Shown here: piece by piece, positions 1 through 64,000 of the stretch
Layout of the letters: every line of letters starts with the position of its first letter
Numbering within the stretch: position 1 is the stretch's first letter
NCBI GenBank assembly: GCA_029582155.1
Contig: CM055901.1
Span: 57,162,740-57,226,739 of the forward strand
Length of the DNA stretch: 64,000 nucleotides
From: Panopea generosa
Lineage: Eukaryota > Mollusca > Bivalvia > Adapedonta > Hiatellidae
Reading direction: 5' to 3'
The notes under the pieces: generated by a model
What the model was told of the DNA's origin: nothing
Seen by the model: only the letters and a program-made list of their open reading frames with translations
Databases searched by the model: none
Program-made: the position numbers and the translations under genes

Positions 1-714
1 ACACAATTGAAACATTGAAAACCGAGGGTAAAAATGGACAAAACTTAACCAATCTAACTATACATCTGTTGGAGGAGATTTGGAGAGATCATTGATTAAA
101 ACAACATGTGTATAACTGGAGCACTGACCATAGTTAACAAACTATTGCTGATTAAAGGAAATATTGACCATTACTAGCAACTTACAGTTGTTTGAGGATA
201 TTGTGAAGACAAGTTTGAGTATAATCGAGAAACTAACTTGCCATTGTGTGGTACTCAAAACATCCAAGAGTTGTCAAGTGTTTTTGAAAAAAAAAAGAAG
301 CTTTGTGATTCATAATACTAAAAGTTTAATTAATATGAAAATATTTTTGTTGGTTTGTAATTATGGAACTAAATATTACTTGACTAGAACATAGGAGTGT
401 ATAATGAAGTAAATTACAACTTTGGTACTGCTGTTTTTTATAGTATTGTAGGAAATTTGAGTTGCTTGGTGACAGCAGATCTTTATTTATCATTACCACG
501 GTGACAAACTCATGTGACTAACTTATGCTATGGAGTGGTGCAGGAGAAAAAACCTGAAGTTTTGCACAATTCCTTATCATAAAGTCATGTGGGTTTGGCA
601 CTGTGATTACACTGCATGCAGATGACAATGTTCTATGTACTTACCTCAGTAATTATGGGTCTGTGTTACATGGTGTGTTTCAAGGAGCTGCTCTAAGGTT
701 GCTTTTCATGCTGA
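1..714. other. AT-rich non-coding sequence
   Basis: I see no gene, array or recognisable element here. The only open frame of note (164-394) lacks exon-like composition and splice context. It lies upstream of the first candidate exon at 2775, so promoter sequence or further 5' exons could be here or left of the window. Confidence 0.5.
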
Positions 715-1419
715 AGTAATAGGTTTGAGTCCAGTTCTGTCGAAAGATTTTAAGCTATAAAATTCGGTCATGGGTTTGAGCCCAGTTCTGTCAAAAGATT
801 TTAAGTTATAAAATTCGGTCATGGGTTTGAGCCCAGTTCTGTCGAAAGATTTTAAGTTATAAAATTCGGTCATGGGTTTGAGCCCAGTTCTGCCGAAAGA
901 TTTTAAGTTAAAAATTCGGTAATAGGTTTGAGCCCAGTTCTGTTGAAAGATTTTAAGTTATAAAATTCGGTCATGGGTTTGAGGGCGGTTCTGTCGAAAG
1001 ATTTTAAGTTATAAAATTTGGTTATGGGTTTGAGTCCAGTTCTGCCAAAAGATTTAAGTTATAAAATTCGGTCATGGGTTTGAGCTCAGTTCTGCCGAAA
1101 GATTTTAAGTTATAAAATTTGGTCATGGGTTTTAGCCCAGTTCTGTTGAAAGATTTTAAGCTATAAAATTCGGTCATGGGTTTGAGCCCAGTTCTGTCGA
1201 AAGATTTTAAGTTATAAAATTTGGTCATGGGTTTGAGTTCAGTTCTGTCAAAAGATTTAAAGTTATAAAATTTGGTCATGGGTTTCAGCCCAGTTCTGAC
1301 AAAAGATTTAAAGTTATAAAATTTGGTCGTAGGTTTCAGCCCAGTTCTGTCAAAAGATTTAAAGTTATAAAATTTGGTCATGGGTATCAGTCCAGTTCTG
1401 TCGAAAGATTTTAAGTACT
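715..1419. repeat. 51-bp minisatellite, about 14 copies
   Basis: Direct inspection shows about 14 head-to-tail copies of a unit containing GGGTTTGAGCCCAGTTCTGT followed by a CGAAAGATTTTAAG block and AAATTCGGTCAT. Copies differ by point changes, with an occasional one-base deletion. The period is 51 bp (17 codons), so the minus strand stays open for 119 codons at 1022-1381. That frame is a by-product of the period, not a gene. Confidence 0.92.
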
Positions 1420-2774
1420 AAGTTCTATGTCATGGAACTAAACTTTCAATTTGAGTTAGAATTGCTTTTGTAGATTTTCGACTCTTGGTTATTAGATGCG
1501 ATTTTATATCATCTACTTAACATATTTGAAGTGGTCAATCAAGTTTATGATCTATTAAATGTCCAAAGTGACCAAATGACCATCCAGAGTTTCAGTATAA
1601 AGTGACAGTATGTGTTCACTGCTATGTGTGGGTAATCAATTGAACCCTATTCCGAAATGTTGATATCGCGATCTATTGAACCTTTGATAGTGACCAAGAT
1701 ACTTTCGAGTGCTTCAATTTATTTTTTTAAACTTTTCAATGACATCTCACTAGCATGATGAAAGTTTGAATATTTTATGACAATTAATTTGTCGCACAAG
1801 TCAGTTTTGTAGGTTGTTTTCTTGTGTGTGATATCATCAAATATCTATAGAACGGTTGTAATTTTCTGAAGGTATACAAAATATCAATAGATTTAATATT
1901 AAATTAACTTAATGTTTGCAATAAATTTTTCGTAATGGTTAGGAAATACTTTCTCCTGTGTATATTGCTGGTTTCATTCTATGTTATTTGGATGGCAAAC
2001 TTTGTCAAACTTACTTCTGACATGTATATGTATCTGGTCAGAGACCACAACAAAGCTTCAAATTTATTCAATTATTAAAGGTGCGGTGTAAACTGTAGCT
2101 GGAGCAGTTTGGGATGGACTGCAAAGAAGTTTTTGGAACACTTATTTTTTATTATATCAAGTGATATTGTTGTATGAGCACAATATTTTTTATCACATGT
2201 CATGTAACAAATTTCTATTACAGTTTTAATAGCAGCCATTATTATACAAGGATTTTAACGTTGAAAGTTATAAACCAATGTTGGTATCAACACTGGAGTG
2301 AAAAAAGAATCATTTGGAAAAATCAGTTAACAATTAAAAGTGACAATTCTTTGGGACTCGAGATATTACACAACACTGGATTGCCAGATATATAAAGTGT
2401 TGTTAAAGAGGCGAACCATTCTTGATTGGGTAGGGATAGAGGTCCAGACAGATAACATAGGATGGAGATAAAACTTATTAATTACCCTTAAATAACCTTT
2501 TTATCATTTTATCTACTTGTTCAAAGTGACAGAAACTGAATTCAAGTGATACAGTAACTATTACTGTCACAAGCTACGAAAACTTTTTTCCAATTATTAT
2601 AGAAATATTTTAATACAGTAGTTGGAAAGTGACTCAATGAATTCTAAAAGATATAAAAAAATATTTGTTTTTTACACCAGTGATAATGTAACACCTGTTC
2701 ATTTTCATTTTAAAACCATCAAATTTATGACCATGTCTAAGTAGATTCTGTCATGATGAGTGACTTATAAATGT
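1420..2774. other. Unannotated AT-rich sequence upstream of first exon 1a
   Basis: No repeats or genes are visible. As the sequence immediately upstream of the 2775 exon it should contain that exon's promoter and 5' UTR if the first-exon interpretation is right. I could not pick out a convincing TATA box or initiator. Confidence 0.4.
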
Positions 2775-2938
2775 ATGATGCCCTCTCGTCTGCCAAGTAT
2801 CTACATGGATACAGGGTGTAATGGCCTGCGCCGGTTTACAATGATTCCCTACGACAGTGTTAAACTACGGTTCCGGCAGACTCCTACCCAGGACCTGTTA
2901 TATGTATCCAGACAGTTCAAACTTCCCCTCAGGTTCCG
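2775..2938 (+). CDS. Candidate alternative first coding exon 1a of the large plus-strand gene
   Basis: The exon starts at ATG 2775 (or the adjacent ATG 2778, which has A at -3) and runs 164 bases to a GTAAGT donor at 2939. An in-frame TGA at 2757 closes the frame upstream. Its base composition is clearly richer in G+C than the surroundings, with CGG/CGC/CTG/CAG codons. It encodes 54 residues beginning MMPSRLPSIYMDTGC and including RRFTMIPYDSVKLRFRQ, with no recognised domain, signal peptide or membrane segment. It ends two bases into a codon, matching the acceptor at 36787, so splicing there would give about 336 residues. It could instead be an internal cassette exon, or belong to a different gene. 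Confidence 0.68.
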
Positions 2939-3165
2939 GTAAGTAAAGCATTACATCAGGAGAGGATTTAAAGAATGTTTTATGTGGTTTTAGAATAATA
3001 GATTTGTTAATTAAAGAAATGATTATCCAATATACATGTGTATGTATCAGTATAATGCACCCTCCTGTCTGGGAGTGGCCCAATTTTACCATGTTTTGTT
3101 GAGGGCGTGTTTTGTTGAGGGGATATGAAACACAATTCAATCCATCAAATATAAAATTATACATT
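2939..3165. other. Start of intron after exon 1a
   Basis: The sequence follows the GTAAGT donor. An imperfect duplication of a GTTTTGTTGAGG-type motif occurs around 3095-3120. Nothing else is visible. Confidence 0.4.
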
Positions 3166-3700
3166 TTAAAAGAGGTAACATTTCTGTTGAGTGAATTTTC
3201 TTTCTGTTGGGTGAACATTTCTGAATACATAAACATTTTTTTTGAGTGAACATTTTCATTGAAAGGTCATATTTCTATCAAGTGAAACTTTCTGTTCTTA
3301 ATATTTAAGTACAATAACAATTTCAGTAGAATGCATGAATATTCTATTTGAGTGGCCATGTTCTGTTTGGAAAATATTTCTGTTAAGCAGACATCATTTT
3401 TATCTGAGTGAATGATGTTTTGTGTTTGAGTGAACATTTCTATTGAGTGAACATTTCTATTGAGTGAGAATTTCATCTGAAAGAACATAATATCTATTAT
3501 GGAAAAATGTCTTTTGAGGGAAAATTGTGATTGAATTTTAGACATTTCAAGAGTGAACATTTCATTTGAGTGAACATTTGCTGTAAAACATTCTTTCTGT
3601 TGGGTCAACATATATTGTTGTGTCAACTTTTATTGCTGAGTGAACATTTATTGTTAAGTGATCATTTCGTTTAAGTGATTAAATATTTGTTGTCAAGTGA
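3166..3700. repeat. Degenerate short tandem repeat based on GAGTGAACATTTC
   Basis: The motif GAGTGAACATTTCTATT and variants recur irregularly, with the best copies at 3428-3475. Decay and irregular spacing suggest an old array. Minus-strand open frames across it are repeat artefacts. Confidence 0.7.
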
Positions 3701-3837
3701 ACATGAGCCAGATTTCCACTTTGTCACCCACATCTTGTTAGTATTTCTCAAAAATGGAAATAGCAAAATAAGTCATAACAGCAAGAAGAATTTCCATTGC
3801 TGTAATTGTATGAACAATTCATAATGATAAATGACAA

Positions 3838-4674
3838 TACCTATGTTATACCTATGTTATACCTGTGTTATATCTATGTTATACCTATGTTATACTTATG
3901 TTATACCTATGTTATACCTACATAATACTTATGTTATACCTGTTTTATACATATGTTAAACTTATGTTATACATTATGTTATACATATGTTATACTTATG
4001 TTATACCTATGTTATACCTATGTTATACCTACACAATACTTATATTATACCCATGTTATACATATATTAAACTTATGTTATACATTATGTTATACCTATG
4101 TTATACATATGTGATACTTATGTTATATCTATGTTATACCTTTGTTAAACTTATGTTATACCTTTGTTATACCTACATTATACTTATGTTATACCTATGT
4201 TATACCTATGTTATAATTATGTTGTAAATTATGTTATACCTATGTTATACATACATTATACTTATGTTATACCTGCATTATACATATGTTATACTTATGT
4301 TATACTTATGTTATACATTATGTTATACCTATGTTATACATATGTGATACTAATGTTATATGTATGTTATACCTATGTTATACTTATGTTATACCTATAA
4401 TATACCTACATTATACTTATGTTATACCTGTGTTATACTTATGTTAAACATATGTTATACTTACATTATACATTATGTTATACCTATGGTATACATATGT
4501 GATACCTATGTTATACTTATGTTATACCTATGATATACCTACATTATACTTATGTTATACCTGTGTTATACTTATGTTAAACTTATGTTATACTTACATT
4601 ATACATTATGTTATACCTATGTTATACATATGTGATACTTATGTTATACCTATGTCATACTTATGTTATAATTA
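3838..4674. repeat. 12-bp minisatellite (TATGTTATACCT-type)
   Basis: About 70 units of a 12-bp motif with variants TATGTTATACTT, TACATTATACTT and the shorter TACATTATG. Variants recur in blocks, for example around 4080-4130 and 4318-4360, which suggests segmental duplication within the array. The period allows open frames of up to about 120 codons encoding LCYTYVI-type repeats; these are not regarded as genes. Confidence 0.93.
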
Positions 4675-5037
4675 TATGATTCTCATTAAACCTTTTATGA
4701 TGTATTCCTTATTAAATGCAGTATTCAAAGCAATAAATTTATATATTTGTCACAATCTCCAGGAAAGCTATTCTAAGAAATTGTGGCAGCCAGTTAGAAA
4801 ATTGGTTAAGTGTGTATTGTCATGTTTCTGAATCATTATGTTAGATATAATACAGTTTTATATCTGGCAAGGTTCAGGATCAGGGATGTTCAGATAATCT
4901 CATCCTCCCACCAACCCTGGTTAAACCAAATTATTGCTTAATGCAAGGAATTTCCACCAAAGTTTCTTGGACCTCACTGAGATTGATGTTCCCCACCTGA
5001 CCAGAATTTCTATATTGGCTGATGATATTATAAATTA
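4675..5037. other. No feature seen
   Basis: AT-rich sequence between a minisatellite and a SINE, without recognisable features. Confidence 0.4.
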
Positions 5038-5215
5038 GTCTGAGTGATCTAAGGCACAATTTCACTTACCTCACATTGCTAAGGTCCTAGGTTCAAGTCC
5101 TGCTTGTTCCAAGAACTTTATGTGAGAAAGTTTGCTGGTTACTTGCGAAGGACGGTGGTTCTACTCAGATTCATTCTGAAGTCTTCTTCAACCAATAAAA
5201 GCTGGATATCAGATA
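5038..5215 (+). mobile_element. SINE family A copy (tRNA-headed)
   Basis: The head contains a B-box-like GGTTCAAGTCC. The body carries AACTTTATGTGAGAAAGTTT, a TTACTTGCGAAGGACGGTGG block and a terminal CAATAAAAGCTGG. The same order of blocks is seen at 7025, 30295 and 52793 on this strand, and at 38100, 42640 and 60520 on the other. Family A is my own label. Confidence 0.75.
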
Positions 5216-6016
5216 TTATTAATGTAGTAGAACTTCAAGCTACAATGTATATTTGCCAGATAATGGTTCAGTTGGAAATTGTTTAACATAAAGTTTATTG
5301 TAAGGTTGATTATTTTTTATTTAATACATTTATCAAACTACAAACTGGTTACAATTACCAACACACATATCTACAAATAATCCATTGTTTAATCAGGTGA
5401 CAATTTTACTGCTACCCAACCACACCATGTAGTTTCAATCTAAATTACGCTGTGATCATTTTTACACACTCAAAATATAATATCAGTTTATAGTTACAAA
5501 ACATACAAGTATGAGCCTTGTATGTTTGTGTTTCTACAGTCTACTCTACAAAATACACAATAATTCAGATGAATGTTATTCAATAGTTTTTAATGGGGCA
5601 TGTTCATACAATAATATTTTTACATAATTGCCATATTAGAACAATGTCAACACACTTATGTATTAGTTGAAGTGCACATCGGTTGGCTGAGAGTTGTGCT
5701 GGAACATCAAAGCCACATTGTGGTACTATTTGAAGTTCTATATTTGCTAGCTTCTAATGGTTGTCTGAAGAATTTTGACTCATGTTAAAAATGTTCTGTT
5801 TTTAATTTTTTTTAGAACATTGCAAATCTGAAAGCTGATAAATTAACAAAAAGTTTGTTCATTGACTACATATCATAGAATTTTAATTATCTTCAGAAAA
5901 ATCTCAGTTGATATTGACACTCTTAATGAATGCATTTTCTAGTGATTAAAGGGTTTCAATGCTCTCCATGATTCTGTAAAGTGTCCTTGAGATGGGCATT
6001 TAAACTTTGTGTGTTT
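5216..6016. other. No feature seen
   Basis: AT-rich sequence without recognisable repeats or coding potential. Confidence 0.4.
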
Positions 6017-6238
6017 AATACAGCTAGGGTTAATACAGCTAGGGTTGATACAGCTAGGGTTGATACAGCTAGGGTAATACAGCTTGGATTAATACAGCTA
6101 GGGTTGATACAGCTAGGGTTAATACAGCTAGGGTTAATACAGCTAGGGTTGATACAGCTAGGGTTAATACAGCTAGGGTTAATACAGCTAGGGTTGATAC
6201 AGCTAGGGTTAATACAGCTAGGGTTAATACAGATGGGT
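6017..6238. repeat. 15-bp minisatellite (AATACAGCTAGGGTT)
   Basis: About 15 nearly perfect copies alternate between TTAATACAGCTAGGG and TTGATACAGCTAGGG forms in a roughly three-unit pattern. The 15-bp period keeps both strands open, giving LIQLG-type and TLAVL-type peptides that are artefacts. Confidence 0.95.
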
Positions 6239-7024
6239 TCAAGTTGATTAAATGTTTGCTAATATATTTTCCTGGACACCAGCTTAACCTCAAATTGGCA
6301 CGCAGTACACAATAATTTTAGAGAACTAGGCAGCAAACATGTTTGCTGATTATTGAAATAAGATGTTATATGTTAAGGGAAATAATCATTGAATCACAAT
6401 GATGCATGGTACTTTAAGAGTACTTTCCCTTTTGTAATTTTTTCTGGATTAACAAAACGTGACATTGATTTATTGATACACTTCTATGAAGGTCCAACAT
6501 ATAAGATTGTATTGATAGTACAGGGGAGAGTAGCTGGTCCTGGTATCTGCCAACTATGAGATACTGGTATAGAGTTGGACAAATATCGAGGTTAAATTCT
6601 TGCATTAAATGTCCAACACATTTCATACAAAATTCCCCGTGAAGTTTTATTTATTAAATGAACTAATACTCAAGTTGAAATAGTTTATAACAGTTTGTTT
6701 GTGTTGTTATGTAATATTTTACGGTAACATATTAAGGCTGATGTTGTCAGTAGATGTTACATTATATGATTCCACAGAAGGCCAAGTGATGTAAATGGTG
6801 CATGAGGATTTTTCATGGATTGGTTAGTTCGGCCATAAAAAATTAAACTAAATCCCTGACTGATTACTAATTTTCATGCCGTCTGATCTTTTTTATTTTT
6901 GTAAAAAAATCAAATAAAAAAATCAATAAATAAATTAAAAAAAAAAATTATAATGACCTATTGTGACCCATGTGAGTCCTCCATGGTCTGCAAGTGATCT
7001 CAGAATGTATTGAAAGATAATTAA
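6239..7024. other. No feature seen apart from A-rich runs
   Basis: AT-rich sequence with poly-A/T runs around 6890-6950. Nothing else is visible. Confidence 0.4.
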
Positions 7025-7172
7025 GCCCTCGCTGCTTAGGTCAATGGGTTGAGCGAGCCCAGCTCAGTCTAAACGCTTTATGTAAATTTGTCAGTGACTT
7101 TCAGAAGGATGGGGTTTCTACTCAGGTTCATGTATATACATCTGTGGTGTCCTGTTATAAAACTGGATAGCA
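7025..7172 (+). mobile_element. SINE family A copy
   Basis: A diverged copy containing AGCCCAGCTCAGTC, CTTTATGTAAATTTGTCAG, AGAAGGATGGGGTTTCTACTC and a terminal ATAAAACTGG, in the same order as at 5038. Confidence 0.65.
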
Positions 7173-7235
7173 TGATATAACCAGGAATGTGTCAGAAATG
7201 TTGTTTAAAACTCCATTGAAAATAGTCTTAAGTGC

Positions 7236-7995
7236 TGAGTTTCTATAGAAGAAATCATTACCATTATAAGGGTAATATTTGTCCCAGAGCTTTGAACAGA
7301 TTCAAACCAAATTTGGTGTGTGACTTCACATTCAGGTAATACAGGTCAAGCTCGCATTTCGCTCTGGTCTGATGATTTTTGATGGAGTTATGCCCATTTG
7401 TGGACTTCGATGATTGACAAATGTCAAGAAATTGGTTTCCGCTCGATATTTCTTGAAGGATTGGATGGATTTGATTCATATTTGGTAGAAAGATGTATGG
7501 TGATAAACTATAGCGCAAGTTAGATTTCTGTCAAAATCCCTGCATATTAATTAGGTGTTCTGGGCTCTGATTGGCTGATAGTTTCCGACCTCTAAAGTCT
7601 TTAATTGACCAATTTTGACAACAATTTATATTTTGCTTTATATCAACGAGACCCAGGTCAAGTTAGACAATGGATGGAATTGGAGCATATTAATTAGGTG
7701 ATCTGGACTTTGATTGGCTGATAGTTTCAGACCTCAAAAATCTTTATTGATGGACTGATTTTGATGAAACTTTATATTTGACTTTATATCAACAAGACCC
7801 AGGTCAAGTTTGACAATGGATGGAATTGATGCATATTAATTAGGTGATCTGGACACTAATTGGCTGACGGTTTCTGACCTTTTGCGATAGTTAAACTTGC
7901 TGAAATTTGTGATAGCTACCATTTACAATGTAGTTTCAAAGGGGTGGCATCTGTGTCCCATGGACACATTTATAGTTTTCAAAGAGTTAAGCTTC
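7236..7995 (+). mobile_element. Dispersed repeat family P with three internal tandem units
   Basis: The segment matches 41970-42620 over most of its length in the same orientation. Shared blocks include GGATTGGATGGATTTGATTC, TTGGTAGAAAG and GCATCTGTGTCCCATGG. Inside is a tandem unit of about 157 bp, three copies here, each starting GCATATTAATTAGGTG and including TGATTGGCTGATAGTTT. No open frame of note exists. It is probably a non-autonomous dispersed element; the class is undetermined. Confidence 0.75.
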
Positions 7996-10900
7996 TAGTA
8001 CTTTTTTTATAGAAACTACTGGAATTACTAGTGGAGTATTTATTCCATGACCACCTGCTTGTGGGTACGAACTTCCATCACCAAGCCACTGCCACTACAA
8101 CAGTTTGTGTACATTTCCTTTACCCCTGCAAAATGAAGTATTGGGTAGGGTATATAAGAGTCACTGTGACAGACGGTTTAGGAGTTGGTCTGTTGGTTTT
8201 ACAGAAGTACAAATCTTGTGGTGTGAACTACTACCTTCACAGTTTTTGTTGGTTTTGGTACATGATCATATTGATTCGTAGTTGTATGTACGGCTTTGAC
8301 CTTAAGCATGAGGAGTTATTGCCCTTGGTTTTATATTTTTCTGCTGATTGTTATACTGAAACTTATGGCATAAACTTTTTCCACACTTTTTGTTGGATTT
8401 CAATGTAACTTTGCGAAGATGATAGCATGATGTGTAGTTGTGTGTGACATATTTATATCAAGGTATCAAAGTCTCTCTCAACAATTCTTTGATCAAATAC
8501 TTCCACATAGAATATCATTACGGTAGATGCAGGATGTGATATCGATACAATGACGTCAGGTTGAACAATCAAGAAGGATGCTTTACCACAGCTCAATCCA
8601 TCATTCGTAAAGGTTGCATGCGTCAAACAAGGCATAAAACAGTATTTATCATTAATAGCATTGAAAACCGGATTCTGCCAATATCAGTAATCTTCATTCA
8701 AGTAGGAGATAGCAATTTTCATATTTCCAATTTGTTGTAGCACCAGGTGCTGTTGTACACTGAGACAAACAAAATGAAAACACTCGTGATTTATAACTGC
8801 CTGATAGATAGTGAAAAACACAAACAACCTGTGTTATATAATTTACATATTGTTATTTACAAAACAATATTGCTCGTAACTTGTATTCTAGTTGTATAAA
8901 ATGAGAAAAGATAAAAGTATAAAAGAAAGTGTTAAAATTCCCTTCAGTGTGTTCTCTGTATTTAATGGTAATCAGTTTTAAAATTCTCAGTTGTTTATTG
9001 CTTACTTGAGATAAATGGCGCCCACTTTAAACTGTTTTTATTCTCATATATATGCGTTATTGAAAGTTTGTGAAGGATATATTCTCTTTGGGAGGCGATA
9101 GAAGTATTCATATAGTATAAGGTTATTTGCAGATTCAAACTGTTCCAATAAAAGAATAATCCAGGTCGACAGGACTTACATCTAAAGACTTTTTTGTCTG
9201 TCTTATTTTAATTTAATAGAAAATTTAAATATAAAGATAGATGGCTTAAACTGACGGACAGACTGACAATAGATATTGATTTCTCTTTCTGTATTACTTA
9301 TATCATCAGATTTGAAATCAATGTTTCGAGGGTTCAATGCATACTGCTGTATCTACATAGAAACAGTTAAGGAAACAGAGCAGTGTTGCAATGCACCCTC
9401 GAATATTTTTCAGTAAAAAAGATTAAAATCGATTTAACACCAAATTTTGTATTAATCCACGTTGCGTGAGTTTTCAAAAAAGAGTTTAATATTGGGTTGT
9501 TGTATAGAAGTGTTTTGATGCTCATATTTGGGTCCCTCTTTTGTAGATGGTAAATTCAAACAATATATCTTATTTATATTCTGCTTTGAAGGATTTTGTT
9601 AGCTTTATGTATGCTAAGCAAATAAATATTTGATAAACTGCAAACATCGATTTCTGTATATCATTATTTATACAATACGTAATGTACATCATGTCTGGTT
9701 TCATTTTCTCTTCTTTCAGTCATTTCTGCGTTTAATTTTCAATCAGATATAATTGTGTGATTTAATTTTCAGTGGTATTTGATAGTGTAAAATTTCGCTA
9801 ATTGTGACGTTCAAAATGATTGCAGTAATTGTGAGTTTTGTAAGAAGCTTATAGTCAGTGATTAACATCAAGATTGCAGGACAGAATAAATTGTGCTAAG
9901 TTAAAAATATAGGTTGGAACTAATAATTAACTTTGGTAATTTTAGGCAAAAGAAAGACGGCATGGGCAATTTATTCCTTGGATTGATTTTTTTGCTCGTG
10001 TTTCATGTCTTTATTTTTCAATACTGTTGGTATTGACTTCTTAATTTTTTCTGATACCAGAATATTGTTTGATCTTTTTTTTTTAAACAGGATTTATGAC
10101 ATATTAAAATAATATAGCTAAAAAAATTGGAAATTGTGAAAAAAAATGTAATGGAATGTGTTTTTAAAATAAAGATTTTTGAAAATGAAAATTTAATGAA
10201 ACTGTTTATGACTTGTTTTTAGGCTTGTTGTTACCCGTCTAATGTAGGATTCAGACCTTGTAACTCTTTGATTGACTTGGTGTTGGGTTAAGTTGAAATA
10301 AGCAGCTTAACCAGTCATCATTGATGAAAGTATTGACAGCATGGGTCAGTTATTGAGTAGATGCTTCAAAATGGCGGAAACAGACGGAAAATAAACAGAT
10401 TTGTTTGCCAGTAATTTGTGGCGGAAGGTTTTGTAGTGATGAACAAATAGTTACTCATTTGCAAATGTTAAATTTTACTTCAACTACAGTGTATATTGTT
10501 TGCCAGAGGGTTTATTCTTTGTTGGACAATTGATTGGCTGGGTATATACTTTGCGCTTGACCATTTCGGAGTAGTCTATATATATTTATTTTACTGTTAA
10601 ATTTATTTAATTTTTAAATGCATTTTTGTGTGAATTTGTCTTTACAAAGTACTCGATGTCTCTTTGCAAATAGTTCTTTAAAAGTGATTTTTACTAACAT
10701 TTATATTAGGGGAATAATATAAAACCTGCATTCTACAACAGTTAGGTTCATTTCATCAGAACATACAGGATCCTACTTTATTTCTGCTTCACAGTAATAG
10801 TACAGTTATAATTATGAAAAGATTGTTAACGCATATGCCATAACAGAATAGCGGGTATTTGTGTAGATTTATCGTTGATTCTCATTTTTACACTTGTGGT

Positions 10901-13234
10901 GTTGTGAAATGATATGTAAACAAACATGCACTGGAAATAAAAGGAAATGCCTGATAAAGATTTTCATTGGCTTTGGGAATAAAGTGTGGGTCAAAAGAGT
11001 AAATGGAAATACAGTCCCGTGAATGTTAATTAATACATTAGTAGTTCAGTAGTACTATCATGGTACATGTACATTAATTTGTAAAATACAACGCTGTGTC
11101 ACAATGAGGAACATGCATATATGAACAAAATAAAGTTGTTTGGTGTGAGACACAAAATCAAAACGGAGTAATAAATCTGTCAATATTTGCGCAATCTCGC
11201 AATGTTTCAATTCAAATATTTGCGTAGGATTCAATTGGAGTTATGGTAAATCCTGGATTTGAGGTGCGAAATATTCAGTCATTTCAGACTACTAAATGAA
11301 CTTTCCCCATTTAAATGCATTTGTATTGCTTTTGGTATCAAGTAATTTCGCTAATCGCCCCCTACGGGTTTTTTCTCAAGTTCAAAGTTTGCCGATTGGA
11401 AATTAATTTGAAATCTCAGTGAAAGATTAATAGACATACCTGTGGCTGGTTGTCTGTGGAAATGAAAATCAATTCTTGTATCATAAGAAAAATGGCAGAC
11501 GGCAATCAAATTTTAGAGATTACATCTTAATTTGCATAGATTTAAATTTAACAGCAGATTAGATAGGTTTCTTAACTGTTCGTGTTGACGTAGGTAATGA
11601 CTGGATAGGTGATGTGGATATGAAAAATGAGGATTAAATAATAAATGTAAAAGATGTATATATCTGACATTTGCATAATCGGTGCTGTTGACCTGACAAT
11701 GTCGCAACTGTTGCATGTTTTCAACTTTTAAACCATTTATCTATAGTATGGAAAATACAGAAATATTCTTGACTTAAATTATCATTTTAATATTGTGGTA
11801 AGGCCATTTTTATTTTTGTGAGCAGTGAATATGACAGTTATATGGCTTAAGAGAATATTTTTAGTTGAAATGAAAGTTTTTATAAATTTGATTTTTATAT
11901 AATTATTATTTAAAACAGAAAATGAGTTATTACTGGAATACTGCAGAATGTTGAAGGATGCCTCAGTTTTGTGACAGATATGGACAATATTGAAATGATT
12001 AATGGGACTTGGTATAGACATAATTATTTTAGTTAAAAAACAATATTTAATGCTTTTCATATTTTAAAATATTTTCAGAAAAAAGTTAAAATTAAAATAA
12101 TTTCTCAAGTAAAATATACAAGGTGATAATTATTGAAAAGTGATGCATGTTTATACAATTAAATTAAATAGATAAAGAAATATATTAATAAATTTACAAA
12201 AAAAAAATTTAAAATGAAAAATCATTTTGAAAAATAAAATAAAATAAATTAAAAAAGCACACACAACATCTACCCATACAAAACAAATCATGAAAATAAC
12301 AAAATCTCTGAAATGTGCATAGAGTAGTTTTGTTATATTATACATTTATCTATCAGATTTGAAGCTTCAGTTCCTTCTATCTCCTCTAGACTTCATTCAG
12401 GTGACAAATCTTTAAGATTATTGAGTGTATAATCACATATCTTTATTTACTTAATAATTTTAGATATCATTAAATTTCATAAACACCCCTTTAAAACCTT
12501 TGTCAAGGTATAAATCCTTAAAAGTTTTCTCTTATCAGAACTCGTATGTGTTTCAATCTTCAATAATTTCTACAATAAATAATATACTATTAATTTGAAA
12601 TTTAAATACAGTTTCTAATCTTATTTCACAATCGTAAATAATATTTCTTTGTTTAGAATGTTTGTCGTATATTCGGACTGTGTAGTTACTGACATAAATA
12701 TACATGTAAGTTTTAATAAAGATGGATTCCTTCAGGTATGTGATTTTTTTGTAAGTAGTGATGATCGTTGACGTGGGTTGCTCCATACTAAATTATTCTA
12801 TGTGACATGAATTAGTAATGGAGAAATTACATAATCATTAATATTTTACTGTGAAGGTTTCTTGCTGTGAACAGGATATCTCATTGACGTATTTGACATG
12901 AGCTAGGTGATGAGGGTATTAATTCACACTTTCTATTCTGAAAAAACTTGTGCTTGTGTAGAAAACTTTACATAGATACTGGATAGAGATTTAATGTTTG
13001 TCATAAACAACTATAACATAAAAAGTTATTTTATTACAAAGGGAGATAACTATGAATTGAAAACTAAGATGACTTTGAAGAACTAGTCCCCAGTAATAGG
13101 GACTGATTATTGTTATCATCAAATTGATTTCTGTACCAAATGTTTGGACATTTTCGTTTGGGCATATGTTTGTTGTATTTTGAAATCTAGTTTGTTGGTT
13201 AGCTATTTCTTTATTTGTGAACAAACCTGAAGAC
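7996..13234. other. Long AT-rich intronic or intergenic stretch
   Basis: I find no convincing exon, array or transposon in these 5.2 kb. Scattered open frames (8031-8408, minus-strand frames near 8453, 11513, 11782 and 12151) lack exon-like composition. A small GGCGGAA-containing cluster at 10370-10432 is noted separately. Sequence just upstream of 13235 should hold the promoter for exon 1b if that interpretation is right. Confidence 0.4.
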
Positions 13235-13542
13235 ATGAATTCTCCACTGGAAAAATGTGTTCGTGGTCAAGTGGGTATTATGGACAGAACACTGTTCACC
13301 CCGCGCACTAAAGTTCAAGAAATTTCATTCGGAGATGACAAATCTGCACGTAGACTGAGAGAATTTCCATACGGAGATGATTTCACGCCCAGGAGACATA
13401 AAGAAAACAACTCTGATGAAGATTGCACATGTACCTGTGGTTTGCCGAATAAGAAATACTGTATGCTTACGGGTCTTACGCGGAAAGAACAGGAAAACCG
13501 GAAAAAGATAGTCTGGGCCCCAATGAGCATATGTAAAGTGTT
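13235..13542 (+). CDS. Candidate alternative first coding exon 1b
   Basis: ATG 13235 has G at -3; an in-frame TGA lies upstream at 13181. The frame stays open for 308 bases to a strong GTAAGT donor at 13543, again two bases into a codon, matching the acceptor at 36787. It encodes 102 residues, the longest of the four N-termini, giving a predicted 384-residue protein. The peptide is polar and charged, with repeated F-x-P-R and FGDD/YGDD motifs (TLFTPRTKVQEISFGDD, FPYGDDFTPRRHKEN), then an acidic-cysteine patch DEDCTCTCGLP and a basic GLTRKEQENRKK. No catalogued domain is recognised. Composition is markedly less AT-rich than the flanks. Antisense frames over it are shadows. Confidence 0.75.
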
Positions 13543-13980
13543 GTAAGTATAAAATACTTGTAACCGTGTAGTAAATACTTGCCATTTTATTGAGACGCGT
13601 TGTAAATAAGTTAATTCTTTTGTGATTCTGTCATACAACTAATCTTTATTTCACGCATTTAAATTTTAAATCGGATTCTGTGATAGCTGATGTCATTGAC
13701 CTGGATAAATGTCGTAGTAAAATCAAAGTTTCTGTGACCACCCTTATATACACTAAGTAGGGGATTTCCTACATTTTACATCCATTGTAACTAAATTTCT
13801 GTAACAGAATCTTCCATTCGTGTTTTTTGACACTCCATCTTTATATAGAAGTGGTGCTAATAAAAATGATCAAGATCCAATAAATGTAGACCCCAATCAG
13901 ATTCATTTTCAATACATACCGGTAGTGTTTATCTAGTGCGAAATAATTTGCACATCTCTAAGGAGCCTTTTAAAGATATT
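13543..13980. other. Intron after exon 1b, no feature seen
   Basis: AT-rich sequence following the GTAAGT donor. Confidence 0.4.
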
Positions 13981-14300
13981 TTTTTATTTTTCGTCGACTG
14001 AAATAGGATATCCAAATAATAAAAAAGCTGTCCATCTACACCTTATTTAACCCTTTACTTCATATAGACACCTTTGGACACCTCTAATACTGAAAGCATT
14101 AATTCATCATATATCAGCAATGGGTGAATTATGTTTATATTAACTGACAGAGTGGAAAACAGTGCAGGAAGTGTTCAGATTGCTCGTTACGAGCAATCTG
14201 AACTCTTCCTGCACTGTTTTCAAAGGCCTTCTTTGATTGGTGCGGGAAAACGGGTATCTATGGAGTAAAGGGTTAACCAGGCTAAGTGCTTATCATAGTA
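13981..14300. repeat. Dispersed repeat interrupted by a TTAA MITE
   Basis: Flanking the MITE is a repeat with TATCCAAATAATAA, CTGTCCAT and CCTTATTTAA blocks on the left and CAGGCTAA on the right. The same blocks, without the MITE, occur uninterrupted around 37140-37210, and a diverged copy follows the MITE relic near 27600-27660. Confidence 0.65.
14051..14272. mobile_element. TTAA-flanked hairpin MITE, copy 1
   Basis: The element is bounded by direct TTAA at 14047-14050 and 14273-14276, with CCCTTTACT at one end and AGTAAAGGG at the other. Its centre is a long palindrome: 32-base arms at 14155-14186 and 14190-14221 pair with one mismatch around a 3-base TTA loop. It encodes no protein. TTAA targets are characteristic of piggyBac-type transposases, so that superfamily is the likely mobiliser, but this is inference. 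A second copy is at 53534-53761 and a relic at 27485-27588. Confidence 0.85.
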
Positions 14301-14361
14301 ACTGTTTACTTGAATAAAATAATTTGCACCAAAACAAGACTATGAATACAATGGTTGTCAG

Positions 14362-15008
14362 AATAATGTTCATCTGCACATATCTTCATCTGTACAAATG
14401 TTCCATCTGTACAGATCTACATCTGACAGTACAACTATTCCATCTGTATAAATCTACATCTAACAGTTCAAATATTCTATCTGTACAAATCTTCATCTGA
14501 CAGTACAAATATTCCAATATTCCATCTGTACAAATCTACATCTGACTACAAAATTAATATTCCATCTGTACAAATCTTCATCTAACAGTACAAATATTCC
14601 ATCTGTACAAATCAACATCTGACATTACAAATATAATCTACATCTGACTACAAAATTAATATTCCATCTGTACAAATCTTCATCTAACAGTACAAATATT
14701 CCATCTGTACAAATCAACATCTGACATTACAAATATAATCTACATCTGACAGTACAAATATTCTATCTGTACAAATCAACATCTGACAGTACAAATATTC
14801 CAATATTCCATCTGTACAAATCTACATCTGACTACAAATATTCCCTCTGTACAAATCTTCATCTACCAGAAAAATATTCCATCTGTACAAATCAGCATCT
14901 GACAGTACAAATATAATCTACATCTGATAATCCAAATATTCCATCTGTACAAATCTACATCTGACAGTACAAATATTCTATCTGTACAAATCTTCACCCG
15001 ACAGTACA
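14362..15008. repeat. 37-bp minisatellite (CATCTGTACAAATCTACATC-type)
   Basis: About 17 units combine CCATCTGTACAAATCTACAT with CTGACAGTACAAATATT. Several deletion variants occur, and a duplicated block (around 14525-14625 and 14640-14745) shows higher-order copying. Confidence 0.92.
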
Positions 15009-15009
15009 A

Positions 15010-15215
15010 ATGATTTATTGATATACGACATTGTGTCTCATTATTATTCATCTCTCACTGCTGATTCATGTGAGAAAGTTATCAGTTACTTGTGGAGATG
15101 GGGTGTGCTAGAGTACTGGTTAACCTTCTAAGATTCCAGGAAACAGTGTTTAGGTTAGCAGATCATCTGTTAGCCCTCGATGGCATAAAATGAGGCTAAA
15201 TATTCAATTAATCAG
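15010..15215 (+). mobile_element. SINE family B, 5'-truncated copy
   Basis: The copy begins at ATTGATATACGACATTGTGT and includes GAAAGTTATCAGTTACTTG, GGAGATGGGGTGTGCT and TAGCCCTCGATGGCAT, ending in a TAAATATTCAA tail. It matches the 3' two-thirds of the copies at 20377 and 45070 and lies exactly between two related CATCTGTACAAAT arrays. Confidence 0.75.
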
Positions 15216-15225
15216 TTGGTTAACT

Positions 15226-15615
15226 CATCTGTACAAATGTTCACCTGCACATATGTTTATCTGTACACATGTTCATTTGTATACATATTCATCTGTGCAA
15301 ATGTTCATTGCACAAAAGTTAATGTTCATCTGTACAAATGTTTATCTACAGTGTTCATTTGTACAGATGTTCATGTACAGTGTTCATTGGTACAAATGTT
15401 TTTCTGTACACATGTTCATGTACAGTGTACATTAGTACAAATGTTCATGTACAGTGTTTATCTGTACACATGTTCATCTGTACAAATGTTCATGTACAGT
15501 GTTCATTGGTACACATGTTCATATGTACAAAATTAATGTTCATGTACAGTGCTGATTGGTACACATGTTCATCTGTACAAATGTTCATCTGCACAAATGT
15601 ACATCTGCAAATGGT
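15226..15615. repeat. 16-bp minisatellite (CATCTGTACAAATGTT)
   Basis: About 22 units vary between CATCTGTACAAATGTT and CATGTACAGTGTT. The core CATCTGTACAAAT is shared with the array at 14362-15008, so the two probably have one origin. Open frames rich in Cys/Val/Thr (MFICTNVH-type) are artefacts. Confidence 0.9.
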
Positions 15616-16034
15616 TTCAGATCAGGTGGTCGTTTGTTAAAATAGTTTTGTCAGTACATATATTTGTCCATTCAATTAGAATCCTTACAACTATTTTTAT
15701 TATGACAAAATGTGTATCACTACACTGAAACATTTATTATTAGTGCTACAGGCATCTATTGGCACACAGTCCTACATGTATGTATGCACCCACATGCACA
15801 CAAGTAGCCACTTATTGTGTACACATTGAAAAATCAACTTTCCCACAGAGATAAAACATTTTGATCTGAAAGAAAGTTTTTTTTTTACAATTTATCAAAA
15901 TAATTGACAGCTTATATTTCAGTTTGGCATAAAAAGGAAAATATGTCACGAACATCAAAACTATAGCAGAAAAAAATTAAGCTATTTCTCAGCTGTATGT
16001 TTCTATCTTAACTACAATGTCTTGGATAGCAATT
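15616..16034. other. No feature seen
   Basis: AT-rich spacer between arrays without recognisable features. Confidence 0.4.
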
Positions 16035-18380
16035 CAATGTAAATATCATCTCCTTTAACATTCCCATCTCCACTACCTCAAATATCATTTCCTTCAACAT
16101 CCCTTCTCCACTACCTCAAATATCATCTCATTCAACATTCCCATCTCCACTACCTCAAATATCATCTCCTTCAACATCCCTTCTCCACTACCTCAAATAT
16201 TATCTCCTTCAACATCCCCATCTCCACTACCTCAAATATCATCTCTTTCAACATCCCAGTCTCCACTACCTCAAATATCATCTCCTTCAACATCCCCGTC
16301 TCCACTACCTCAAATATCATCTCCTTCAACATCCCAGTCTCCACTACCTCAAATATCACCTCCTTCAACATCTCCATCTCCACTACCTCAAATATAATCT
16401 CCTTCAACATCCCTTCTCCACTACCTCAAATATCATCCTCAACATCCCCATATCCACTACCTCAAATATCATCTTCAACATTCCCATCTCCACTATCTCA
16501 AATATCATCTCATTCAACATCCCCAACTCTCCTACCTCAAATATCATCTCCTTCAACATTCCCATCTCCACTACCTCAAATATCATCTTCTTTAACATCA
16601 CCATCTCCACTACCTCAAATATCACCTCCTTCAACATCTCTATCTCCACTACTTCAAATATCACCTCCTTCAACATCTCCATCTCCACTACCTCAAATAT
16701 CGTCTCTTTCAACATCCCAGTCTCCATTACCTCAAATATCATCTCCTTCAACATCCCCGTCTCCACTACCTCAAATATCATTTCCTTCAACATCCCTTCT
16801 CCACTACCTCAAATATCATCTCCTTCAACATTCCCATCTCCACTACCTCAAATATCATCTCCTTCAACATCCCTTCTCCACTACCTCAAATATTATCTCC
16901 TTCAACATCCCCATCTCCACTACCTCAAATATCATCTCCTTCAACATCCCAGTCTCCACTACCTCAAATATCATCTCCTTCAACATCCCGGTCTCCACTA
17001 CCTCAAATATCACCTCCTTCAACATCTCCATCTCCACTACTTCAAATATCATCCTCAACATCCTTTCTCCACTACCTCAAATATCATCCTCAACATCCCC
17101 ATATCCACTACCTCAAATATCATCTTCAACATTCCCATCTCCACTATCTCAAATATCATCTCATTCAACATCCCCAACTCTCCTACCTCAAATATCATCT
17201 CCTTCAACATTCCCATCTCCAGTACCTCAAATATCATCTTCTTTAACATCACCATCTCCACTACCTCAAATATCACCTCCTTCAACATCTCTATCTCCAC
17301 TACTTCAAATATCACCTCCTTCAACATCTCCATCTCCACTACCTCAAATATCATCTTATTCAACATCCCAGTCTCCACTACCTCAAATATCATCTCCTTC
17401 AACATCCCCGTCTCCACTACCTCAAATATCATTTCCTTCAACATCCCTTCTCCACTACCTCAAATATCATCTCCTTCAACATTCCCATCTCCACTACCTC
17501 AAATATCATCTCCTTCAACATCCCTTCTCCACTACCTCAAATATTATCCCCTTCAACATCCCCATCTCCACTACCTCAAATATCATCTCCTTCAACATCC
17601 CAGTCTCCACTACCTCAAATATCATGTCCTTCAACTTCCCGGTCTCCACTACCTCAAATATCACCTCCTTCAACATCTCCATCTCCACTACTTCAAATAT
17701 CATCCTCAACATCCTTTCTCCACTACCTCAAATATCATCCTCAACATCCCCATATCCACTACCTCAAATATCATCTTCAACATTCCCATCTCCACTATCT
17801 CAAATATCATCTCATTCAACATCCCCAACTCTCCTACCTCAAATATCATCTCCTTCAACATTCCCATCTCCACTACCTCAAATATCATCTTCTTTAACAT
17901 CACCATCTCCACTACCTCAAATATCACCTCTTTCAACATCTCCATCTCCACTGCTTCAAATATCACCTCCTTCAACATCTCCATCTCCACTACCTCAAAT
18001 ATCATCTTATTCAACATCCCTTCTCCACTACCTCAAATATCATCCTCAACATCCCCATATCCACTACCTCAAATATCATCTTCAACATTCCCATCTCCAC
18101 TATCTCAAATATCATCTCATTCAACATCCCCAACTCTCCTACCTCAAATATCATCTCCTTCAACATTCCCATCTCCACTACCTCAAATATCATCTTCTTT
18201 AACATCACCATCTCCACTACTTCAAATGTCATTTCAACATCCCAATCTCCACTAGCTCAAATACCATATTCTTTGACATCCCCATCTTCACTACCTCAAA
18301 TTTTATTTCTTTCAACATCCCTTTTTACAGTACCTTGAATGTCATCACCCTCAAAATCCCCATCTCCACTACCTCAAATG
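16035..18380. repeat. 39-bp minisatellite with 651-bp higher-order repeat
   Basis: The monomer combines CATCTCCACTACCTCAAATA and TCATCTCCTTCAACATCCC; about 60 copies run from about 16035 and decay after about 18240. A distinctive variant reading CCCCATATCCACTACC recurs at about 16441, 17092 and 17743 (651-bp spacing) and again at about 18048 (a truncated 305-bp step), so blocks of about 17 monomers were amplified as units. The period of 13 codons opens the minus strand for repeated 13-residue MLKEMIFEVVETG-like peptides, and the plus strand for a 192-codon Ser/Pro-rich frame. Neither looks genuine. Confidence 0.93.
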
Positions 18381-19079
18381 TCATCGTCCTAAAAATCCAT
18401 TACTTCACTTCCTTTTAAACATCTACCTCAACACCTGTCTCCTGTCCTATCGTAAAAATCATCTCCCTAACAATCATCATCTCTCCCACAACCCCTTTCT
18501 ACACTGCCTTGAATTATAATCTCCCTCCAGTATAAAAGGTTTATCTCCCTTGAACTAAAAAAACCACATTGGATTGCCTCCCTTTTATTGCATTTTACAC
18601 ACTCAATAATTTTTTTTTCAGTTTGGATTACTTCCCTTGCACTATGTTACCTTTAATATGGTCAGTTAGAATTTTTATCAGGGTGATGTTTGCTCTATCT
18701 GACAGCAATTTTAACAGTTTAATATATATGTTAATGTACCACACTGAATAATTAATGAAGGGAAAGGAAATCTCCTTGACCTTTGTTAAATGAATGCAAA
18801 ATGTTGAATAAATTGTTTGCATTAGGATAAAGATGTCATTATCTTTCAATTTGCCTTTATTCTTACGAGTTCTGTTGAACCTGGTGAAGTTGTATAGTCA
18901 TTTATATTCATGAACTATCTAGCTTTGACAACCATATAATTAATCTTGGTACCAAAATCTCGAAATTGGACATATATATACATGAGAAATATCAGTTGTA
19001 ATATACTATAGTTGTTTTTGCGTACAAAACTATGACAACTTAAATTAATTTTATATAACTTTCACATTATATATTGGCA
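18381..19079. other. Decayed edge of the array, then AT-rich sequence
   Basis: Weak ATCTCCCT-type echoes of the array continue to about 18550. Nothing else is seen. Confidence 0.4.
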
Positions 19080-19250
19080 ACAGACAAACCAAATTCAGAA
19101 CTTTGGTCTTGCTTGGCACCTAATGAGCACCTTTCTTCTGTATTGAACAATCTTTGGCCAGGGATTGAACCCACAAAGTCACTGAGCCACCATTGTTGAA
19201 AATGGTGTTAAACATCATTAAAAAATAGATAAAATAAAAAAAACCCAGAA
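19080..19250 (-). mobile_element. tRNA-headed SINE-like element, reverse orientation
   Basis: Read on the minus strand it contains GGCTCAGTGACTTTGTGG followed by GGGTTCAATCCCTGG, a B-box-like motif. The 3' part includes GATGTTTAACACCATTTTC on the opposite side. The A/T tail and tRNA-like head fit a SINE, but it differs from families A-C. Confidence 0.5.
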
Positions 19251-20376
19251 AAATCACTCTCCATGCCATGGTGCAAATTTTACTGTGATTTTGATAAGTG
19301 AGGAATCATTATAAACCCAGTGAATCAACACAGGTCTATTGGGTTTTCACCTTATTAAGAGCCTGGGGTTTGTTACAAAAACTTGAGACAAAAACTGTTG
19401 TAATCATAAAGCAACAATTATTCATAATATTTTTAATTTTTATCCATTTCAACCCAAAGTAGGTTAAAACATGTATATATTATCCGTTATATATTGACTA
19501 AAAAAACAATCATTTTAATTGTTGATCAAAATGTGTGCATACAACAAAGAAATTGTCAAATTCACTCAAGTTTTATGTGAAACACAAGCCTTGAATTAAA
19601 TATTGTTGAGGAGGATGTTCTTGTGGTCGCCAATAAATTACAGTTTCCATAACAATTACATTGTTCAAATACTTGTGTTATAAACCTCCAAAAAAAGTGT
19701 ACATTTTGTACATTAAATGCATAAAATTTTTATTACACTTGTCTTGCTTTTTTTTAATTTTTTTTTTTTTTTAAATTCGTTGATAGATTTAACTGAAGTG
19801 GAAAATTTTCAATAAACCTATTCAAATACACAAGATCATGCATATATTCGAAATTGATACTTAAAAGATTGAATCATGGCTTTATCTGTTGATACTGTAT
19901 AATAAAATTGGGTGATGTGTTGATCAGATGTGTTGACCTGGTGTAACAGTTGATCCGTTGATTAAAATTTCAAGTATACTTTAGATTCGATTTACAAGAG
20001 GTTTAAAACCATCCTGGACCACCTGGACTGTGCTTGATTACATGTTAACGTTACTTATGAAGAGTACATTTAACAGCATGTGAGATGTTTTTAATCGTGA
20101 GATTTTAAAATGATGACACAAGGAACTGATCGAAATACTGTTTATTAATGGTGTCATGGAAACACCAAGTTTTTATATATTTTTTTATTTTCACACCAAC
20201 ATATTGAGCATAATTTTATAGTATATCGCAGTTTGACTGCCCATTATGTTGCTGTCTACAAACATGTCTGCTCGCAGTCCTATTTCATTGCCTATTGATT
20301 GAGATTAAGATATGTCTTACAGATTTAGTAAGACTGAATTGTGCTGAAAAAAATATGCAAGAAATTATGATTCAAT
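19251..20376. other. No feature seen
   Basis: AT-rich sequence including a long T-run around 19745-19770. No coding potential is visible. Confidence 0.4.
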
Positions 20377-20650
20377 GCCGAGCCAGATTAACTCAGTCGG
20401 CAACACGTCTGACTGTTAGTCCAGGGGTTGTGAGTTCTCTGCCCGGCAACAGTCTCCATGATGATTGATATACAACATTATGTCTCATTATCATTTGTCT
20501 CTCACCTCTGATTCAAGTGGGAAAGTTATCAGTTACTTGCAGAGATGGGGTGTGCTCGAGTACTGATTAACAAGGAAAAAGTGAGTTAGATTAATTGTTC
20601 ATCTATTAGTCCATGATGGCATTTAAAATATGCTTAATTTAATACTTAAA
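20377..20650 (+). mobile_element. SINE family B, near-full-length copy
   Basis: The head CCGAGCCAGATTAACTCAGT resembles a tRNA A-box region and GGGTTGTGAGTTCTCTGCCC a degenerate B box. The body has GATATACAACATTATGTCTC, GGAGATGGGGTGTGCTCGAG and ATTAGTCCATGATGGCAT. Other copies are at 45070-45345 (plus), 15010-15215 (plus, truncated) and 20690-20935 (minus). Confidence 0.8.
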
Positions 20651-20689
20651 CTTATGAACAGATTGACTGTTATGAAAGAGATAGCATGT

Positions 20690-20935
20690 TCAAGATGGAC
20701 ACCAGACGACAAATTACCATCAACTGATTACTGTAAGCCAGTACTCGAGTACACTTATATCTGCAAGAAACTGACAACTTTCCAATTTGAATCAGATGTG
20801 AGAGACAAATGATAATGAGAGACTCTGTGTATACATATCAATTATCACGGTGACTGTGACTGGGCGGGGATTGGAACTTATGACCCCTGGATTGGTAGTC
20901 AGATGCACTGCTGACTGAGCTGGGACTGGGACTGT
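20690..20935 (-). mobile_element. SINE family B, inverted copy
   Basis: The copy reads in reverse: CCAGTACTCGAGTACAC, AGAGACAAATGATAATGAGA, ATATCAATTATCACGGTGAC and GGTAGTCAGATGCACTGCTG are the reverse complements of family B blocks. With the copy at 20377 it forms a head-on inverted pair about 40 bases apart. Confidence 0.78.
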
Positions 20936-22590
20936 CTTTGTTCATAATTATCAGTGATGCAGGATCTTTTACAGCAACTTGGTGGTGAAATTCTTGATTC
21001 AATTCTTGATTCTATTCTTGATTCAATTTCTCTTGTCATTGACTTGCACTTGCCGAACAAGTGTAATGAAGTTGAACGTAAAATAACTATTTAAGAGCTG
21101 ACAACAATTATGTTTAATTTTTTAATAAAAGTTAGGATCATTTACCGATTTAATCAAACAGATGATCAGATTAACAAAGAATCTACTCAAGCAAATAAGT
21201 ATTCATTTTTCTTGCTGCAATCCTCAATTTACATAAGAATTGTATGACAATTTGATTAGTGCAAAATTTACTAACTCTGGAAGTGGATTTATAATTTATT
21301 ATTAATTAACATGTACATGGTGGATCTGGATTATGTTTTTTTTGTTTCATTTTTTAAGTCACTCCGTATCCTAGACTTGGAGGAGTTCATTGTAGTGTCA
21401 GTAGCTGCCACAGGTTGGGAAGTAATTCAGAACACAGTCTTGTGTAGCTGTTATAATGGTAGACTAGAGTGGACATTAATTAATGGCTTTTTATTTTTTA
21501 TAACATAATTTCAGGGTTACTTGTTCTCTTGTGAAATGGACAAACAGTGGTAGAACTTTCTTTTGTAATGTATCTCAGAGAAAAATAGTTCGAAAATTTA
21601 TTTGGATATATGGCCAGCAAGTGTTTTGGTAATAGCGTGACTGGTAATGAGATTTGCACGCCCATGTAGTATCATATAAATATTACAAACATTGCAATTT
21701 GTCCGGGTGATTTTAATCACTGAAGACATTTTATTTTAAGGAAAAAGCAGGCTATTTTTAAATTAAGGATTAGGATAATTATTTTGATAAAATCTGACAA
21801 GCTCTTAGAGATAAGAATCTGTTTGTTGAGGCCATTCAAGTTTTAAAAAAAACAAAACAGTAACTACTGTTGTTGGATTAATTCGAATAAAAATAAATGA
21901 TTGTTTAAAATTGAATATCAAGCTTAATGACATTTCGGTTGGGTAAGACATTCAGATTGTCGTATAATATACCATTACATGTCTATATATGTTTGAAATA
22001 TTATGGGTTTGTTGAAATAAGAGGCTAATAATTTATAAATATGTCTTTGTTGAATGTAATGGAATTTTATACCAACATTCAATTGGCCATTGTGCATTTT
22101 CTTCTTTTTAAATCCTTAATACAGTATTTTGAACAGAGTTGTTACAGTACCTGTATTGGGGTCAAGGCTTTTCGAGCTATAGAAATCTGACTATTTATAT
22201 ATAAGAGTTTACTAGTTCGGAATGGTTAATCGTAATAGATAAGTACAGTTTTTGAAAGGTTGGAAGATTAAGTGACAGCTCAGCTATATATGGTAGATTA
22301 AGCCAATTATTACGTAATTAATACACAAATGAATTAGCTGGATTATCAATTAGTGTACATGTTTGTGGTTTATCGTGTTTGGATATCGTAAGATTGTTTA
22401 GGACATTTGTGATTTTTTTTTCAGTATTTCCAGTATAGGTAATCAAATTTTATTGTGATGGAGAAATAATGAAATTCTATTCCAACTTATTTGTTAATAG
22501 CTAATGATAATTGGACTTTTCAGAATTAACTGATTTAAAGGACTGTTTTATTAAATAAGGGTTAAGTGTCCCTTTTCTAGGATCTTTAAA
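20936..22590. other. AT-rich sequence with a small TTCTTGATTC repeat
   Basis: A four-unit TTCTTGATTC repeat lies at 20990-21035. The 65-codon open frame at 21311 has no splice context that I would support. Nothing else is visible. Confidence 0.4.

Positions 22591-22667
<77 letters not shown>
22591..22667. repeat. (GT)n microsatellite
   Basis: About 38 GT dinucleotides with one interruption (GTAT near 22617-22620). The minus-strand HTHTHT open frame is an artefact. Confidence 0.98.
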
Positions 22668-22671
<4 letters not shown>

Positions 22672-25600
22672 AGGAGGGATGGGGATTTGTACACTATACA
22701 TGAGTGAAATGAGCTAATTCAGTAGTGCTTATTTGAAATTATCATAAACAGAGCTTAAAACAGAGCTTAAATGAATGATAGAAATATAAGCTGTTTATGA
22801 AAGAATCACTATGATAAAGATTTTTTTAGGACTTTTAATGAATTAACTTTATAAATTATTTTTTATAAATTATCAGGATTCTTTATAAATGATTAAAAAA
22901 AACAATGGGACTTTCTCAATGACCACAATCTGGACTTACAATAAATCGTGTACTAAGTTGAGTTTTTGCTGGCTGGCATATTGCGAGCACCTCTTTTCTG
23001 GTATTAATTTGAAGAGGGTTTTAATAAAAGATTTGAATAGAACCTATTCATCTATTTGCCAAATAGTCAATGTGTACTTGTATCTGTCATTTATCAAAAG
23101 TTATAGACAGTCTATTTAAACAAGTTAGCCAATTTTGAATACTGTGAAACAGTTACAATTGTACCAGTCACAAAGCTTTATCTCTGAATGCTCGACATCA
23201 AATAGGTCTTATAAATACGAAATAGGAAAGTTGTGTCAAAACAAGCGTACCCAATACAAGGTGTACATGTAGGTAGGAATGAGCACACATCAAACACTGG
23301 TGCCAATGGATATATTGTGATACTTTACATCATTTTGTGTTTGATTTAAAAAAAAAAGAAAGTAAAATGAATGTCATATATAATGTGAAATGTGTTAAAA
23401 ATGGCTTTTAAACCCATTAAAAAAAAAGTATAATGTTTTATTTAATTTCTTTCAATGAAGCTCCATGTAAATGGAAAAGTGTTTACAGTGAACATTATCT
23501 CTAGTGTAGTGGCAAATTTGAGATATAGATGGGCATTGCTGTTCTGTTTGCAACATAGGCGGCAAGAAAAACAGTTCTTGTGTGACAGTTTTGTGGTTAG
23601 GTCAGTTGTGCCAAAATTTATAATGAGCAAGGTCAACATTACTTACTAGTCAAGCCAATCTCTGATTAATAGGACCTAAAACGTTGCAAGCAGGATATTT
23701 GATTCCACAGAGTCTTTGTTTAGACACACGTTTTATCTTTTATCTAATAAGCAAACATTAAGAAAAATAAATTACATACTTAGTACATGTAATGGAATGT
23801 AGTGTATGCATAAATTATTGACTTTTTCTTGTGAAAATTTTTATTCCGAATAATCCTAATTTATTAAAAAAGTTCTTTGTAAAACTTCTGAAGTTTGGTC
23901 ATTCCATTTTCAGCCTTTTATACATTTCATACTGATGTAGTTCCAGTGTTCTGAATCATAAAGGGGCATAACTCTGGTGTTGAAGGGAAGCTTAGACAAG
24001 CTGTTTAGAAAAAAATGCCTATGGGATATAAATGTCAATGTAAAAATAACACAAATGACCAACTCTCAAGTCAAAGGTAACAATGCCTATTTTCATATCT
24101 CATGCATCATAGTTGACCGTGATTTTTTAATTTTTTAATGCATTATGCATACATTACAACTGCCAGTACTGTCACATAGCACCAAGTAAGTTGTCTACAT
24201 ATAGAAAACATGTCAAACTGAAAATTTCAACCCATTTCTCTACAAGGATCCTCCTGAGATCTGCTACAGTTTTTCTATCCTTAATATACCTGTAAAAACT
24301 CATAGATATCTACATTTCGAAAAATGGTGAACGGGCTCTAAATGATTCCCCTGTTTGTTTGTCCATTCATTATTCATTCATTCTTTTTGTTTGTTAATGT
24401 GTCGAAGGTGAAAAATTTGTTTCCAATCAGCAACTTCTGAAGTGGTGTATATATTTGTATTGTTATAAAATCAGGGCTTTCCATGACCTTCAAATTCTGC
24501 ATATTTGTAACACTTATTTAATCAAAGTTTTCCAATCCAAGTCTCATCATGTGGGGGACAAATGACCCCAATTTCAAAGTGTGAGAGAAAACCCTGAAAA
24601 TACAGGTCAAGTGCAATATTTGTCAACATCGGTCAAATTTTACATGAGTTATGACCCCTTTGTCTTAATTTTCTGTAAAAAATTGGTTTCCCCTCAATTG
24701 CAGGGGCATTCATGTTGACAGACACATTTCTGGCTCAATTTTAAGCCGCAGTTGACTTACCTGTATGACTAAATCACTTGAATTAAGTATATTTGAAGGT
24801 ATTATATTGACTAAATTTGGGTATGTTTAAAGGTATAAATTGATAAAAGTTCACAAGCTGGATTGAATTTATATGACATGGTCAGTGGCCACTCACAATT
24901 GGTCATCTTGGGGAACTATGGTTAATTTATGTATACTCTTCACTTTATATACCATGTCAGATTCACTTTTGAAGTTCTGGGTTTATATTGCATACAAAAT
25001 TAGTTTTCAATATGAAATATAAATTCTATCAATTTTTTATTTATTCATATACTCTTTTAAAAAGGGAAATGCCCTCATGACGATGGACTCAACTGGTAAT
25101 ATATAGCTTGGTGTGTCAGTCATACATCTTGTATATGTCTCGGATTTAGACATAAAAAGACAAGCATGAGAAACAGGCTATATTTAATATAAAATGGTGT
25201 AAAACATTTAGACATTAAACATAAATAAAATATATTGAAACAGGGCAAGGCTAATCATTGATTTAGAAAGATATATCAAACAGGTAATGTAGGGAATCAG
25301 TTTTTAAAGAATTAAATTTATTATTTTTTTTTTCAATCACAACCTTGAACGTTTCTCTACAGCTATCGCCTTACAGTGGTGCTTAACACATATTTTTAAC
25401 CATGTGAAAAACTATTTTGTGTTCAGTTTCAATTTGAAACCGGCTCTTACAAATCTCCAGACAGTTTTGGATGTAAGTGATAATAAAGTTTGAAGGGTGT
25501 GTGAATAACAAATCAAGTGGTAGTATAACATGAAGATGAAATCAATATATTTGTAGATATGACTTATCATTTTCATAGGACGCTAAAATAAGATTACAAG

Positions 25601-26124
25601 TTTTAGCAGAATATTCATTCAAAATAATCTGTTTGCTTGATGATAGTTCTATTCATGGCTGGGTGTGGACAAGTGCATGTTGACATAATGGATGTACTGT
25701 GTATTCCACAAATTGATATCAAGTTTTATGAAAATTTGTAAAACAGATTTTGTAGTTCATGCAAATATTTTGTTTTATTTTTGTTTTAATTCTTTTTAAG
25801 CTTATCTAATTGTTTACATTCTGGGTGTAATATATTACACAAATTTATAAAACTATATAGGAGTTTGTTAGATGGTTAGACAGATGGTCAAGTCAGTGTA
25901 ATTGTTTTTTTAACTTTTCTTTTAAAGGTTTTTTAAAGAAATTGCATAGCCATTTTTCTGCAGCAAATTGACATAGGCATGCAGTATAACATAATAAAGT
26001 GGAATATTTGAGTTCTAAATGTTTTATTAGTATGAACGATTGAGAGTTGGTGAATATACCGCTGGTTTGGATTAAAAAAAGGTGAGAAGAGACAAATGTA
26101 AAAGAACAAATAGTCAGTTTCATA
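22668..26124. other. Long AT-rich intronic stretch with one decayed repeat relic
   Basis: Around 24600-24720 a relic of repeat family P is visible (ACAGGTCAAG, GAGTTATGACCCCTTTG and TTGGTTTCCCCTCAAT in family order). No exon or array is otherwise supported. Sequence just before 26125 would carry the promoter of exon 1c. Confidence 0.45.
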
Positions 26125-26306
26125 ATGATCCTGTCGAGTAATGGCCGACCGAAAACATCGGCTTCATTGAGGCGTAGTAACAGTACTTTACGGTGTATCT
26201 ATGGAGCCAGGTGTCATATCACACTTCTTGGACAGGAAGAACATCTGGCATTCAGGTCAAGGTCATCATCTTCTGCAAACCTTCAGCGTAGTTACAGCTT
26301 TAACAA
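26125..26306 (+). CDS. Candidate alternative first coding exon 1c
   Basis: ATG 26125 has A at -3; an in-frame TGA lies at 26083. The frame runs 182 bases (60 codons plus two) to a GTAATT donor at 26307, weaker than the other three donors but in the same phase, matching 36787. The peptide is basic and Ser-rich: it begins MILSSNGRPKTSASLRRSNS and contains CIYGARCHITLLGQ and RSRSSSSANLQRSYSF. R-x-x-S sites (RRSNS, QRSYS) resemble basophilic kinase targets. Joined to the common exons it predicts about 342 residues. Composition is more GC-rich than the flanks. If the donor is not used, the frame ends in TAA at 26308, so this is the least certain of the four. Confidence 0.62.
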
Positions 26307-27484
26307 GTAATTCATTTATTTATTTACTTTATCAGTTTTTATTATACAATAAAGAAACAAATTTGTTGAATGTTGGGTTTGCTGCTGATTTATTAGCTTC
26401 CATGATAACTATTACATTTATGTATGGAAAATGCATTTTTTTGGCATGCACCACAGAAGCTTGCATCTCATTTATGCAGTAACATTAACTGAACTAGAGG
26501 ACAACAGGGGTGACAAACCCCCTGCCATTTGCTGAATGTTAATGTAGAAAAGGTTATTTAAAAGGTTAATCTATTTTTCAGTAAGAAATGATGAAGCACA
26601 TGTACATGTACAAACTTCCTAGCTGATGATTTTAAAATATGAAGAACAAAAATCCTGTACTCATTATGTACTCACTGACCCCATATTGCAAAAAGGATAT
26701 CTTTTTAAACATGCCAAAATAAGTATTGAAAAGAGATTTCCTATCTTGGGCAACATACCTGGGTTTGAATAAAATAAAAATCCTGCTTAAAGTTGCAACA
26801 TATTTTAAGACATATTTAACAAGTCATGTGATTTCATTTTGATTTCAATTTGATCTGTTTACACATAGCAAAAATTGTTTCATCTTAGAAGATGTCCAAA
26901 TAAAGATGTGAGGGTTATCAAGCAGTATTTGAGTGCTGTCTTTATTTAGAATTGGGATTTTGTTTAAAACTTACCACTCAGATTTAAATATCGATTTAGT
27001 CACTAAAAGTCTTGTTGATGGATAAGGCATACCAAACCATTCCAATTTTATTTATTAATGATAATGAGATGCGTTTTATCCATTTAAAAATAATTTTATT
27101 TTTTAAGACATTAACATTGATTATTCCTGGTATACTTCCTTTAACTCAGTTCACCTCACTGATGCATTTATGAGTGGCTACACTGCTGCTCCAGCAAGGC
27201 ACCTCTATTGGAACCCAGTGGAGCAAAAGTACAACTGTTGCTGTTTCCATGGTTATTGGTTATCTTCTGACTTTATAAATTTTTGCCATCCAGTAACCAA
27301 TACATATAAATAAACCTTACACAAGTTTTCTCTTATTTCCAGTTTGGAAACAAAAAGCTACATGAAGTTTGTTCATTTTTGATTAATTCAAAATGATGAT
27401 TTCTCAATGGTTTTAGCTGGGACCAGTTAACTGAAGCAATCCAGGGGCTGCAATTTGGAATCCCCTCCCAGCCACAATCTTCCA
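26307..27484. other. Intron after exon 1c, no feature seen
   Basis: AT-rich sequence without supported genes. The open frame at 26201-26482 overlaps exon 1c in another frame and is a shadow. Confidence 0.4.
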
Positions 27485-27588
27485 GCACTGTTTTCTACTC
27501 TGTCAGTTAATATAAACATAATTCACCCAATAACTCAAAAGCCTTTTATATTAGATGTGTCCAAAGGCGTCTATATGAAGTAAAGGGT
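27485..27588 (-). mobile_element. TTAA hairpin MITE relic (copy 3)
   Basis: The segment contains GCACTGTTTTCTACTCTGTC, AACATAATTCACCCAATAA, TGTCCAAAGGCGTCTATATG and AGTAAAGGG. It corresponds to one half of the element at 14051 in reverse orientation; the palindrome's second arm is missing. It abuts a copy of the same host repeat seen at 13981 and 37140. Confidence 0.65.
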
Positions 27589-28172
27589 AAAAGAGTTTTT
27601 AATGGCTATCTAAATAATAAAAGCATTCCATCCACGCATTATTCAATCAGGCTAGCAGCAAGCCTGATCAGAATTTTCCTGCTGCTTGGAATATTTGTTG
27701 AGATAGAGTATAATCATTTGATAGCTGTAGTATAAGAGATGGGAAATAACTCCAACAGTACTATTTTTGTTTGTAAAGGGAGATAACTGTATGAATTACC
27801 GTGTTACATGGTATTAACTTGTCATGGTATCAAATGATCTAGAGTAAATAGAAACGGTTATGTTTGTAGTACGACTTGCTATTTATTGACTTAATTTATT
27901 GATTGGAAATGAAGTGAACAAAACTACAAAAGAACCCAACTTATAACACTATTGTTGGGGGTTTGTTTATTTATTTAGTGATTGTTTAATTTTAAAATTG
28001 ACACTGAACATTATGGCATCAAGTGGCTTTTCCATAAATGTTTGAAATTGAGTATTAAACATGACTTTAAATGTTTTTGAAAAAATTTTTTTTTTCTTTT
28101 AAATCATTTATATATGCAGGAAACAAATAACAAAAGGTTAATATTGTGTATAAACAGTTCACAGAGAATGGA

Positions 28173-28360
28173 TTGCTAATATAATGAATAGACAGGCAAC
28201 AGAAATAAATGACTAAAATAATGAAAAGACAGGCAACAGAAATAATTAATAAAATAATGAACAGACAGGCAACAGAAATAAATGATTAAAATAATAAAAA
28301 GACACTGGTAACAGTAATAAATGACTAACAGGCAACAGAAATAAATTACTAAAATTATGG
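28173..28360. repeat. Tandem repeat of about 38 bp with GACAGGCAACAGAAATAA core
   Basis: Five imperfect units contain GGCAACAGAAATAAATGA followed by CTAAAATAATGAA. Minus-strand frames reading FCCLL-type peptides are artefacts. Confidence 0.88.
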
Positions 28361-28760
28361 TATTGCAGTATGTTAGTTTCAAAGCAAGCTACATTTTGCG
28401 AGGCATTTTTTTGGTTATACGTAACGACCATGTTGCATTCCTTTCAGGGGTTGTGCTTGTTTCAGATAAAGCTTTTTTTGTTTTTATAAATATTATTTTT
28501 GTTATAGATAGTTAAGCCAGCTATATTTTTACCAGGCTGTTGTTTTGTTCTATGACCATGTCAACATCCCTGATAATTGTGGGTGGTGCTAGTTTCTTCC
28601 CCTTATAACCATTACTGTTGTAGGGATGATCAGAAGACGAGACTGTTTCAGCGGCAGACAAATTTGTACTTTTTGTCCAAAATCAAGGGGGAAAATCAAT
28701 GCAAAATTATTATTGATTCAAGAAATGTTCAACACTGAAACATGTTTGGAGAAATGTTGA

Positions 28761-29095
28761 TTTAAAGGGAGTAAGTATATCAAGAAAAAATGCTATATAG
28801 GTCCAAAAAATGGACTAATTATTAAAATGGATCCCATCATTAATAAATAAAATCTGAATAGTTTCATATGTCAAATCAACCTAAACGTGAAAAAGTTGAT
28901 ATTTGAATTGGAGTGGTTAACTTGAAATGAAATCCCCATTCTAGAAATAGAGAACACTTAAATACTGTTTGACGACCTTCACATCATCATTAGGACTGTT
29001 TCTAAGATGAAACCATTTTTACTATAATTATTTTATTATGTAAACCTGTATAACGGATCAAATTAAAACCCTTATAATGGGAATCACAATGTAGG
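28761..29095 (+). mobile_element. Dispersed repeat family Q, copy 1
   Basis: The segment is similar to 35086-35530 in the same orientation. Shared blocks in order are TTTAAAGGGA, CATTAATAAATAAAATC, CACTTAAATACTG, TTTCTAAGATGAAAC and GGATCAAATTAAAA. Another partial relic lies near 63197-63345. A TTAAAGGG start and, in copy 2, a CCCTTTAAA end suggest terminal inverted repeats of a non-autonomous DNA element. Confidence 0.65.
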
Positions 29096-29996
29096 ACAAA
29101 TGTCATATGAGGTTCAATATCCCCGTAGCAAAAGACCTTGACATGTCAATAAATCAACTAAAGCAATAAAAAGAATGACTTTATATCTAAACATAATTCT
29201 TCAAATTCTTCAACATATACTACACACACATATTGTAGTTATTCTATTCCAGCTTTAACTTTTCATTTTAATGGTTATTGAAAAGTTCAAAAACAATTTA
29301 TAATAAAGATTTTGACACAAGGATTTATCTATTCTTTTCTCTAAGTGAATAATGGTGTCATTATATCTCCGTGGAATTCCAATAAACCAGCTTTAACTTG
29401 TTAAAATTGGTGTCGTCTGTCGTTAATCATTCAGATTAAAAGTTAAAACGTTATCTTTGCAGCACAGTGTGATATGGGTTTAGAAGTTATTTTGATAGTC
29501 TATAATCATATACTTTTAAAGTTCCACTGTATATTGTTATGGATATCAGGTAAGAAACATTGATTCAGTCGCCATCTTTACTTGAGGAATGTAGTCTGGT
29601 GGGCAAGCAGTTTAATAAATGACTTAACTCAGGTTCTCTGATTTTCCCAATATCAGAGTTGCTGTCAAAAGTCTAGAATAATAATCAGTAGCAGATGCAG
29701 AGTACAGGGATGCATCCAGTATGCAAAATTCAAATGGTTACACATTCCCTCCTCCCATTCCCCATATCAAACTCAAAATCTTGATCTGTCCCTGGTTGTA
29801 CTTGTTACATAAGCAGTGTAAAAATTGTTTATTCTGAAAATTATATGGTGCTTTGAATGTAATAAAAAAACATAAACTAAAGTATTTTTGGAAACTCCCA
29901 TAATTCATGTCTGTCATTTTTTACGCTTCTCGTAATTATACAATCATGTATATATGGGACAGTCTATACAGCAAACTTAGTCAAAACTTATTCAGT
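29096..29996. other. No feature seen
   Basis: AT-rich sequence without supported coding or repeat content. Confidence 0.4.
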
Positions 29997-30130
29997 TTAC
30001 TTTGACTGGGAAACAACTTCTTACAAAGTGTCTCACTCAAGGATATCACATACAGCCGTGGCAGAGGATTGCACCCATGACCCTGCGGTCCTGAGTTCAT
30101 GCTGATGCTCTACTGCTAAACCATGCACTC
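29997..30130 (-). mobile_element. SINE family C copy, reverse orientation
   Basis: The segment shares AAACAACTTCTTACAA and, further on, a GCAGAGGATTGCACCCATGA-like block and a CTCTACTGCTAAACCATGC-like tRNA head with 61245-61440. In reverse this reads as a tRNA-like head with A and B boxes. Confidence 0.65.
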
Positions 30131-30164
30131 CATACAGTGAAAAAATCATGAAAGGGTCTTGTTG

Positions 30165-30433
30165 GATGAGGGAACCAACGGCTGAGCATCATAGTCGTGA
30201 CAAGTAGGTTGTGAGTTCAGTCCTGGTCTGAGGAGCACTTATGTCCTTTAGAATAAAGTTGCTGATTGGTCAAACATGCTGTAGGTGAATGACTAACTGC
30301 CTGTCACTGCTAAGGCTGTGGCTTCTAACCCAGCTCAGTCCAAAACTTTATGTGAAAGAGTGCCAGTTACTTGTGGAAGGACAGTAGTTCTTTATTCTGA
30401 GGTGTTGAGGACCTCCACCAATAAAACTGGATT
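30165..30433 (+). mobile_element. Two adjacent tRNA-headed repeats, the second a SINE family A copy
   Basis: At 30165-30240 there is a tRNA-like head with AGGTTGTGAGTTCAGTCC. At 30295-30433 is a family A copy with CAGCTCAGTCCAAAACTTTA, TGCCAGTTACTTGTGGAAGG and CACCAATAAAACTGG. Confidence 0.6.
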
Positions 30434-31217
30434 AGCCTATTATAGCATGACATTGTGCTGATAAGACAAAAAATAAAAAGCAAGCACAGTATCAGTACAA
30501 CTTATAATGAAGACATCGAGCATGACTTGAATAAATTGTAAACCATAATTTCACAATCCATGTAAAATGAATATGTTTAAACTAGCTACTTACAGTATAC
30601 ATGTATGTCAGTGAAGTGATTAAGTGTTATGCACAGTAAGACAAAAATCAGTATCTTCTGCTGTTTGTTGATATCTGGATACTGCGGAATACATTAATTA
30701 ACGAGAAGTCAATGTATAAAAGTCAATTAAATACCTCACACCTGATATATAATTCATTTATACACATTTCGATAAAATCTCAACCCCTATTTTATCAATT
30801 GAATCAAATAAAGCAGTATTCTATAGGTCAGTTTGAACATATTTTTTATCTATCCTGCCAAAGCTACAAATTTGCTGTGAACGCATTGGGTGCCATGAAT
30901 AATCTTTTTTTTAAAAAAAGAATGTTATTGAAATTATATTCAATTAGAAACCTGCAATGGAGTATAAGATATTGGATATTTAGATAGTAAAACAGGCGAT
31001 CTATTTTTGATTATATCTATAATATTTACATAAACAGCCCACTTGAATGGATGATAACTGATCGAGAGTTGAATATAGACAGTCGATGACGACTTATATA
31101 GTCCAGCTGCTACGTATTGTATGGACGACTTAGACACTCGCGTACAACAATGTCATGTTTGTTCACTCTGTGTACATAACAAGTAATATGTTGTAATAAC
31201 AGTTCTACACCCGAGCT
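30434..31217. promoter_or_regulatory. Upstream region of exon 1d with a possible TATA box
   Basis: The sequence is less AT-rich over the last 150 bases. A TATATA at 31095-31100 lies about 120 bases upstream of the exon 1d ATG and could be a core promoter element. This is inference from position and motif only; the rest shows nothing. Confidence 0.25.
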
Positions 31218-31381
31218 ATGGAAGAGACACGGGTATGTTTGTCATACAGTGCCAATTCTCGAAAGGGACTCATGTATTTGAGGGAAAAATCCGATGGGGC
31301 ACTCATGAACCGGGCTTCATTTTTATACCCAGAATGCCCATGGATGTATCCTGTGAGGGTGAAAACTGTTAGGAGAGTTTA
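31218..31381 (+). CDS. Candidate alternative first coding exon 1d
   Basis: ATG 31218 has a good context (G at -3, G at +4), and an in-frame TAA lies just upstream at 31197. The frame runs 164 bases to a GTAAGT donor at 31382, again leaving two bases of a codon, matching the acceptor at 36787. Unspliced, the frame would stop at TAG across the donor, as expected for an exon edge. The 54 residues begin MEETRVCLSYSANSRKGL and include SDGALMNRASFLYPECPWMY, then a basic VRVKTVRRV end; no known domain is recognised. The predicted protein is about 336 residues. It is the nearest of the four to the common exon, about 5.4 kb away. Confidence 0.7.
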
Positions 31382-31920
31382 GTAAGTGATCAGTTTGTAC
31401 AAAAGTTTTATTACGGAAATGGAATTCTGATTTTAAGTGTTGGGAACATTTAGCAGGATTAATCATTTTTAATGATTTTATATGTGAACAGTGCGGTAAC
31501 TCATTTTCTTATTTTTATATAATTTATTTTTGTATATTTGGTCACATTGTGACTGCCAGTAAGAAATGGTATGTTTTGTTCAGTTTTCATGAGTCTCATG
31601 TTTGCTGGCATATTATTCATTTTGTCTGTGTAGTGTTTGCTGTAACTGAATGTGTTGTGTCTTTGGTGTTTTGTGAGTATATTTGAAAATATGTATTTAT
31701 TGCAGTTTAGTGTCGGGATTCTTTTTTAATGATTTTTTGAGTACATATTATGTAGTTATTTTTCTATGATGATGTCTGGTTTTAATTTCATACTAAAATC
31801 ATTGAAATTTATTTATATGATTATTGTATCTTGATGTATTGTAAGTGTCGTTGACATTGTATAACAGAAATAATTAATAAGAAATAAAACTGTCGGGGTA
31901 TTTCAGCGTCTTGCATCTGT
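31382..31920. other. Intron after exon 1d, no feature seen
   Basis: T-rich AT-rich sequence without recognisable features. Confidence 0.4.
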
Positions 31921-32060
31921 AAACATGTTGGTATCTGTGTTGGTCGCAACACTTCTGTAAGATCACATGCTTCTCATCAATGGGTTTGTGGGTTTGAGCC
32001 CAGCCTATAGATCTGAATGAAATACATGGAGGAACTATTGGCAAATTGTTAGGAGAGAAT
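31921..32060 (+). mobile_element. tRNA-headed SINE-like fragment
   Basis: The segment contains TGGTCGCAACACTTCTGTAA and GGTTTGAGCCCAGCC, a B-box-like motif, followed by sequence not matched elsewhere in the window. Classification is tentative. Confidence 0.4.
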
Positions 32061-32180
32061 ACTGGATTTTTACAGAATTCTTACCTTTGTCTAGATGACA
32101 CATTGGTAACTGGCAATAAAGTAATTTATGCCACATATATATAAATGTGTAGCTGTATTGTGCTTCTGTCGTGGGTAGTA

Positions 32181-32360
32181 CAGTCAAATCTGTCTTATGC
32201 AGCCAGTCGAGGGATGGAGCAAAAGTGAACTTTTAAGACAGGTTGTTGCTTAATACAGGTTAATTTGCTCTGAAAGCATAGAAATTAGAAATAGCAAATG
32301 TGGCTGCTTAAGTCAGATGGCTGCTTAATAGAGGTGGCCTCTGTAACACAGGTTTGACTG
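32181..32360. mobile_element. Mariner-type MITE with TA target duplication
   Basis: Terminal inverted repeats begin CAGTCAAATCTGT at the left and end ACAGGTTTGACTG at the right, flanked by TA at 32179-32180 and 32361-32362. The interior repeats CTGCTTAA motifs. At 180 bp with no coding capacity it fits a Tc1/mariner-type non-autonomous element (TA target known for that superfamily). Relics are seen at 35780-36045. Confidence 0.85.
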
Positions 32361-33017
32361 TACTTACCAGTAGAGACAAAAAATGTTGTATCTCAAGACA
32401 AGAATATTTCAACATAACCTTGACATCAGATTTGCCATTTTTATAAAAGAAAACACCATTGTAATATATACTTGTATATATTCTGATACAAACTTCAAAG
32501 ATTATAAAAAAAACACACATGGAATGTCCTTATACTGGAGGTTTACAAAAACTTTTGTGTTTTTACAAAACCTTGGAATTTGGTGTCTGAATATTCGATG
32601 GCTCAAACCACGGAAAAAGTATGTCCAGGTCTCCAATCACTGAAAAAGCATTCATGTCTTGGTTTGCAAATAATCTGTAATTTTGATGACTGTGGCAACA
32701 GCAGTCGTTATCATTTCTTTGGATATTAAGTCTCTTTTGTGATTTCAGCAACATCTCTAAAAATATGCACAATATCTGTGGCACATATTCCAGTGAGGTA
32801 TACATATAAAAATTAAACATTAATGACAGTAATGTTCACTTTCATATTTTGATTAAAAAAAGTATATGCAATGATAGCATGTACCTGTATAAATTGGTGA
32901 ACATCAAGTCCATTGTTGCATCTCAGTTGTAATAATAAAGAACTTTTATTAGCAAGAGAACTCTTTTGAATAAATTCAATTTTCTATGAGGCCCTCAATT
33001 AAACATGCAACATCAGG
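32361..33017. other. No feature seen
   Basis: AT-rich sequence. The overlapping open frames here are not supported as exons. Confidence 0.4.
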
Positions 33018-33125
33018 TAAGACCCGATATTTACACTCGGTATCGGGTAGGGTCTGATATTTACACTCGGGTATCAGGTAGGGCCTGATATTTACACTGG
33101 GGTATCAGGTAGGGCCTAATATTTT
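33018..33125. repeat. 31-bp tandem repeat, about 3.5 copies
   Basis: Units read GTAGGGCCTGATATTTACAC then TGGGGTATCAG, with small changes. Confidence 0.9.
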
Positions 33126-33845
33126 ACATAGTTTGGGGATAAAGTTACAACTAAGATCAGAGAAGTCTGCATAATTATAACAATGAGGCAGCATAAAGCT
33201 GAAATGACAAAAAAAGTTATAAATGGCATATTGTAGTCATGGCAGTCGACATAGCTAATACTTGTCTGGAGGTAACTAAACACATCTGCAAATAAAATCA
33301 CATGCACTTCTAATTCATTACTTATATTCTTTGTTATTGCCCAATTGTAAGCATTTATAGAAAAATGTGGATGCACTTTCTATAGCTCTGTCTCTGATAA
33401 TTGAAGTAACTCGCTAAGTTTTTTATAATTTCAAAAGATATATCGCAGGTTTTAAGTTTCTGTTCCTTTCTATTCATTCCTCATTTCCATTGAATTATTG
33501 CGAGGCTTTCAAATAACCCCACCTATGATCACTTTCACACATGCCTTTAATACCTGACATTATAAAGGCTGTATGAAAACTGACGCCTCCTGATAATTGT
33601 CGGAGTTATTAATTTCTTCGTTCTGGATTGAAGTTGAATCGGCTTAATTTTGTATAACAGTTGTTGATCGGGTGCGTTCTTTATGTTGTCATTGATCGCC
33701 AATCAACTACAGACATGAAGATTGATTTTCACTTAACTCCTTACTTCAAACATTTACAGTGTCACTCTGTAACTTTTACTTTCTTGTTTCCCTTAGTGAA
33801 AAGTCGACCCATATAAATATTTAATAAACTAGAGCATTCCCTTTG
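33126..33845. other. No feature seen
   Basis: AT-rich intronic sequence without recognisable features. Confidence 0.4.
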
Positions 33846-33905
33846 TTATAGATATAATTAAATATGATTAGATATAATCAAATATAATTAAATATAATTA
33901 AATGA
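33846..33905. repeat. Short AT-rich tandem repeat (ATATAATTAA)
   Basis: About six imperfect 10-bp units. Confidence 0.85.
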
Positions 33906-33998
33906 ATCGGCAAATAAAAATCATTGGATTTATACATTGGAATTTTGGAATCATCACAACCATTTAAAAGTTATTGTCTTAATTTTTTAAATTCAACG

Positions 33999-34105
33999 CC
34001 CAAACCCCACCAACATGCCCCCAACCCCCACCAACATGCCCCCAACCCCCTACAATATGCCCCCAACCCTCACCAACATGTCCCCAACTCCCACCAACAT
34101 GCATG
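33999..34105. repeat. 21-bp C-rich tandem repeat (CACCAACATGCCCCCAACCC)
   Basis: Five units. The period of seven codons gives a PTNMPPT-type open frame that is not regarded as a gene. It is strongly strand-asymmetric: the plus strand is C/A-rich. Confidence 0.93.
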
Positions 34106-35085
34106 TAATTATAAAATACATCGTAAAATACATCAACATACATTTATTTTACCAGCCATATATTGATACCATTGTTTCACATTTAAAGCCTGAACTGCAC
34201 ATAAGCTACAACAATATGCCATATTTCATATTTTGCTGTAATAGTTTTAATTAATTAATTAGATATAAATATTACTTTGATACACAGTCATATTCCAAAA
34301 ATGATTGCATTTAACCTAGCTTTGGAAAAATTTGTATTTATTATTCTGTGCAGCCATGATTATGTTGGTAGTTTTTGACATCCATCTATGATTTTTTTTT
34401 AAAATAACTAAATTAATAAAAGTACTGTATTTTTACATGAACATTATGGTACGGTTCTATTTATGAAAGGAAACCATCCATCATCCTTTTGCAAGTAAAA
34501 AATATAAATTTTATCAAAAATTAAAAATAATTCTGAGCATGTTAAAGAATATGGCAAGAGTTCGGAATTTTAAGATCCCTATGTAACCAAGTTTTCCTTT
34601 CTCTCCTCCTTCTGAAGTAGCTTTGAATATCCTACTCAATATATGATATGTTCAGTATTGATCATTTTTTTATATAACATTCTAAATCCTATTATTTTGT
34701 TGGTACTGAATATTTACATTTAAAATAAAATTTTCCCTACACATTTATAAACATTAATTTGCACTCACCAAACTGAATTTAATGAACTTTGATGTTTGAA
34801 TACAGTATTTCAATAAGAAAAATATAAATGTCCTACATTTTATTCATCTAGTTTTACAATAAATATAAAATATTCCATCGGTTAAATATTTACTTTCCTT
34901 TTCAAGAAAATTAAGCTTGTTTAACTATTTGAATCTATATTTACTGTTTGGTCTTTACCGATCGTACTGGAGGTGCTCAATTTTAAGTTTATAGCTGCAA
35001 GATTAAGCCAAAAGTGTGTTTAAATCACGCTTTATAAATATTATTCTGGCACATATATGTGACTGCATGTTTAACAGAAAATTGC
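34106..35085. other. No feature seen
   Basis: AT-rich intronic sequence. Confidence 0.4.
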
Positions 35086-35530
35086 TTGGACTTTTAAAGG
35101 GACGTCCATTAATGTTGAAATTGATTTTACTCATAATTACACTTTAAAGGGAGAATTTTAGGGGGGAAAAATGTCTCAAAAAATAAAATTACTTTAAGAA
35201 TGGATAAAAAGAATCTTATCATTAATATATAAAATCAGAATGATTTGATATGTCGAATTCACCAAAACGTGACAAACTCAATATTTAAATTGAAGTGGTA
35301 TATTTGAAACAAAACCCTTTCTACAAATAGACAGCACTTAAATACTGCTAGATGACAATCAAATCTTCATTAAGACTTTTTCTAAGATGAAACAATTTTA
35401 ACTACATGTAAATCTGTATAATGGATCAAATTAAAAATGAAATGAAATCATGCGACTCATATATTAAACGTCAAAATGCTTTTAGCCAATTTTAAAATTT
35501 TTGAAAAATCCTGATATATTCCCTTTAAAA
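35086..35530 (+). mobile_element. Dispersed repeat family Q, copy 2
   Basis: The copy begins TTTAAAGGGACG, carries the same ordered blocks as 28761-29095 and ends near CCCTTTAAA (about 35520), suggesting short terminal inverted repeats. Confidence 0.65.
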
Positions 35531-35779
35531 ATTTTTTAACAGTTTTTATAAAAGAATTGGTCTCACACTAGTTTTGAAAATATGACAGAGAAAACAATCT
35601 TTCAAAATACAAATTCATTAAATGTTCTTGATACATGCATATACTGATAAAACAGATGAAATGAAAACACATTTTGCATTTTTTTTGTCATAGGTAACTA
35701 GATTTGTGATATAAATGAGGAAGTATTTTGTGTATGGAAAATATTAAAAGGTTTAGAGGAACAATTTGTCTTATGTACT

Positions 35780-36045
35780 GCAGAGTAAAAGTCAATTTGT
35801 TGCTTATCTAATACAGGTTGATTTTGTAAGATAGGATTTTAAAAATGGGACTGTTTTTATGTCAAGAAGATTCCACTGTTTAATAGGGGTGACCACTAAA
35901 CACAGGTCTGATTGTATAATATACAGTCACTGTATAAGCAGTCGCCTGTATTAACCTACATTAAACAACAACCTTATTAAAAGGCCACTTTTGCTCTTTC
36001 CCTTGACTGGCTGCTTAAGACAGGTTGAACTTTAAGTGTAATTTC
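35780..36045. mobile_element. Two decayed mariner-MITE relics, head to tail
   Basis: The first relic ends CACAGGTCTGATTGTAT (about 35905). The second begins ATACAGTCACTGTATAAGCA (about 35922) in the opposite sense and runs to GCTTAAGACAGGTTGAAC. Both resemble the intact element at 32181. Confidence 0.65.
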
Positions 36046-36073
36046 TAAGCCTGCGATTTAAAATGTTGAGTTT

Positions 36074-36107
36074 GGGGTTCGGGGTGGGTGGGTGGGTGTG
36101 GGGGGGA
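36074..36107 (+). repeat. G-rich tract with quadruplex-forming pattern
   Basis: At least six runs of three or more G separated by one to three bases. It lies in the intron about 680 bases before the common exon at 36787. Confidence 0.8.
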
Positions 36108-36786
36108 CTTCATTTTAGATAGGTCACATTTACTGTGTTCATGATAGATTATTTTACTTGCTTGTCCATTACAATCATTTTATTGCTGTTTAATATCTTG
36201 ATCATCTCAATCTGCGCCATCTGATAGGATCATTCGTGCAGCAGACTGTTCTTGTAACATAATGGCTTTGGTGCTTATAAAATATGTATGTGAGAAACAT
36301 CAATTGACTCATGATCTAATTTATTTTCAGGTGCGGAACTCACAATATTTAGTTAATGGAAGAAAAAATAGTTTTCTTTATTTTTTATAGAACTTTTTAC
36401 GTTCTTCCATTTTAGAAGCAGGACTGGAAATTAATTTAAAAAGATAAAGTTAATTTTTAAGTTTATGTCTTTTAAAAAAAAAATGTTTAGTTCTTGGTTG
36501 CAAAACTAAGCTTTAAATTTGTTAAAAAAATCCTCCATGTCAGATCTTTATAATTGTATATGATTTATAAGCACAATGTATAGATAGTGTTATATGTGTT
36601 TAAATAACAATAAAATATGTTTTAACTAAACTATTTGTATGCCAAGAAACAAACTTAAAACAGGGTACCAGTGACATTACACATACACTACACAAGTGAT
36701 GAAGCAGACGAGATACTTTTACATGATAGGTTCTGTTTTCTCATAATAATGCCCAATGTAAAAATTCAACTTGTATTTCCTTGCAG
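36108..36786. other. 3' end of the long intron before common exon 2
   Basis: AT-rich sequence ending in the TTTCCTTGCAG acceptor (AG at 36785-36786). No other feature is seen. Confidence 0.5.
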
Positions 36787-37010
36787 TTCTTCCAGTACGC
36801 CGACGGTTCCCTACTCGACGGCGGACATTTTATATGGGAGTGAGGTAAACAACAGGAACCAGCTAGATGATGCACGGCAAAACAGTTATTTAGACCTGGA
36901 CAAGAATAGAGACTTGCAGCGCCAGAAGTCGAAGGAATTGGAGCAGCATCCAAACAACCGAAGACCAAGCAGTAAATCTGGATCACGCAAGTCTCTCACT
37001 ATAGAAGCAG
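36787..37010 (+). CDS. Common exon 2 of the uncharacterised plus-strand gene
   Basis: The acceptor TTTCCTTGCAG precedes 36787 and a GTGAGA donor follows at 37011. The exon takes two bases from the preceding exon, so all four candidate first exons fit, and it leaves one base. It is 224 bases and clearly GC-enriched against its intron. It encodes about 75 residues: SSSTPTVPYSTADILYGSEV, then NNRNQLDDARQNSYLDLD, then RDLQRQKSKELEQHPNNRR, then PSSKSGSRKSLTIEA. It is highly polar with a probable short helix (DKNRDLQRQKSKELEQ) and a Ser/Arg/Lys patch that could be phosphorylated. No known domain is recognised. Antisense frames at 36741-37074 are shadows. Confidence 0.86.
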
Positions 37011-37139
37011 GTGAGATATTAGTGTGACATATTGCATGTCTGTAAAGTGCAACATATTGCATGATTACTTGCATGTCCTATTGCATGTTTGTAAGGAGAC
37101 TTTTGACATTTATTTATTTTGCGTCGTCTTCCATGATGG
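37011..37139. other. 5' part of intron 2
   Basis: Contains four ATTGCATG-type repeats (37030-37090) just downstream of the GTGAGA donor. Nothing else is visible. Confidence 0.4.
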
Positions 37140-37255
37140 ATATCCAGGTCAGATATCCAAATAATAACAAAACCCTGCCCATTCACTCCTTATTTAAACA
37201 GGCTAGTGAGATATCTAATGCTCGTTTGTCACGGCTGTCACAGTCATAGAAAATT
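37140..37255. repeat. Dispersed repeat, intact empty site for the TTAA MITE
   Basis: The segment carries TATCCAAATAATAA, CTGCCCATTCACTCC, TTATTTAAACAGGCTAG without interruption. The paralogous copy at 13981-14300 carries the hairpin MITE exactly at the TTAA. Confidence 0.65.
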
Positions 37256-38099
37256 ACATAGAAAGTGAACCAACAATCAATGTCAGGAAATAGAGAATTT
37301 TGTGCTTGGTCAGGACAATATGGTAAGTAGGTGGGAGATGTTTTTAGACTCGTTCACTAAAATGAATAAATGTAACTTCATCTCAGAATTTAATAGCAGT
37401 CATCTAATGTATTTGTGATTGTATTATTTTATAGTTTTGATATGCTAAAATAAAATTAAGGTTTATCAGTTATAAGTAGCAGTTTCCCTTTAAACTAGCC
37501 AGGCCTGGTTGTAAAATCTATAGTGAAGGATAGAGCAATATTTTATAGAAATTTCAACAATTTAAAAGTTAAAAAAAGCTCTGCAGTTTTATCTAATATT
37601 ATTCTTTGTGCAGTATTGCAAGAATTCAGTTAACAGCATTCATCCAGACAGAATTTGGTTTGTTTCTTAAGTGACATTGTTTCAATCAGTTGTACACTTC
37701 ATATAAGGCTATTAATTGTGTGTTTTATGGATCAAATTATTGATCGAGTCGCAGGCAACAAGTGTTTTACGAGTACATCTATAGATCTCCGAGATTTATT
37801 CTGGGCTTTATTCCATCTTATATCATCAAATTTCATTGTAAGATTGGGTATGCAACATTGAACAAAGTGTATAAAAGGTGTCTATCAATAAACTGTTTGT
37901 ATTGGATTATGACAATGGCACCATAATGGTCACTTTTTCTCAATATCATATGTAATGAATATGGATTTTTTATAGCATTCAAAACATGTAAATTGTTTAT
38001 GGATAGCGATGAGTGATAATCAGAGTGTGAATTCTGATTCCTGGGTTTAATCAGGCAGTGCCATTGCAACATATTGTAAATAATATCATAAATCTGGCA
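37256..38099. other. Intron 2, no supported feature
   Basis: AT-rich sequence. A short ATG frame at 37280-37322 followed by GTAAGT is discussed as a speculative extra first exon; nothing else is seen. Confidence 0.35.
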
Positions 38100-38225
38100 T
38101 CAAGGAAAACCTCAAAAGGAATCTTAGTGGAACCACCATCCTGCTGCAAGTAACTGGTAGACACTCTCACATAATGTATTTTGACTCAAACTTGCGTAAG
38201 ACCTTGGTAGTAAGAGATAAAAGAC
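38100..38225 (-). mobile_element. SINE family A copy, reverse orientation
   Basis: Reverse-complement blocks of family A: GGAACCACCATCCTGCTGCA, AGTAACTGGTAGACACTCTC and AACTTGCGTAAGACCTTGG. Confidence 0.65.
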
Positions 38226-38232
38226 CGAGTCT

Positions 38233-39463
38233 TTGAATCTGGAGGTCCAGCAGATGGTTCAGTGACTGCTGGGCAGTGGCCCTGATGGTCCAGCAGATGG
38301 TTCAGTGACTGCTGGGCAGTGGCCCTGATGGTCCAGCAGATAGATTGGTGACTGCTGGGCAGTGGCCCTGATGGTCCAGCAGATAGATTGGTGACTGCTG
38401 GGTAGTGGCCCTGATGGTCCAGCAGATAGATTGGTGACTGCTGGGCAGTGGCCCTGATGGTCCAGCAGATGGTTCAGTGACTGCTGGGCAGTGGCCCTGA
38501 TGGTCCAGCAGATAGTTTGGTGACTGCTGGACAGTGGCCCTGATGGTCCAGCAGATGGTTCAGTGACTGCTGGACAGTGGCCCTGATGGTCCAGCAGATG
38601 GTTCAGTGACTGCTGGGCAGTGGCCCTAATGGTCCAGCAGATAGTTTGGTGACTGCTGGACAGTGGCCCTGATGGTCCAGCAGATGGTTCAGTGACTGCT
38701 GGACAGTGGCCCTGATGGTCCTGCAGATGGTTCAGTGACTGCTGGGCAGTGGCCCTGATGGTCCAGCAGATAGTTTGGTGACTGCTGGACAGTGGCCCTG
38801 ATGGTCCAGCAGATAGTTCAGTGACTGCTGGGCAGTGCCCTGATGGTCCAGCAGATGGTTTGGTGACTGCTGGGCAGTGGCCCTGATGGTCCAGCAGATG
38901 GTTCAGTGACTGCTGGACAGTGGCCCTGATGGTCCAGCAGATGGTTCAGTGACTGCTGGGCAGTGGCCCTGATGGTCCAGCAGATAGTTTGGTGACTGCT
39001 GGACAGTGGCCCTGATGGTCCAGCAGATGGTTCAGTGACTGCTGGGCAGTGGCCCTGATGGTCCAGCAAATGGTCTGGTGACTGCTGGGCAGTGGCTGAT
39101 GGTCCAGCAGATGGTTCAGTGACTGCTGGACAGTGGCCCTGATGGTCCAGCAGATGGTTCAGTGACTGCTGGGCAGTGGCCTTGATGGTCCAGCAGATAG
39201 TTTGGTGACTGCTGGACAGTGGCCCTGATGGTCCAGCAGATGGTTCAGTGACTGCTGGGCAGTGGCCCTGATGGTCCAGCAGATGGTTCAGTGACTGCTG
39301 GGCAGTGGCCCTGATGGTCCAGCAGATAGTTTGGTGACTGCTGGACAGTGGCCCTGATGGTCCAGCAGATGGTTCAGTGACCACTGGGCAGTGTGGCCCT
39401 GATGGTCTAGTGTTCAGTGACTGCTGGGCAGTGTGGCCCTGTTGGTCCAGCAGATAGTTTAGT
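38233..39463. repeat. 43-bp GC-rich minisatellite, about 28 copies
   Basis: The unit combines ATGGTTCAGTGACTGCTGGG, CAGTGGCCCTG and ATGGTCCAGCAG. Two main variants, GGTTCAGTGACTGCTGGGC and AGTTTGGTGACTGCTGGAC, alternate in irregular patterns. The minus-strand 188-codon frame (38818-39384) is created by the repeat. The array is far more GC-rich than the surrounding intron. Confidence 0.95.
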
Positions 39464-41475
39464 GTGGCTCTGATGGTAGCCTATCCTGTTATAATCAGTC
39501 CTATGGTAGCATATCCTGTTATAATTAGTCATAATAAGTCTAATGCAGCCTATCCTGTTGTAATAAGTCCTATGGTAGCCTATCCTGATAAAATATGTCC
39601 TATGGTAGCCTATCCTGTTATAATAAGTCCAATCAATGGTAGCTTACCCTGTTATAATAGGTCCTTTGGTAGCCTATCCTGTTATAATAAATCTAATGGT
39701 AGCCTATCCTGTTATAATAAGTCCTATGGTTGCCTACTCTGTTATAATAAGTCTAATGGTAGCCTATCCTGTTGTTATATGTCCTATGGTAGCCTATCCT
39801 GTTATAATAAGTCCTATGGTAGCCTATCCTGTTATAACAAGTCCTATGGTAACCTATCCTGTTATTATAAGTCTAATAGTAGCCTCCTATCTTGTTATAA
39901 TAAGTTCTATGGTAGCCTATCCTGTTATAATAAGTTCTATGGTAAGGTATCCTGTTATAATAAGTATAATGGTAACCTATCCTGTTATAATAAGTTCTAT
40001 GGTAGCCTATCCTGTTATAATAAGTCTAATGGTAGCATATCCTGTCATAATAAGTCCTACAGTAGCTTACCCTGTTATAATAAGTCTAATGGTAGCCTAT
40101 CATGTTGTTATATGTCCTATGGTAGCTTATCCTGTTATAATAAGTCCTATGGTAGCTTATCCTGTTATAACAAGTCCTTTGGTAGCCTATCCTGTTATTA
40201 TAAGTGTAATAGTAGCCTATCCTGTTATAATAAGTTCTATGGTAGCCTATCCCATTATAATAAGTTCTATGGTAAACTATCCTGTTATAATAAGTATAAT
40301 GGTAGCTTATCCTGTTATAATAAGTTCTATGGTAGCCTATCCTGTTATAATAAGTCTAATGGTAGCCTATCCTGTTATAATAAGTTTTATGGTAGCCTTT
40401 TCTATTATAATAAGTCTAATGGTAGCCTATCCTGTTATAATAAGTCTAATAGTAGCCAACCTGCTATAATAAGTTCTATGGTAGCCTATCCTGTTATAAA
40501 AAGTTCTATGGTAGCCTTTCCTGTTATAATAAGTCTAATGGTAGCCTATCCTGTTATAATAAGTCTAATAGTAGCCTATCCTGTTATAATAAGTCCTGTG
40601 GTAGCCTATCATGTTATAATAAGTTCTATGGTAGCCTATCCTGTAATCATAAGTCATAATAAGTTTAATGGTAGCCTATCCTGTTATAATAAGTCTTATG
40701 GTAGCCTTTTCTGCTATAGTAAGTCTAATGGTAGCCTATCCTGTTATAATCAGTCCTATGGTAGCATATCCTGTTATAATAAGTGATAATAAGTCTAATG
40801 TAGCCTATCCTGTTATAATAAGTCCTATGGTAGCATATCCTGTTATGATAAGTCTAATGGTAGCTTTCCTGTTATAATATATCCTATGGTAGCCTATCCT
40901 AATATAATAAGTCCAATCAATGGTAGCCTACCCTGTTATAATAAGTCAATTGATAGCCTCTGTTATAATGAGTCTAATGGTAGCCTATCTTTTTGTTATA
41001 CGTCCTTTGGTAGTCTATCCTGTTATAATAAGTCCTATGCTAGCCTGTCCTGTTATAACAAGTCCTATGGTAGCCTATCCTGTTATCATAAGTCTAATGG
41101 TAGCCTATCCTGTTGTTATATGTCCTTTGGTAGCCTATCCTGTTATAATAAGTCCTATGGTAGCCTATCCTGTTATAACAAGTCCTATGGTAGCCTATCC
41201 TGTTATCATAAGTCTAATGGTAGCCTATCCTGTTGTTTTGTGTCCTATGGTAGCCTATCCTGTTATAATAAGTTTAATGATAGCCTATCCTGTTGTTTTA
41301 TGTCCTATGGTAGCCTATCCTGTTATATAATAAGTCCTATGGTAGCCTTTCCTGTTATAACAAGTCCTATGGTAACCTATCCTGTTATAATATGTCTTGT
41401 GGTAGCATATACTGTTTTAATAACTCTAATGGTAGCTTATCCAGTTATAAATCATATGGCAGCCTGATAATACAT
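39464..41475. repeat. 30-bp minisatellite, about 66 copies
   Basis: The unit reads AATGGTAGCCTATCCTGTTA then TAATAAGTCT, with variants in the last bases. It abuts the 43-bp array, with the bases GATGGT shared at the junction. The 10-codon period keeps frames open for up to 440 codons (39464-40786), encoding (SYGSLSCYNK)n or (MVAYPVIISP)n. No start context, splice site or non-repeat sequence supports a gene. Confidence 0.95.
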
Positions 41476-41969
41476 CTGATAGTAGCATAATGCTGTTAAT
41501 GAAATAATTTATTCAGTTAGTTTATGCAAAAGGAATACAACAACCTTTTCTGACTCAAGCATTCTGTGCTTAGCTCCACATGACCTATATATTGTATCTT
41601 CATCATGTCTTAGATTTAATGTGGAAATTAACCATATCAATATAAAACATAAAAAAATAATCACACCTAGATAAAACATTTTTTCTGCATTACGACATCT
41701 ATGCTTGCCTGTTGGTAATCAATATATGGATATCCAGATACTCAGTCCACACAACCTATTTGTCTTACGTACCTTTAATCTATATTACTTTCAAATCACA
41801 ACATATTAAACATGTGCCATTAATCACCATTAGTACACAAACCTTTTATGATTTTATTTTGTTTTCAAGAACAAGCACAATATGTATGGCCATATTGAAT
41901 ACTTGTATTGCTTATAAGTATGCAATATTTGCTTTTTTATAATAATTTTATGGTTTCTATTTGGCATTA
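41476..41969. other. No feature seen
   Basis: AT-rich intron 2 sequence without recognisable features. Confidence 0.4.
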
Positions 41970-42620
41970 GATATGGCCCCACTATTATCAATTGGGGGTA
42001 TACTAAGTATCACCGCTGTCCGTATGTACGTACATCCCATACGCATGAAAATCGGTTTCCGGCTTATATCTTAAGTTTTAATGAACAGATTTAAAATAAA
42101 CTTAGTGTGTGACTTTCCATACAGGTAAAGTTCATATTTCGTTCAGGTTTGATGATTTTTGATGGAGTTATGCCCCTTTGTGGACTTCCGCTCGTTATCT
42201 CTTGAAGGATTGGATGGATTTGATTCATATTTGGTAGAAAGTTGTATGGTGATAAACTACAGCTCAAGTTCAATTTCCGTCAAAATCCCTGCATATTAAT
42301 TAGGTGTTCTGGGCTCTGATTGGCTGATAGTTTCTGACCTCTAAAGTCTTTATTTATGGATCGATTTTGACGAAAATTTATATTTGGCTTTATATCAACA
42401 AGACCCAGGTCAGGTTTGACAATGGATGAAATTGGCCCATATTAATTAGGTGATCTGGACTCTGATTGGCTGACGGTTTCCTACCTCTAAAATCTTTATT
42501 GATGGACCGATTTTGATGAAACATGATATTTGGCTTTATTGATAACTACAATGTAGTTACAAAGTGGGGGCATCTGTGTCCCATGGGTGCATTTCTACTT
42601 TAAATGGAGTTAAAGCCATT
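41970..42620 (+). mobile_element. Dispersed repeat family P, copy 2
   Basis: Same orientation and block order as 7236-7995, with about two internal units starting GCATATTAATTAGGTG or CCATATTAATTAGGTG. The two copies flank about 34 kb of the gene. Confidence 0.75.
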
Positions 42621-42639
42621 TTCAATATATCACAGATTA

Positions 42640-42832
42640 TTGGTGAAGTAAAACCTCAGAGTGAATCTCATAATAGACATAATAAAAACACACCTTCTCC
42701 TGCAAGTTAGTAACAGTAAACTTTTTCATAAACAGTTTTTTGGACAAGCTGGGCTGGAAGCCATAACCTCTACAGTAAGAGTCAAGAGATCTTGAGACAG
42801 TATTTTAGACCACTCAGACATGGAGGACCTAA
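42640..42832 (-). mobile_element. SINE family A copy, reverse orientation
   Basis: Contains ATTGGTGAAGTAAAACCTCA, CACCTTCTCCTGCAAGTTAG and GGACAAGCTGGGCTGGAAGC: the reverse complement of family A blocks, with a small internal insertion. Confidence 0.6.
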
Positions 42833-43080
42833 CATTTGTTTGGCAGCATTTAAGTCTTATTTCCCTTCAACCTTGTAACAGTATCTCGAAACCATGCCTG
42901 CTAAGAAGTCAAGAATGTCAATAGCCTGCAATAATGATCGCCTTCAAATTTTAAAAATATTTATTCCAGGTGAGTGACAGAAGCCTGGTAGAATAAAAAC
43001 AATGCAATTAAAAACACAACAAAGTTAATGTGTGCCAAACATCCAAACTTAGACTCAACACAATTTTTGTCTATTTTCAG

Positions 43081-43227
43081 TAGCCCTCGATAAAGAAGAT
43101 TCGTTAAAGAATCTTACCTCATCACTACCTCCGGCGAAAGTTGCCAATCATTTCCGTCCAAATGGCATTCGCAGTCTTAAAGGGGAACCACAGCCGTATC
43201 CAGCTAAAACTAATGGTGCTCTTCCAA
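43081..43227 (+). CDS. Common exon 3 of the uncharacterised plus-strand gene
   Basis: The acceptor CTATTTTCAG precedes 43081 and a GTAAGT donor begins at 43228. The exon is 147 bases (49 codons), entering and leaving in phase 1, so it can be skipped without breaking the frame. It encodes VALDKEDSLKNLTSSLPPAK, then VANHFRPNGIRSLKGEPQPY, then PAKTNGALP. The acceptor is a tandem CAGTAG, so use of the second AG would drop one valine. It is proline- and asparagine-rich with no recognised domain. A long G-run starts about 30 bases after the donor. Confidence 0.86.
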
Positions 43228-43257
43228 GTAAGTTGTCAAATGTTGTACACTGTTTCT

Positions 43258-43305
43258 TTGTGGGGTGGGGGATGGGGGGGGATGGGGGGGGGGGGGGGGG
43301 GGGTA
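43258..43305 (+). repeat. Poly-G tract just inside intron 3
   Basis: Runs of 4, 5, 8 and more than 20 G separated by T or AT. It starts about 30 bases after the exon 3 donor. Its length is likely polymorphic and hard to sequence. Confidence 0.9.
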
Positions 43306-43439
43306 AATGTACAAAGTACCAGTCAGATGAAATACAAACAATTATTGCTTTAAAAAACAAGATTTCTTTCAATGACATATGCCAGATATTTGTATGTTCA
43401 TGTTCAATTTTTTTATTTTCCCAAAAGGATGTCATATAA

Positions 43440-44250
43440 CTTCCATTTTGTTTGCGTTTGTCCGTCCGACTTTGTTTCTGGAACATAACTTCAAAATTAC
43501 TAGAGGGAAGTTGGAACTTAGAGAGTTATGTTTGGAAGTGCAGAGTGACAATAACTCTATCTTGAATAACCTCAGAATTATCTTCCTTTTATATTTTATT
43601 TATGGTTACTTTTGCTTTTCAAGAGCATATCTTCAAAGTCATGACTTTGAAAATGGATAGACAGCAATGTGTGGAAGGACAGAGCAAAAGAGCGATAACT
43701 CAGTTATTAATAATGGCAGAATTGTCTCCTCTTTTGTACTTTGTTTATGGTTACTTTTGCTAGTTCAGAGCATATGTTCAATATGTTCATAAAAGATATA
43801 GGGAACCCAAAGTAACTTCATACATGGTAAGAGGGCAATATGTAAAAGTGCAGAGCAAAATAACTATAGACTTAAATAATGACAAATTTATCATTTTAGG
43901 TTTCATTTGATTGTCTTTATTATATCTCTACACTGTGTGGAAAGGATTCCAACAAGATTTAAAAACTGGACAGAGTGCAGTGTGACATAATGTTATCTTG
44001 AACCATAGCATAGTTAGCTCCCTATTTTACCTTAGTTTTGGTTATTTCTGCTTGTCCGGAGTATATCTTCAACAGCAACAGTGGGAATTTAACTTCTCAA
44101 TCAAGTCCGGGGAGCATACATCAGTTCAACTGGTTCAGCCGATTTCCTTGTTTTCTTTTTTTTGGTTCCAACATGTTGAGGCCGTGTAACAAAAGATTTA
44201 TACCAAATCTCAACCACGAATATAAGAATCTATCATCGGTTTGAGGTTAG
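43440..44250 (+). repeat. Family R tandem element, about five units of 145 bp
   Basis: Equivalent points recur near 43469, 43613, 43757 and 44048, for example CTGGAACATAACTTCAAAAT and AAGAGCATATCTTCAAAG, followed in each unit by a GCAGAG/GACAATAACT block. The same family appears at 49570-50470 in intron 4. Confidence 0.7.
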
Positions 44251-45069
44251 GATAAAATATTCAGTCCCAAGGGATGACCCTTTAGTCAGAAACAAGGTCG
44301 TACGGAGTAACCATGATAGCCTCCATTCTGCCAAAACAATAACATGTATCTCGAGGAATGGAATTTTTTACCTGAATGGAAAAATAGCCATGAATAATTA
44401 TTTTTAATTTATTTCATCATTATCTTTTTTATTACGATCATTTTCAAACATCAAATCATATGATTCATGTCCTATATATTTTATATGTTACATTATAGAT
44501 AATTCACTGTGTGAAAATCTTAAATTGACTCTAGGACAAGTAGAAATATAATAACCAATATTCTCTTCCAGTATACAAAAATTGTTCTGTGCATACAGTG
44601 TAGATTATTGTTCTTTTTCTGAACAAATTCATTCAGTCTGTTGATTAACTTTTTGGTTAGCTGAATACAATGATACAGTAACTTGCAGCATGATTAGGTC
44701 TAATGGTTTGACTCTCAGTCAGTAGACTTATAACATCCCTTTTAATGGTAATGGAATGGTCCAAGATGTATTATTTAAAGCGATATTTTCCTAAAAAAGA
44801 ATTAAGGTGGGTTAGAAATAGTTTACATTGTCTAATGTTTCTTCATTGCAATTCAAATTCATGCAACATGTTCTAAGACTTACTAAATGTATGCATATTT
44901 AATCTCTGCAGATTTATAAAAATGCTGACATGTGAAGGTGGTAACAAGTATCTAAAATAAACAAAAATAATAATTTAAAAAATTGAATAAAAATGAAACT
45001 TTTGTTTTGACTTTCAAAAGTATCCCTAAAACCATCTAAAAATGTTATTGTAGTTTAAATAACAAAAGC
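44251..45069. other. No feature seen
   Basis: AT-rich intron 3 sequence. Confidence 0.4.
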
Positions 45070-45345
45070 TCCGCATTGGTTAGCTCTGTCCGAAGTGCGT
45101 CCGACTTTCAATCCAGAGGTCTTAAGTTTGAATCCCTGCTTGACCACAGTCTCAGTGATAATTGATATACAACATTATGTTTTATGTCATTTGTCTCTCA
45201 CCCCTGATTAAAGTGGAAAAGTTACAGAGATGGGTGTGCTTGAGTGCTGGTTATCCTTCCAGGATCCTAGGAAAGAGTTGTTATGTCAACTAATCATCTG
45301 TTAGCCCTTTATGGCATAAAAATGATATTAAATATTCAAACAAAC
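45070..45345 (+). mobile_element. SINE family B copy
   Basis: The head TTGGTTAGCTCTGTCCGAAG is tRNA-like, with AAGTTTGAATCCCTGC as a B-box-like motif, then GATATACAACATTATG, GTTACAGAGATGGGTGTGCT and a TTAAATATTCAAACAAACAA tail. Confidence 0.8.
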
Positions 45346-46869
45346 AAAAAAATTAATAATATAAGTCACTAAAATTGTATATATAGATTTTGAATAACTG
45401 TCCAACTGACCCGTACTAAATAGTCATTGCTAATACTATATTTACTTATATCATGATCGCGATAAGTACTTAATACATTTCTGATACATTAAAGAGCTTT
45501 TCAAGCATACAATAAATATAATACCACGGTTTGCCTTTTAAACCTGCCATATAAGAAAAACTCATTTTAAAAGGCTATTGAATTAGTAACTATTGGGTAA
45601 CCTTTATGTTAAACACAATCTACAGACTGGCACAAATTACACAAAACCAGTCATAATAGGTTCACTCATATGAAACGAACCTAATCAGTTGTATATGTAG
45701 ATTTGGGTGAGATCACCCTGAAAGTCAGATTTTTATTATACTTTAAACGTTTAGTATCTTATATTGTTCAATTTATATCAAATCATGGCGAATTATGTAT
45801 CAAGCACAAAATTGAACCGTGGAACTGCCGTGCGGTTGGATGTGGTTAACATGTTACACGGTACGTTTCATTGATAATCGTGCTCAAATATTTAAAGGAT
45901 TCGACGAGCTAAGATTTCTGGTTTAATTGATAACATGTTAAAGGATAATGGATCTTGGGTAAAAATTGTAGGAGAAATATAGCATTGCGTGACAAGGACA
46001 GAAAAAATGTTCATATGTGTTCGGATATTGTATTTGAGGTGATTTATGAATAAACTTTAGCTATAAGTGTATCAGAATTGTGGTTCTGTAAGATTTTAGC
46101 AGGCAGGCTTTGGTGATAATAGATTTATTGAATGTAATGGATACTGGATTGGTTATATATGTTATATATTCTTTAAACAACATATATTTGTAGTCTATAT
46201 TGTGTGTGTCAGTTTGTAACTTATAGTTTGTAGGTCTTATATTTGTTAACAGTTGTGTTATAAATTTAAAGAAAGGACTATTATGACTATTATGCTGTTT
46301 TGATATCATATCAACATAGTTCGCTGCTGTAAAATTTGAAATAGTTAAAAAAATAGTTAAAATCTTGTACTATTTTTGAACATAATAAATAGAACGTATC
46401 CATTGTGTATCAGAATTTTCAGTTAAATAAAATTGTTTTGATCTGTTGCAAATTATTTTATATAAAAATGTATAAAAATCACATTTACCTAAAACCTTCA
46501 GTTGGATTATTTTATTGGAATATGGCATTTAAACGTATGTATAATACTAATATAAGGCAATACATATTCATATTTTTTATATTTTGCAAGATAAAAAATT
46601 TAGAATACATTTATGGTGGATGGTTAAATAAAGAGCAAAATTTAAGATTAATATAACTATCTGGTTTGTTTTATAAAGAAATAATCCATTCTTATCATGT
46701 ATTTGTTCTTGATTGAAAATACGGTTATTTGACCATTCAGTATTAGTTTTATTCCTTTATTCAAAAGCATGTCTTTATTTTTGAAATTTCTGTATAATGT
46801 TACCAGTACCTGCCATTCTTATTATGTTTACTTCATTATCTTTAGAATTACATGATATGCTATATTATA
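45346..46869. other. No feature seen
   Basis: AT-rich intron 3 sequence. Open frames at 46061 and 46405 lack exon-like composition. Confidence 0.4.
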
Positions 46870-49105
46870 TAACCAGTATCTTCTGTTCATCTTTATGTTC
46901 ACAACTACTACATTGTTACCAGTTTCTTCTATTCATCTTTATGTTCACAACTATGTACTTCATTGTTACCAGTATATTCTATTCATCTTTATGTTCACAA
47001 CTACTACATTGTTACCAGTATCTTCTATTCATCTTTATGTTCACAACTACCACATTGTTACCAGTTTCTTCTATTCATCTTTATGTTCACAACTACCATA
47101 TCGTTACTGGTTTCTTCTATTCATCTTTATGTTCACAACTACTTCATTGTTACCAGTATATTCTATTCATCTTTATGTTCACAACTACTATATTGTTACC
47201 AGTATCTTCTATTCATCTTTATGTTCACAACTACTACATTGTTACCAGTTTCTTCTATTCATCTTTATGTTCACAACTACTTCATTGTTACCAGTATCAG
47301 TTATTCATCTTTATGTTCACAACTACTACACATTTACCAGTATATTCTATTCATCTTCATGTTTAGAAATACTACATTATGAACAGTATCTTCTATTCTT
47401 CTTCATGTCTGATACTGCATGTGCTCTATTATATTACCAGTATCTTCTATGATATTTATGTTCAGAACAACTACACAATGTTACCAGTTTATTCTATTCA
47501 TCCTATGTTCAAAACTACCACATTGTTACCAGTATATTCTATTCTTCTTTATGTTTACAACTACTACATTGTTACCAGTATCTTTATTCTTCTTTGTGTT
47601 CAGAACTACTACATTATTACCAGTATCTTCTATTCTTCTTTGTGTTCAGAACTACTTCATTGTTACCAGTATCTTGTATTCTTCTTTATGTTTACAACTA
47701 CTACATTGTTACCAGTATCTTCAATTTTTCTTTGTGTTCAGAACTACTATATTGTAACCAGTATATTCTATCATCTTTATGTTCAGAACTACAACATTGT
47801 TACCAGTGTCTTCTTATCTTCTTTACGTTCAGAACTACTACATTGTTCAAGTATCTTCTATTCTTCTTTCTGTTCAGAACTACTACATTGTTACCAGTAT
47901 ATTCTATCCTTCTTTGTGTTTACAACTACTACATTGTTACTAGTATCTTCTATTCTTCTTAGTGTTCAGAACTACTACATTGTTACCAGTATCTTCTATT
48001 CTTCTTTATGTTCAGAACTACTACATTTTTACCAATATATTATATTCGTCTTTGTGTTCAGAACTACTACATTGTTACCAGTGTACTCTAGTCTTCTTTG
48101 TGTTCAGAACTACTACATTGTTACCAGTACCTTCTATTACTTATCTGTTCAGAACTACTTCATTGTTACCAGTATATTCTATTATTCTTTGTTTCCATAA
48201 CTACTTCATTGTTACCAGTATCTTCTATTCTTCTTTGTGTTCAGATTTACTACATTGTTACCAGTATATCTATTCATCTTTGTGTTTAGAACTACTTCAT
48301 TGTAACCAGTATACTCTATTCATTTTTGTGTTCAGAACTACTTCATTTTTACCAGTATATTCTATTCATCTTTGTGTTCAAAACTACTTCATTGTTACCA
48401 GTATCTTATATTCATTTTAGTGTTCAGAACTACTACATTGTTACCGGTATATTCTATTCTTCTTTGTGTTCAGAACTACCACATTGTTACCAGTATATTC
48501 CATTCTTCTTTATGTTTACAACTACTACATTGCTACCAGTATCTTGTATTCTCCTTTGTGTTCACAACTACTACATTGTTTCCAGTATCTTCTCTTCTTC
48601 TTTGTGTACAGAATTACTACATTGTTACCGGTATCTTCTATTCATCTTTATGTTCAGAACTACTACATTGTTACCAGTATCTTCAATTCATCTTTATGTT
48701 CAGAAATACTACATTGTTACTGGTATCTTCTATTCATCTTTACGTTCAGAACTACTACATTGTTACCACTATATTCTATTCATCTCTATGTTAAGAACTA
48801 CTACATTGTTACCAGTATCTTCTATTCATCTTTATGTTCAGAAATACTACATTGTTACTGGTATCTTCTATTCATCTTTATGTTCAGAACTACTACATTG
48901 TTACCACTATTTTCTATTCATCTTTATGTTCAGAACTACTTCATTGTTACCAGTATCTTCTATTTGTATTTATGTTTAGAACTTTTACATTGTTTTCAAG
49001 AATCTTCTGTTCTTATTTAAGTTCAGAACTACTACATTGTTACCAGTATATTCTATTCTTATTTGTGTTCAGAACTACTACATTGTTACCAGTATCTGTT
49101 ATTCT
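46870..49105 (+). repeat. 46-bp minisatellite carrying a 3' splice-site-like motif in each unit
   Basis: About 48 units combine AACTACTACATTGTTACCAG, TATCTTCTATTC and TTCTTTGTGTTCAG. The 5' third has GTTCACAAC units; the rest mostly has GTTCAGAAC units. Each of the latter places a pyrimidine-rich run directly before CAG, mimicking an acceptor. Several overlapping frames stay open (up to 273 codons) but encode only repeats. The array ends about 30 bases before the real acceptor of exon 4. Confidence 0.95.
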
Positions 49106-49138
49106 GTTATTGTTAACTAAGATTTATTTGTATTTCAG

Positions 49139-49468
49139 GTAGAGATCAGGATGATCTCGTAGCAATGGGAACATTATGGAGTCCAAACAACAATACCAAT
49201 TCACAACAACAACAACAACAACAACCACCACCATCAGCATCATCACAACAACAACAACAACAACAAATGAGCAGTCGACAAAATAGTTTAACCACAAATA
49301 GTAATACTAACTCTTTTCCTGCCAAAGTGGCTAGTAGCGTTCACCATTCCTTGTCAACATCCAACAACACTATGACACCACAGAGGAAATATACCAGCAA
49401 TAATGTACGACCAATTGTCGTCCAGAACAACGTCTCAGGGAAAAAGAACAATCTCAAGGATCAAGAGG
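49139..49468 (+). CDS. Common exon 4, with two CAA-encoded polyglutamine tracts
   Basis: The acceptor TTTGTATTTCAG precedes 49139 and a GTGCGT donor starts at 49469. The exon is 330 bases (110 codons), phase 1 to phase 1. It encodes SRDQDDLVAMGTLWSPNNN, then TNS-Q7-PPPSASS-Q7-MSS, then a Ser/Asn/Thr-rich stretch with SVHHSLSTSNNTM, and ends with PIVVQNNVSGKKNNLKDQE. Both Q7 tracts (49204-49224 and 49246-49266) are pure CAA. The region looks intrinsically disordered. As exon 4 is a multiple of three, skipping would keep the frame. The exon is out of place in its AT-rich setting and has clear coding composition. Confidence 0.88.
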
Positions 49469-49569
49469 GTGCGTATAATCCCAGTTGTATGCCTTAGTAA
49501 TTCTTAGTATTTCAAATAGTTAAATTCTAATACAGTTAAAAAATGGAGTGTTTTTATCACCCTGTTAAA
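49469..49569. other. Start of intron 4
   Basis: Follows the GTGCGT donor. If unspliced, the frame reads through to a TAG at 49495-49497. Confidence 0.5.
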
Positions 49570-50470
49570 GGCCAAGTGGGATATAGTAATAGTCTCTGTG
49601 CATGCAAGCTAGCGTGCATGCGTGCATCCATCCATAACACTTTTGTCTGGAGCATAATTCCAAAACTATTCAAGGTATTTTGTTGAATCTTCACACAATG
49701 ACAGAGAATATTGAGAGGAAGTGTAGTGTACAAGAACCATAACTCTGCATTGCTTACTTTTTTAATTACTACCCTTTATTAATTCACACGTTTGTCTGGA
49801 GCATAAATCCAAAACTATTCAAAGGATTTTGTTGAATCTTCACACAATGACTGAGGACATTGAGAGGAAGTGTAGCGTACAAGAATCATAACTATGCCTT
49901 GCTTACTTTTTGAATTGTCTCCCTTTATTAAATTTAATTGTCCTGGGCATAATTCTAAAAGTGCTGAATGGAATGAAACTGCAAAGACAGAGGACATAAT
50001 GGGGAAGTGCAGTGTCTAAGAACTGTAACTCTACCTTGCCTCATTTTTCAATTATCCCCATTTATCACTTTTAGTATACTTGGTATAAAGATTACTCAAG
50101 AACTATTCAAGGGATTTGATTCATATTTCACACAATGATAAAGGTCACTGAGAGGAAGTGCATTGTCCAGAATTATAGCTCTGTTTTGCTTATTTATTAA
50201 TTATCTCCCTTTATTATATTTTATTGTGCTTGTCCAGAACATAACTAATAATAAAAAAATGTTCAAGGGATTAAGTTGACACAATTATAGACGACATTGA
50301 GAGGAAGTACAGAGTGCAAAAAGAATAACTCTTACTTCTGTCCTTGCAGAATCATACCCATTTGTTATTTTCCCTTGTTCGGAGCATACCTTAAAAAGTT
50401 TTGAAGTGAATGCTCTGAAACTGCAATGATAGAGGACATTGATAGGAAGTGGACAGTACAAGAGTTTGCT
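49570..50470 (+). repeat. Family R tandem element, about six units of 147 bp
   Basis: Units are anchored by GTCTGGAGCATAATTCCAAA-type blocks near 49645, 49789, 49936, 50081, 50228 and 50376. Each is followed by CACACAATGA, GACATTGAGAGGAAGTG and CATAACTCTG blocks. The first two units are the most alike. The same family lies in intron 3. Confidence 0.78.
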
Positions 50471-50896
50471 TTGGCTGGGGGATTGGCCATGTCCAATATG
50501 GTTCTTGTATAAATTACAAGTCACATTAGTATGAAACGCAATGGTACAAAAAAACGCCGTGGTTGAAATACCATGTCAGTCCCAAAAATGTGATACCATG
50601 CAACAGAAATTAAAATCACAAAAAAATCCATGTTAAGTCTTGCAAGCAACAAAATTTTCAGCTTCCATCTGACTTTCAGCATGCCATAACTAAATGGAAC
50701 AATTATTTTCTGCATTTACAAATTTCATAAGGATTTGTCCATGTCATGCAGTTATTAAGAATAAAAGTTTACAAATTATGTTTGATATAATTTAATGTCA
50801 TATAACATATTGCAGAGAATTGTAACCTCGGAACACATATCAAGTTTTGTTCTAGCTATTTTTAAAACACAGTTTCTTTTTAAATATTTATTTCAG
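50471..50896. other. 3' part of intron 4
   Basis: No repeat recognised. It ends in the TTTATTTCAG acceptor (AG at 50895-50896). Confidence 0.5.
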
Positions 50897-51042
50897 CAGA
50901 TCCGAAATATACAGATCCAATGATTGGTGCTCCAGCTTCATTTCAACAACGCCTTATAGAGTTAGGTGCTTTGGAAGGTGATACTGTTCGATGGGAACGT
51001 ACGAAGCGATTAAAGAAAAAGAAACAGGACAGAGACTCTTGA
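50897..51042 (+). CDS. Common terminal exon 5 of the uncharacterised gene
   Basis: The acceptor TATTTATTTCAG precedes 50897. Completing the one-base phase gives ADPKYTDPMIGAPASFQQRL, then IELGALEGDTVRWERTKRLK, then KKKQDRDS and TGA at 51040-51042. This is the only part that looks like a conserved folded or helical element: a likely amphipathic helix (SFQQRLIELGALEGDTVRWER) running into a Lys/Arg cluster that could act as a nuclear signal or acidic-surface contact. The acceptor is a tandem CAGCAG, so choice of the second AG would remove one alanine. I do not recognise the family. The shared region totals 282 residues. Confidence 0.9.
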
Positions 51043-51719
51043 AGTTAACTGTAGTTTAGGAAATACTTCTGTGATAATTTAAATTGTGCTCCACAGTCTT
51101 TCTGCATTTGATCAGTATGTGATACGGCAATGGGATTGTATAACCTTCCATTGACGAGATAGCTGTAGACTGTAGCCAACACATGCAGTGAACTGTTTGA
51201 ACAAATACTGTGGTTAATGTAGACACGTAGCGAGGTGGTGTGAGATATGTGGTTTATTAGGAACACATTTAACAGATGCTTATTGGGCAACAGGACATTG
51301 AAGATTGGGCTACAGGACATTGAAGGATATCCCTTTATTTCAGTTGTTTGCAAAAACTGATGGGCAGAAAGATGAATTGATAATAAAAGTTTGATATATC
51401 ATTTAAATGATAAAAGGGAGCTAATTCAACTTTCCAGTTTGTGAAGGATTGGTTTAGGTTGAGGTCTGAAGGCCTCAGAACTGAAATACATTTAGCAGAC
51501 TGTTATTTGTTCTGGCCGAGAGAGACAGTAGATGGAAGTCCAGATTTACGGCATTATGTAAATAATAAACTGGCATTTTTAAACTCAAAATATCAGTCAG
51601 AAATATAAAATGTTATAATTGTGAAAGTTAATTGTTCTGGATATGGAACTTCCTGTTCTTGTGTGAAACATTATAAAAGTAAATCATACATTCGAGTTCC
51701 GAGTGAACAATAAACTGCA
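51043..51719 (+). other. Probable 3' UTR with candidate poly(A) signals
   Basis: AATAAA hexamers lie at 51382-51387, 51564-51569 and 51709-51714. Any could be used; the real cleavage site cannot be told from sequence. Confidence 0.55.
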
Positions 51720-51814
51720 TTTATAAACTAACACAGCAAATGAATGTCTATAAACATTAAACATTTAAGATGGATATACTTATCGGCCAAGCTGGAGTCA
51801 GAGTCATGTAATTA

Positions 51815-52000
51815 AATCATACATAGTGTAATGGACAGTGTTGGCTGCTCACGCCATGAGGTTGAGGGTTCAATGGCCTGCATGATCAGATGCTCTCATA
51901 AAACAACACTCAGTACTGGTCTACCCAGGAAGCAGACTCGAGAGCGGACTTCATATAAGCTCCGAGCTTCCATTGCAATTAAGCTAAAATAAATCAGTAT
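51815..52000 (+). mobile_element. tRNA-headed SINE-like element
   Basis: The head GTTGGCTGCTCACGCCATGA followed by GGTTGAGGGTTCAATGGCC looks like A- and B-box sequence. The body is not matched elsewhere in the window. Confidence 0.5.
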
Positions 52001-52792
52001 AAACTAAGGGATCGCTCTTGTACCAAATACAGAGTTCACAGTTCCAACAACAAACAGTCTGTATAAACTTAGTCAACAATTTAATGAATTGATGAACTCG
52101 GTCATATGTTCTCAGTGACGTTGGTAGATTCATCTTTTGGCCATGCTCAAGTAGTTAAACAAACTGAACCCAGTATAATGTGTTTTGTTGGCTATGTGTT
52201 ATTTGATTTCTGTTTGTTATATTAACAGACAGTAGATGGTGTTACAGAATACAGATCTGTGTTAACAGTGTATGCTCAGTATGTTTTTATTTCGTTTGTA
52301 TCTGTAATAAGCACTGTTCTATATTGTACACGTTCTTGTTGAAGTATACCTGACATTATTTTCAGGAACTATCTGATGCACGGATTCATTGTTACCCTTT
52401 AGACCATTTGACAGTGCTCCCTGTTTTCACAAGCTTCTTTTAAAGTCTTGAATTTCATTGTTAGCAGCCTTCTGTTTGATTTATTCGTTACATTTTTTAA
52501 AATATCCCCTATCAGAAATACTGAAAACTGAGATTTGCTATAAAAAGTACATTTCTCTCCCATTCCAGACATGGATAATTGAGTTTTCAAGGGTATGAGG
52601 GTAGAACTACTGTGATATGGTAGTACTCCTACAAAGCAGAAGTCAAATGAATGCAGTCTGTCTGAGAGTTTTTAAGACAAACATTTCAGATTTTAAAGGC
52701 AGTATATCAAGTATTTTGCTATAAATATATAAAAAAAAAAAATAAAATGAATTCAAAGCATCTCATTATCATTTATAAATAAAATACAAATG
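52001..52792. other. No supported feature
   Basis: AT-rich downstream sequence. A short stretch near 52690-52790 faintly recalls repeat family Q. Confidence 0.35.
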
Positions 52793-52943
52793 ATTTTGCT
52801 GGCTAAAGATCACTTACCTCTCACTTGATAGGTTCGAATCCTGGGTGTTCCAAAAACTTTTTGTGAGAAAGTTTGCCAGTGGAAGGATGGTGTTTCTGCT
52901 CAGAATTATTCTGAGGTCTTCCTCCACCTATAAAACTGAATAG
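52793..52943 (+). mobile_element. SINE family A copy
   Basis: Contains GATCACTTACCTCTCAC, GATAGGTTCGAATCCTGGG (a good B box) and TTTTTGTGAGAAAGTTTGCC, then CCTCCACCTATAAAACTG. Confidence 0.75.
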
Positions 52944-53529
52944 GTTAAATCCCCTTAAAAAGAATGACTGGAAAAAAACAGGTTGGATTGAAGGTAGTTT
53001 AAAACATGTGAATAGTTCATGGAGGTTGTGTTTTAATCATGTTTGACCAAAATCAATAATCAGAATGTGAAATTTAAAACTGAATACACTTGTTTGTGTA
53101 GTGTAAGTAAAGTTGAGAAGACTTTGCTAAAGAATAAACCAATTACATACTATAATTCACCTTTCAAGTTTAAAATCTAGAAGCCTTTGGCTGAGAAATT
53201 GACAAAATAATACTAGTCTTACAAAGGGAATGTTAAGTAAGTTTGGCATACATGCTTGTATTGTGCAGTGTAAAATACCTGTTTTGTTGCAGTCTGATCT
53301 TGGCTTTTGTTCAGAATTTAAACTTTATTGTCAAGTATTGATTTATAGTTCAACCTTCTGTCTGTATTAATCAATTAATACTTTCTTCAGTGTACTGAAA
53401 AACTGAATAGTGTTTAATGTTTTGTGCCACTAATACAAATTCCGATTTAAATAGAAAGTCCAAGTTCCCTACATTAGGAGCAATCAGTCTTAATAAAATC
53501 TTAACCACTTTTGTGAAAATCAACCTGTC
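52944..53529. other. No feature seen
   Basis: AT-rich intergenic sequence. Confidence 0.4.
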
Positions 53530-53533
53530 TTAA

Positions 53534-53761
53534 CCCTTTACTACATTATAGACGCATTGGACACCTCTAATATAGATGCCTTTGGACACCTCTAATATAG
53601 ATGGCTTTTGAGTTATTGGGTGAATTATGTTTATATTAACTGACAGAGTGGAAAACAGTGCAGGAAGTGTTCAGACTACTCGTTACGAGCAAACTGAACT
53701 CTTCCTGCACTGTTTTCAAAAGCCTTCTGTGTGGGAAAACGTGTATCTATGGAGTAAAGGG
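53534..53761. mobile_element. TTAA-flanked hairpin MITE, copy 2
   Basis: Bounded by TTAA at 53530-53533 and 53762-53765 with CCCTTTACT and AGTAAAGGG ends. The central palindrome around 53650-53720 has a few more mismatches than copy 1. It is inserted within a CTGTCTTAAGCAAC unit of the surrounding 35-bp repeat. The open frame 53627-53818 is produced by the hairpin and is not a gene. Confidence 0.85.
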
Positions 53762-53809
53762 TTAAGCAACTTTTTGTATATGTATAGGCCAGTCTTCCTT
53801 TGCCAACTT

Positions 53810-54480
53810 TTGTTTTAGTGTTAACCAAACGGTCTGAAGCAACATTTAGATTTAGTGTAGGCTAGCCTGTCTTAAGCAACCTTTTGTTTTAGTGTACACC
53901 AACCGTTCTTAGGCAACCACTGGTTTTAGTGTACACCAACTTCTCTTAAGCAGCCAATTACTTATTTACACCCACTTAGCTTAAGCAGCCAATTACTTAT
54001 TTACACCCACTTAGCTTAAGCAGCCAATTACTTATTTACACCCACTTAGCTTAAGCAGCCAATTACTTATTTACACCCACTTAGCTTAAGCAGCCAATTA
54101 CTTATTTACACCCACTTAGCTTAAGCAGCCAATTACTTATTTACACCCACTTAGCTTAAGCAGCCAGTTATTTAAGTGTAAATCAACCTGTCTTAACCAA
54201 TCTTTTGTTTAAGAGTAGTCAATCTGTCTTAACCAATCTTTTGTTTAAGAGTAGTCAATCTGTCTTAAGCAACCTTTTGTTTAAGTGTTAACCAACCGTT
54301 CTTAGGCAACCACTGGTTTTAGTGTACACCAACTTCTCTTAAGCAGCCAATTACTTATTTACACCCACTTAGCTTAAGCAGCCAGTTATTTAAGTGTAAA
54401 TCAACCTGTCTTAACCAATCTTTTGTTTAAGAGTAATCAATCTGTCTTAAGCAACCTTTTGTTTTAAGTGTAACCAAATT
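53810..54480. repeat. 35-bp minisatellite resembling mariner-MITE termini
   Basis: Six almost identical copies of CTTAAGCAGCCAATTACTTA plus TTTACACCCACTTAG (53950-54165) are flanked by more diverged units of the form GTCTTAAGCAACCTTTTGTT plus a GTGTACACCAACC-like part. A block of several units is duplicated (about 53900-54190 against 54290-54470). Confidence 0.92.
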
Positions 54481-55069
54481 TGTGCCCTTCACTTACCTAA
54501 AATCCCGAGTCTGCCCCTCCTGTATTTATAATGTTATTGTTTCTGTATGACAAGTGCATGTCCACCTTGTATGTTTATTACCTGTATGCATGAAACACGT
54601 TAGTTACTATGTGCATTTTCATGCATCTAGTTTATATTTGATTTATTATTTAAATATGCCAATATGTGATGAAAAATCATTGAAAATAAATTATTTTAAT
54701 TTTCAACAATATTTTGTTTTCATTTTAAATACCACCAGCCTTCTATTCATTATAAAACAAGCAGATAATTATGATTTATATAATAGTGTTTAGATGTTCA
54801 TAGAAAGTGAACCAGGAGCAGTGGATGGTGTTTGTCACTCGTATCACAAGTCAAGTCTTTGGTTTCATGAAAATACTCAAGTTCGCTATTTTACTTAAAC
54901 TCAAACTAGTGTGTGCAATTTGAGTATGAAATTGAGAAAACTATTGTGTTTCAGTAATATAACAGACTTAAATATTATTGTGAAACTGGTGTAGTAATCA
55001 ACTATTTCCCAGCCTAAAAGTTTTGGGAAGAATTGGGTAGCTGACTTCTTCCCCACTATACTTTTTGTT
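54481..55069. other. No feature seen
   Basis: AT-rich intergenic sequence. Confidence 0.4.
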
Positions 55070-55780
55070 TCACGCTTTGCGAAAAGTACAAGACACTAAT
55101 TTGGGTCTGTCCATCTGTCTGTCTGTCCATCACACTTTGGTTTCCATGCAATAACTTAAGGATGCCTAGAACAAATCTTTTGAAATTTTAATTCAATGTT
55201 AATAATGACAAAACATAGGCTAAGTTAAATTTTTGGAATGTGACTTTTGGCGTTGTAGAGTTATCCTGTTATATCTTCAGAGAAACTCTATTTTAAAATT
55301 TTACTTAAAATGTGCTTATAAGCCCTTTGGAGGGGGCATTTGTGGTCAAATCATGCTGGTTCAAGCTCTTGTATGAGAACTTCTGGTTATATAATTGATG
55401 TGCAAGTTTAGTTAAGATTCAATAAAAAAATGAAGGTGATATCGTGTCTACAAGAAAAAGGTTAACAGACGGACACACAACAACCGAAGACGGACAATTT
55501 ACCACGTCATAAGCCCTGCTGGCTTTTGGCCAGTAGAGCTAAAAAAAACATTTTTTGGGGTTTCCATGCAATAACTTAAGAATGCCTGAATCAAATCTTT
55601 TCAAATGTTAATAAAATGTTTATAATGATAAAACATAGGCAATTTTAGGGGTTGTGACTTGTAGTGTGGTGCCCCTTTAATATGTGAAAAATCATATTTT
55701 TGCGGGTTGCTGTGCAATAGCTTATGAATGCCAGGATCAAATCTTTTAAAGCAGTGTACATAAATTCCCTGAATTTACTT
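55070..55780 (+). mobile_element. Dispersed repeat family S, tandem units
   Basis: The block GTTTCCATGCAATAACTTAA followed by GAATGCC or GATGCC recurs near 55140, 55560 and (diverged) 55705. The first unit ends CTTTTGGCCAGTAGAGCTAA followed by A-rich sequence, the same 3' terminus as the elements ending near 57935 and 60445. Confidence 0.7.
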
Positions 55781-56370
55781 GTTAAATTTCAAGTGGCAGA
55801 ATAGCTGATTCTGGTCCCTATATTGTTATTGGATACAGTAATATCAAAACTTAAATGGTGAAAACATTTGGTAAATTACTTTTTCAACATTATTTGAAAT
55901 CTGTTTGCAATAAAATAATTTATTGAAATATCTGCTTTGCTTACTGATTCTTACCTCTGATATTTTTTTGGTTAAACTTTCAGATATTATGATCGAAACA
56001 TAAATTTTATTTAGATTGACACATTTTTCTTTATTTTATCTAATGTTATATAATTACTTTTATAGAGGGGGGAAAGAATCAGCGACTGTTTTCTTCCCCA
56101 TTGAAAGAATTGGCTCGCTGATTCTGTCCCCCCACCCCCATGTTGTTTTCTTTCAGATATTATAATGAAAACATTAAACTAACTCATATATTCAATCTTT
56201 TGTCTTATTAATGATAAAAATTATAAAATAAGATAGCCACTGCCTCCTAATCCCATACCTTTTTTTAAACTTTTATGGAGGGAATAAAGAATTGGCTAGC
56301 TGATTCTGTCCCCTTATATTTTTCACATCTGCTAGTAACTTTCAGATTTTATGATGGAAACCGTCATCAA
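55781..56370. repeat. Diverged tandem repeat of about 180 bp
   Basis: CTTTCAGATATTATGATCGA-type blocks recur near 55977, 56151 and 56339. Each is preceded by a GCTGATTCTG-TCCCC or similar motif. Confidence 0.65.
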
Positions 56371-56384
56371 CTAAGGAAAATGAT

Positions 56385-56440
56385 AATAAACAGACTGAAT
56401 GAAATAAACAGACTGAATGAAATAAACAGACTGAATGACA
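56385..56440. repeat. 17-bp tandem repeat (AATAAACAGACTGAATG), three copies
   Basis: Three perfect or near-perfect consecutive units. Confidence 0.95.
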
Positions 56441-56765
56441 AATTTGACTAAGATTGTACATACTGGAAATTACATTTAAATTACCATGGTGATAAAAGTA
56501 GGCACTGTGTTGTAGTGACACTTTTTTACAATGCAAGGGGCATAACTCAATTAACAAAAATACTTATTGCCTACATTATGGTTATATAAAGAGCATACTA
56601 AAATCTATATGAAACTAGAAATCGACTACCTTCTACAAGGTGGTCGAGGGGCTGGTGCCAGCTATGCAATGTCTTGACTATTTAGCCCCTGTCCATGGTA
56701 AACAACAAATTAAAGTCAGAAAATTGATAGACTGTAAATCAGATATTGAACAACATTAATTAAAT

Positions 56766-56937
56766 AACAGCAAATGCTTTGAACTAATGCAGTGGAAAAG
56801 TGCCTCATTCCAGAACTGTTTCTTTCCAAAAACTATTATAGACTGGAACCAACTGGAAGAAAGTGGTGTGTGCGCATACAGTTAAAGGCTTTAAATCGGC
56901 TGTAGACCTTTCATTGGGACTAATTAGTGTTTATTGA
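56766..56937 (+). pseudogene. Non-LTR retrotransposon reverse transcriptase remnant (C-terminal end)
   Basis: One frame from 56766 encodes NSKCFELMQW and then FFPKTIIDWNQLEESGV. A frameshift near 56875 leads to VKGFKSAVDLSL in the next frame (56881-56937) and a stop. The order SFFP-x-TIxDWNxL followed about 10-15 residues later by FKSxL/V is the familiar C-terminal tail of non-LTR (CR1/Jockey/RTE-like) ORF2 proteins. The fragment is short and frameshifted, so it is dead. Upstream domains are not seen. Confidence 0.7.
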
Positions 56938-57109
56938 CCTCCTTTCCATTGTGCATATGCTAAGATGCTCTACAACGTACTTATCCAGATCCAGAACTAC
57001 TACACATGCAAAGTTTACAGACCCATGGGACTGTACATAAACCAAGACCCGGAAAAGCAAAAAAAGATATGTAATTAAAAATTAAACCTAATAATAACAC
57101 ATGAGCACT
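56938..57109. other. Possible 3' end of the retrotransposon remnant
   Basis: Contains ATGCTCTACAACGTACTTAT and an A-rich stretch near 57050-57080. No clear poly(A) tail or target duplication was identified. Confidence 0.3.
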
Positions 57110-57935
57110 CTACCATACCTCATTGTGCTCTACGTATAAAATATGAACCAACTTGACTGACCGGTTGTTGAGAATTATTTTTAACATTTTTGTGACCCCA
57201 CCTGGCCTCTTATAGAAAGTCAGTCCTCCTTATTGAACCAAATCTTATCATCTATGACTAGATGTTGGTTTGGAATGGAATAATTTTGCACAAATTTATG
57301 AAAAAATGAGAATTTTTTGTTTTCCCATAATATTCCTTTGTAAAAATTTGAAGTTCCCTTACAGGGCCTCTCAATTCTTATTGTCATTCAAACCATTCTC
57401 ATGGGGAAAATTTATGCCAAATATGAACAAATTTGACTGATCAGATCTTAAGAAAATGATTTATGAAATCCCGAATGTTACCCTTTAGTGACCCCTCATG
57501 ACTGGAACCCATTCATTTTAATAAATCTCAATCTCCTTGAGCAAACAATGCTTCTGTGAAAATTTTGTCAAAATCAGTTAAAAGTATTAATGTTTATTAT
57601 AATTCACATGTGTCCCCTAATTGAGCCCTCAGGGCAGGGGTCATTTTGAACCCCAGTGACACCATTTGTACAAATCTAATAGAACCATAGTTGGTGATCA
57701 TTTAATACATAAATATTTTCAAAATCTGTTTGGCAGTTTTATAATATTTTTAGTAATGGCAACCATCTTGAATGTTAGATCCAAAAAAAAATACTTCTGT
57801 AGTCTCCTATTCAATAGAAACACTCATGTGAAGAGTTTCAGAGAAATTGCTGCTTAAGGACAACAGATGGTGGATGACAGATAACGCGCCGTTGCACAAG
57901 CCCTTCTGCCTTATGATCAGTGGAGCTAAAAACGC
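57110..57935 (+). mobile_element. Dispersed repeat family T, copy 1
   Basis: Blocks TTTATGCCAAATATGAACAA, TAGTAATGGCAACCATCTTG and a GACAGATAACGCGCC then AGTGGAGCTAAAAAC 3' end recur in the same order at 58060-58940 and 58930-60450. The 62- and 71-codon frames here are not genes. Confidence 0.7.
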
Positions 57936-58059
57936 ATGCTACAATAATAATGGAATATACCGGTATTCCTTACATGTGTCACACCAAAGAAAGATCACTT
58001 ACATTCTGTCCCTAAATATTGTATTTAACAGGATTTCACCTGACCATCCAACAATTTTT

Positions 58060-58940
58060 TAAAAACAAGAGACCCAATAGGGCCTAAGGACGCTCTACTG
58101 ACTCAAAGTGGCCATAACACTTTTTGAAATTTCACAATATTTACCGTTTTGGGGGGGTCGTCTTAACAACTTATGAATAAATACCCCAACCACACCTATA
58201 TTGAACAAAAACTTAATTGCTATGAAAAGGAAATACATTAAATTCCCATACCATTCATCTGTAAAAAATATATAGTCCCCTGTACAGCACCCTTTAATAC
58301 ACAACCCAGCCCCTTAATTTGTCAGAACTTCAATCGCCCACTCTTGGCAATTTGTTATGAGCAGAAATGATTCAAATTCGAAAAAGAAATTTTTGTACAC
58401 ACGGATGCAAAATGAAAAAAAAATCAGTTTTCCCTATAATATTCCCATGTTAATTTAGCCCCTAAATTCTTATCTGCAATCAAACCCCTACACATATGGA
58501 TAATTTATGCCAAATATGAACAAATCTGACATATCGGTTCTTAAGAAAACAGCTTTTGTATTCCCAATTTTTACCCTTTTGGTTTCCCTCCTGCTGCCTT
58601 AAGACAGTGGAACCCAGGCAAAACCATTTCCATTTTAAAAAAGAAAAAAATATTTATTATAATGACATGTTTCCCCTAATTGAACCCTCAAGGCGGTGTC
58701 ATTTTTAACCCTAGGGATACCATTTGAACAAATCTATAGTTGGTCATCATTACTACATAAATAGTAAATCTGTTGGGCCATTCATGAGAAGATTTTTTTA
58801 AGTTTTGGACTATTTTTAGTAATGGTGGCCATCTTGAATTTCAGATACAAAAAAAAATCTTCTGTAAAGTCTCTTAGGCAATAGAAACATCCATGTGAAG
58901 TTTCAGTTTAATTGGCCTAGCGTTTTCAGAATACATGTAG
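58060..58940 (+). mobile_element. Dispersed repeat family T, copy 2
   Basis: Starts near GAGACCCAATAGGGCCTAAG and includes GTGGCCATAACACTTTTTGA, GGTCGTCTTAACAACTTATG and GTAATGGTGGCCATCTTGAA. It runs head to tail into copy 3. Confidence 0.7.
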
Positions 58941-60450
58941 ATGAAAAAAAAAGAGAATTTTCTGTTTTCCCATAGTATCCCTATGAAAAATTCTAAGTCC
59001 CCTTACAGGGCCCCTATAAATTTTAGCCCTTAAATTCTTATCTGCAATCAATCCCCTAAACATAGGGATAATTTATGCCAAATATGAACAAATCTGACAT
59101 ACTGGTTCTTAAGAAAATGGTTTAAATAATTCCCAATTTTTACCCTTTTGGGGCCCCTCTTGACCCCTGTAGACAGTGAAACCCAGTCATTTTTACAAAT
59201 CTGAACCTCCTTCACCAAACAATGCTTCTGTGAAGATATACCGTATATCGTCGGCCATAAGTCGAATTTTTCAGACTCCAAAATCACTCTCTGAAACCCT
59301 ACTCGACTTATGGCCCCGTCCTAGTCCCGAGTGATGATTTTTTTTACCAACGGTCAGCTCCTACTGAAGTTTTGAACGTCGAATTTCAGTTTCAGCAACA
59401 GTCTATATGAACAATGACACCAAATGCAGAATTGAATTACACTCTTGTCAATCAACTATGCATCTCGCAAACACAAAGGATGATTACGTCATACGTGGAA
59501 AGTTACTTTGTTCATGGAAAACTCTGATTGACAGTTGAAAAAAATGATCGGTTTCAATTAGACGCTTGATGTTTTAACTCTATGCAAGGGAAACCTTGAT
59601 CTTGGTCAGCCGAACGATTGCATTGCCTAGCAACCTATACGATGTTGGCACGGGGTGTAAACATATATGCCGAAAATTGCCTTGGGATATTTGGGTCAGA
59701 AGTAACCGATTATTGCAATTTGCATTCCCACATATGTGGTGACACTTATCCACGGATTACAGAATATACCAAATATTCAACAGAAGACTGCATTTGTTTG
59801 TCAGCATCATATTTGCCGTTGATTCGATAACGGTACATGAAAGTATACTGGCGTAAGGTCAGTTGTGAGTGCAGGCAATCGCTACTGTAGGAATTTTAAT
59901 ATTTAGGTGACCCAAATCTCACCCACTTCCTTTTCGAAAATTCTGGGTCGTCTTAAGGAAGGGTCAATGCAAAAAACTGAGATCTGAAGGTCAAAAAGTC
60001 CCCTCGACTTATGGCCCAACTCGCCTTATGGCCGACGATATACGGTAGGCAAAATCATTTACATTTTAAAAACAAAACAAAACAAAAAATTTTTATAAGG
60101 ACATGTATCCCCTAATTGAACCCTACGGGCAGGGGATTTTTTTTATCCTAGGGACACCATTTGAACAACTACAAAACTATAGTTGGTCATCATTACTACA
60201 TAAACATTTTGAAAAATCTGTTTGGCCATTCATGAAAAGAATTTTTAAGTTTTGGACTATTTTTAGTAATGGTGGCCATCTTGAATTTCAGACCAAAAAA
60301 AATATCTTCTGTATAGTCTCCTATGCAACAGAAACATCCATGTGAAGTTTCAGTTTTATTGGCCTAGTGGTTTCAGAGAAAGTGCTACTAACAGACGACA
60401 GACAACGCGCCATCGTATAAGCACTTCTGGCCTTTGGCCAGAAAAGCTAA
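58941..60450 (+). mobile_element. Dispersed repeat family T, copy 3, split by an inserted element
   Basis: The repeat is interrupted at 59240-60046 by a terminal-inverted-repeat element. After the insertion it resumes with TAGTTGGTCATCATTACTAC and ends GACAGACAACGCGCC, then CTTTGGCCAGAAAAGCTAAA. Confidence 0.7.
59240..60046. mobile_element. 807-bp non-autonomous DNA transposon with 22-bp terminal inverted repeats
   Basis: The first 22 bases (59240-59261, beginning ACCGTATATCGTCGGCC and ending ATAAG) are an exact inverted match to 60025-60046. A subterminal CTCGACTTATGGCCC is present near both ends (about 59300 and 60003). No transposase frame is present; the 70-codon frame at 59618-59830 is unsupported. 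ACCGTAT...ATAAG-type termini recall ISL2EU/PIF-like elements, which is an inference from motif memory. Confidence 0.85.
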
Positions 60451-60519
60451 AAATATAATTTTGATGCTCAAAAACATTTTTAACATATTTCAGGTTATAT
60501 TATGGCATATCCAGTTTTA

Positions 60520-60680
60520 TTGGTGAAGGAAGATCTGAATGAATCTGAATAAAACCACTGTCCTTCTGCAAGTAAATGGCAAACTTACATCAAGTGTTAA
60601 AACAAAGCTGGGCTTGAACCCAAGAATAGAAGTCTCTAGACAACTGTGCCTTAGACCATCGGTTCTGGCACAGAACACCC
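60520..60680 (-). mobile_element. SINE family A copy, reverse orientation
   Basis: Reverse-complement blocks: CCAGTTTTATTGGTGAAGGA, ACCACTGTCCTTCTGCAAGT and GGGCTTGAACCCAAGAATAG (inverted B box), then TGTGCCTTAGACCATCGG. Confidence 0.75.
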
Positions 60681-61244
60681 AATTTATGGTGTGTTTTTTT
60701 TAATGACCATAAACTGACAGACAAGTAATGTGACCCAAATGTTAAAATGAATTCACAACTACTTGTATGATTTTATTTTTTTCAGACACAATATTAGCAC
60801 AAAACTAGTATACAAACAATAACATAAACAAAACTATTCTGTACAGTACATGTAGAATATCCTGCATAAATTCATCCCAACTTTATTTTTGAAATTTAAA
60901 TATTATTTATTCAAACATTATTTCTACCAACAGTGTCTGTAATATTGGGATTTAGACAGTTTAACTATGTCTTAAAGAGTTACGTTTTTTTTTTCAAGTT
61001 ATTTTGCTTAATTTAAGAAATTACAATTCTGCTTGCAACTACTCTGAACAAAATATCTAACAAAAACCAGTAATATTGTGGCTCGCTATTACAATGCCTC
61101 TTATGACCCATTCTTGCGGAAACCACCACTCCAACATCAAAATGTTGGGCAACTGGAGTGACGCGAGTCACAACATGGATGATTTTTCCACAACAGTATG
61201 TTCAGTGACACGGTGTGTTTAATACTTTAATTTAAACTTACTTA
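60681..61244. other. No feature seen
   Basis: AT-rich intergenic sequence. Confidence 0.4.
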
Positions 61245-61440
61245 TTTTACTTCGATTGTGAAACAAGTTCTTACAACTTAGGCAAATCACGCTCAAAGTC
61301 TTCCTGGTTAGAACCAGTACTGAGCATATGCGGAAAAGTGTCTTGCTCAACACCACACTTAGTCGTGGCGGAGGATCGGACCCACGACCCTCTGATCATG
61401 GGTTCAGTGCTCTACCACTGGACCAAGTGCTCAACATGAA
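61245..61440 (-). mobile_element. SINE family C copy, reverse orientation
   Basis: Contains AAACAAGTTCTTACAA, AGTGTCTTGCTCAACACC, GATCGGACCCACGACCC (inverted B box) and TGCTCTACCACTGGACCAAG (inverted A box). The tRNA-like arms are well preserved, but the flanking body marks it as a SINE, not a tRNA gene. Confidence 0.75.
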
Positions 61441-62183
61441 TTTGAAAGACATGTTTAATTAAGAAATCTTGTTACCACAGGAGTGGTCCATATGAGGTAA
61501 TGAAATAGATGAACCACGTAACTGTAACTACTCTTGTGACTTTTTGTTATGGGAGTGACATTTAATCAATTGTTAAGATTAAATTACTTGTTTATTTTCT
61601 TTGTCTACAGATATCTCCAATAAAATGTATTAAAAGAAGTTTTAATATTGGCAAGATGCGTTTGTTGGTTTGCTTCCAATGTAACACAGCTGGTTAGAAA
61701 TTTTGTCCAGTGAACACGTAATCACTGAAATGAGTGGATACAGGGCAGGTGCAAAACTTTGCATTTATTTTATACACATCGCAACAGACTCACTGCCTGA
61801 TAAGTATGGGAAGTAAATGGGGTCAAAATTCCTATTGTTAAAGGCTTAATTCTAAATTTTAAAAGTTCTACTGGATATGCTTGAATGTTTAACTCTTTAT
61901 TCCCATTTCTTAATTCTAAATTCTTAATTTCTGTTTAATATATATTTAACACTTGATATGTTATGTGTAATTCATAATGCCAATTGCTATTTCAGTCTTG
62001 CGAACAACAATTGAACTTGCTAGGAATAAAGAATTATACAGTAAACATAATTCAATTGAAAATTTGTAATTTAGCATAAAGCATTTACGAAGAGGAATTT
62101 TTACCCCATTTGCTTTCCATAGATTAGGAATATACAACAAGTGTATCACAGATTTTAATTTTTACACTATTAAATTATTCAAA
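61441..62183 (-). other. Probable 3' UTR and downstream region of TIMM29
   Basis: AT-rich sequence downstream of the minus-strand stop codon. It contains a reverse AATAAA at 61896-61901 about 285 bases beyond the stop. No other feature is seen. Confidence 0.45.
61896..61901 (-). terminator. Candidate poly(A) signal for TIMM29
   Basis: TTTATT on the plus strand reads AATAAA on the minus strand, about 285 bases past the stop codon at 62184. Confidence 0.35.
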
Positions 62184-62737
62184 CTATTTCATTTTCATAT
62201 CCCACGACACTAAACTTCTATCTTTATAAAATCTAAACTCCTTATTTGGAAGGCCATCTTGAAGCCACTCCTCAGGGTTCATGTCGTACTCCTTCATCCC
62301 CTCTTCTAAATATATCCATCTTCCAAACACACCTATGTCTACGATGGTTTTGTGAAACTCTGTCCAATGTGGCTTAACATATTTACATTTAGCTTCATAA
62401 AGACCCAACTCTGGACCATGAGTTCTCTTACACATCAGTGAACACACACCTAGATTAAAACATCTCATATGTCCGTCACTTGCGTACTTAGAAAACTGAC
62501 CAATCACAGACTGACTGCCAGGATTTCTGTTTAACTCTCCTACCAGCATCAGATCTGTAACGCTTTCTGTCAGTCGACTGTAGAACTCCACCTCTCCTGG
62601 GTTAGTTTTCATAAGGACCCCTACTCCAGTCAACAGAGAGATGTATATAGATGATTTGATTGGTCGGGCTTTCATATCCTGCCATGTTTCCACCGCGACA
62701 GTTTTGTAATCATCTATGATGTTCTTCACATAGTCGG
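62184..62737 (-). CDS. TIMM29: TIMM29 homologue (Tim29, TIM22 carrier translocase subunit), last coding exon, 5' partial
   Basis: Minus-strand exon: acceptor TTCTGTTTTTTAG ends at 62738, exon start 62737, TAG stop at 62184-62186. The first full codon is GAC, and the frame reads DYVKNIIDDYKTVAVETWQD with no local ATG start, so an upstream exon supplies the N-terminus. Family hallmarks match what I know of Tim29: DYK..A.ET..D.KARP, a predicted membrane segment SSIYISLLTGVGVL, then FNLGVCSLMCKR, LYEAKCKYVKPHWTEF, and DIGVFGRWIYLEEGMKEYDM. The C-terminal tail after GRW is shorter than in human TIMM29 as I recall it. Tim29 supports assembly of the TIM22 complex that inserts carrier proteins into the mitochondrial inner membrane. 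It converges on the plus-strand gene. Confidence 0.92.
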
Positions 62738-63708
62738 CTAAAAAACAGAAGAAAAAAAGAAAACTTTTACAATGGAAACTGTGAAAAATGTTCTCTGATC
62801 AAATTTTTTAACAATCAATGTATGGAAAGTGTGCACCTCAATAAAGAAACCAAATAGATATATGGCAAAGTCATTCTGAAATACTGAGTATTAAACAATG
62901 ATATTATCAGAACAAAACAGAATTTAAACAAGAATGACAAAATGTCACTGAAATGCCACTTAATTATCCTTTTTGCAAAGAGTTGACATTTTATACATTA
63001 ACTATATATATATATATTGCAAATTAAATCCCCATCCTTGCAGTACAGTTATCATCTGAAATATTACAACTTGATGCAAAAAATTAAATCCCCCGACTCG
63101 CGTATTTTATTAAAATTCACTAGATTTCTACTGAAAAGCATGTGTGTCTCTCAGATATTTTGAAACACTCCTGTAAACAGAAATCCTGGATCCACCCCTG
63201 TGTATAACAGACCAAATTCAAATCAAAATGAAATCATATGACTCATTCAATACGTCATTGTATATTACACACTTTTAAGTGGGAAATCTATTTCAGTCTA
63301 ACCTAGGCATGTAGCCCAAGTTAGGTAATCCCTTTTAAATATATTATTTTGACATATTTAATGCATTATCCAAGTATGAACTAAAAATACAAATATTTCT
63401 ATCATCAACGACTTAACTATTAATTTACCCACATCCATCTGATGAAAGTTGGTTTATTTTTTATAATGTTGTGCACACAGCTGTCTACTATATTCAAGGT
63501 CAATGTGTTCATTAATTTTTTGCTTCCCTCCATAAATTACTTTGAAAATTGTTTCTACTACATTACCAAGTTTACCATGGTAATAAAGTTCAAGGTCAAG
63601 ACATTATTTTATGTACACTTTACATATTAAATTCATAAAAGATAGTTCTATAACAACATTTGGTCATTTTCCTACTGTAAGCATTTAAAAGAAAATGAGA
63701 AAGCTCTA
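62738..63708. other. Intron upstream of the TIMM29 exon
   Basis: No 5' exon for TIMM29 was found. A (TA)n run lies at about 63003-63018, and a relic resembling the right half of repeat family Q at about 63197-63345. Confidence 0.4.
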
Positions 63709-63895
63709 CTTGCACATAGTGGCCATAGCACTTTTCGAAATTTCACAATATTAACCCTCTTTGGGGGGGGTCGTCTTAACCACTTATGGAAAAATACCCC
63801 CACCACACCCATACTGAACAAAATGTTAATTACTATGAAAAAGAAATACTTTGAATTCCCATCTTCATCTGTAAAAAAAATATAGTCCCCTTAAA
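63709..63895 (+). mobile_element. Dispersed repeat family T, 5' fragment (copy 4)
   Basis: AGTGGCCATAGCACTTTTCG, GGGGGGTCGTCTTAACCACT and ATATAGTCCCCTTAAAG match the start of copy 2 at 58100-58280 in the same orientation. Confidence 0.75.
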
Positions 63896-63970
63896 GGAAG
63901 TATATAGAGAAGGAAATATATAGAGATGTATCATTATATAGAGAAGGAAACATATAGAGATGTATATTGA
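63896..63970. repeat. Short tandem repeat with TATAGAGA core
   Basis: Two units of about 36 bp containing ATATAGAGAAGGAAA and ATATAGAGATGTAT, with a third partial. Confidence 0.8.
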
Positions 63971-64000
63971 GATGGAAATGCAACTGATTGAGAGTTTGTG

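What the first reader, a model, noticed from the sequence alone, without database searches (positions are those of the whole stretch)
2775..36790. Four phase-matched candidate first exons converge on one common exon
Seen: exons starting at ATG 2775, 13235, 26125 and 31218. Each has an in-frame stop upstream, elevated GC, and a GT donor (GTAAGT in three, GTAATT in one) leaving exactly two bases of a codon. The acceptor at 36787 needs exactly two. Lengths are 164, 308, 182 and 164 bases. Inference: one gene with at least four promoters, each giving a different N-terminus (54, 102, 60, 54 residues, unrelated in sequence) on one 282-residue body. Each phase match has a one-in-three chance, so phase alone is about 1 in 80, but combined with length, composition and donors it is strong. 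This layout suggests N-terminus-dependent targeting or interaction.
Basis: partly seen in the sequence, partly recalled or inferred. Interest (0 to 1): 0.82.

Follow-up and report, generated by a model that had tools for sequence, protein, structure and literature searches.

The report
One gene with many alternative starts
A gene of unknown function appears to have at least four, and probably more, separate starting exons that all join the same downstream exons, so that one protein body can carry different front ends; this layout is known from other genes.

Summary
Confirmed. Four ATG-started open stretches (2775-2938, 13235-13542, 26125-26306, 31218-31381) end at GTAAGT (three) or GTAATT (one), all leave two bases and fit the acceptor at 36787. 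The 282-residue body is recovered exactly: exons 36787-37010, 43081-43227, 49139-49468, 50897-51042. 3 of 9 GTAAGT on the + strand end such ORFs, 0 of 13 on the other strand; shuffle mean 0.037. GC is raised between ATG and donor and low on both sides. The body ends in Pfam DUF5537, found once in this 1.47 Gb genome. Three more ATG exons leaving two bases lie 40, 68 and 93 kb upstream of the window, with a weaker one at 29 kb. Several N-termini share a V-[KR]-[VL]-[KR] motif, post hoc. Weak points: no RNA, no relatives to compare, exon 26125 not significant by donor and register alone, promoters not shown, some upstream ATG exons out of register. Best reading: a multiple-variable-first-exon gene, a new member of a known kind, in a family that no paper of the searched library names.

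The parts
2775..2938 (+). candidate first exon 1A (54 codons + 2 nt), donor CCG|GTAAGT
   Evidence: GC contrast reached by 0 of 101 null ORFs; codon score reached by 11 of 90 null ORFs (weak)
13235..13542 (+). candidate first exon 1B (102 codons + 2 nt), donor GTT|GTAAGT
   Evidence: codon score 0 of 90 null; GC contrast 5 of 101 null; one match in the genome, itself
26125..26306 (+). candidate first exon 1C (60 codons + 2 nt), donor CAA|GTAATT, the only one without GTAAGT
   Evidence: codon score 2 of 90 null; GC contrast 3 of 101 null; donor test alone not significant
31218..31381 (+). candidate first exon 1D (54 codons + 2 nt), donor TTA|GTAAGT
   Evidence: codon score 4 of 90 null; GC contrast 4 of 101 null; acceptor-like site 31333 (score 3.6) inside; two other frames open over most of it
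36787..37010 (+). common exon e2 (supplies 1 nt to the split codon, leaves 1)
   Evidence: acceptor 4.0, donor 7.7, top + strand exon of the window; DNA and protein searches of the genome find only this place for it
43081..43227 (+). common exon e3, 147 nt, phase 1 at both ends (could be skipped without a frame shift)
49139..49468 (+). common exon e4, 330 nt, phase 1 at both ends, Gln-rich
   Evidence: codon score negative, as expected of a Gln/Asn/Ser-rich stretch
50897..51042 (+). terminal exon e5 with stop TGA 51040-51042; codes the DUF5537 C-terminus
   Evidence: PF17690 34.3 bits, cut-off 28.4
62333..62737 (-). coding part of the neighbouring Tim29 gene; served as a positive control of the exon scan, not part of this gene
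   Evidence: PF10171 E 2.6e-48 on 62187-62798; exon span as

Best explanation
A DUF5537 gene uses several alternative first exons, each presumably behind its own promoter. Transcription from any one of them gives a coding first exon whose last two bases join the first base of exon 36787; exons e2-e5 then give a common 282-residue, low-complexity, basic body ending in the DUF5537 segment. The N-terminus is chosen by promoter use, so expression site and N-terminal partner are set together. Inside the window there are four such exons (54-102 codons); upstream, at 57070038-57070567, 57094454-57094827 and 57122208-57122362 of contig C8, lie three more that leave two bases (176, 124 and 51 codons), and a weaker one at 57133603-57133736. 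Shown: sequence, register, composition, family of the C-terminus. Inferred: splicing, promoters, N-terminus-dependent interaction.
For: Register and donors beyond shuffles and beyond the other strand. Out of sample: in the 100 kb upstream, counting each ORF of at least 150 nt once at its last GTRAGT, 3 of 4 on the + strand leave two and the - strand has none; shuffle means 0.65 and 0.83, 5 of 150 and 9 of 150 shuffles reach three. GC contrast: the four and the three upstream exons are each reached by 0 to 5 of 101 null ORFs. Codon score: 0, 2, 4 and 11 of 90 null ORFs reach 1B, 1C, 1D and 1A; 0, 6 and 0 reach the upstream 57070038, 57094454 and 57122208. In each exon only the predicted frame of six is free of stops over the whole length. 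Of 202 acceptor-like sites downstream of 2939, those that open into at least 120 nt with a donor in the needed register are 36787, its shadow 36796, and a weak site at 31250 inside 1D (score 1.6, donor leaving 0). None of the four nor e2-e4 overlaps an interspersed repeat of the window (e5 and the upstream exons were not tested). Spliced isoforms read through to one stop and the end of the body matches PF17690 over its cut-off, found once in the genome.
Against: No RNA evidence. Three of four donors score poorly on the full donor matrix (1.54, 0.24, -0.08 against 7.72), though that matrix is recalled and human-like. 1C alone is not significant on donor and register. Codon scores are weak: 1A is reached by 11 of 90 null ORFs, and in 1A and 1C other frames (with stops) score higher than the predicted one; in 1D two other frames are open over nearly the whole exon (31187-31369 + and 31208-31378 -). 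Upstream there is also a long ORF leaving 0 (57076634-57077071), and in the next 60 kb three ORFs leave 0, 1 and 1; raw counts of GTRAGT ends in the 100 kb are 2, 1 and 3 for leaving 0, 1 and 2. Short candidates for extra internal exons in the same register exist (30138-30203; 57099232 and 57122201 of C8). No promoter signature: CpG ratio upstream of the four ATGs ranks 50 to 736 of 2000 and TATA-like words are inconsistent. No conservation test was possible.
Confidence: 0.8

Rival explanations
1. Only some of the four are real first exons (most likely 1A, 1B and 1D); 1C is a chance ORF with a poor donor.
For: 1C donor GTAATT, score 0.24; about 0.15 such ORFs expected by chance; another frame scores higher on codons.
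Against: 1C is reached by 2 of 90 null ORFs on codon score and 3 of 101 on GC contrast, and GC is 0.45 inside against 0.29 and 0.31 outside.
Confidence: 0.25
2. Some of the exons are internal cassette exons entered from further upstream exons, not first exons.
For: Acceptor-like sites of score 2.0 at 26236 and 3.6 at 31333 lie inside 1C and 1D; upstream, a segment from 57122201 could be an internal exon that takes 1 and leaves 2, and a phase-compatible chain 57019826 - 57037255 - 57070152 - e2 exists.
Against: Between the in-frame stop and the ATG the best acceptor score is -6.0, -1.4, -9.2 and -1.5 for 1A-1D, against 4.0, 4.0, 2.0 and 1.3 for e2-e5; entering 1C or 1D at the inside sites would leave only 71 or 49 nt.
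Confidence: 0.12
3. The upstream exons, or some of the four, belong to another gene of the same strand and the shared register is coincidence.
For: Other ATG ORFs upstream leave 0 or 1; short segments that could take them in register lie at 30138-30203 and at 57099232 and 57122201 of C8.
Against: These are short or have weak acceptors (0.5 to 1.6); the only strong exon in that register is 36787.
Confidence: 0.1
4. Chance: ORFs, donors and register fell together by luck and selection by the reader.
Against: A full scan of 1-36786 finds at GTAAGT these three ATG ORFs of at least 160 nt and no other; 0 of 300 shuffles reach three.
Confidence: 0.02

Closest known systems
Plectin gene (PLEC)
   Same: A dozen alternative first exons, short different N-termini on one body, splicing into a common exon 2 (PMC8468861, passages seen).
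   Different: Plectin is a giant cytolinker; here the body is a 282-residue DUF5537 protein, and targeting has not been tested.
UGT1, GCNT2 and clustered protocadherin genes (multiple variable first exons)
   Same: Variable first exons, in UGT1 each preceded by a promoter, joined to common exons (PMC1885805 and PMC3325998, starts of abstracts seen in the listing).
   Different: Those are tandem arrays; here the first exons do not align to each other apart from a short motif in some.
Chelicerate sDscam 5' cassettes
   Same: An invertebrate case of 5' variable cassettes with alternating promoters (PMC4835542, abstract and section list seen).
   Different: Tandem repeats of Ig exons of a Dscam gene; not here.
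Pfam PF17690 DUF5537
   Same: The C-terminal part of the body matches over the curated cut-off.
   Different: Only part of the model (67-155 of 160 at most; 115-155 on genomic DNA) is matched; no N-terminus scanned matches a Pfam family over its cut-off.

Membership tests
Multiple-variable-first-exon gene | Several ATG-bearing exons with compatible donor phase upstream of one common acceptor | tested here: met
Multiple-variable-first-exon gene | A transcription start just upstream of each first exon | not testable with these tools
   no RNA data; composition gives no promoter signal
Multiple-variable-first-exon gene | Splice junctions from each first exon to the common exon | not testable with these tools
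   needs cDNA
Multiple-variable-first-exon gene | First exons are not internal exons | tested here: inconclusive
   no good acceptor before the ATGs, but sites inside 1C and 1D
Tandem-array type (UGT1, clustered protocadherin) | First exons are homologous duplicates | tested here: not met
   blastn and blastp among the four empty; nine peptides, best E 0.12; by another aligner one upstream pair, 57094454 with 57070038, exceeds all of 400 shuffles, 1 of 28 pairs
Pfam PF17690 DUF5537 | Score over the curated cut-off of 28.4 bits | tested here: met
   34.3 bits for the body without its first junction residue; 30.2 bits on genomic DNA
Pfam PF17690 DUF5537 | Match over the whole length of the model | tested here: not met
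   positions 67-155 of 160 only

The most novel reading that the evidence does not exclude
A single-copy DUF5537 gene carries eight or more first exons of one register spread over about 129 kb (from 57070038 to the common exon at 57199526 of C8), not tandem duplicates, yet many carry the same V-[KR]-[VL]-[KR] motif, so the N-termini would be independently shaped modules that deliver one docking motif and one common DUF5537 tail in different expression contexts.
Probability: 0.25. Interest if true: 0.6.

Novelty: new member of a known kind. Interest (0 to 1): 0.5.

Why it matters
It gives a gene model with exact junctions for a family of unknown function (no paper in the searched library names DUF5537 or PF17690). 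Ordinary annotation could well miss or split such a gene, since the candidate first exons lie 5 to 129 kb from the body. If the choice of N-terminus proves conserved, it offers a handle on what the DUF5537 tail does.

Tried and rejected
Ending the gene at TAG 49495-49497 (242-residue body): rejected after exon e5 was found and matched DUF5537. Identifying the gene from the body without e5 by Pfam, PDB, IMG/VR and GTDB contigs, or exon 1B by PDB: nothing significant; upstream exons by Pfam and PDB: nothing over a cut-off, best PDB E 0.45. A generic codon model was weak for 1A, 1C and 1D; replaced by one with synonymous codon use from 1190 codons of neighbouring genes. Relatedness of 1A and the 57133603 exon (both contain SVKLR): 56 of 400 shuffles reach the alignment score, not significant; the pair 57094454 and 57070038 scored above all 400 shuffles but was one of 28 pairs, and blastp did not list it. 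Motif: a reduced four-letter word is shared by 5 of 8 peptides, and the best word reaches 5 in 4 of 1000 shuffles; without the 57133603 exon it is 4 of 7, reached by 49 of 1000, so not firm. In null ORFs the motif is in 4 of 283. Mitochondrial presequence for 1C: no acidic residue before position 38 but low hydrophobic moment (0.37), left open. Rfam (gathering scores only) and tRNA scans of the window: nothing. The promoter scan is for bacterial promoters and tells nothing here. Pearl-oyster long-read paper (PMC7359550): passages seen only; the terms 'alternative first' and 'first exon' do not occur in its main text. Structure prediction was not run.
Full report
What was checked. The four stretches are present exactly as described: 2775-2938, 13235-13542, 26125-26306 and 31218-31381, open from ATG to donor, each leaving two bases, with in-frame stops 15, 51, 39 and 18 nt before the ATG. 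The common acceptor is TTGCAG|T at 36787, and its first base completes the codon. Junction codons read R, F, N and Y.

The body. Exons 36787-37010, 43081-43227 and 49139-49468 are joined in phase 1. I first ended the protein at a TAG (49495-49497) in intron 4, which gave 242 residues. With codon use learnt from neighbouring genes, an exon at 50897 appeared whose open stretch runs to a TGA at 51040-51042. The last part matches Pfam PF17690 (DUF5537) at 34.3 bits against a cut-off of 28.4, and at 29.3 to 32.9 bits in hand-joined forms without e4 or without e3 and e4; the family occurs once in the 1.474 Gb genome, at this exon. Part of the body (e2-e3) finds only itself. No paper in the library names DUF5537 or PF17690 (word search of the full text of 5.39 million PMC papers).

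More than chance? On the + strand of 1-36786 there are 9 GTAAGT; 3 of 9 end ATG ORFs of at least 160 nt and all three leave two bases. On the - strand it is 0 of 13. In 300 dinucleotide shuffles within 2-kb blocks the mean was 0.037 and the maximum 1. For GTAA[GT]T it is 4 of 27 against 0 of 27, shuffle mean 0.18, maximum 2; as Poisson tails 8e-6 and 4e-5, and 0.14 for GTAATT alone. At a minimum of 150 nt and with GTRAGT the - strand has one ORF, leaving 0. So 1A, 1B and 1D are strong as a set and 1C is carried by other evidence.

Composition and coding. Against 101 null ATG..GT ORFs of both strands, the GC contrast with the flanks is reached by 0 (1A), 5 (1B), 3 (1C) and 4 (1D) of 101; flanks are at 0.26-0.33 GC. 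Codon scores are reached by 11, 0, 2 and 4 of 90 null ORFs. In each exon only the predicted frame of six is free of stops over the whole length, but in 1D two other frames are open over nearly all of it, and in 1A and 1C frames with stops score higher than the predicted one. None of the four, nor e2-e4, overlaps an interspersed repeat of the window.

Is e2 the partner, and are these first exons? Of 202 acceptor-like sites after 2939, the ones that open into at least 120 nt with a donor in the needed register are 36787, its shadow 36796, and a weak site at 31250 inside 1D whose donor leaves 0. Shorter candidates in that register are 30138-30203 (takes 1, leaves 2) and, upstream, 57099232 and 57122201 of C8; these could be optional internal exons. 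Before the ATGs no acceptor scores above -1.4; inside the exons 1C and 1D have sites of 2.0 and 3.6. Thus cassette use is unlikely for 1A and 1B and not excluded for 1C and 1D. Donor scores are 7.72, 1.54, 0.24 and -0.08; the matrix is recalled.

Outside the window. Window position p is base 57162739+p of contig C8. I fetched 160 kb upstream and 100 kb downstream. Upstream, three more ATG ORFs leave two bases: 57070038-57070567 (176 codons, GTAAGT), 57094454-57094827 (124 codons, GTAAGT) and 57122208-57122362 (51 codons, GTGAGT). In that 100 kb, counting each ORF of at least 150 nt once at its last GTRAGT, there are 4 on the + strand (3 leave two, 1 leaves none) and 0 on the - strand; shuffle means for 'leaves two' are 0.65 and 0.83, and 5 and 9 of 150 shuffles reach three, so this is supportive, not decisive. 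Counting every GTRAGT end, the numbers leaving 0, 1 and 2 are 2, 1 and 3. In the next 60 kb upstream 3 ORFs leave 0, 1 and 1. GC contrast of the three is reached by 0, 2 and 1 of 101, codon score by 0, 6 and 0 of 90. The ORF that leaves none (57076634-57077071) is ordinary in GC contrast (19 of 101) though it looks coding by codons (2 of 90). The null ORF with the highest codon score and GC contrast, 57133603, has as its best donor GTATGT leaving two, a weaker eighth candidate chosen after the fact. The 57070038 exon and 1B each have one match in the genome; 1A, 1C and 1D could not be searched.

Neighbours. Tim29 lies on the - strand at the right end of the window; an exon that I take from recall to be YIPF1-like is on the + strand near 72.7 kb, and tyrosine-phosphatase-like exons (recalled motif) are on the - strand at 106-127 kb (Pfam gave nothing for the 72.7 kb piece). 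They suggest that the gene ends before them.

The N-termini. The window's four are basic (net +5 to +7), have no hydrophobic stretch (best 19-residue mean 0.34 at most), and 1B has six cysteines (peptides with junction residue). So none of the four looks like a signal peptide or membrane anchor. They do not align with each other, but V-[KR]-[VIL]-[KR] occurs in 5 of 8 candidates (2 of the window's four) against 4 of 283 null ORFs; corrected for the choice of word, 4 of 1000 shuffles reach this for eight peptides and 49 of 1000 for seven. This is a lead only.

How it most likely works. Alternative promoters select the first exon; splicing to 36787 adds the common body; e3 and e4, both symmetrical, may be optional. 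The N-terminus then sets localisation or partner, and the DUF5537 tail does the common work. Register, composition and family are shown; the rest is inferred. Closest known layouts are plectin, UGT1 and protocadherin clusters and chelicerate sDscam; unlike the tandem arrays, these exons are not evident duplicates of each other.

Limits. No transcripts and no related eukaryote genomes were on hand. Exon scans use recalled splice tables and small training sets.

Noticed in passing
16041-18390: Minisatellite of a 39-bp unit, about 61 copies, almost free of G on the + strand (GC skew -0.95 at 16001-18000), which makes long mechanical ORFs in several frames.
   Followed up: no
38244-41450 and 46872-49104: Large minisatellites of 43, 30 and 46 bp in introns 2 and 3 of the gene, the last ending about 35 nt before exon e4.
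   Followed up: no
62187-62798: Tim29 gene (PF10171) on the - strand; the open stretch covers model positions 15-168 of 169.
   Followed up: partly
C8:57076634-57077071 (window -86105 to -85668): ATG ORF of 146 codons with an internal repeat (YKLPKLxVVDITE), donor GTAAGT leaving none; not in the register of the others.
   Followed up: partly
C8:57019780-57020056 (window -142959 to -142683): Coding-like ATG exon leaving one base; with segments near 57037255 and 57070152 it forms a phase-compatible chain into e2, perhaps a longer isoform or another gene.
   Followed up: partly
C8:57104627-57104779 (window -58112 to -57960): ATG ORF with raised GC and the VKLR motif but no good donor leaving two.
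   Followed up: no
downstream loci L002-L011, window coordinates 155951-157784: Long cysteine-rich, EGF-like (by eye) ORF on the - strand, on the far side of the tyrosine-phosphatase-like exons.
   Followed up: no
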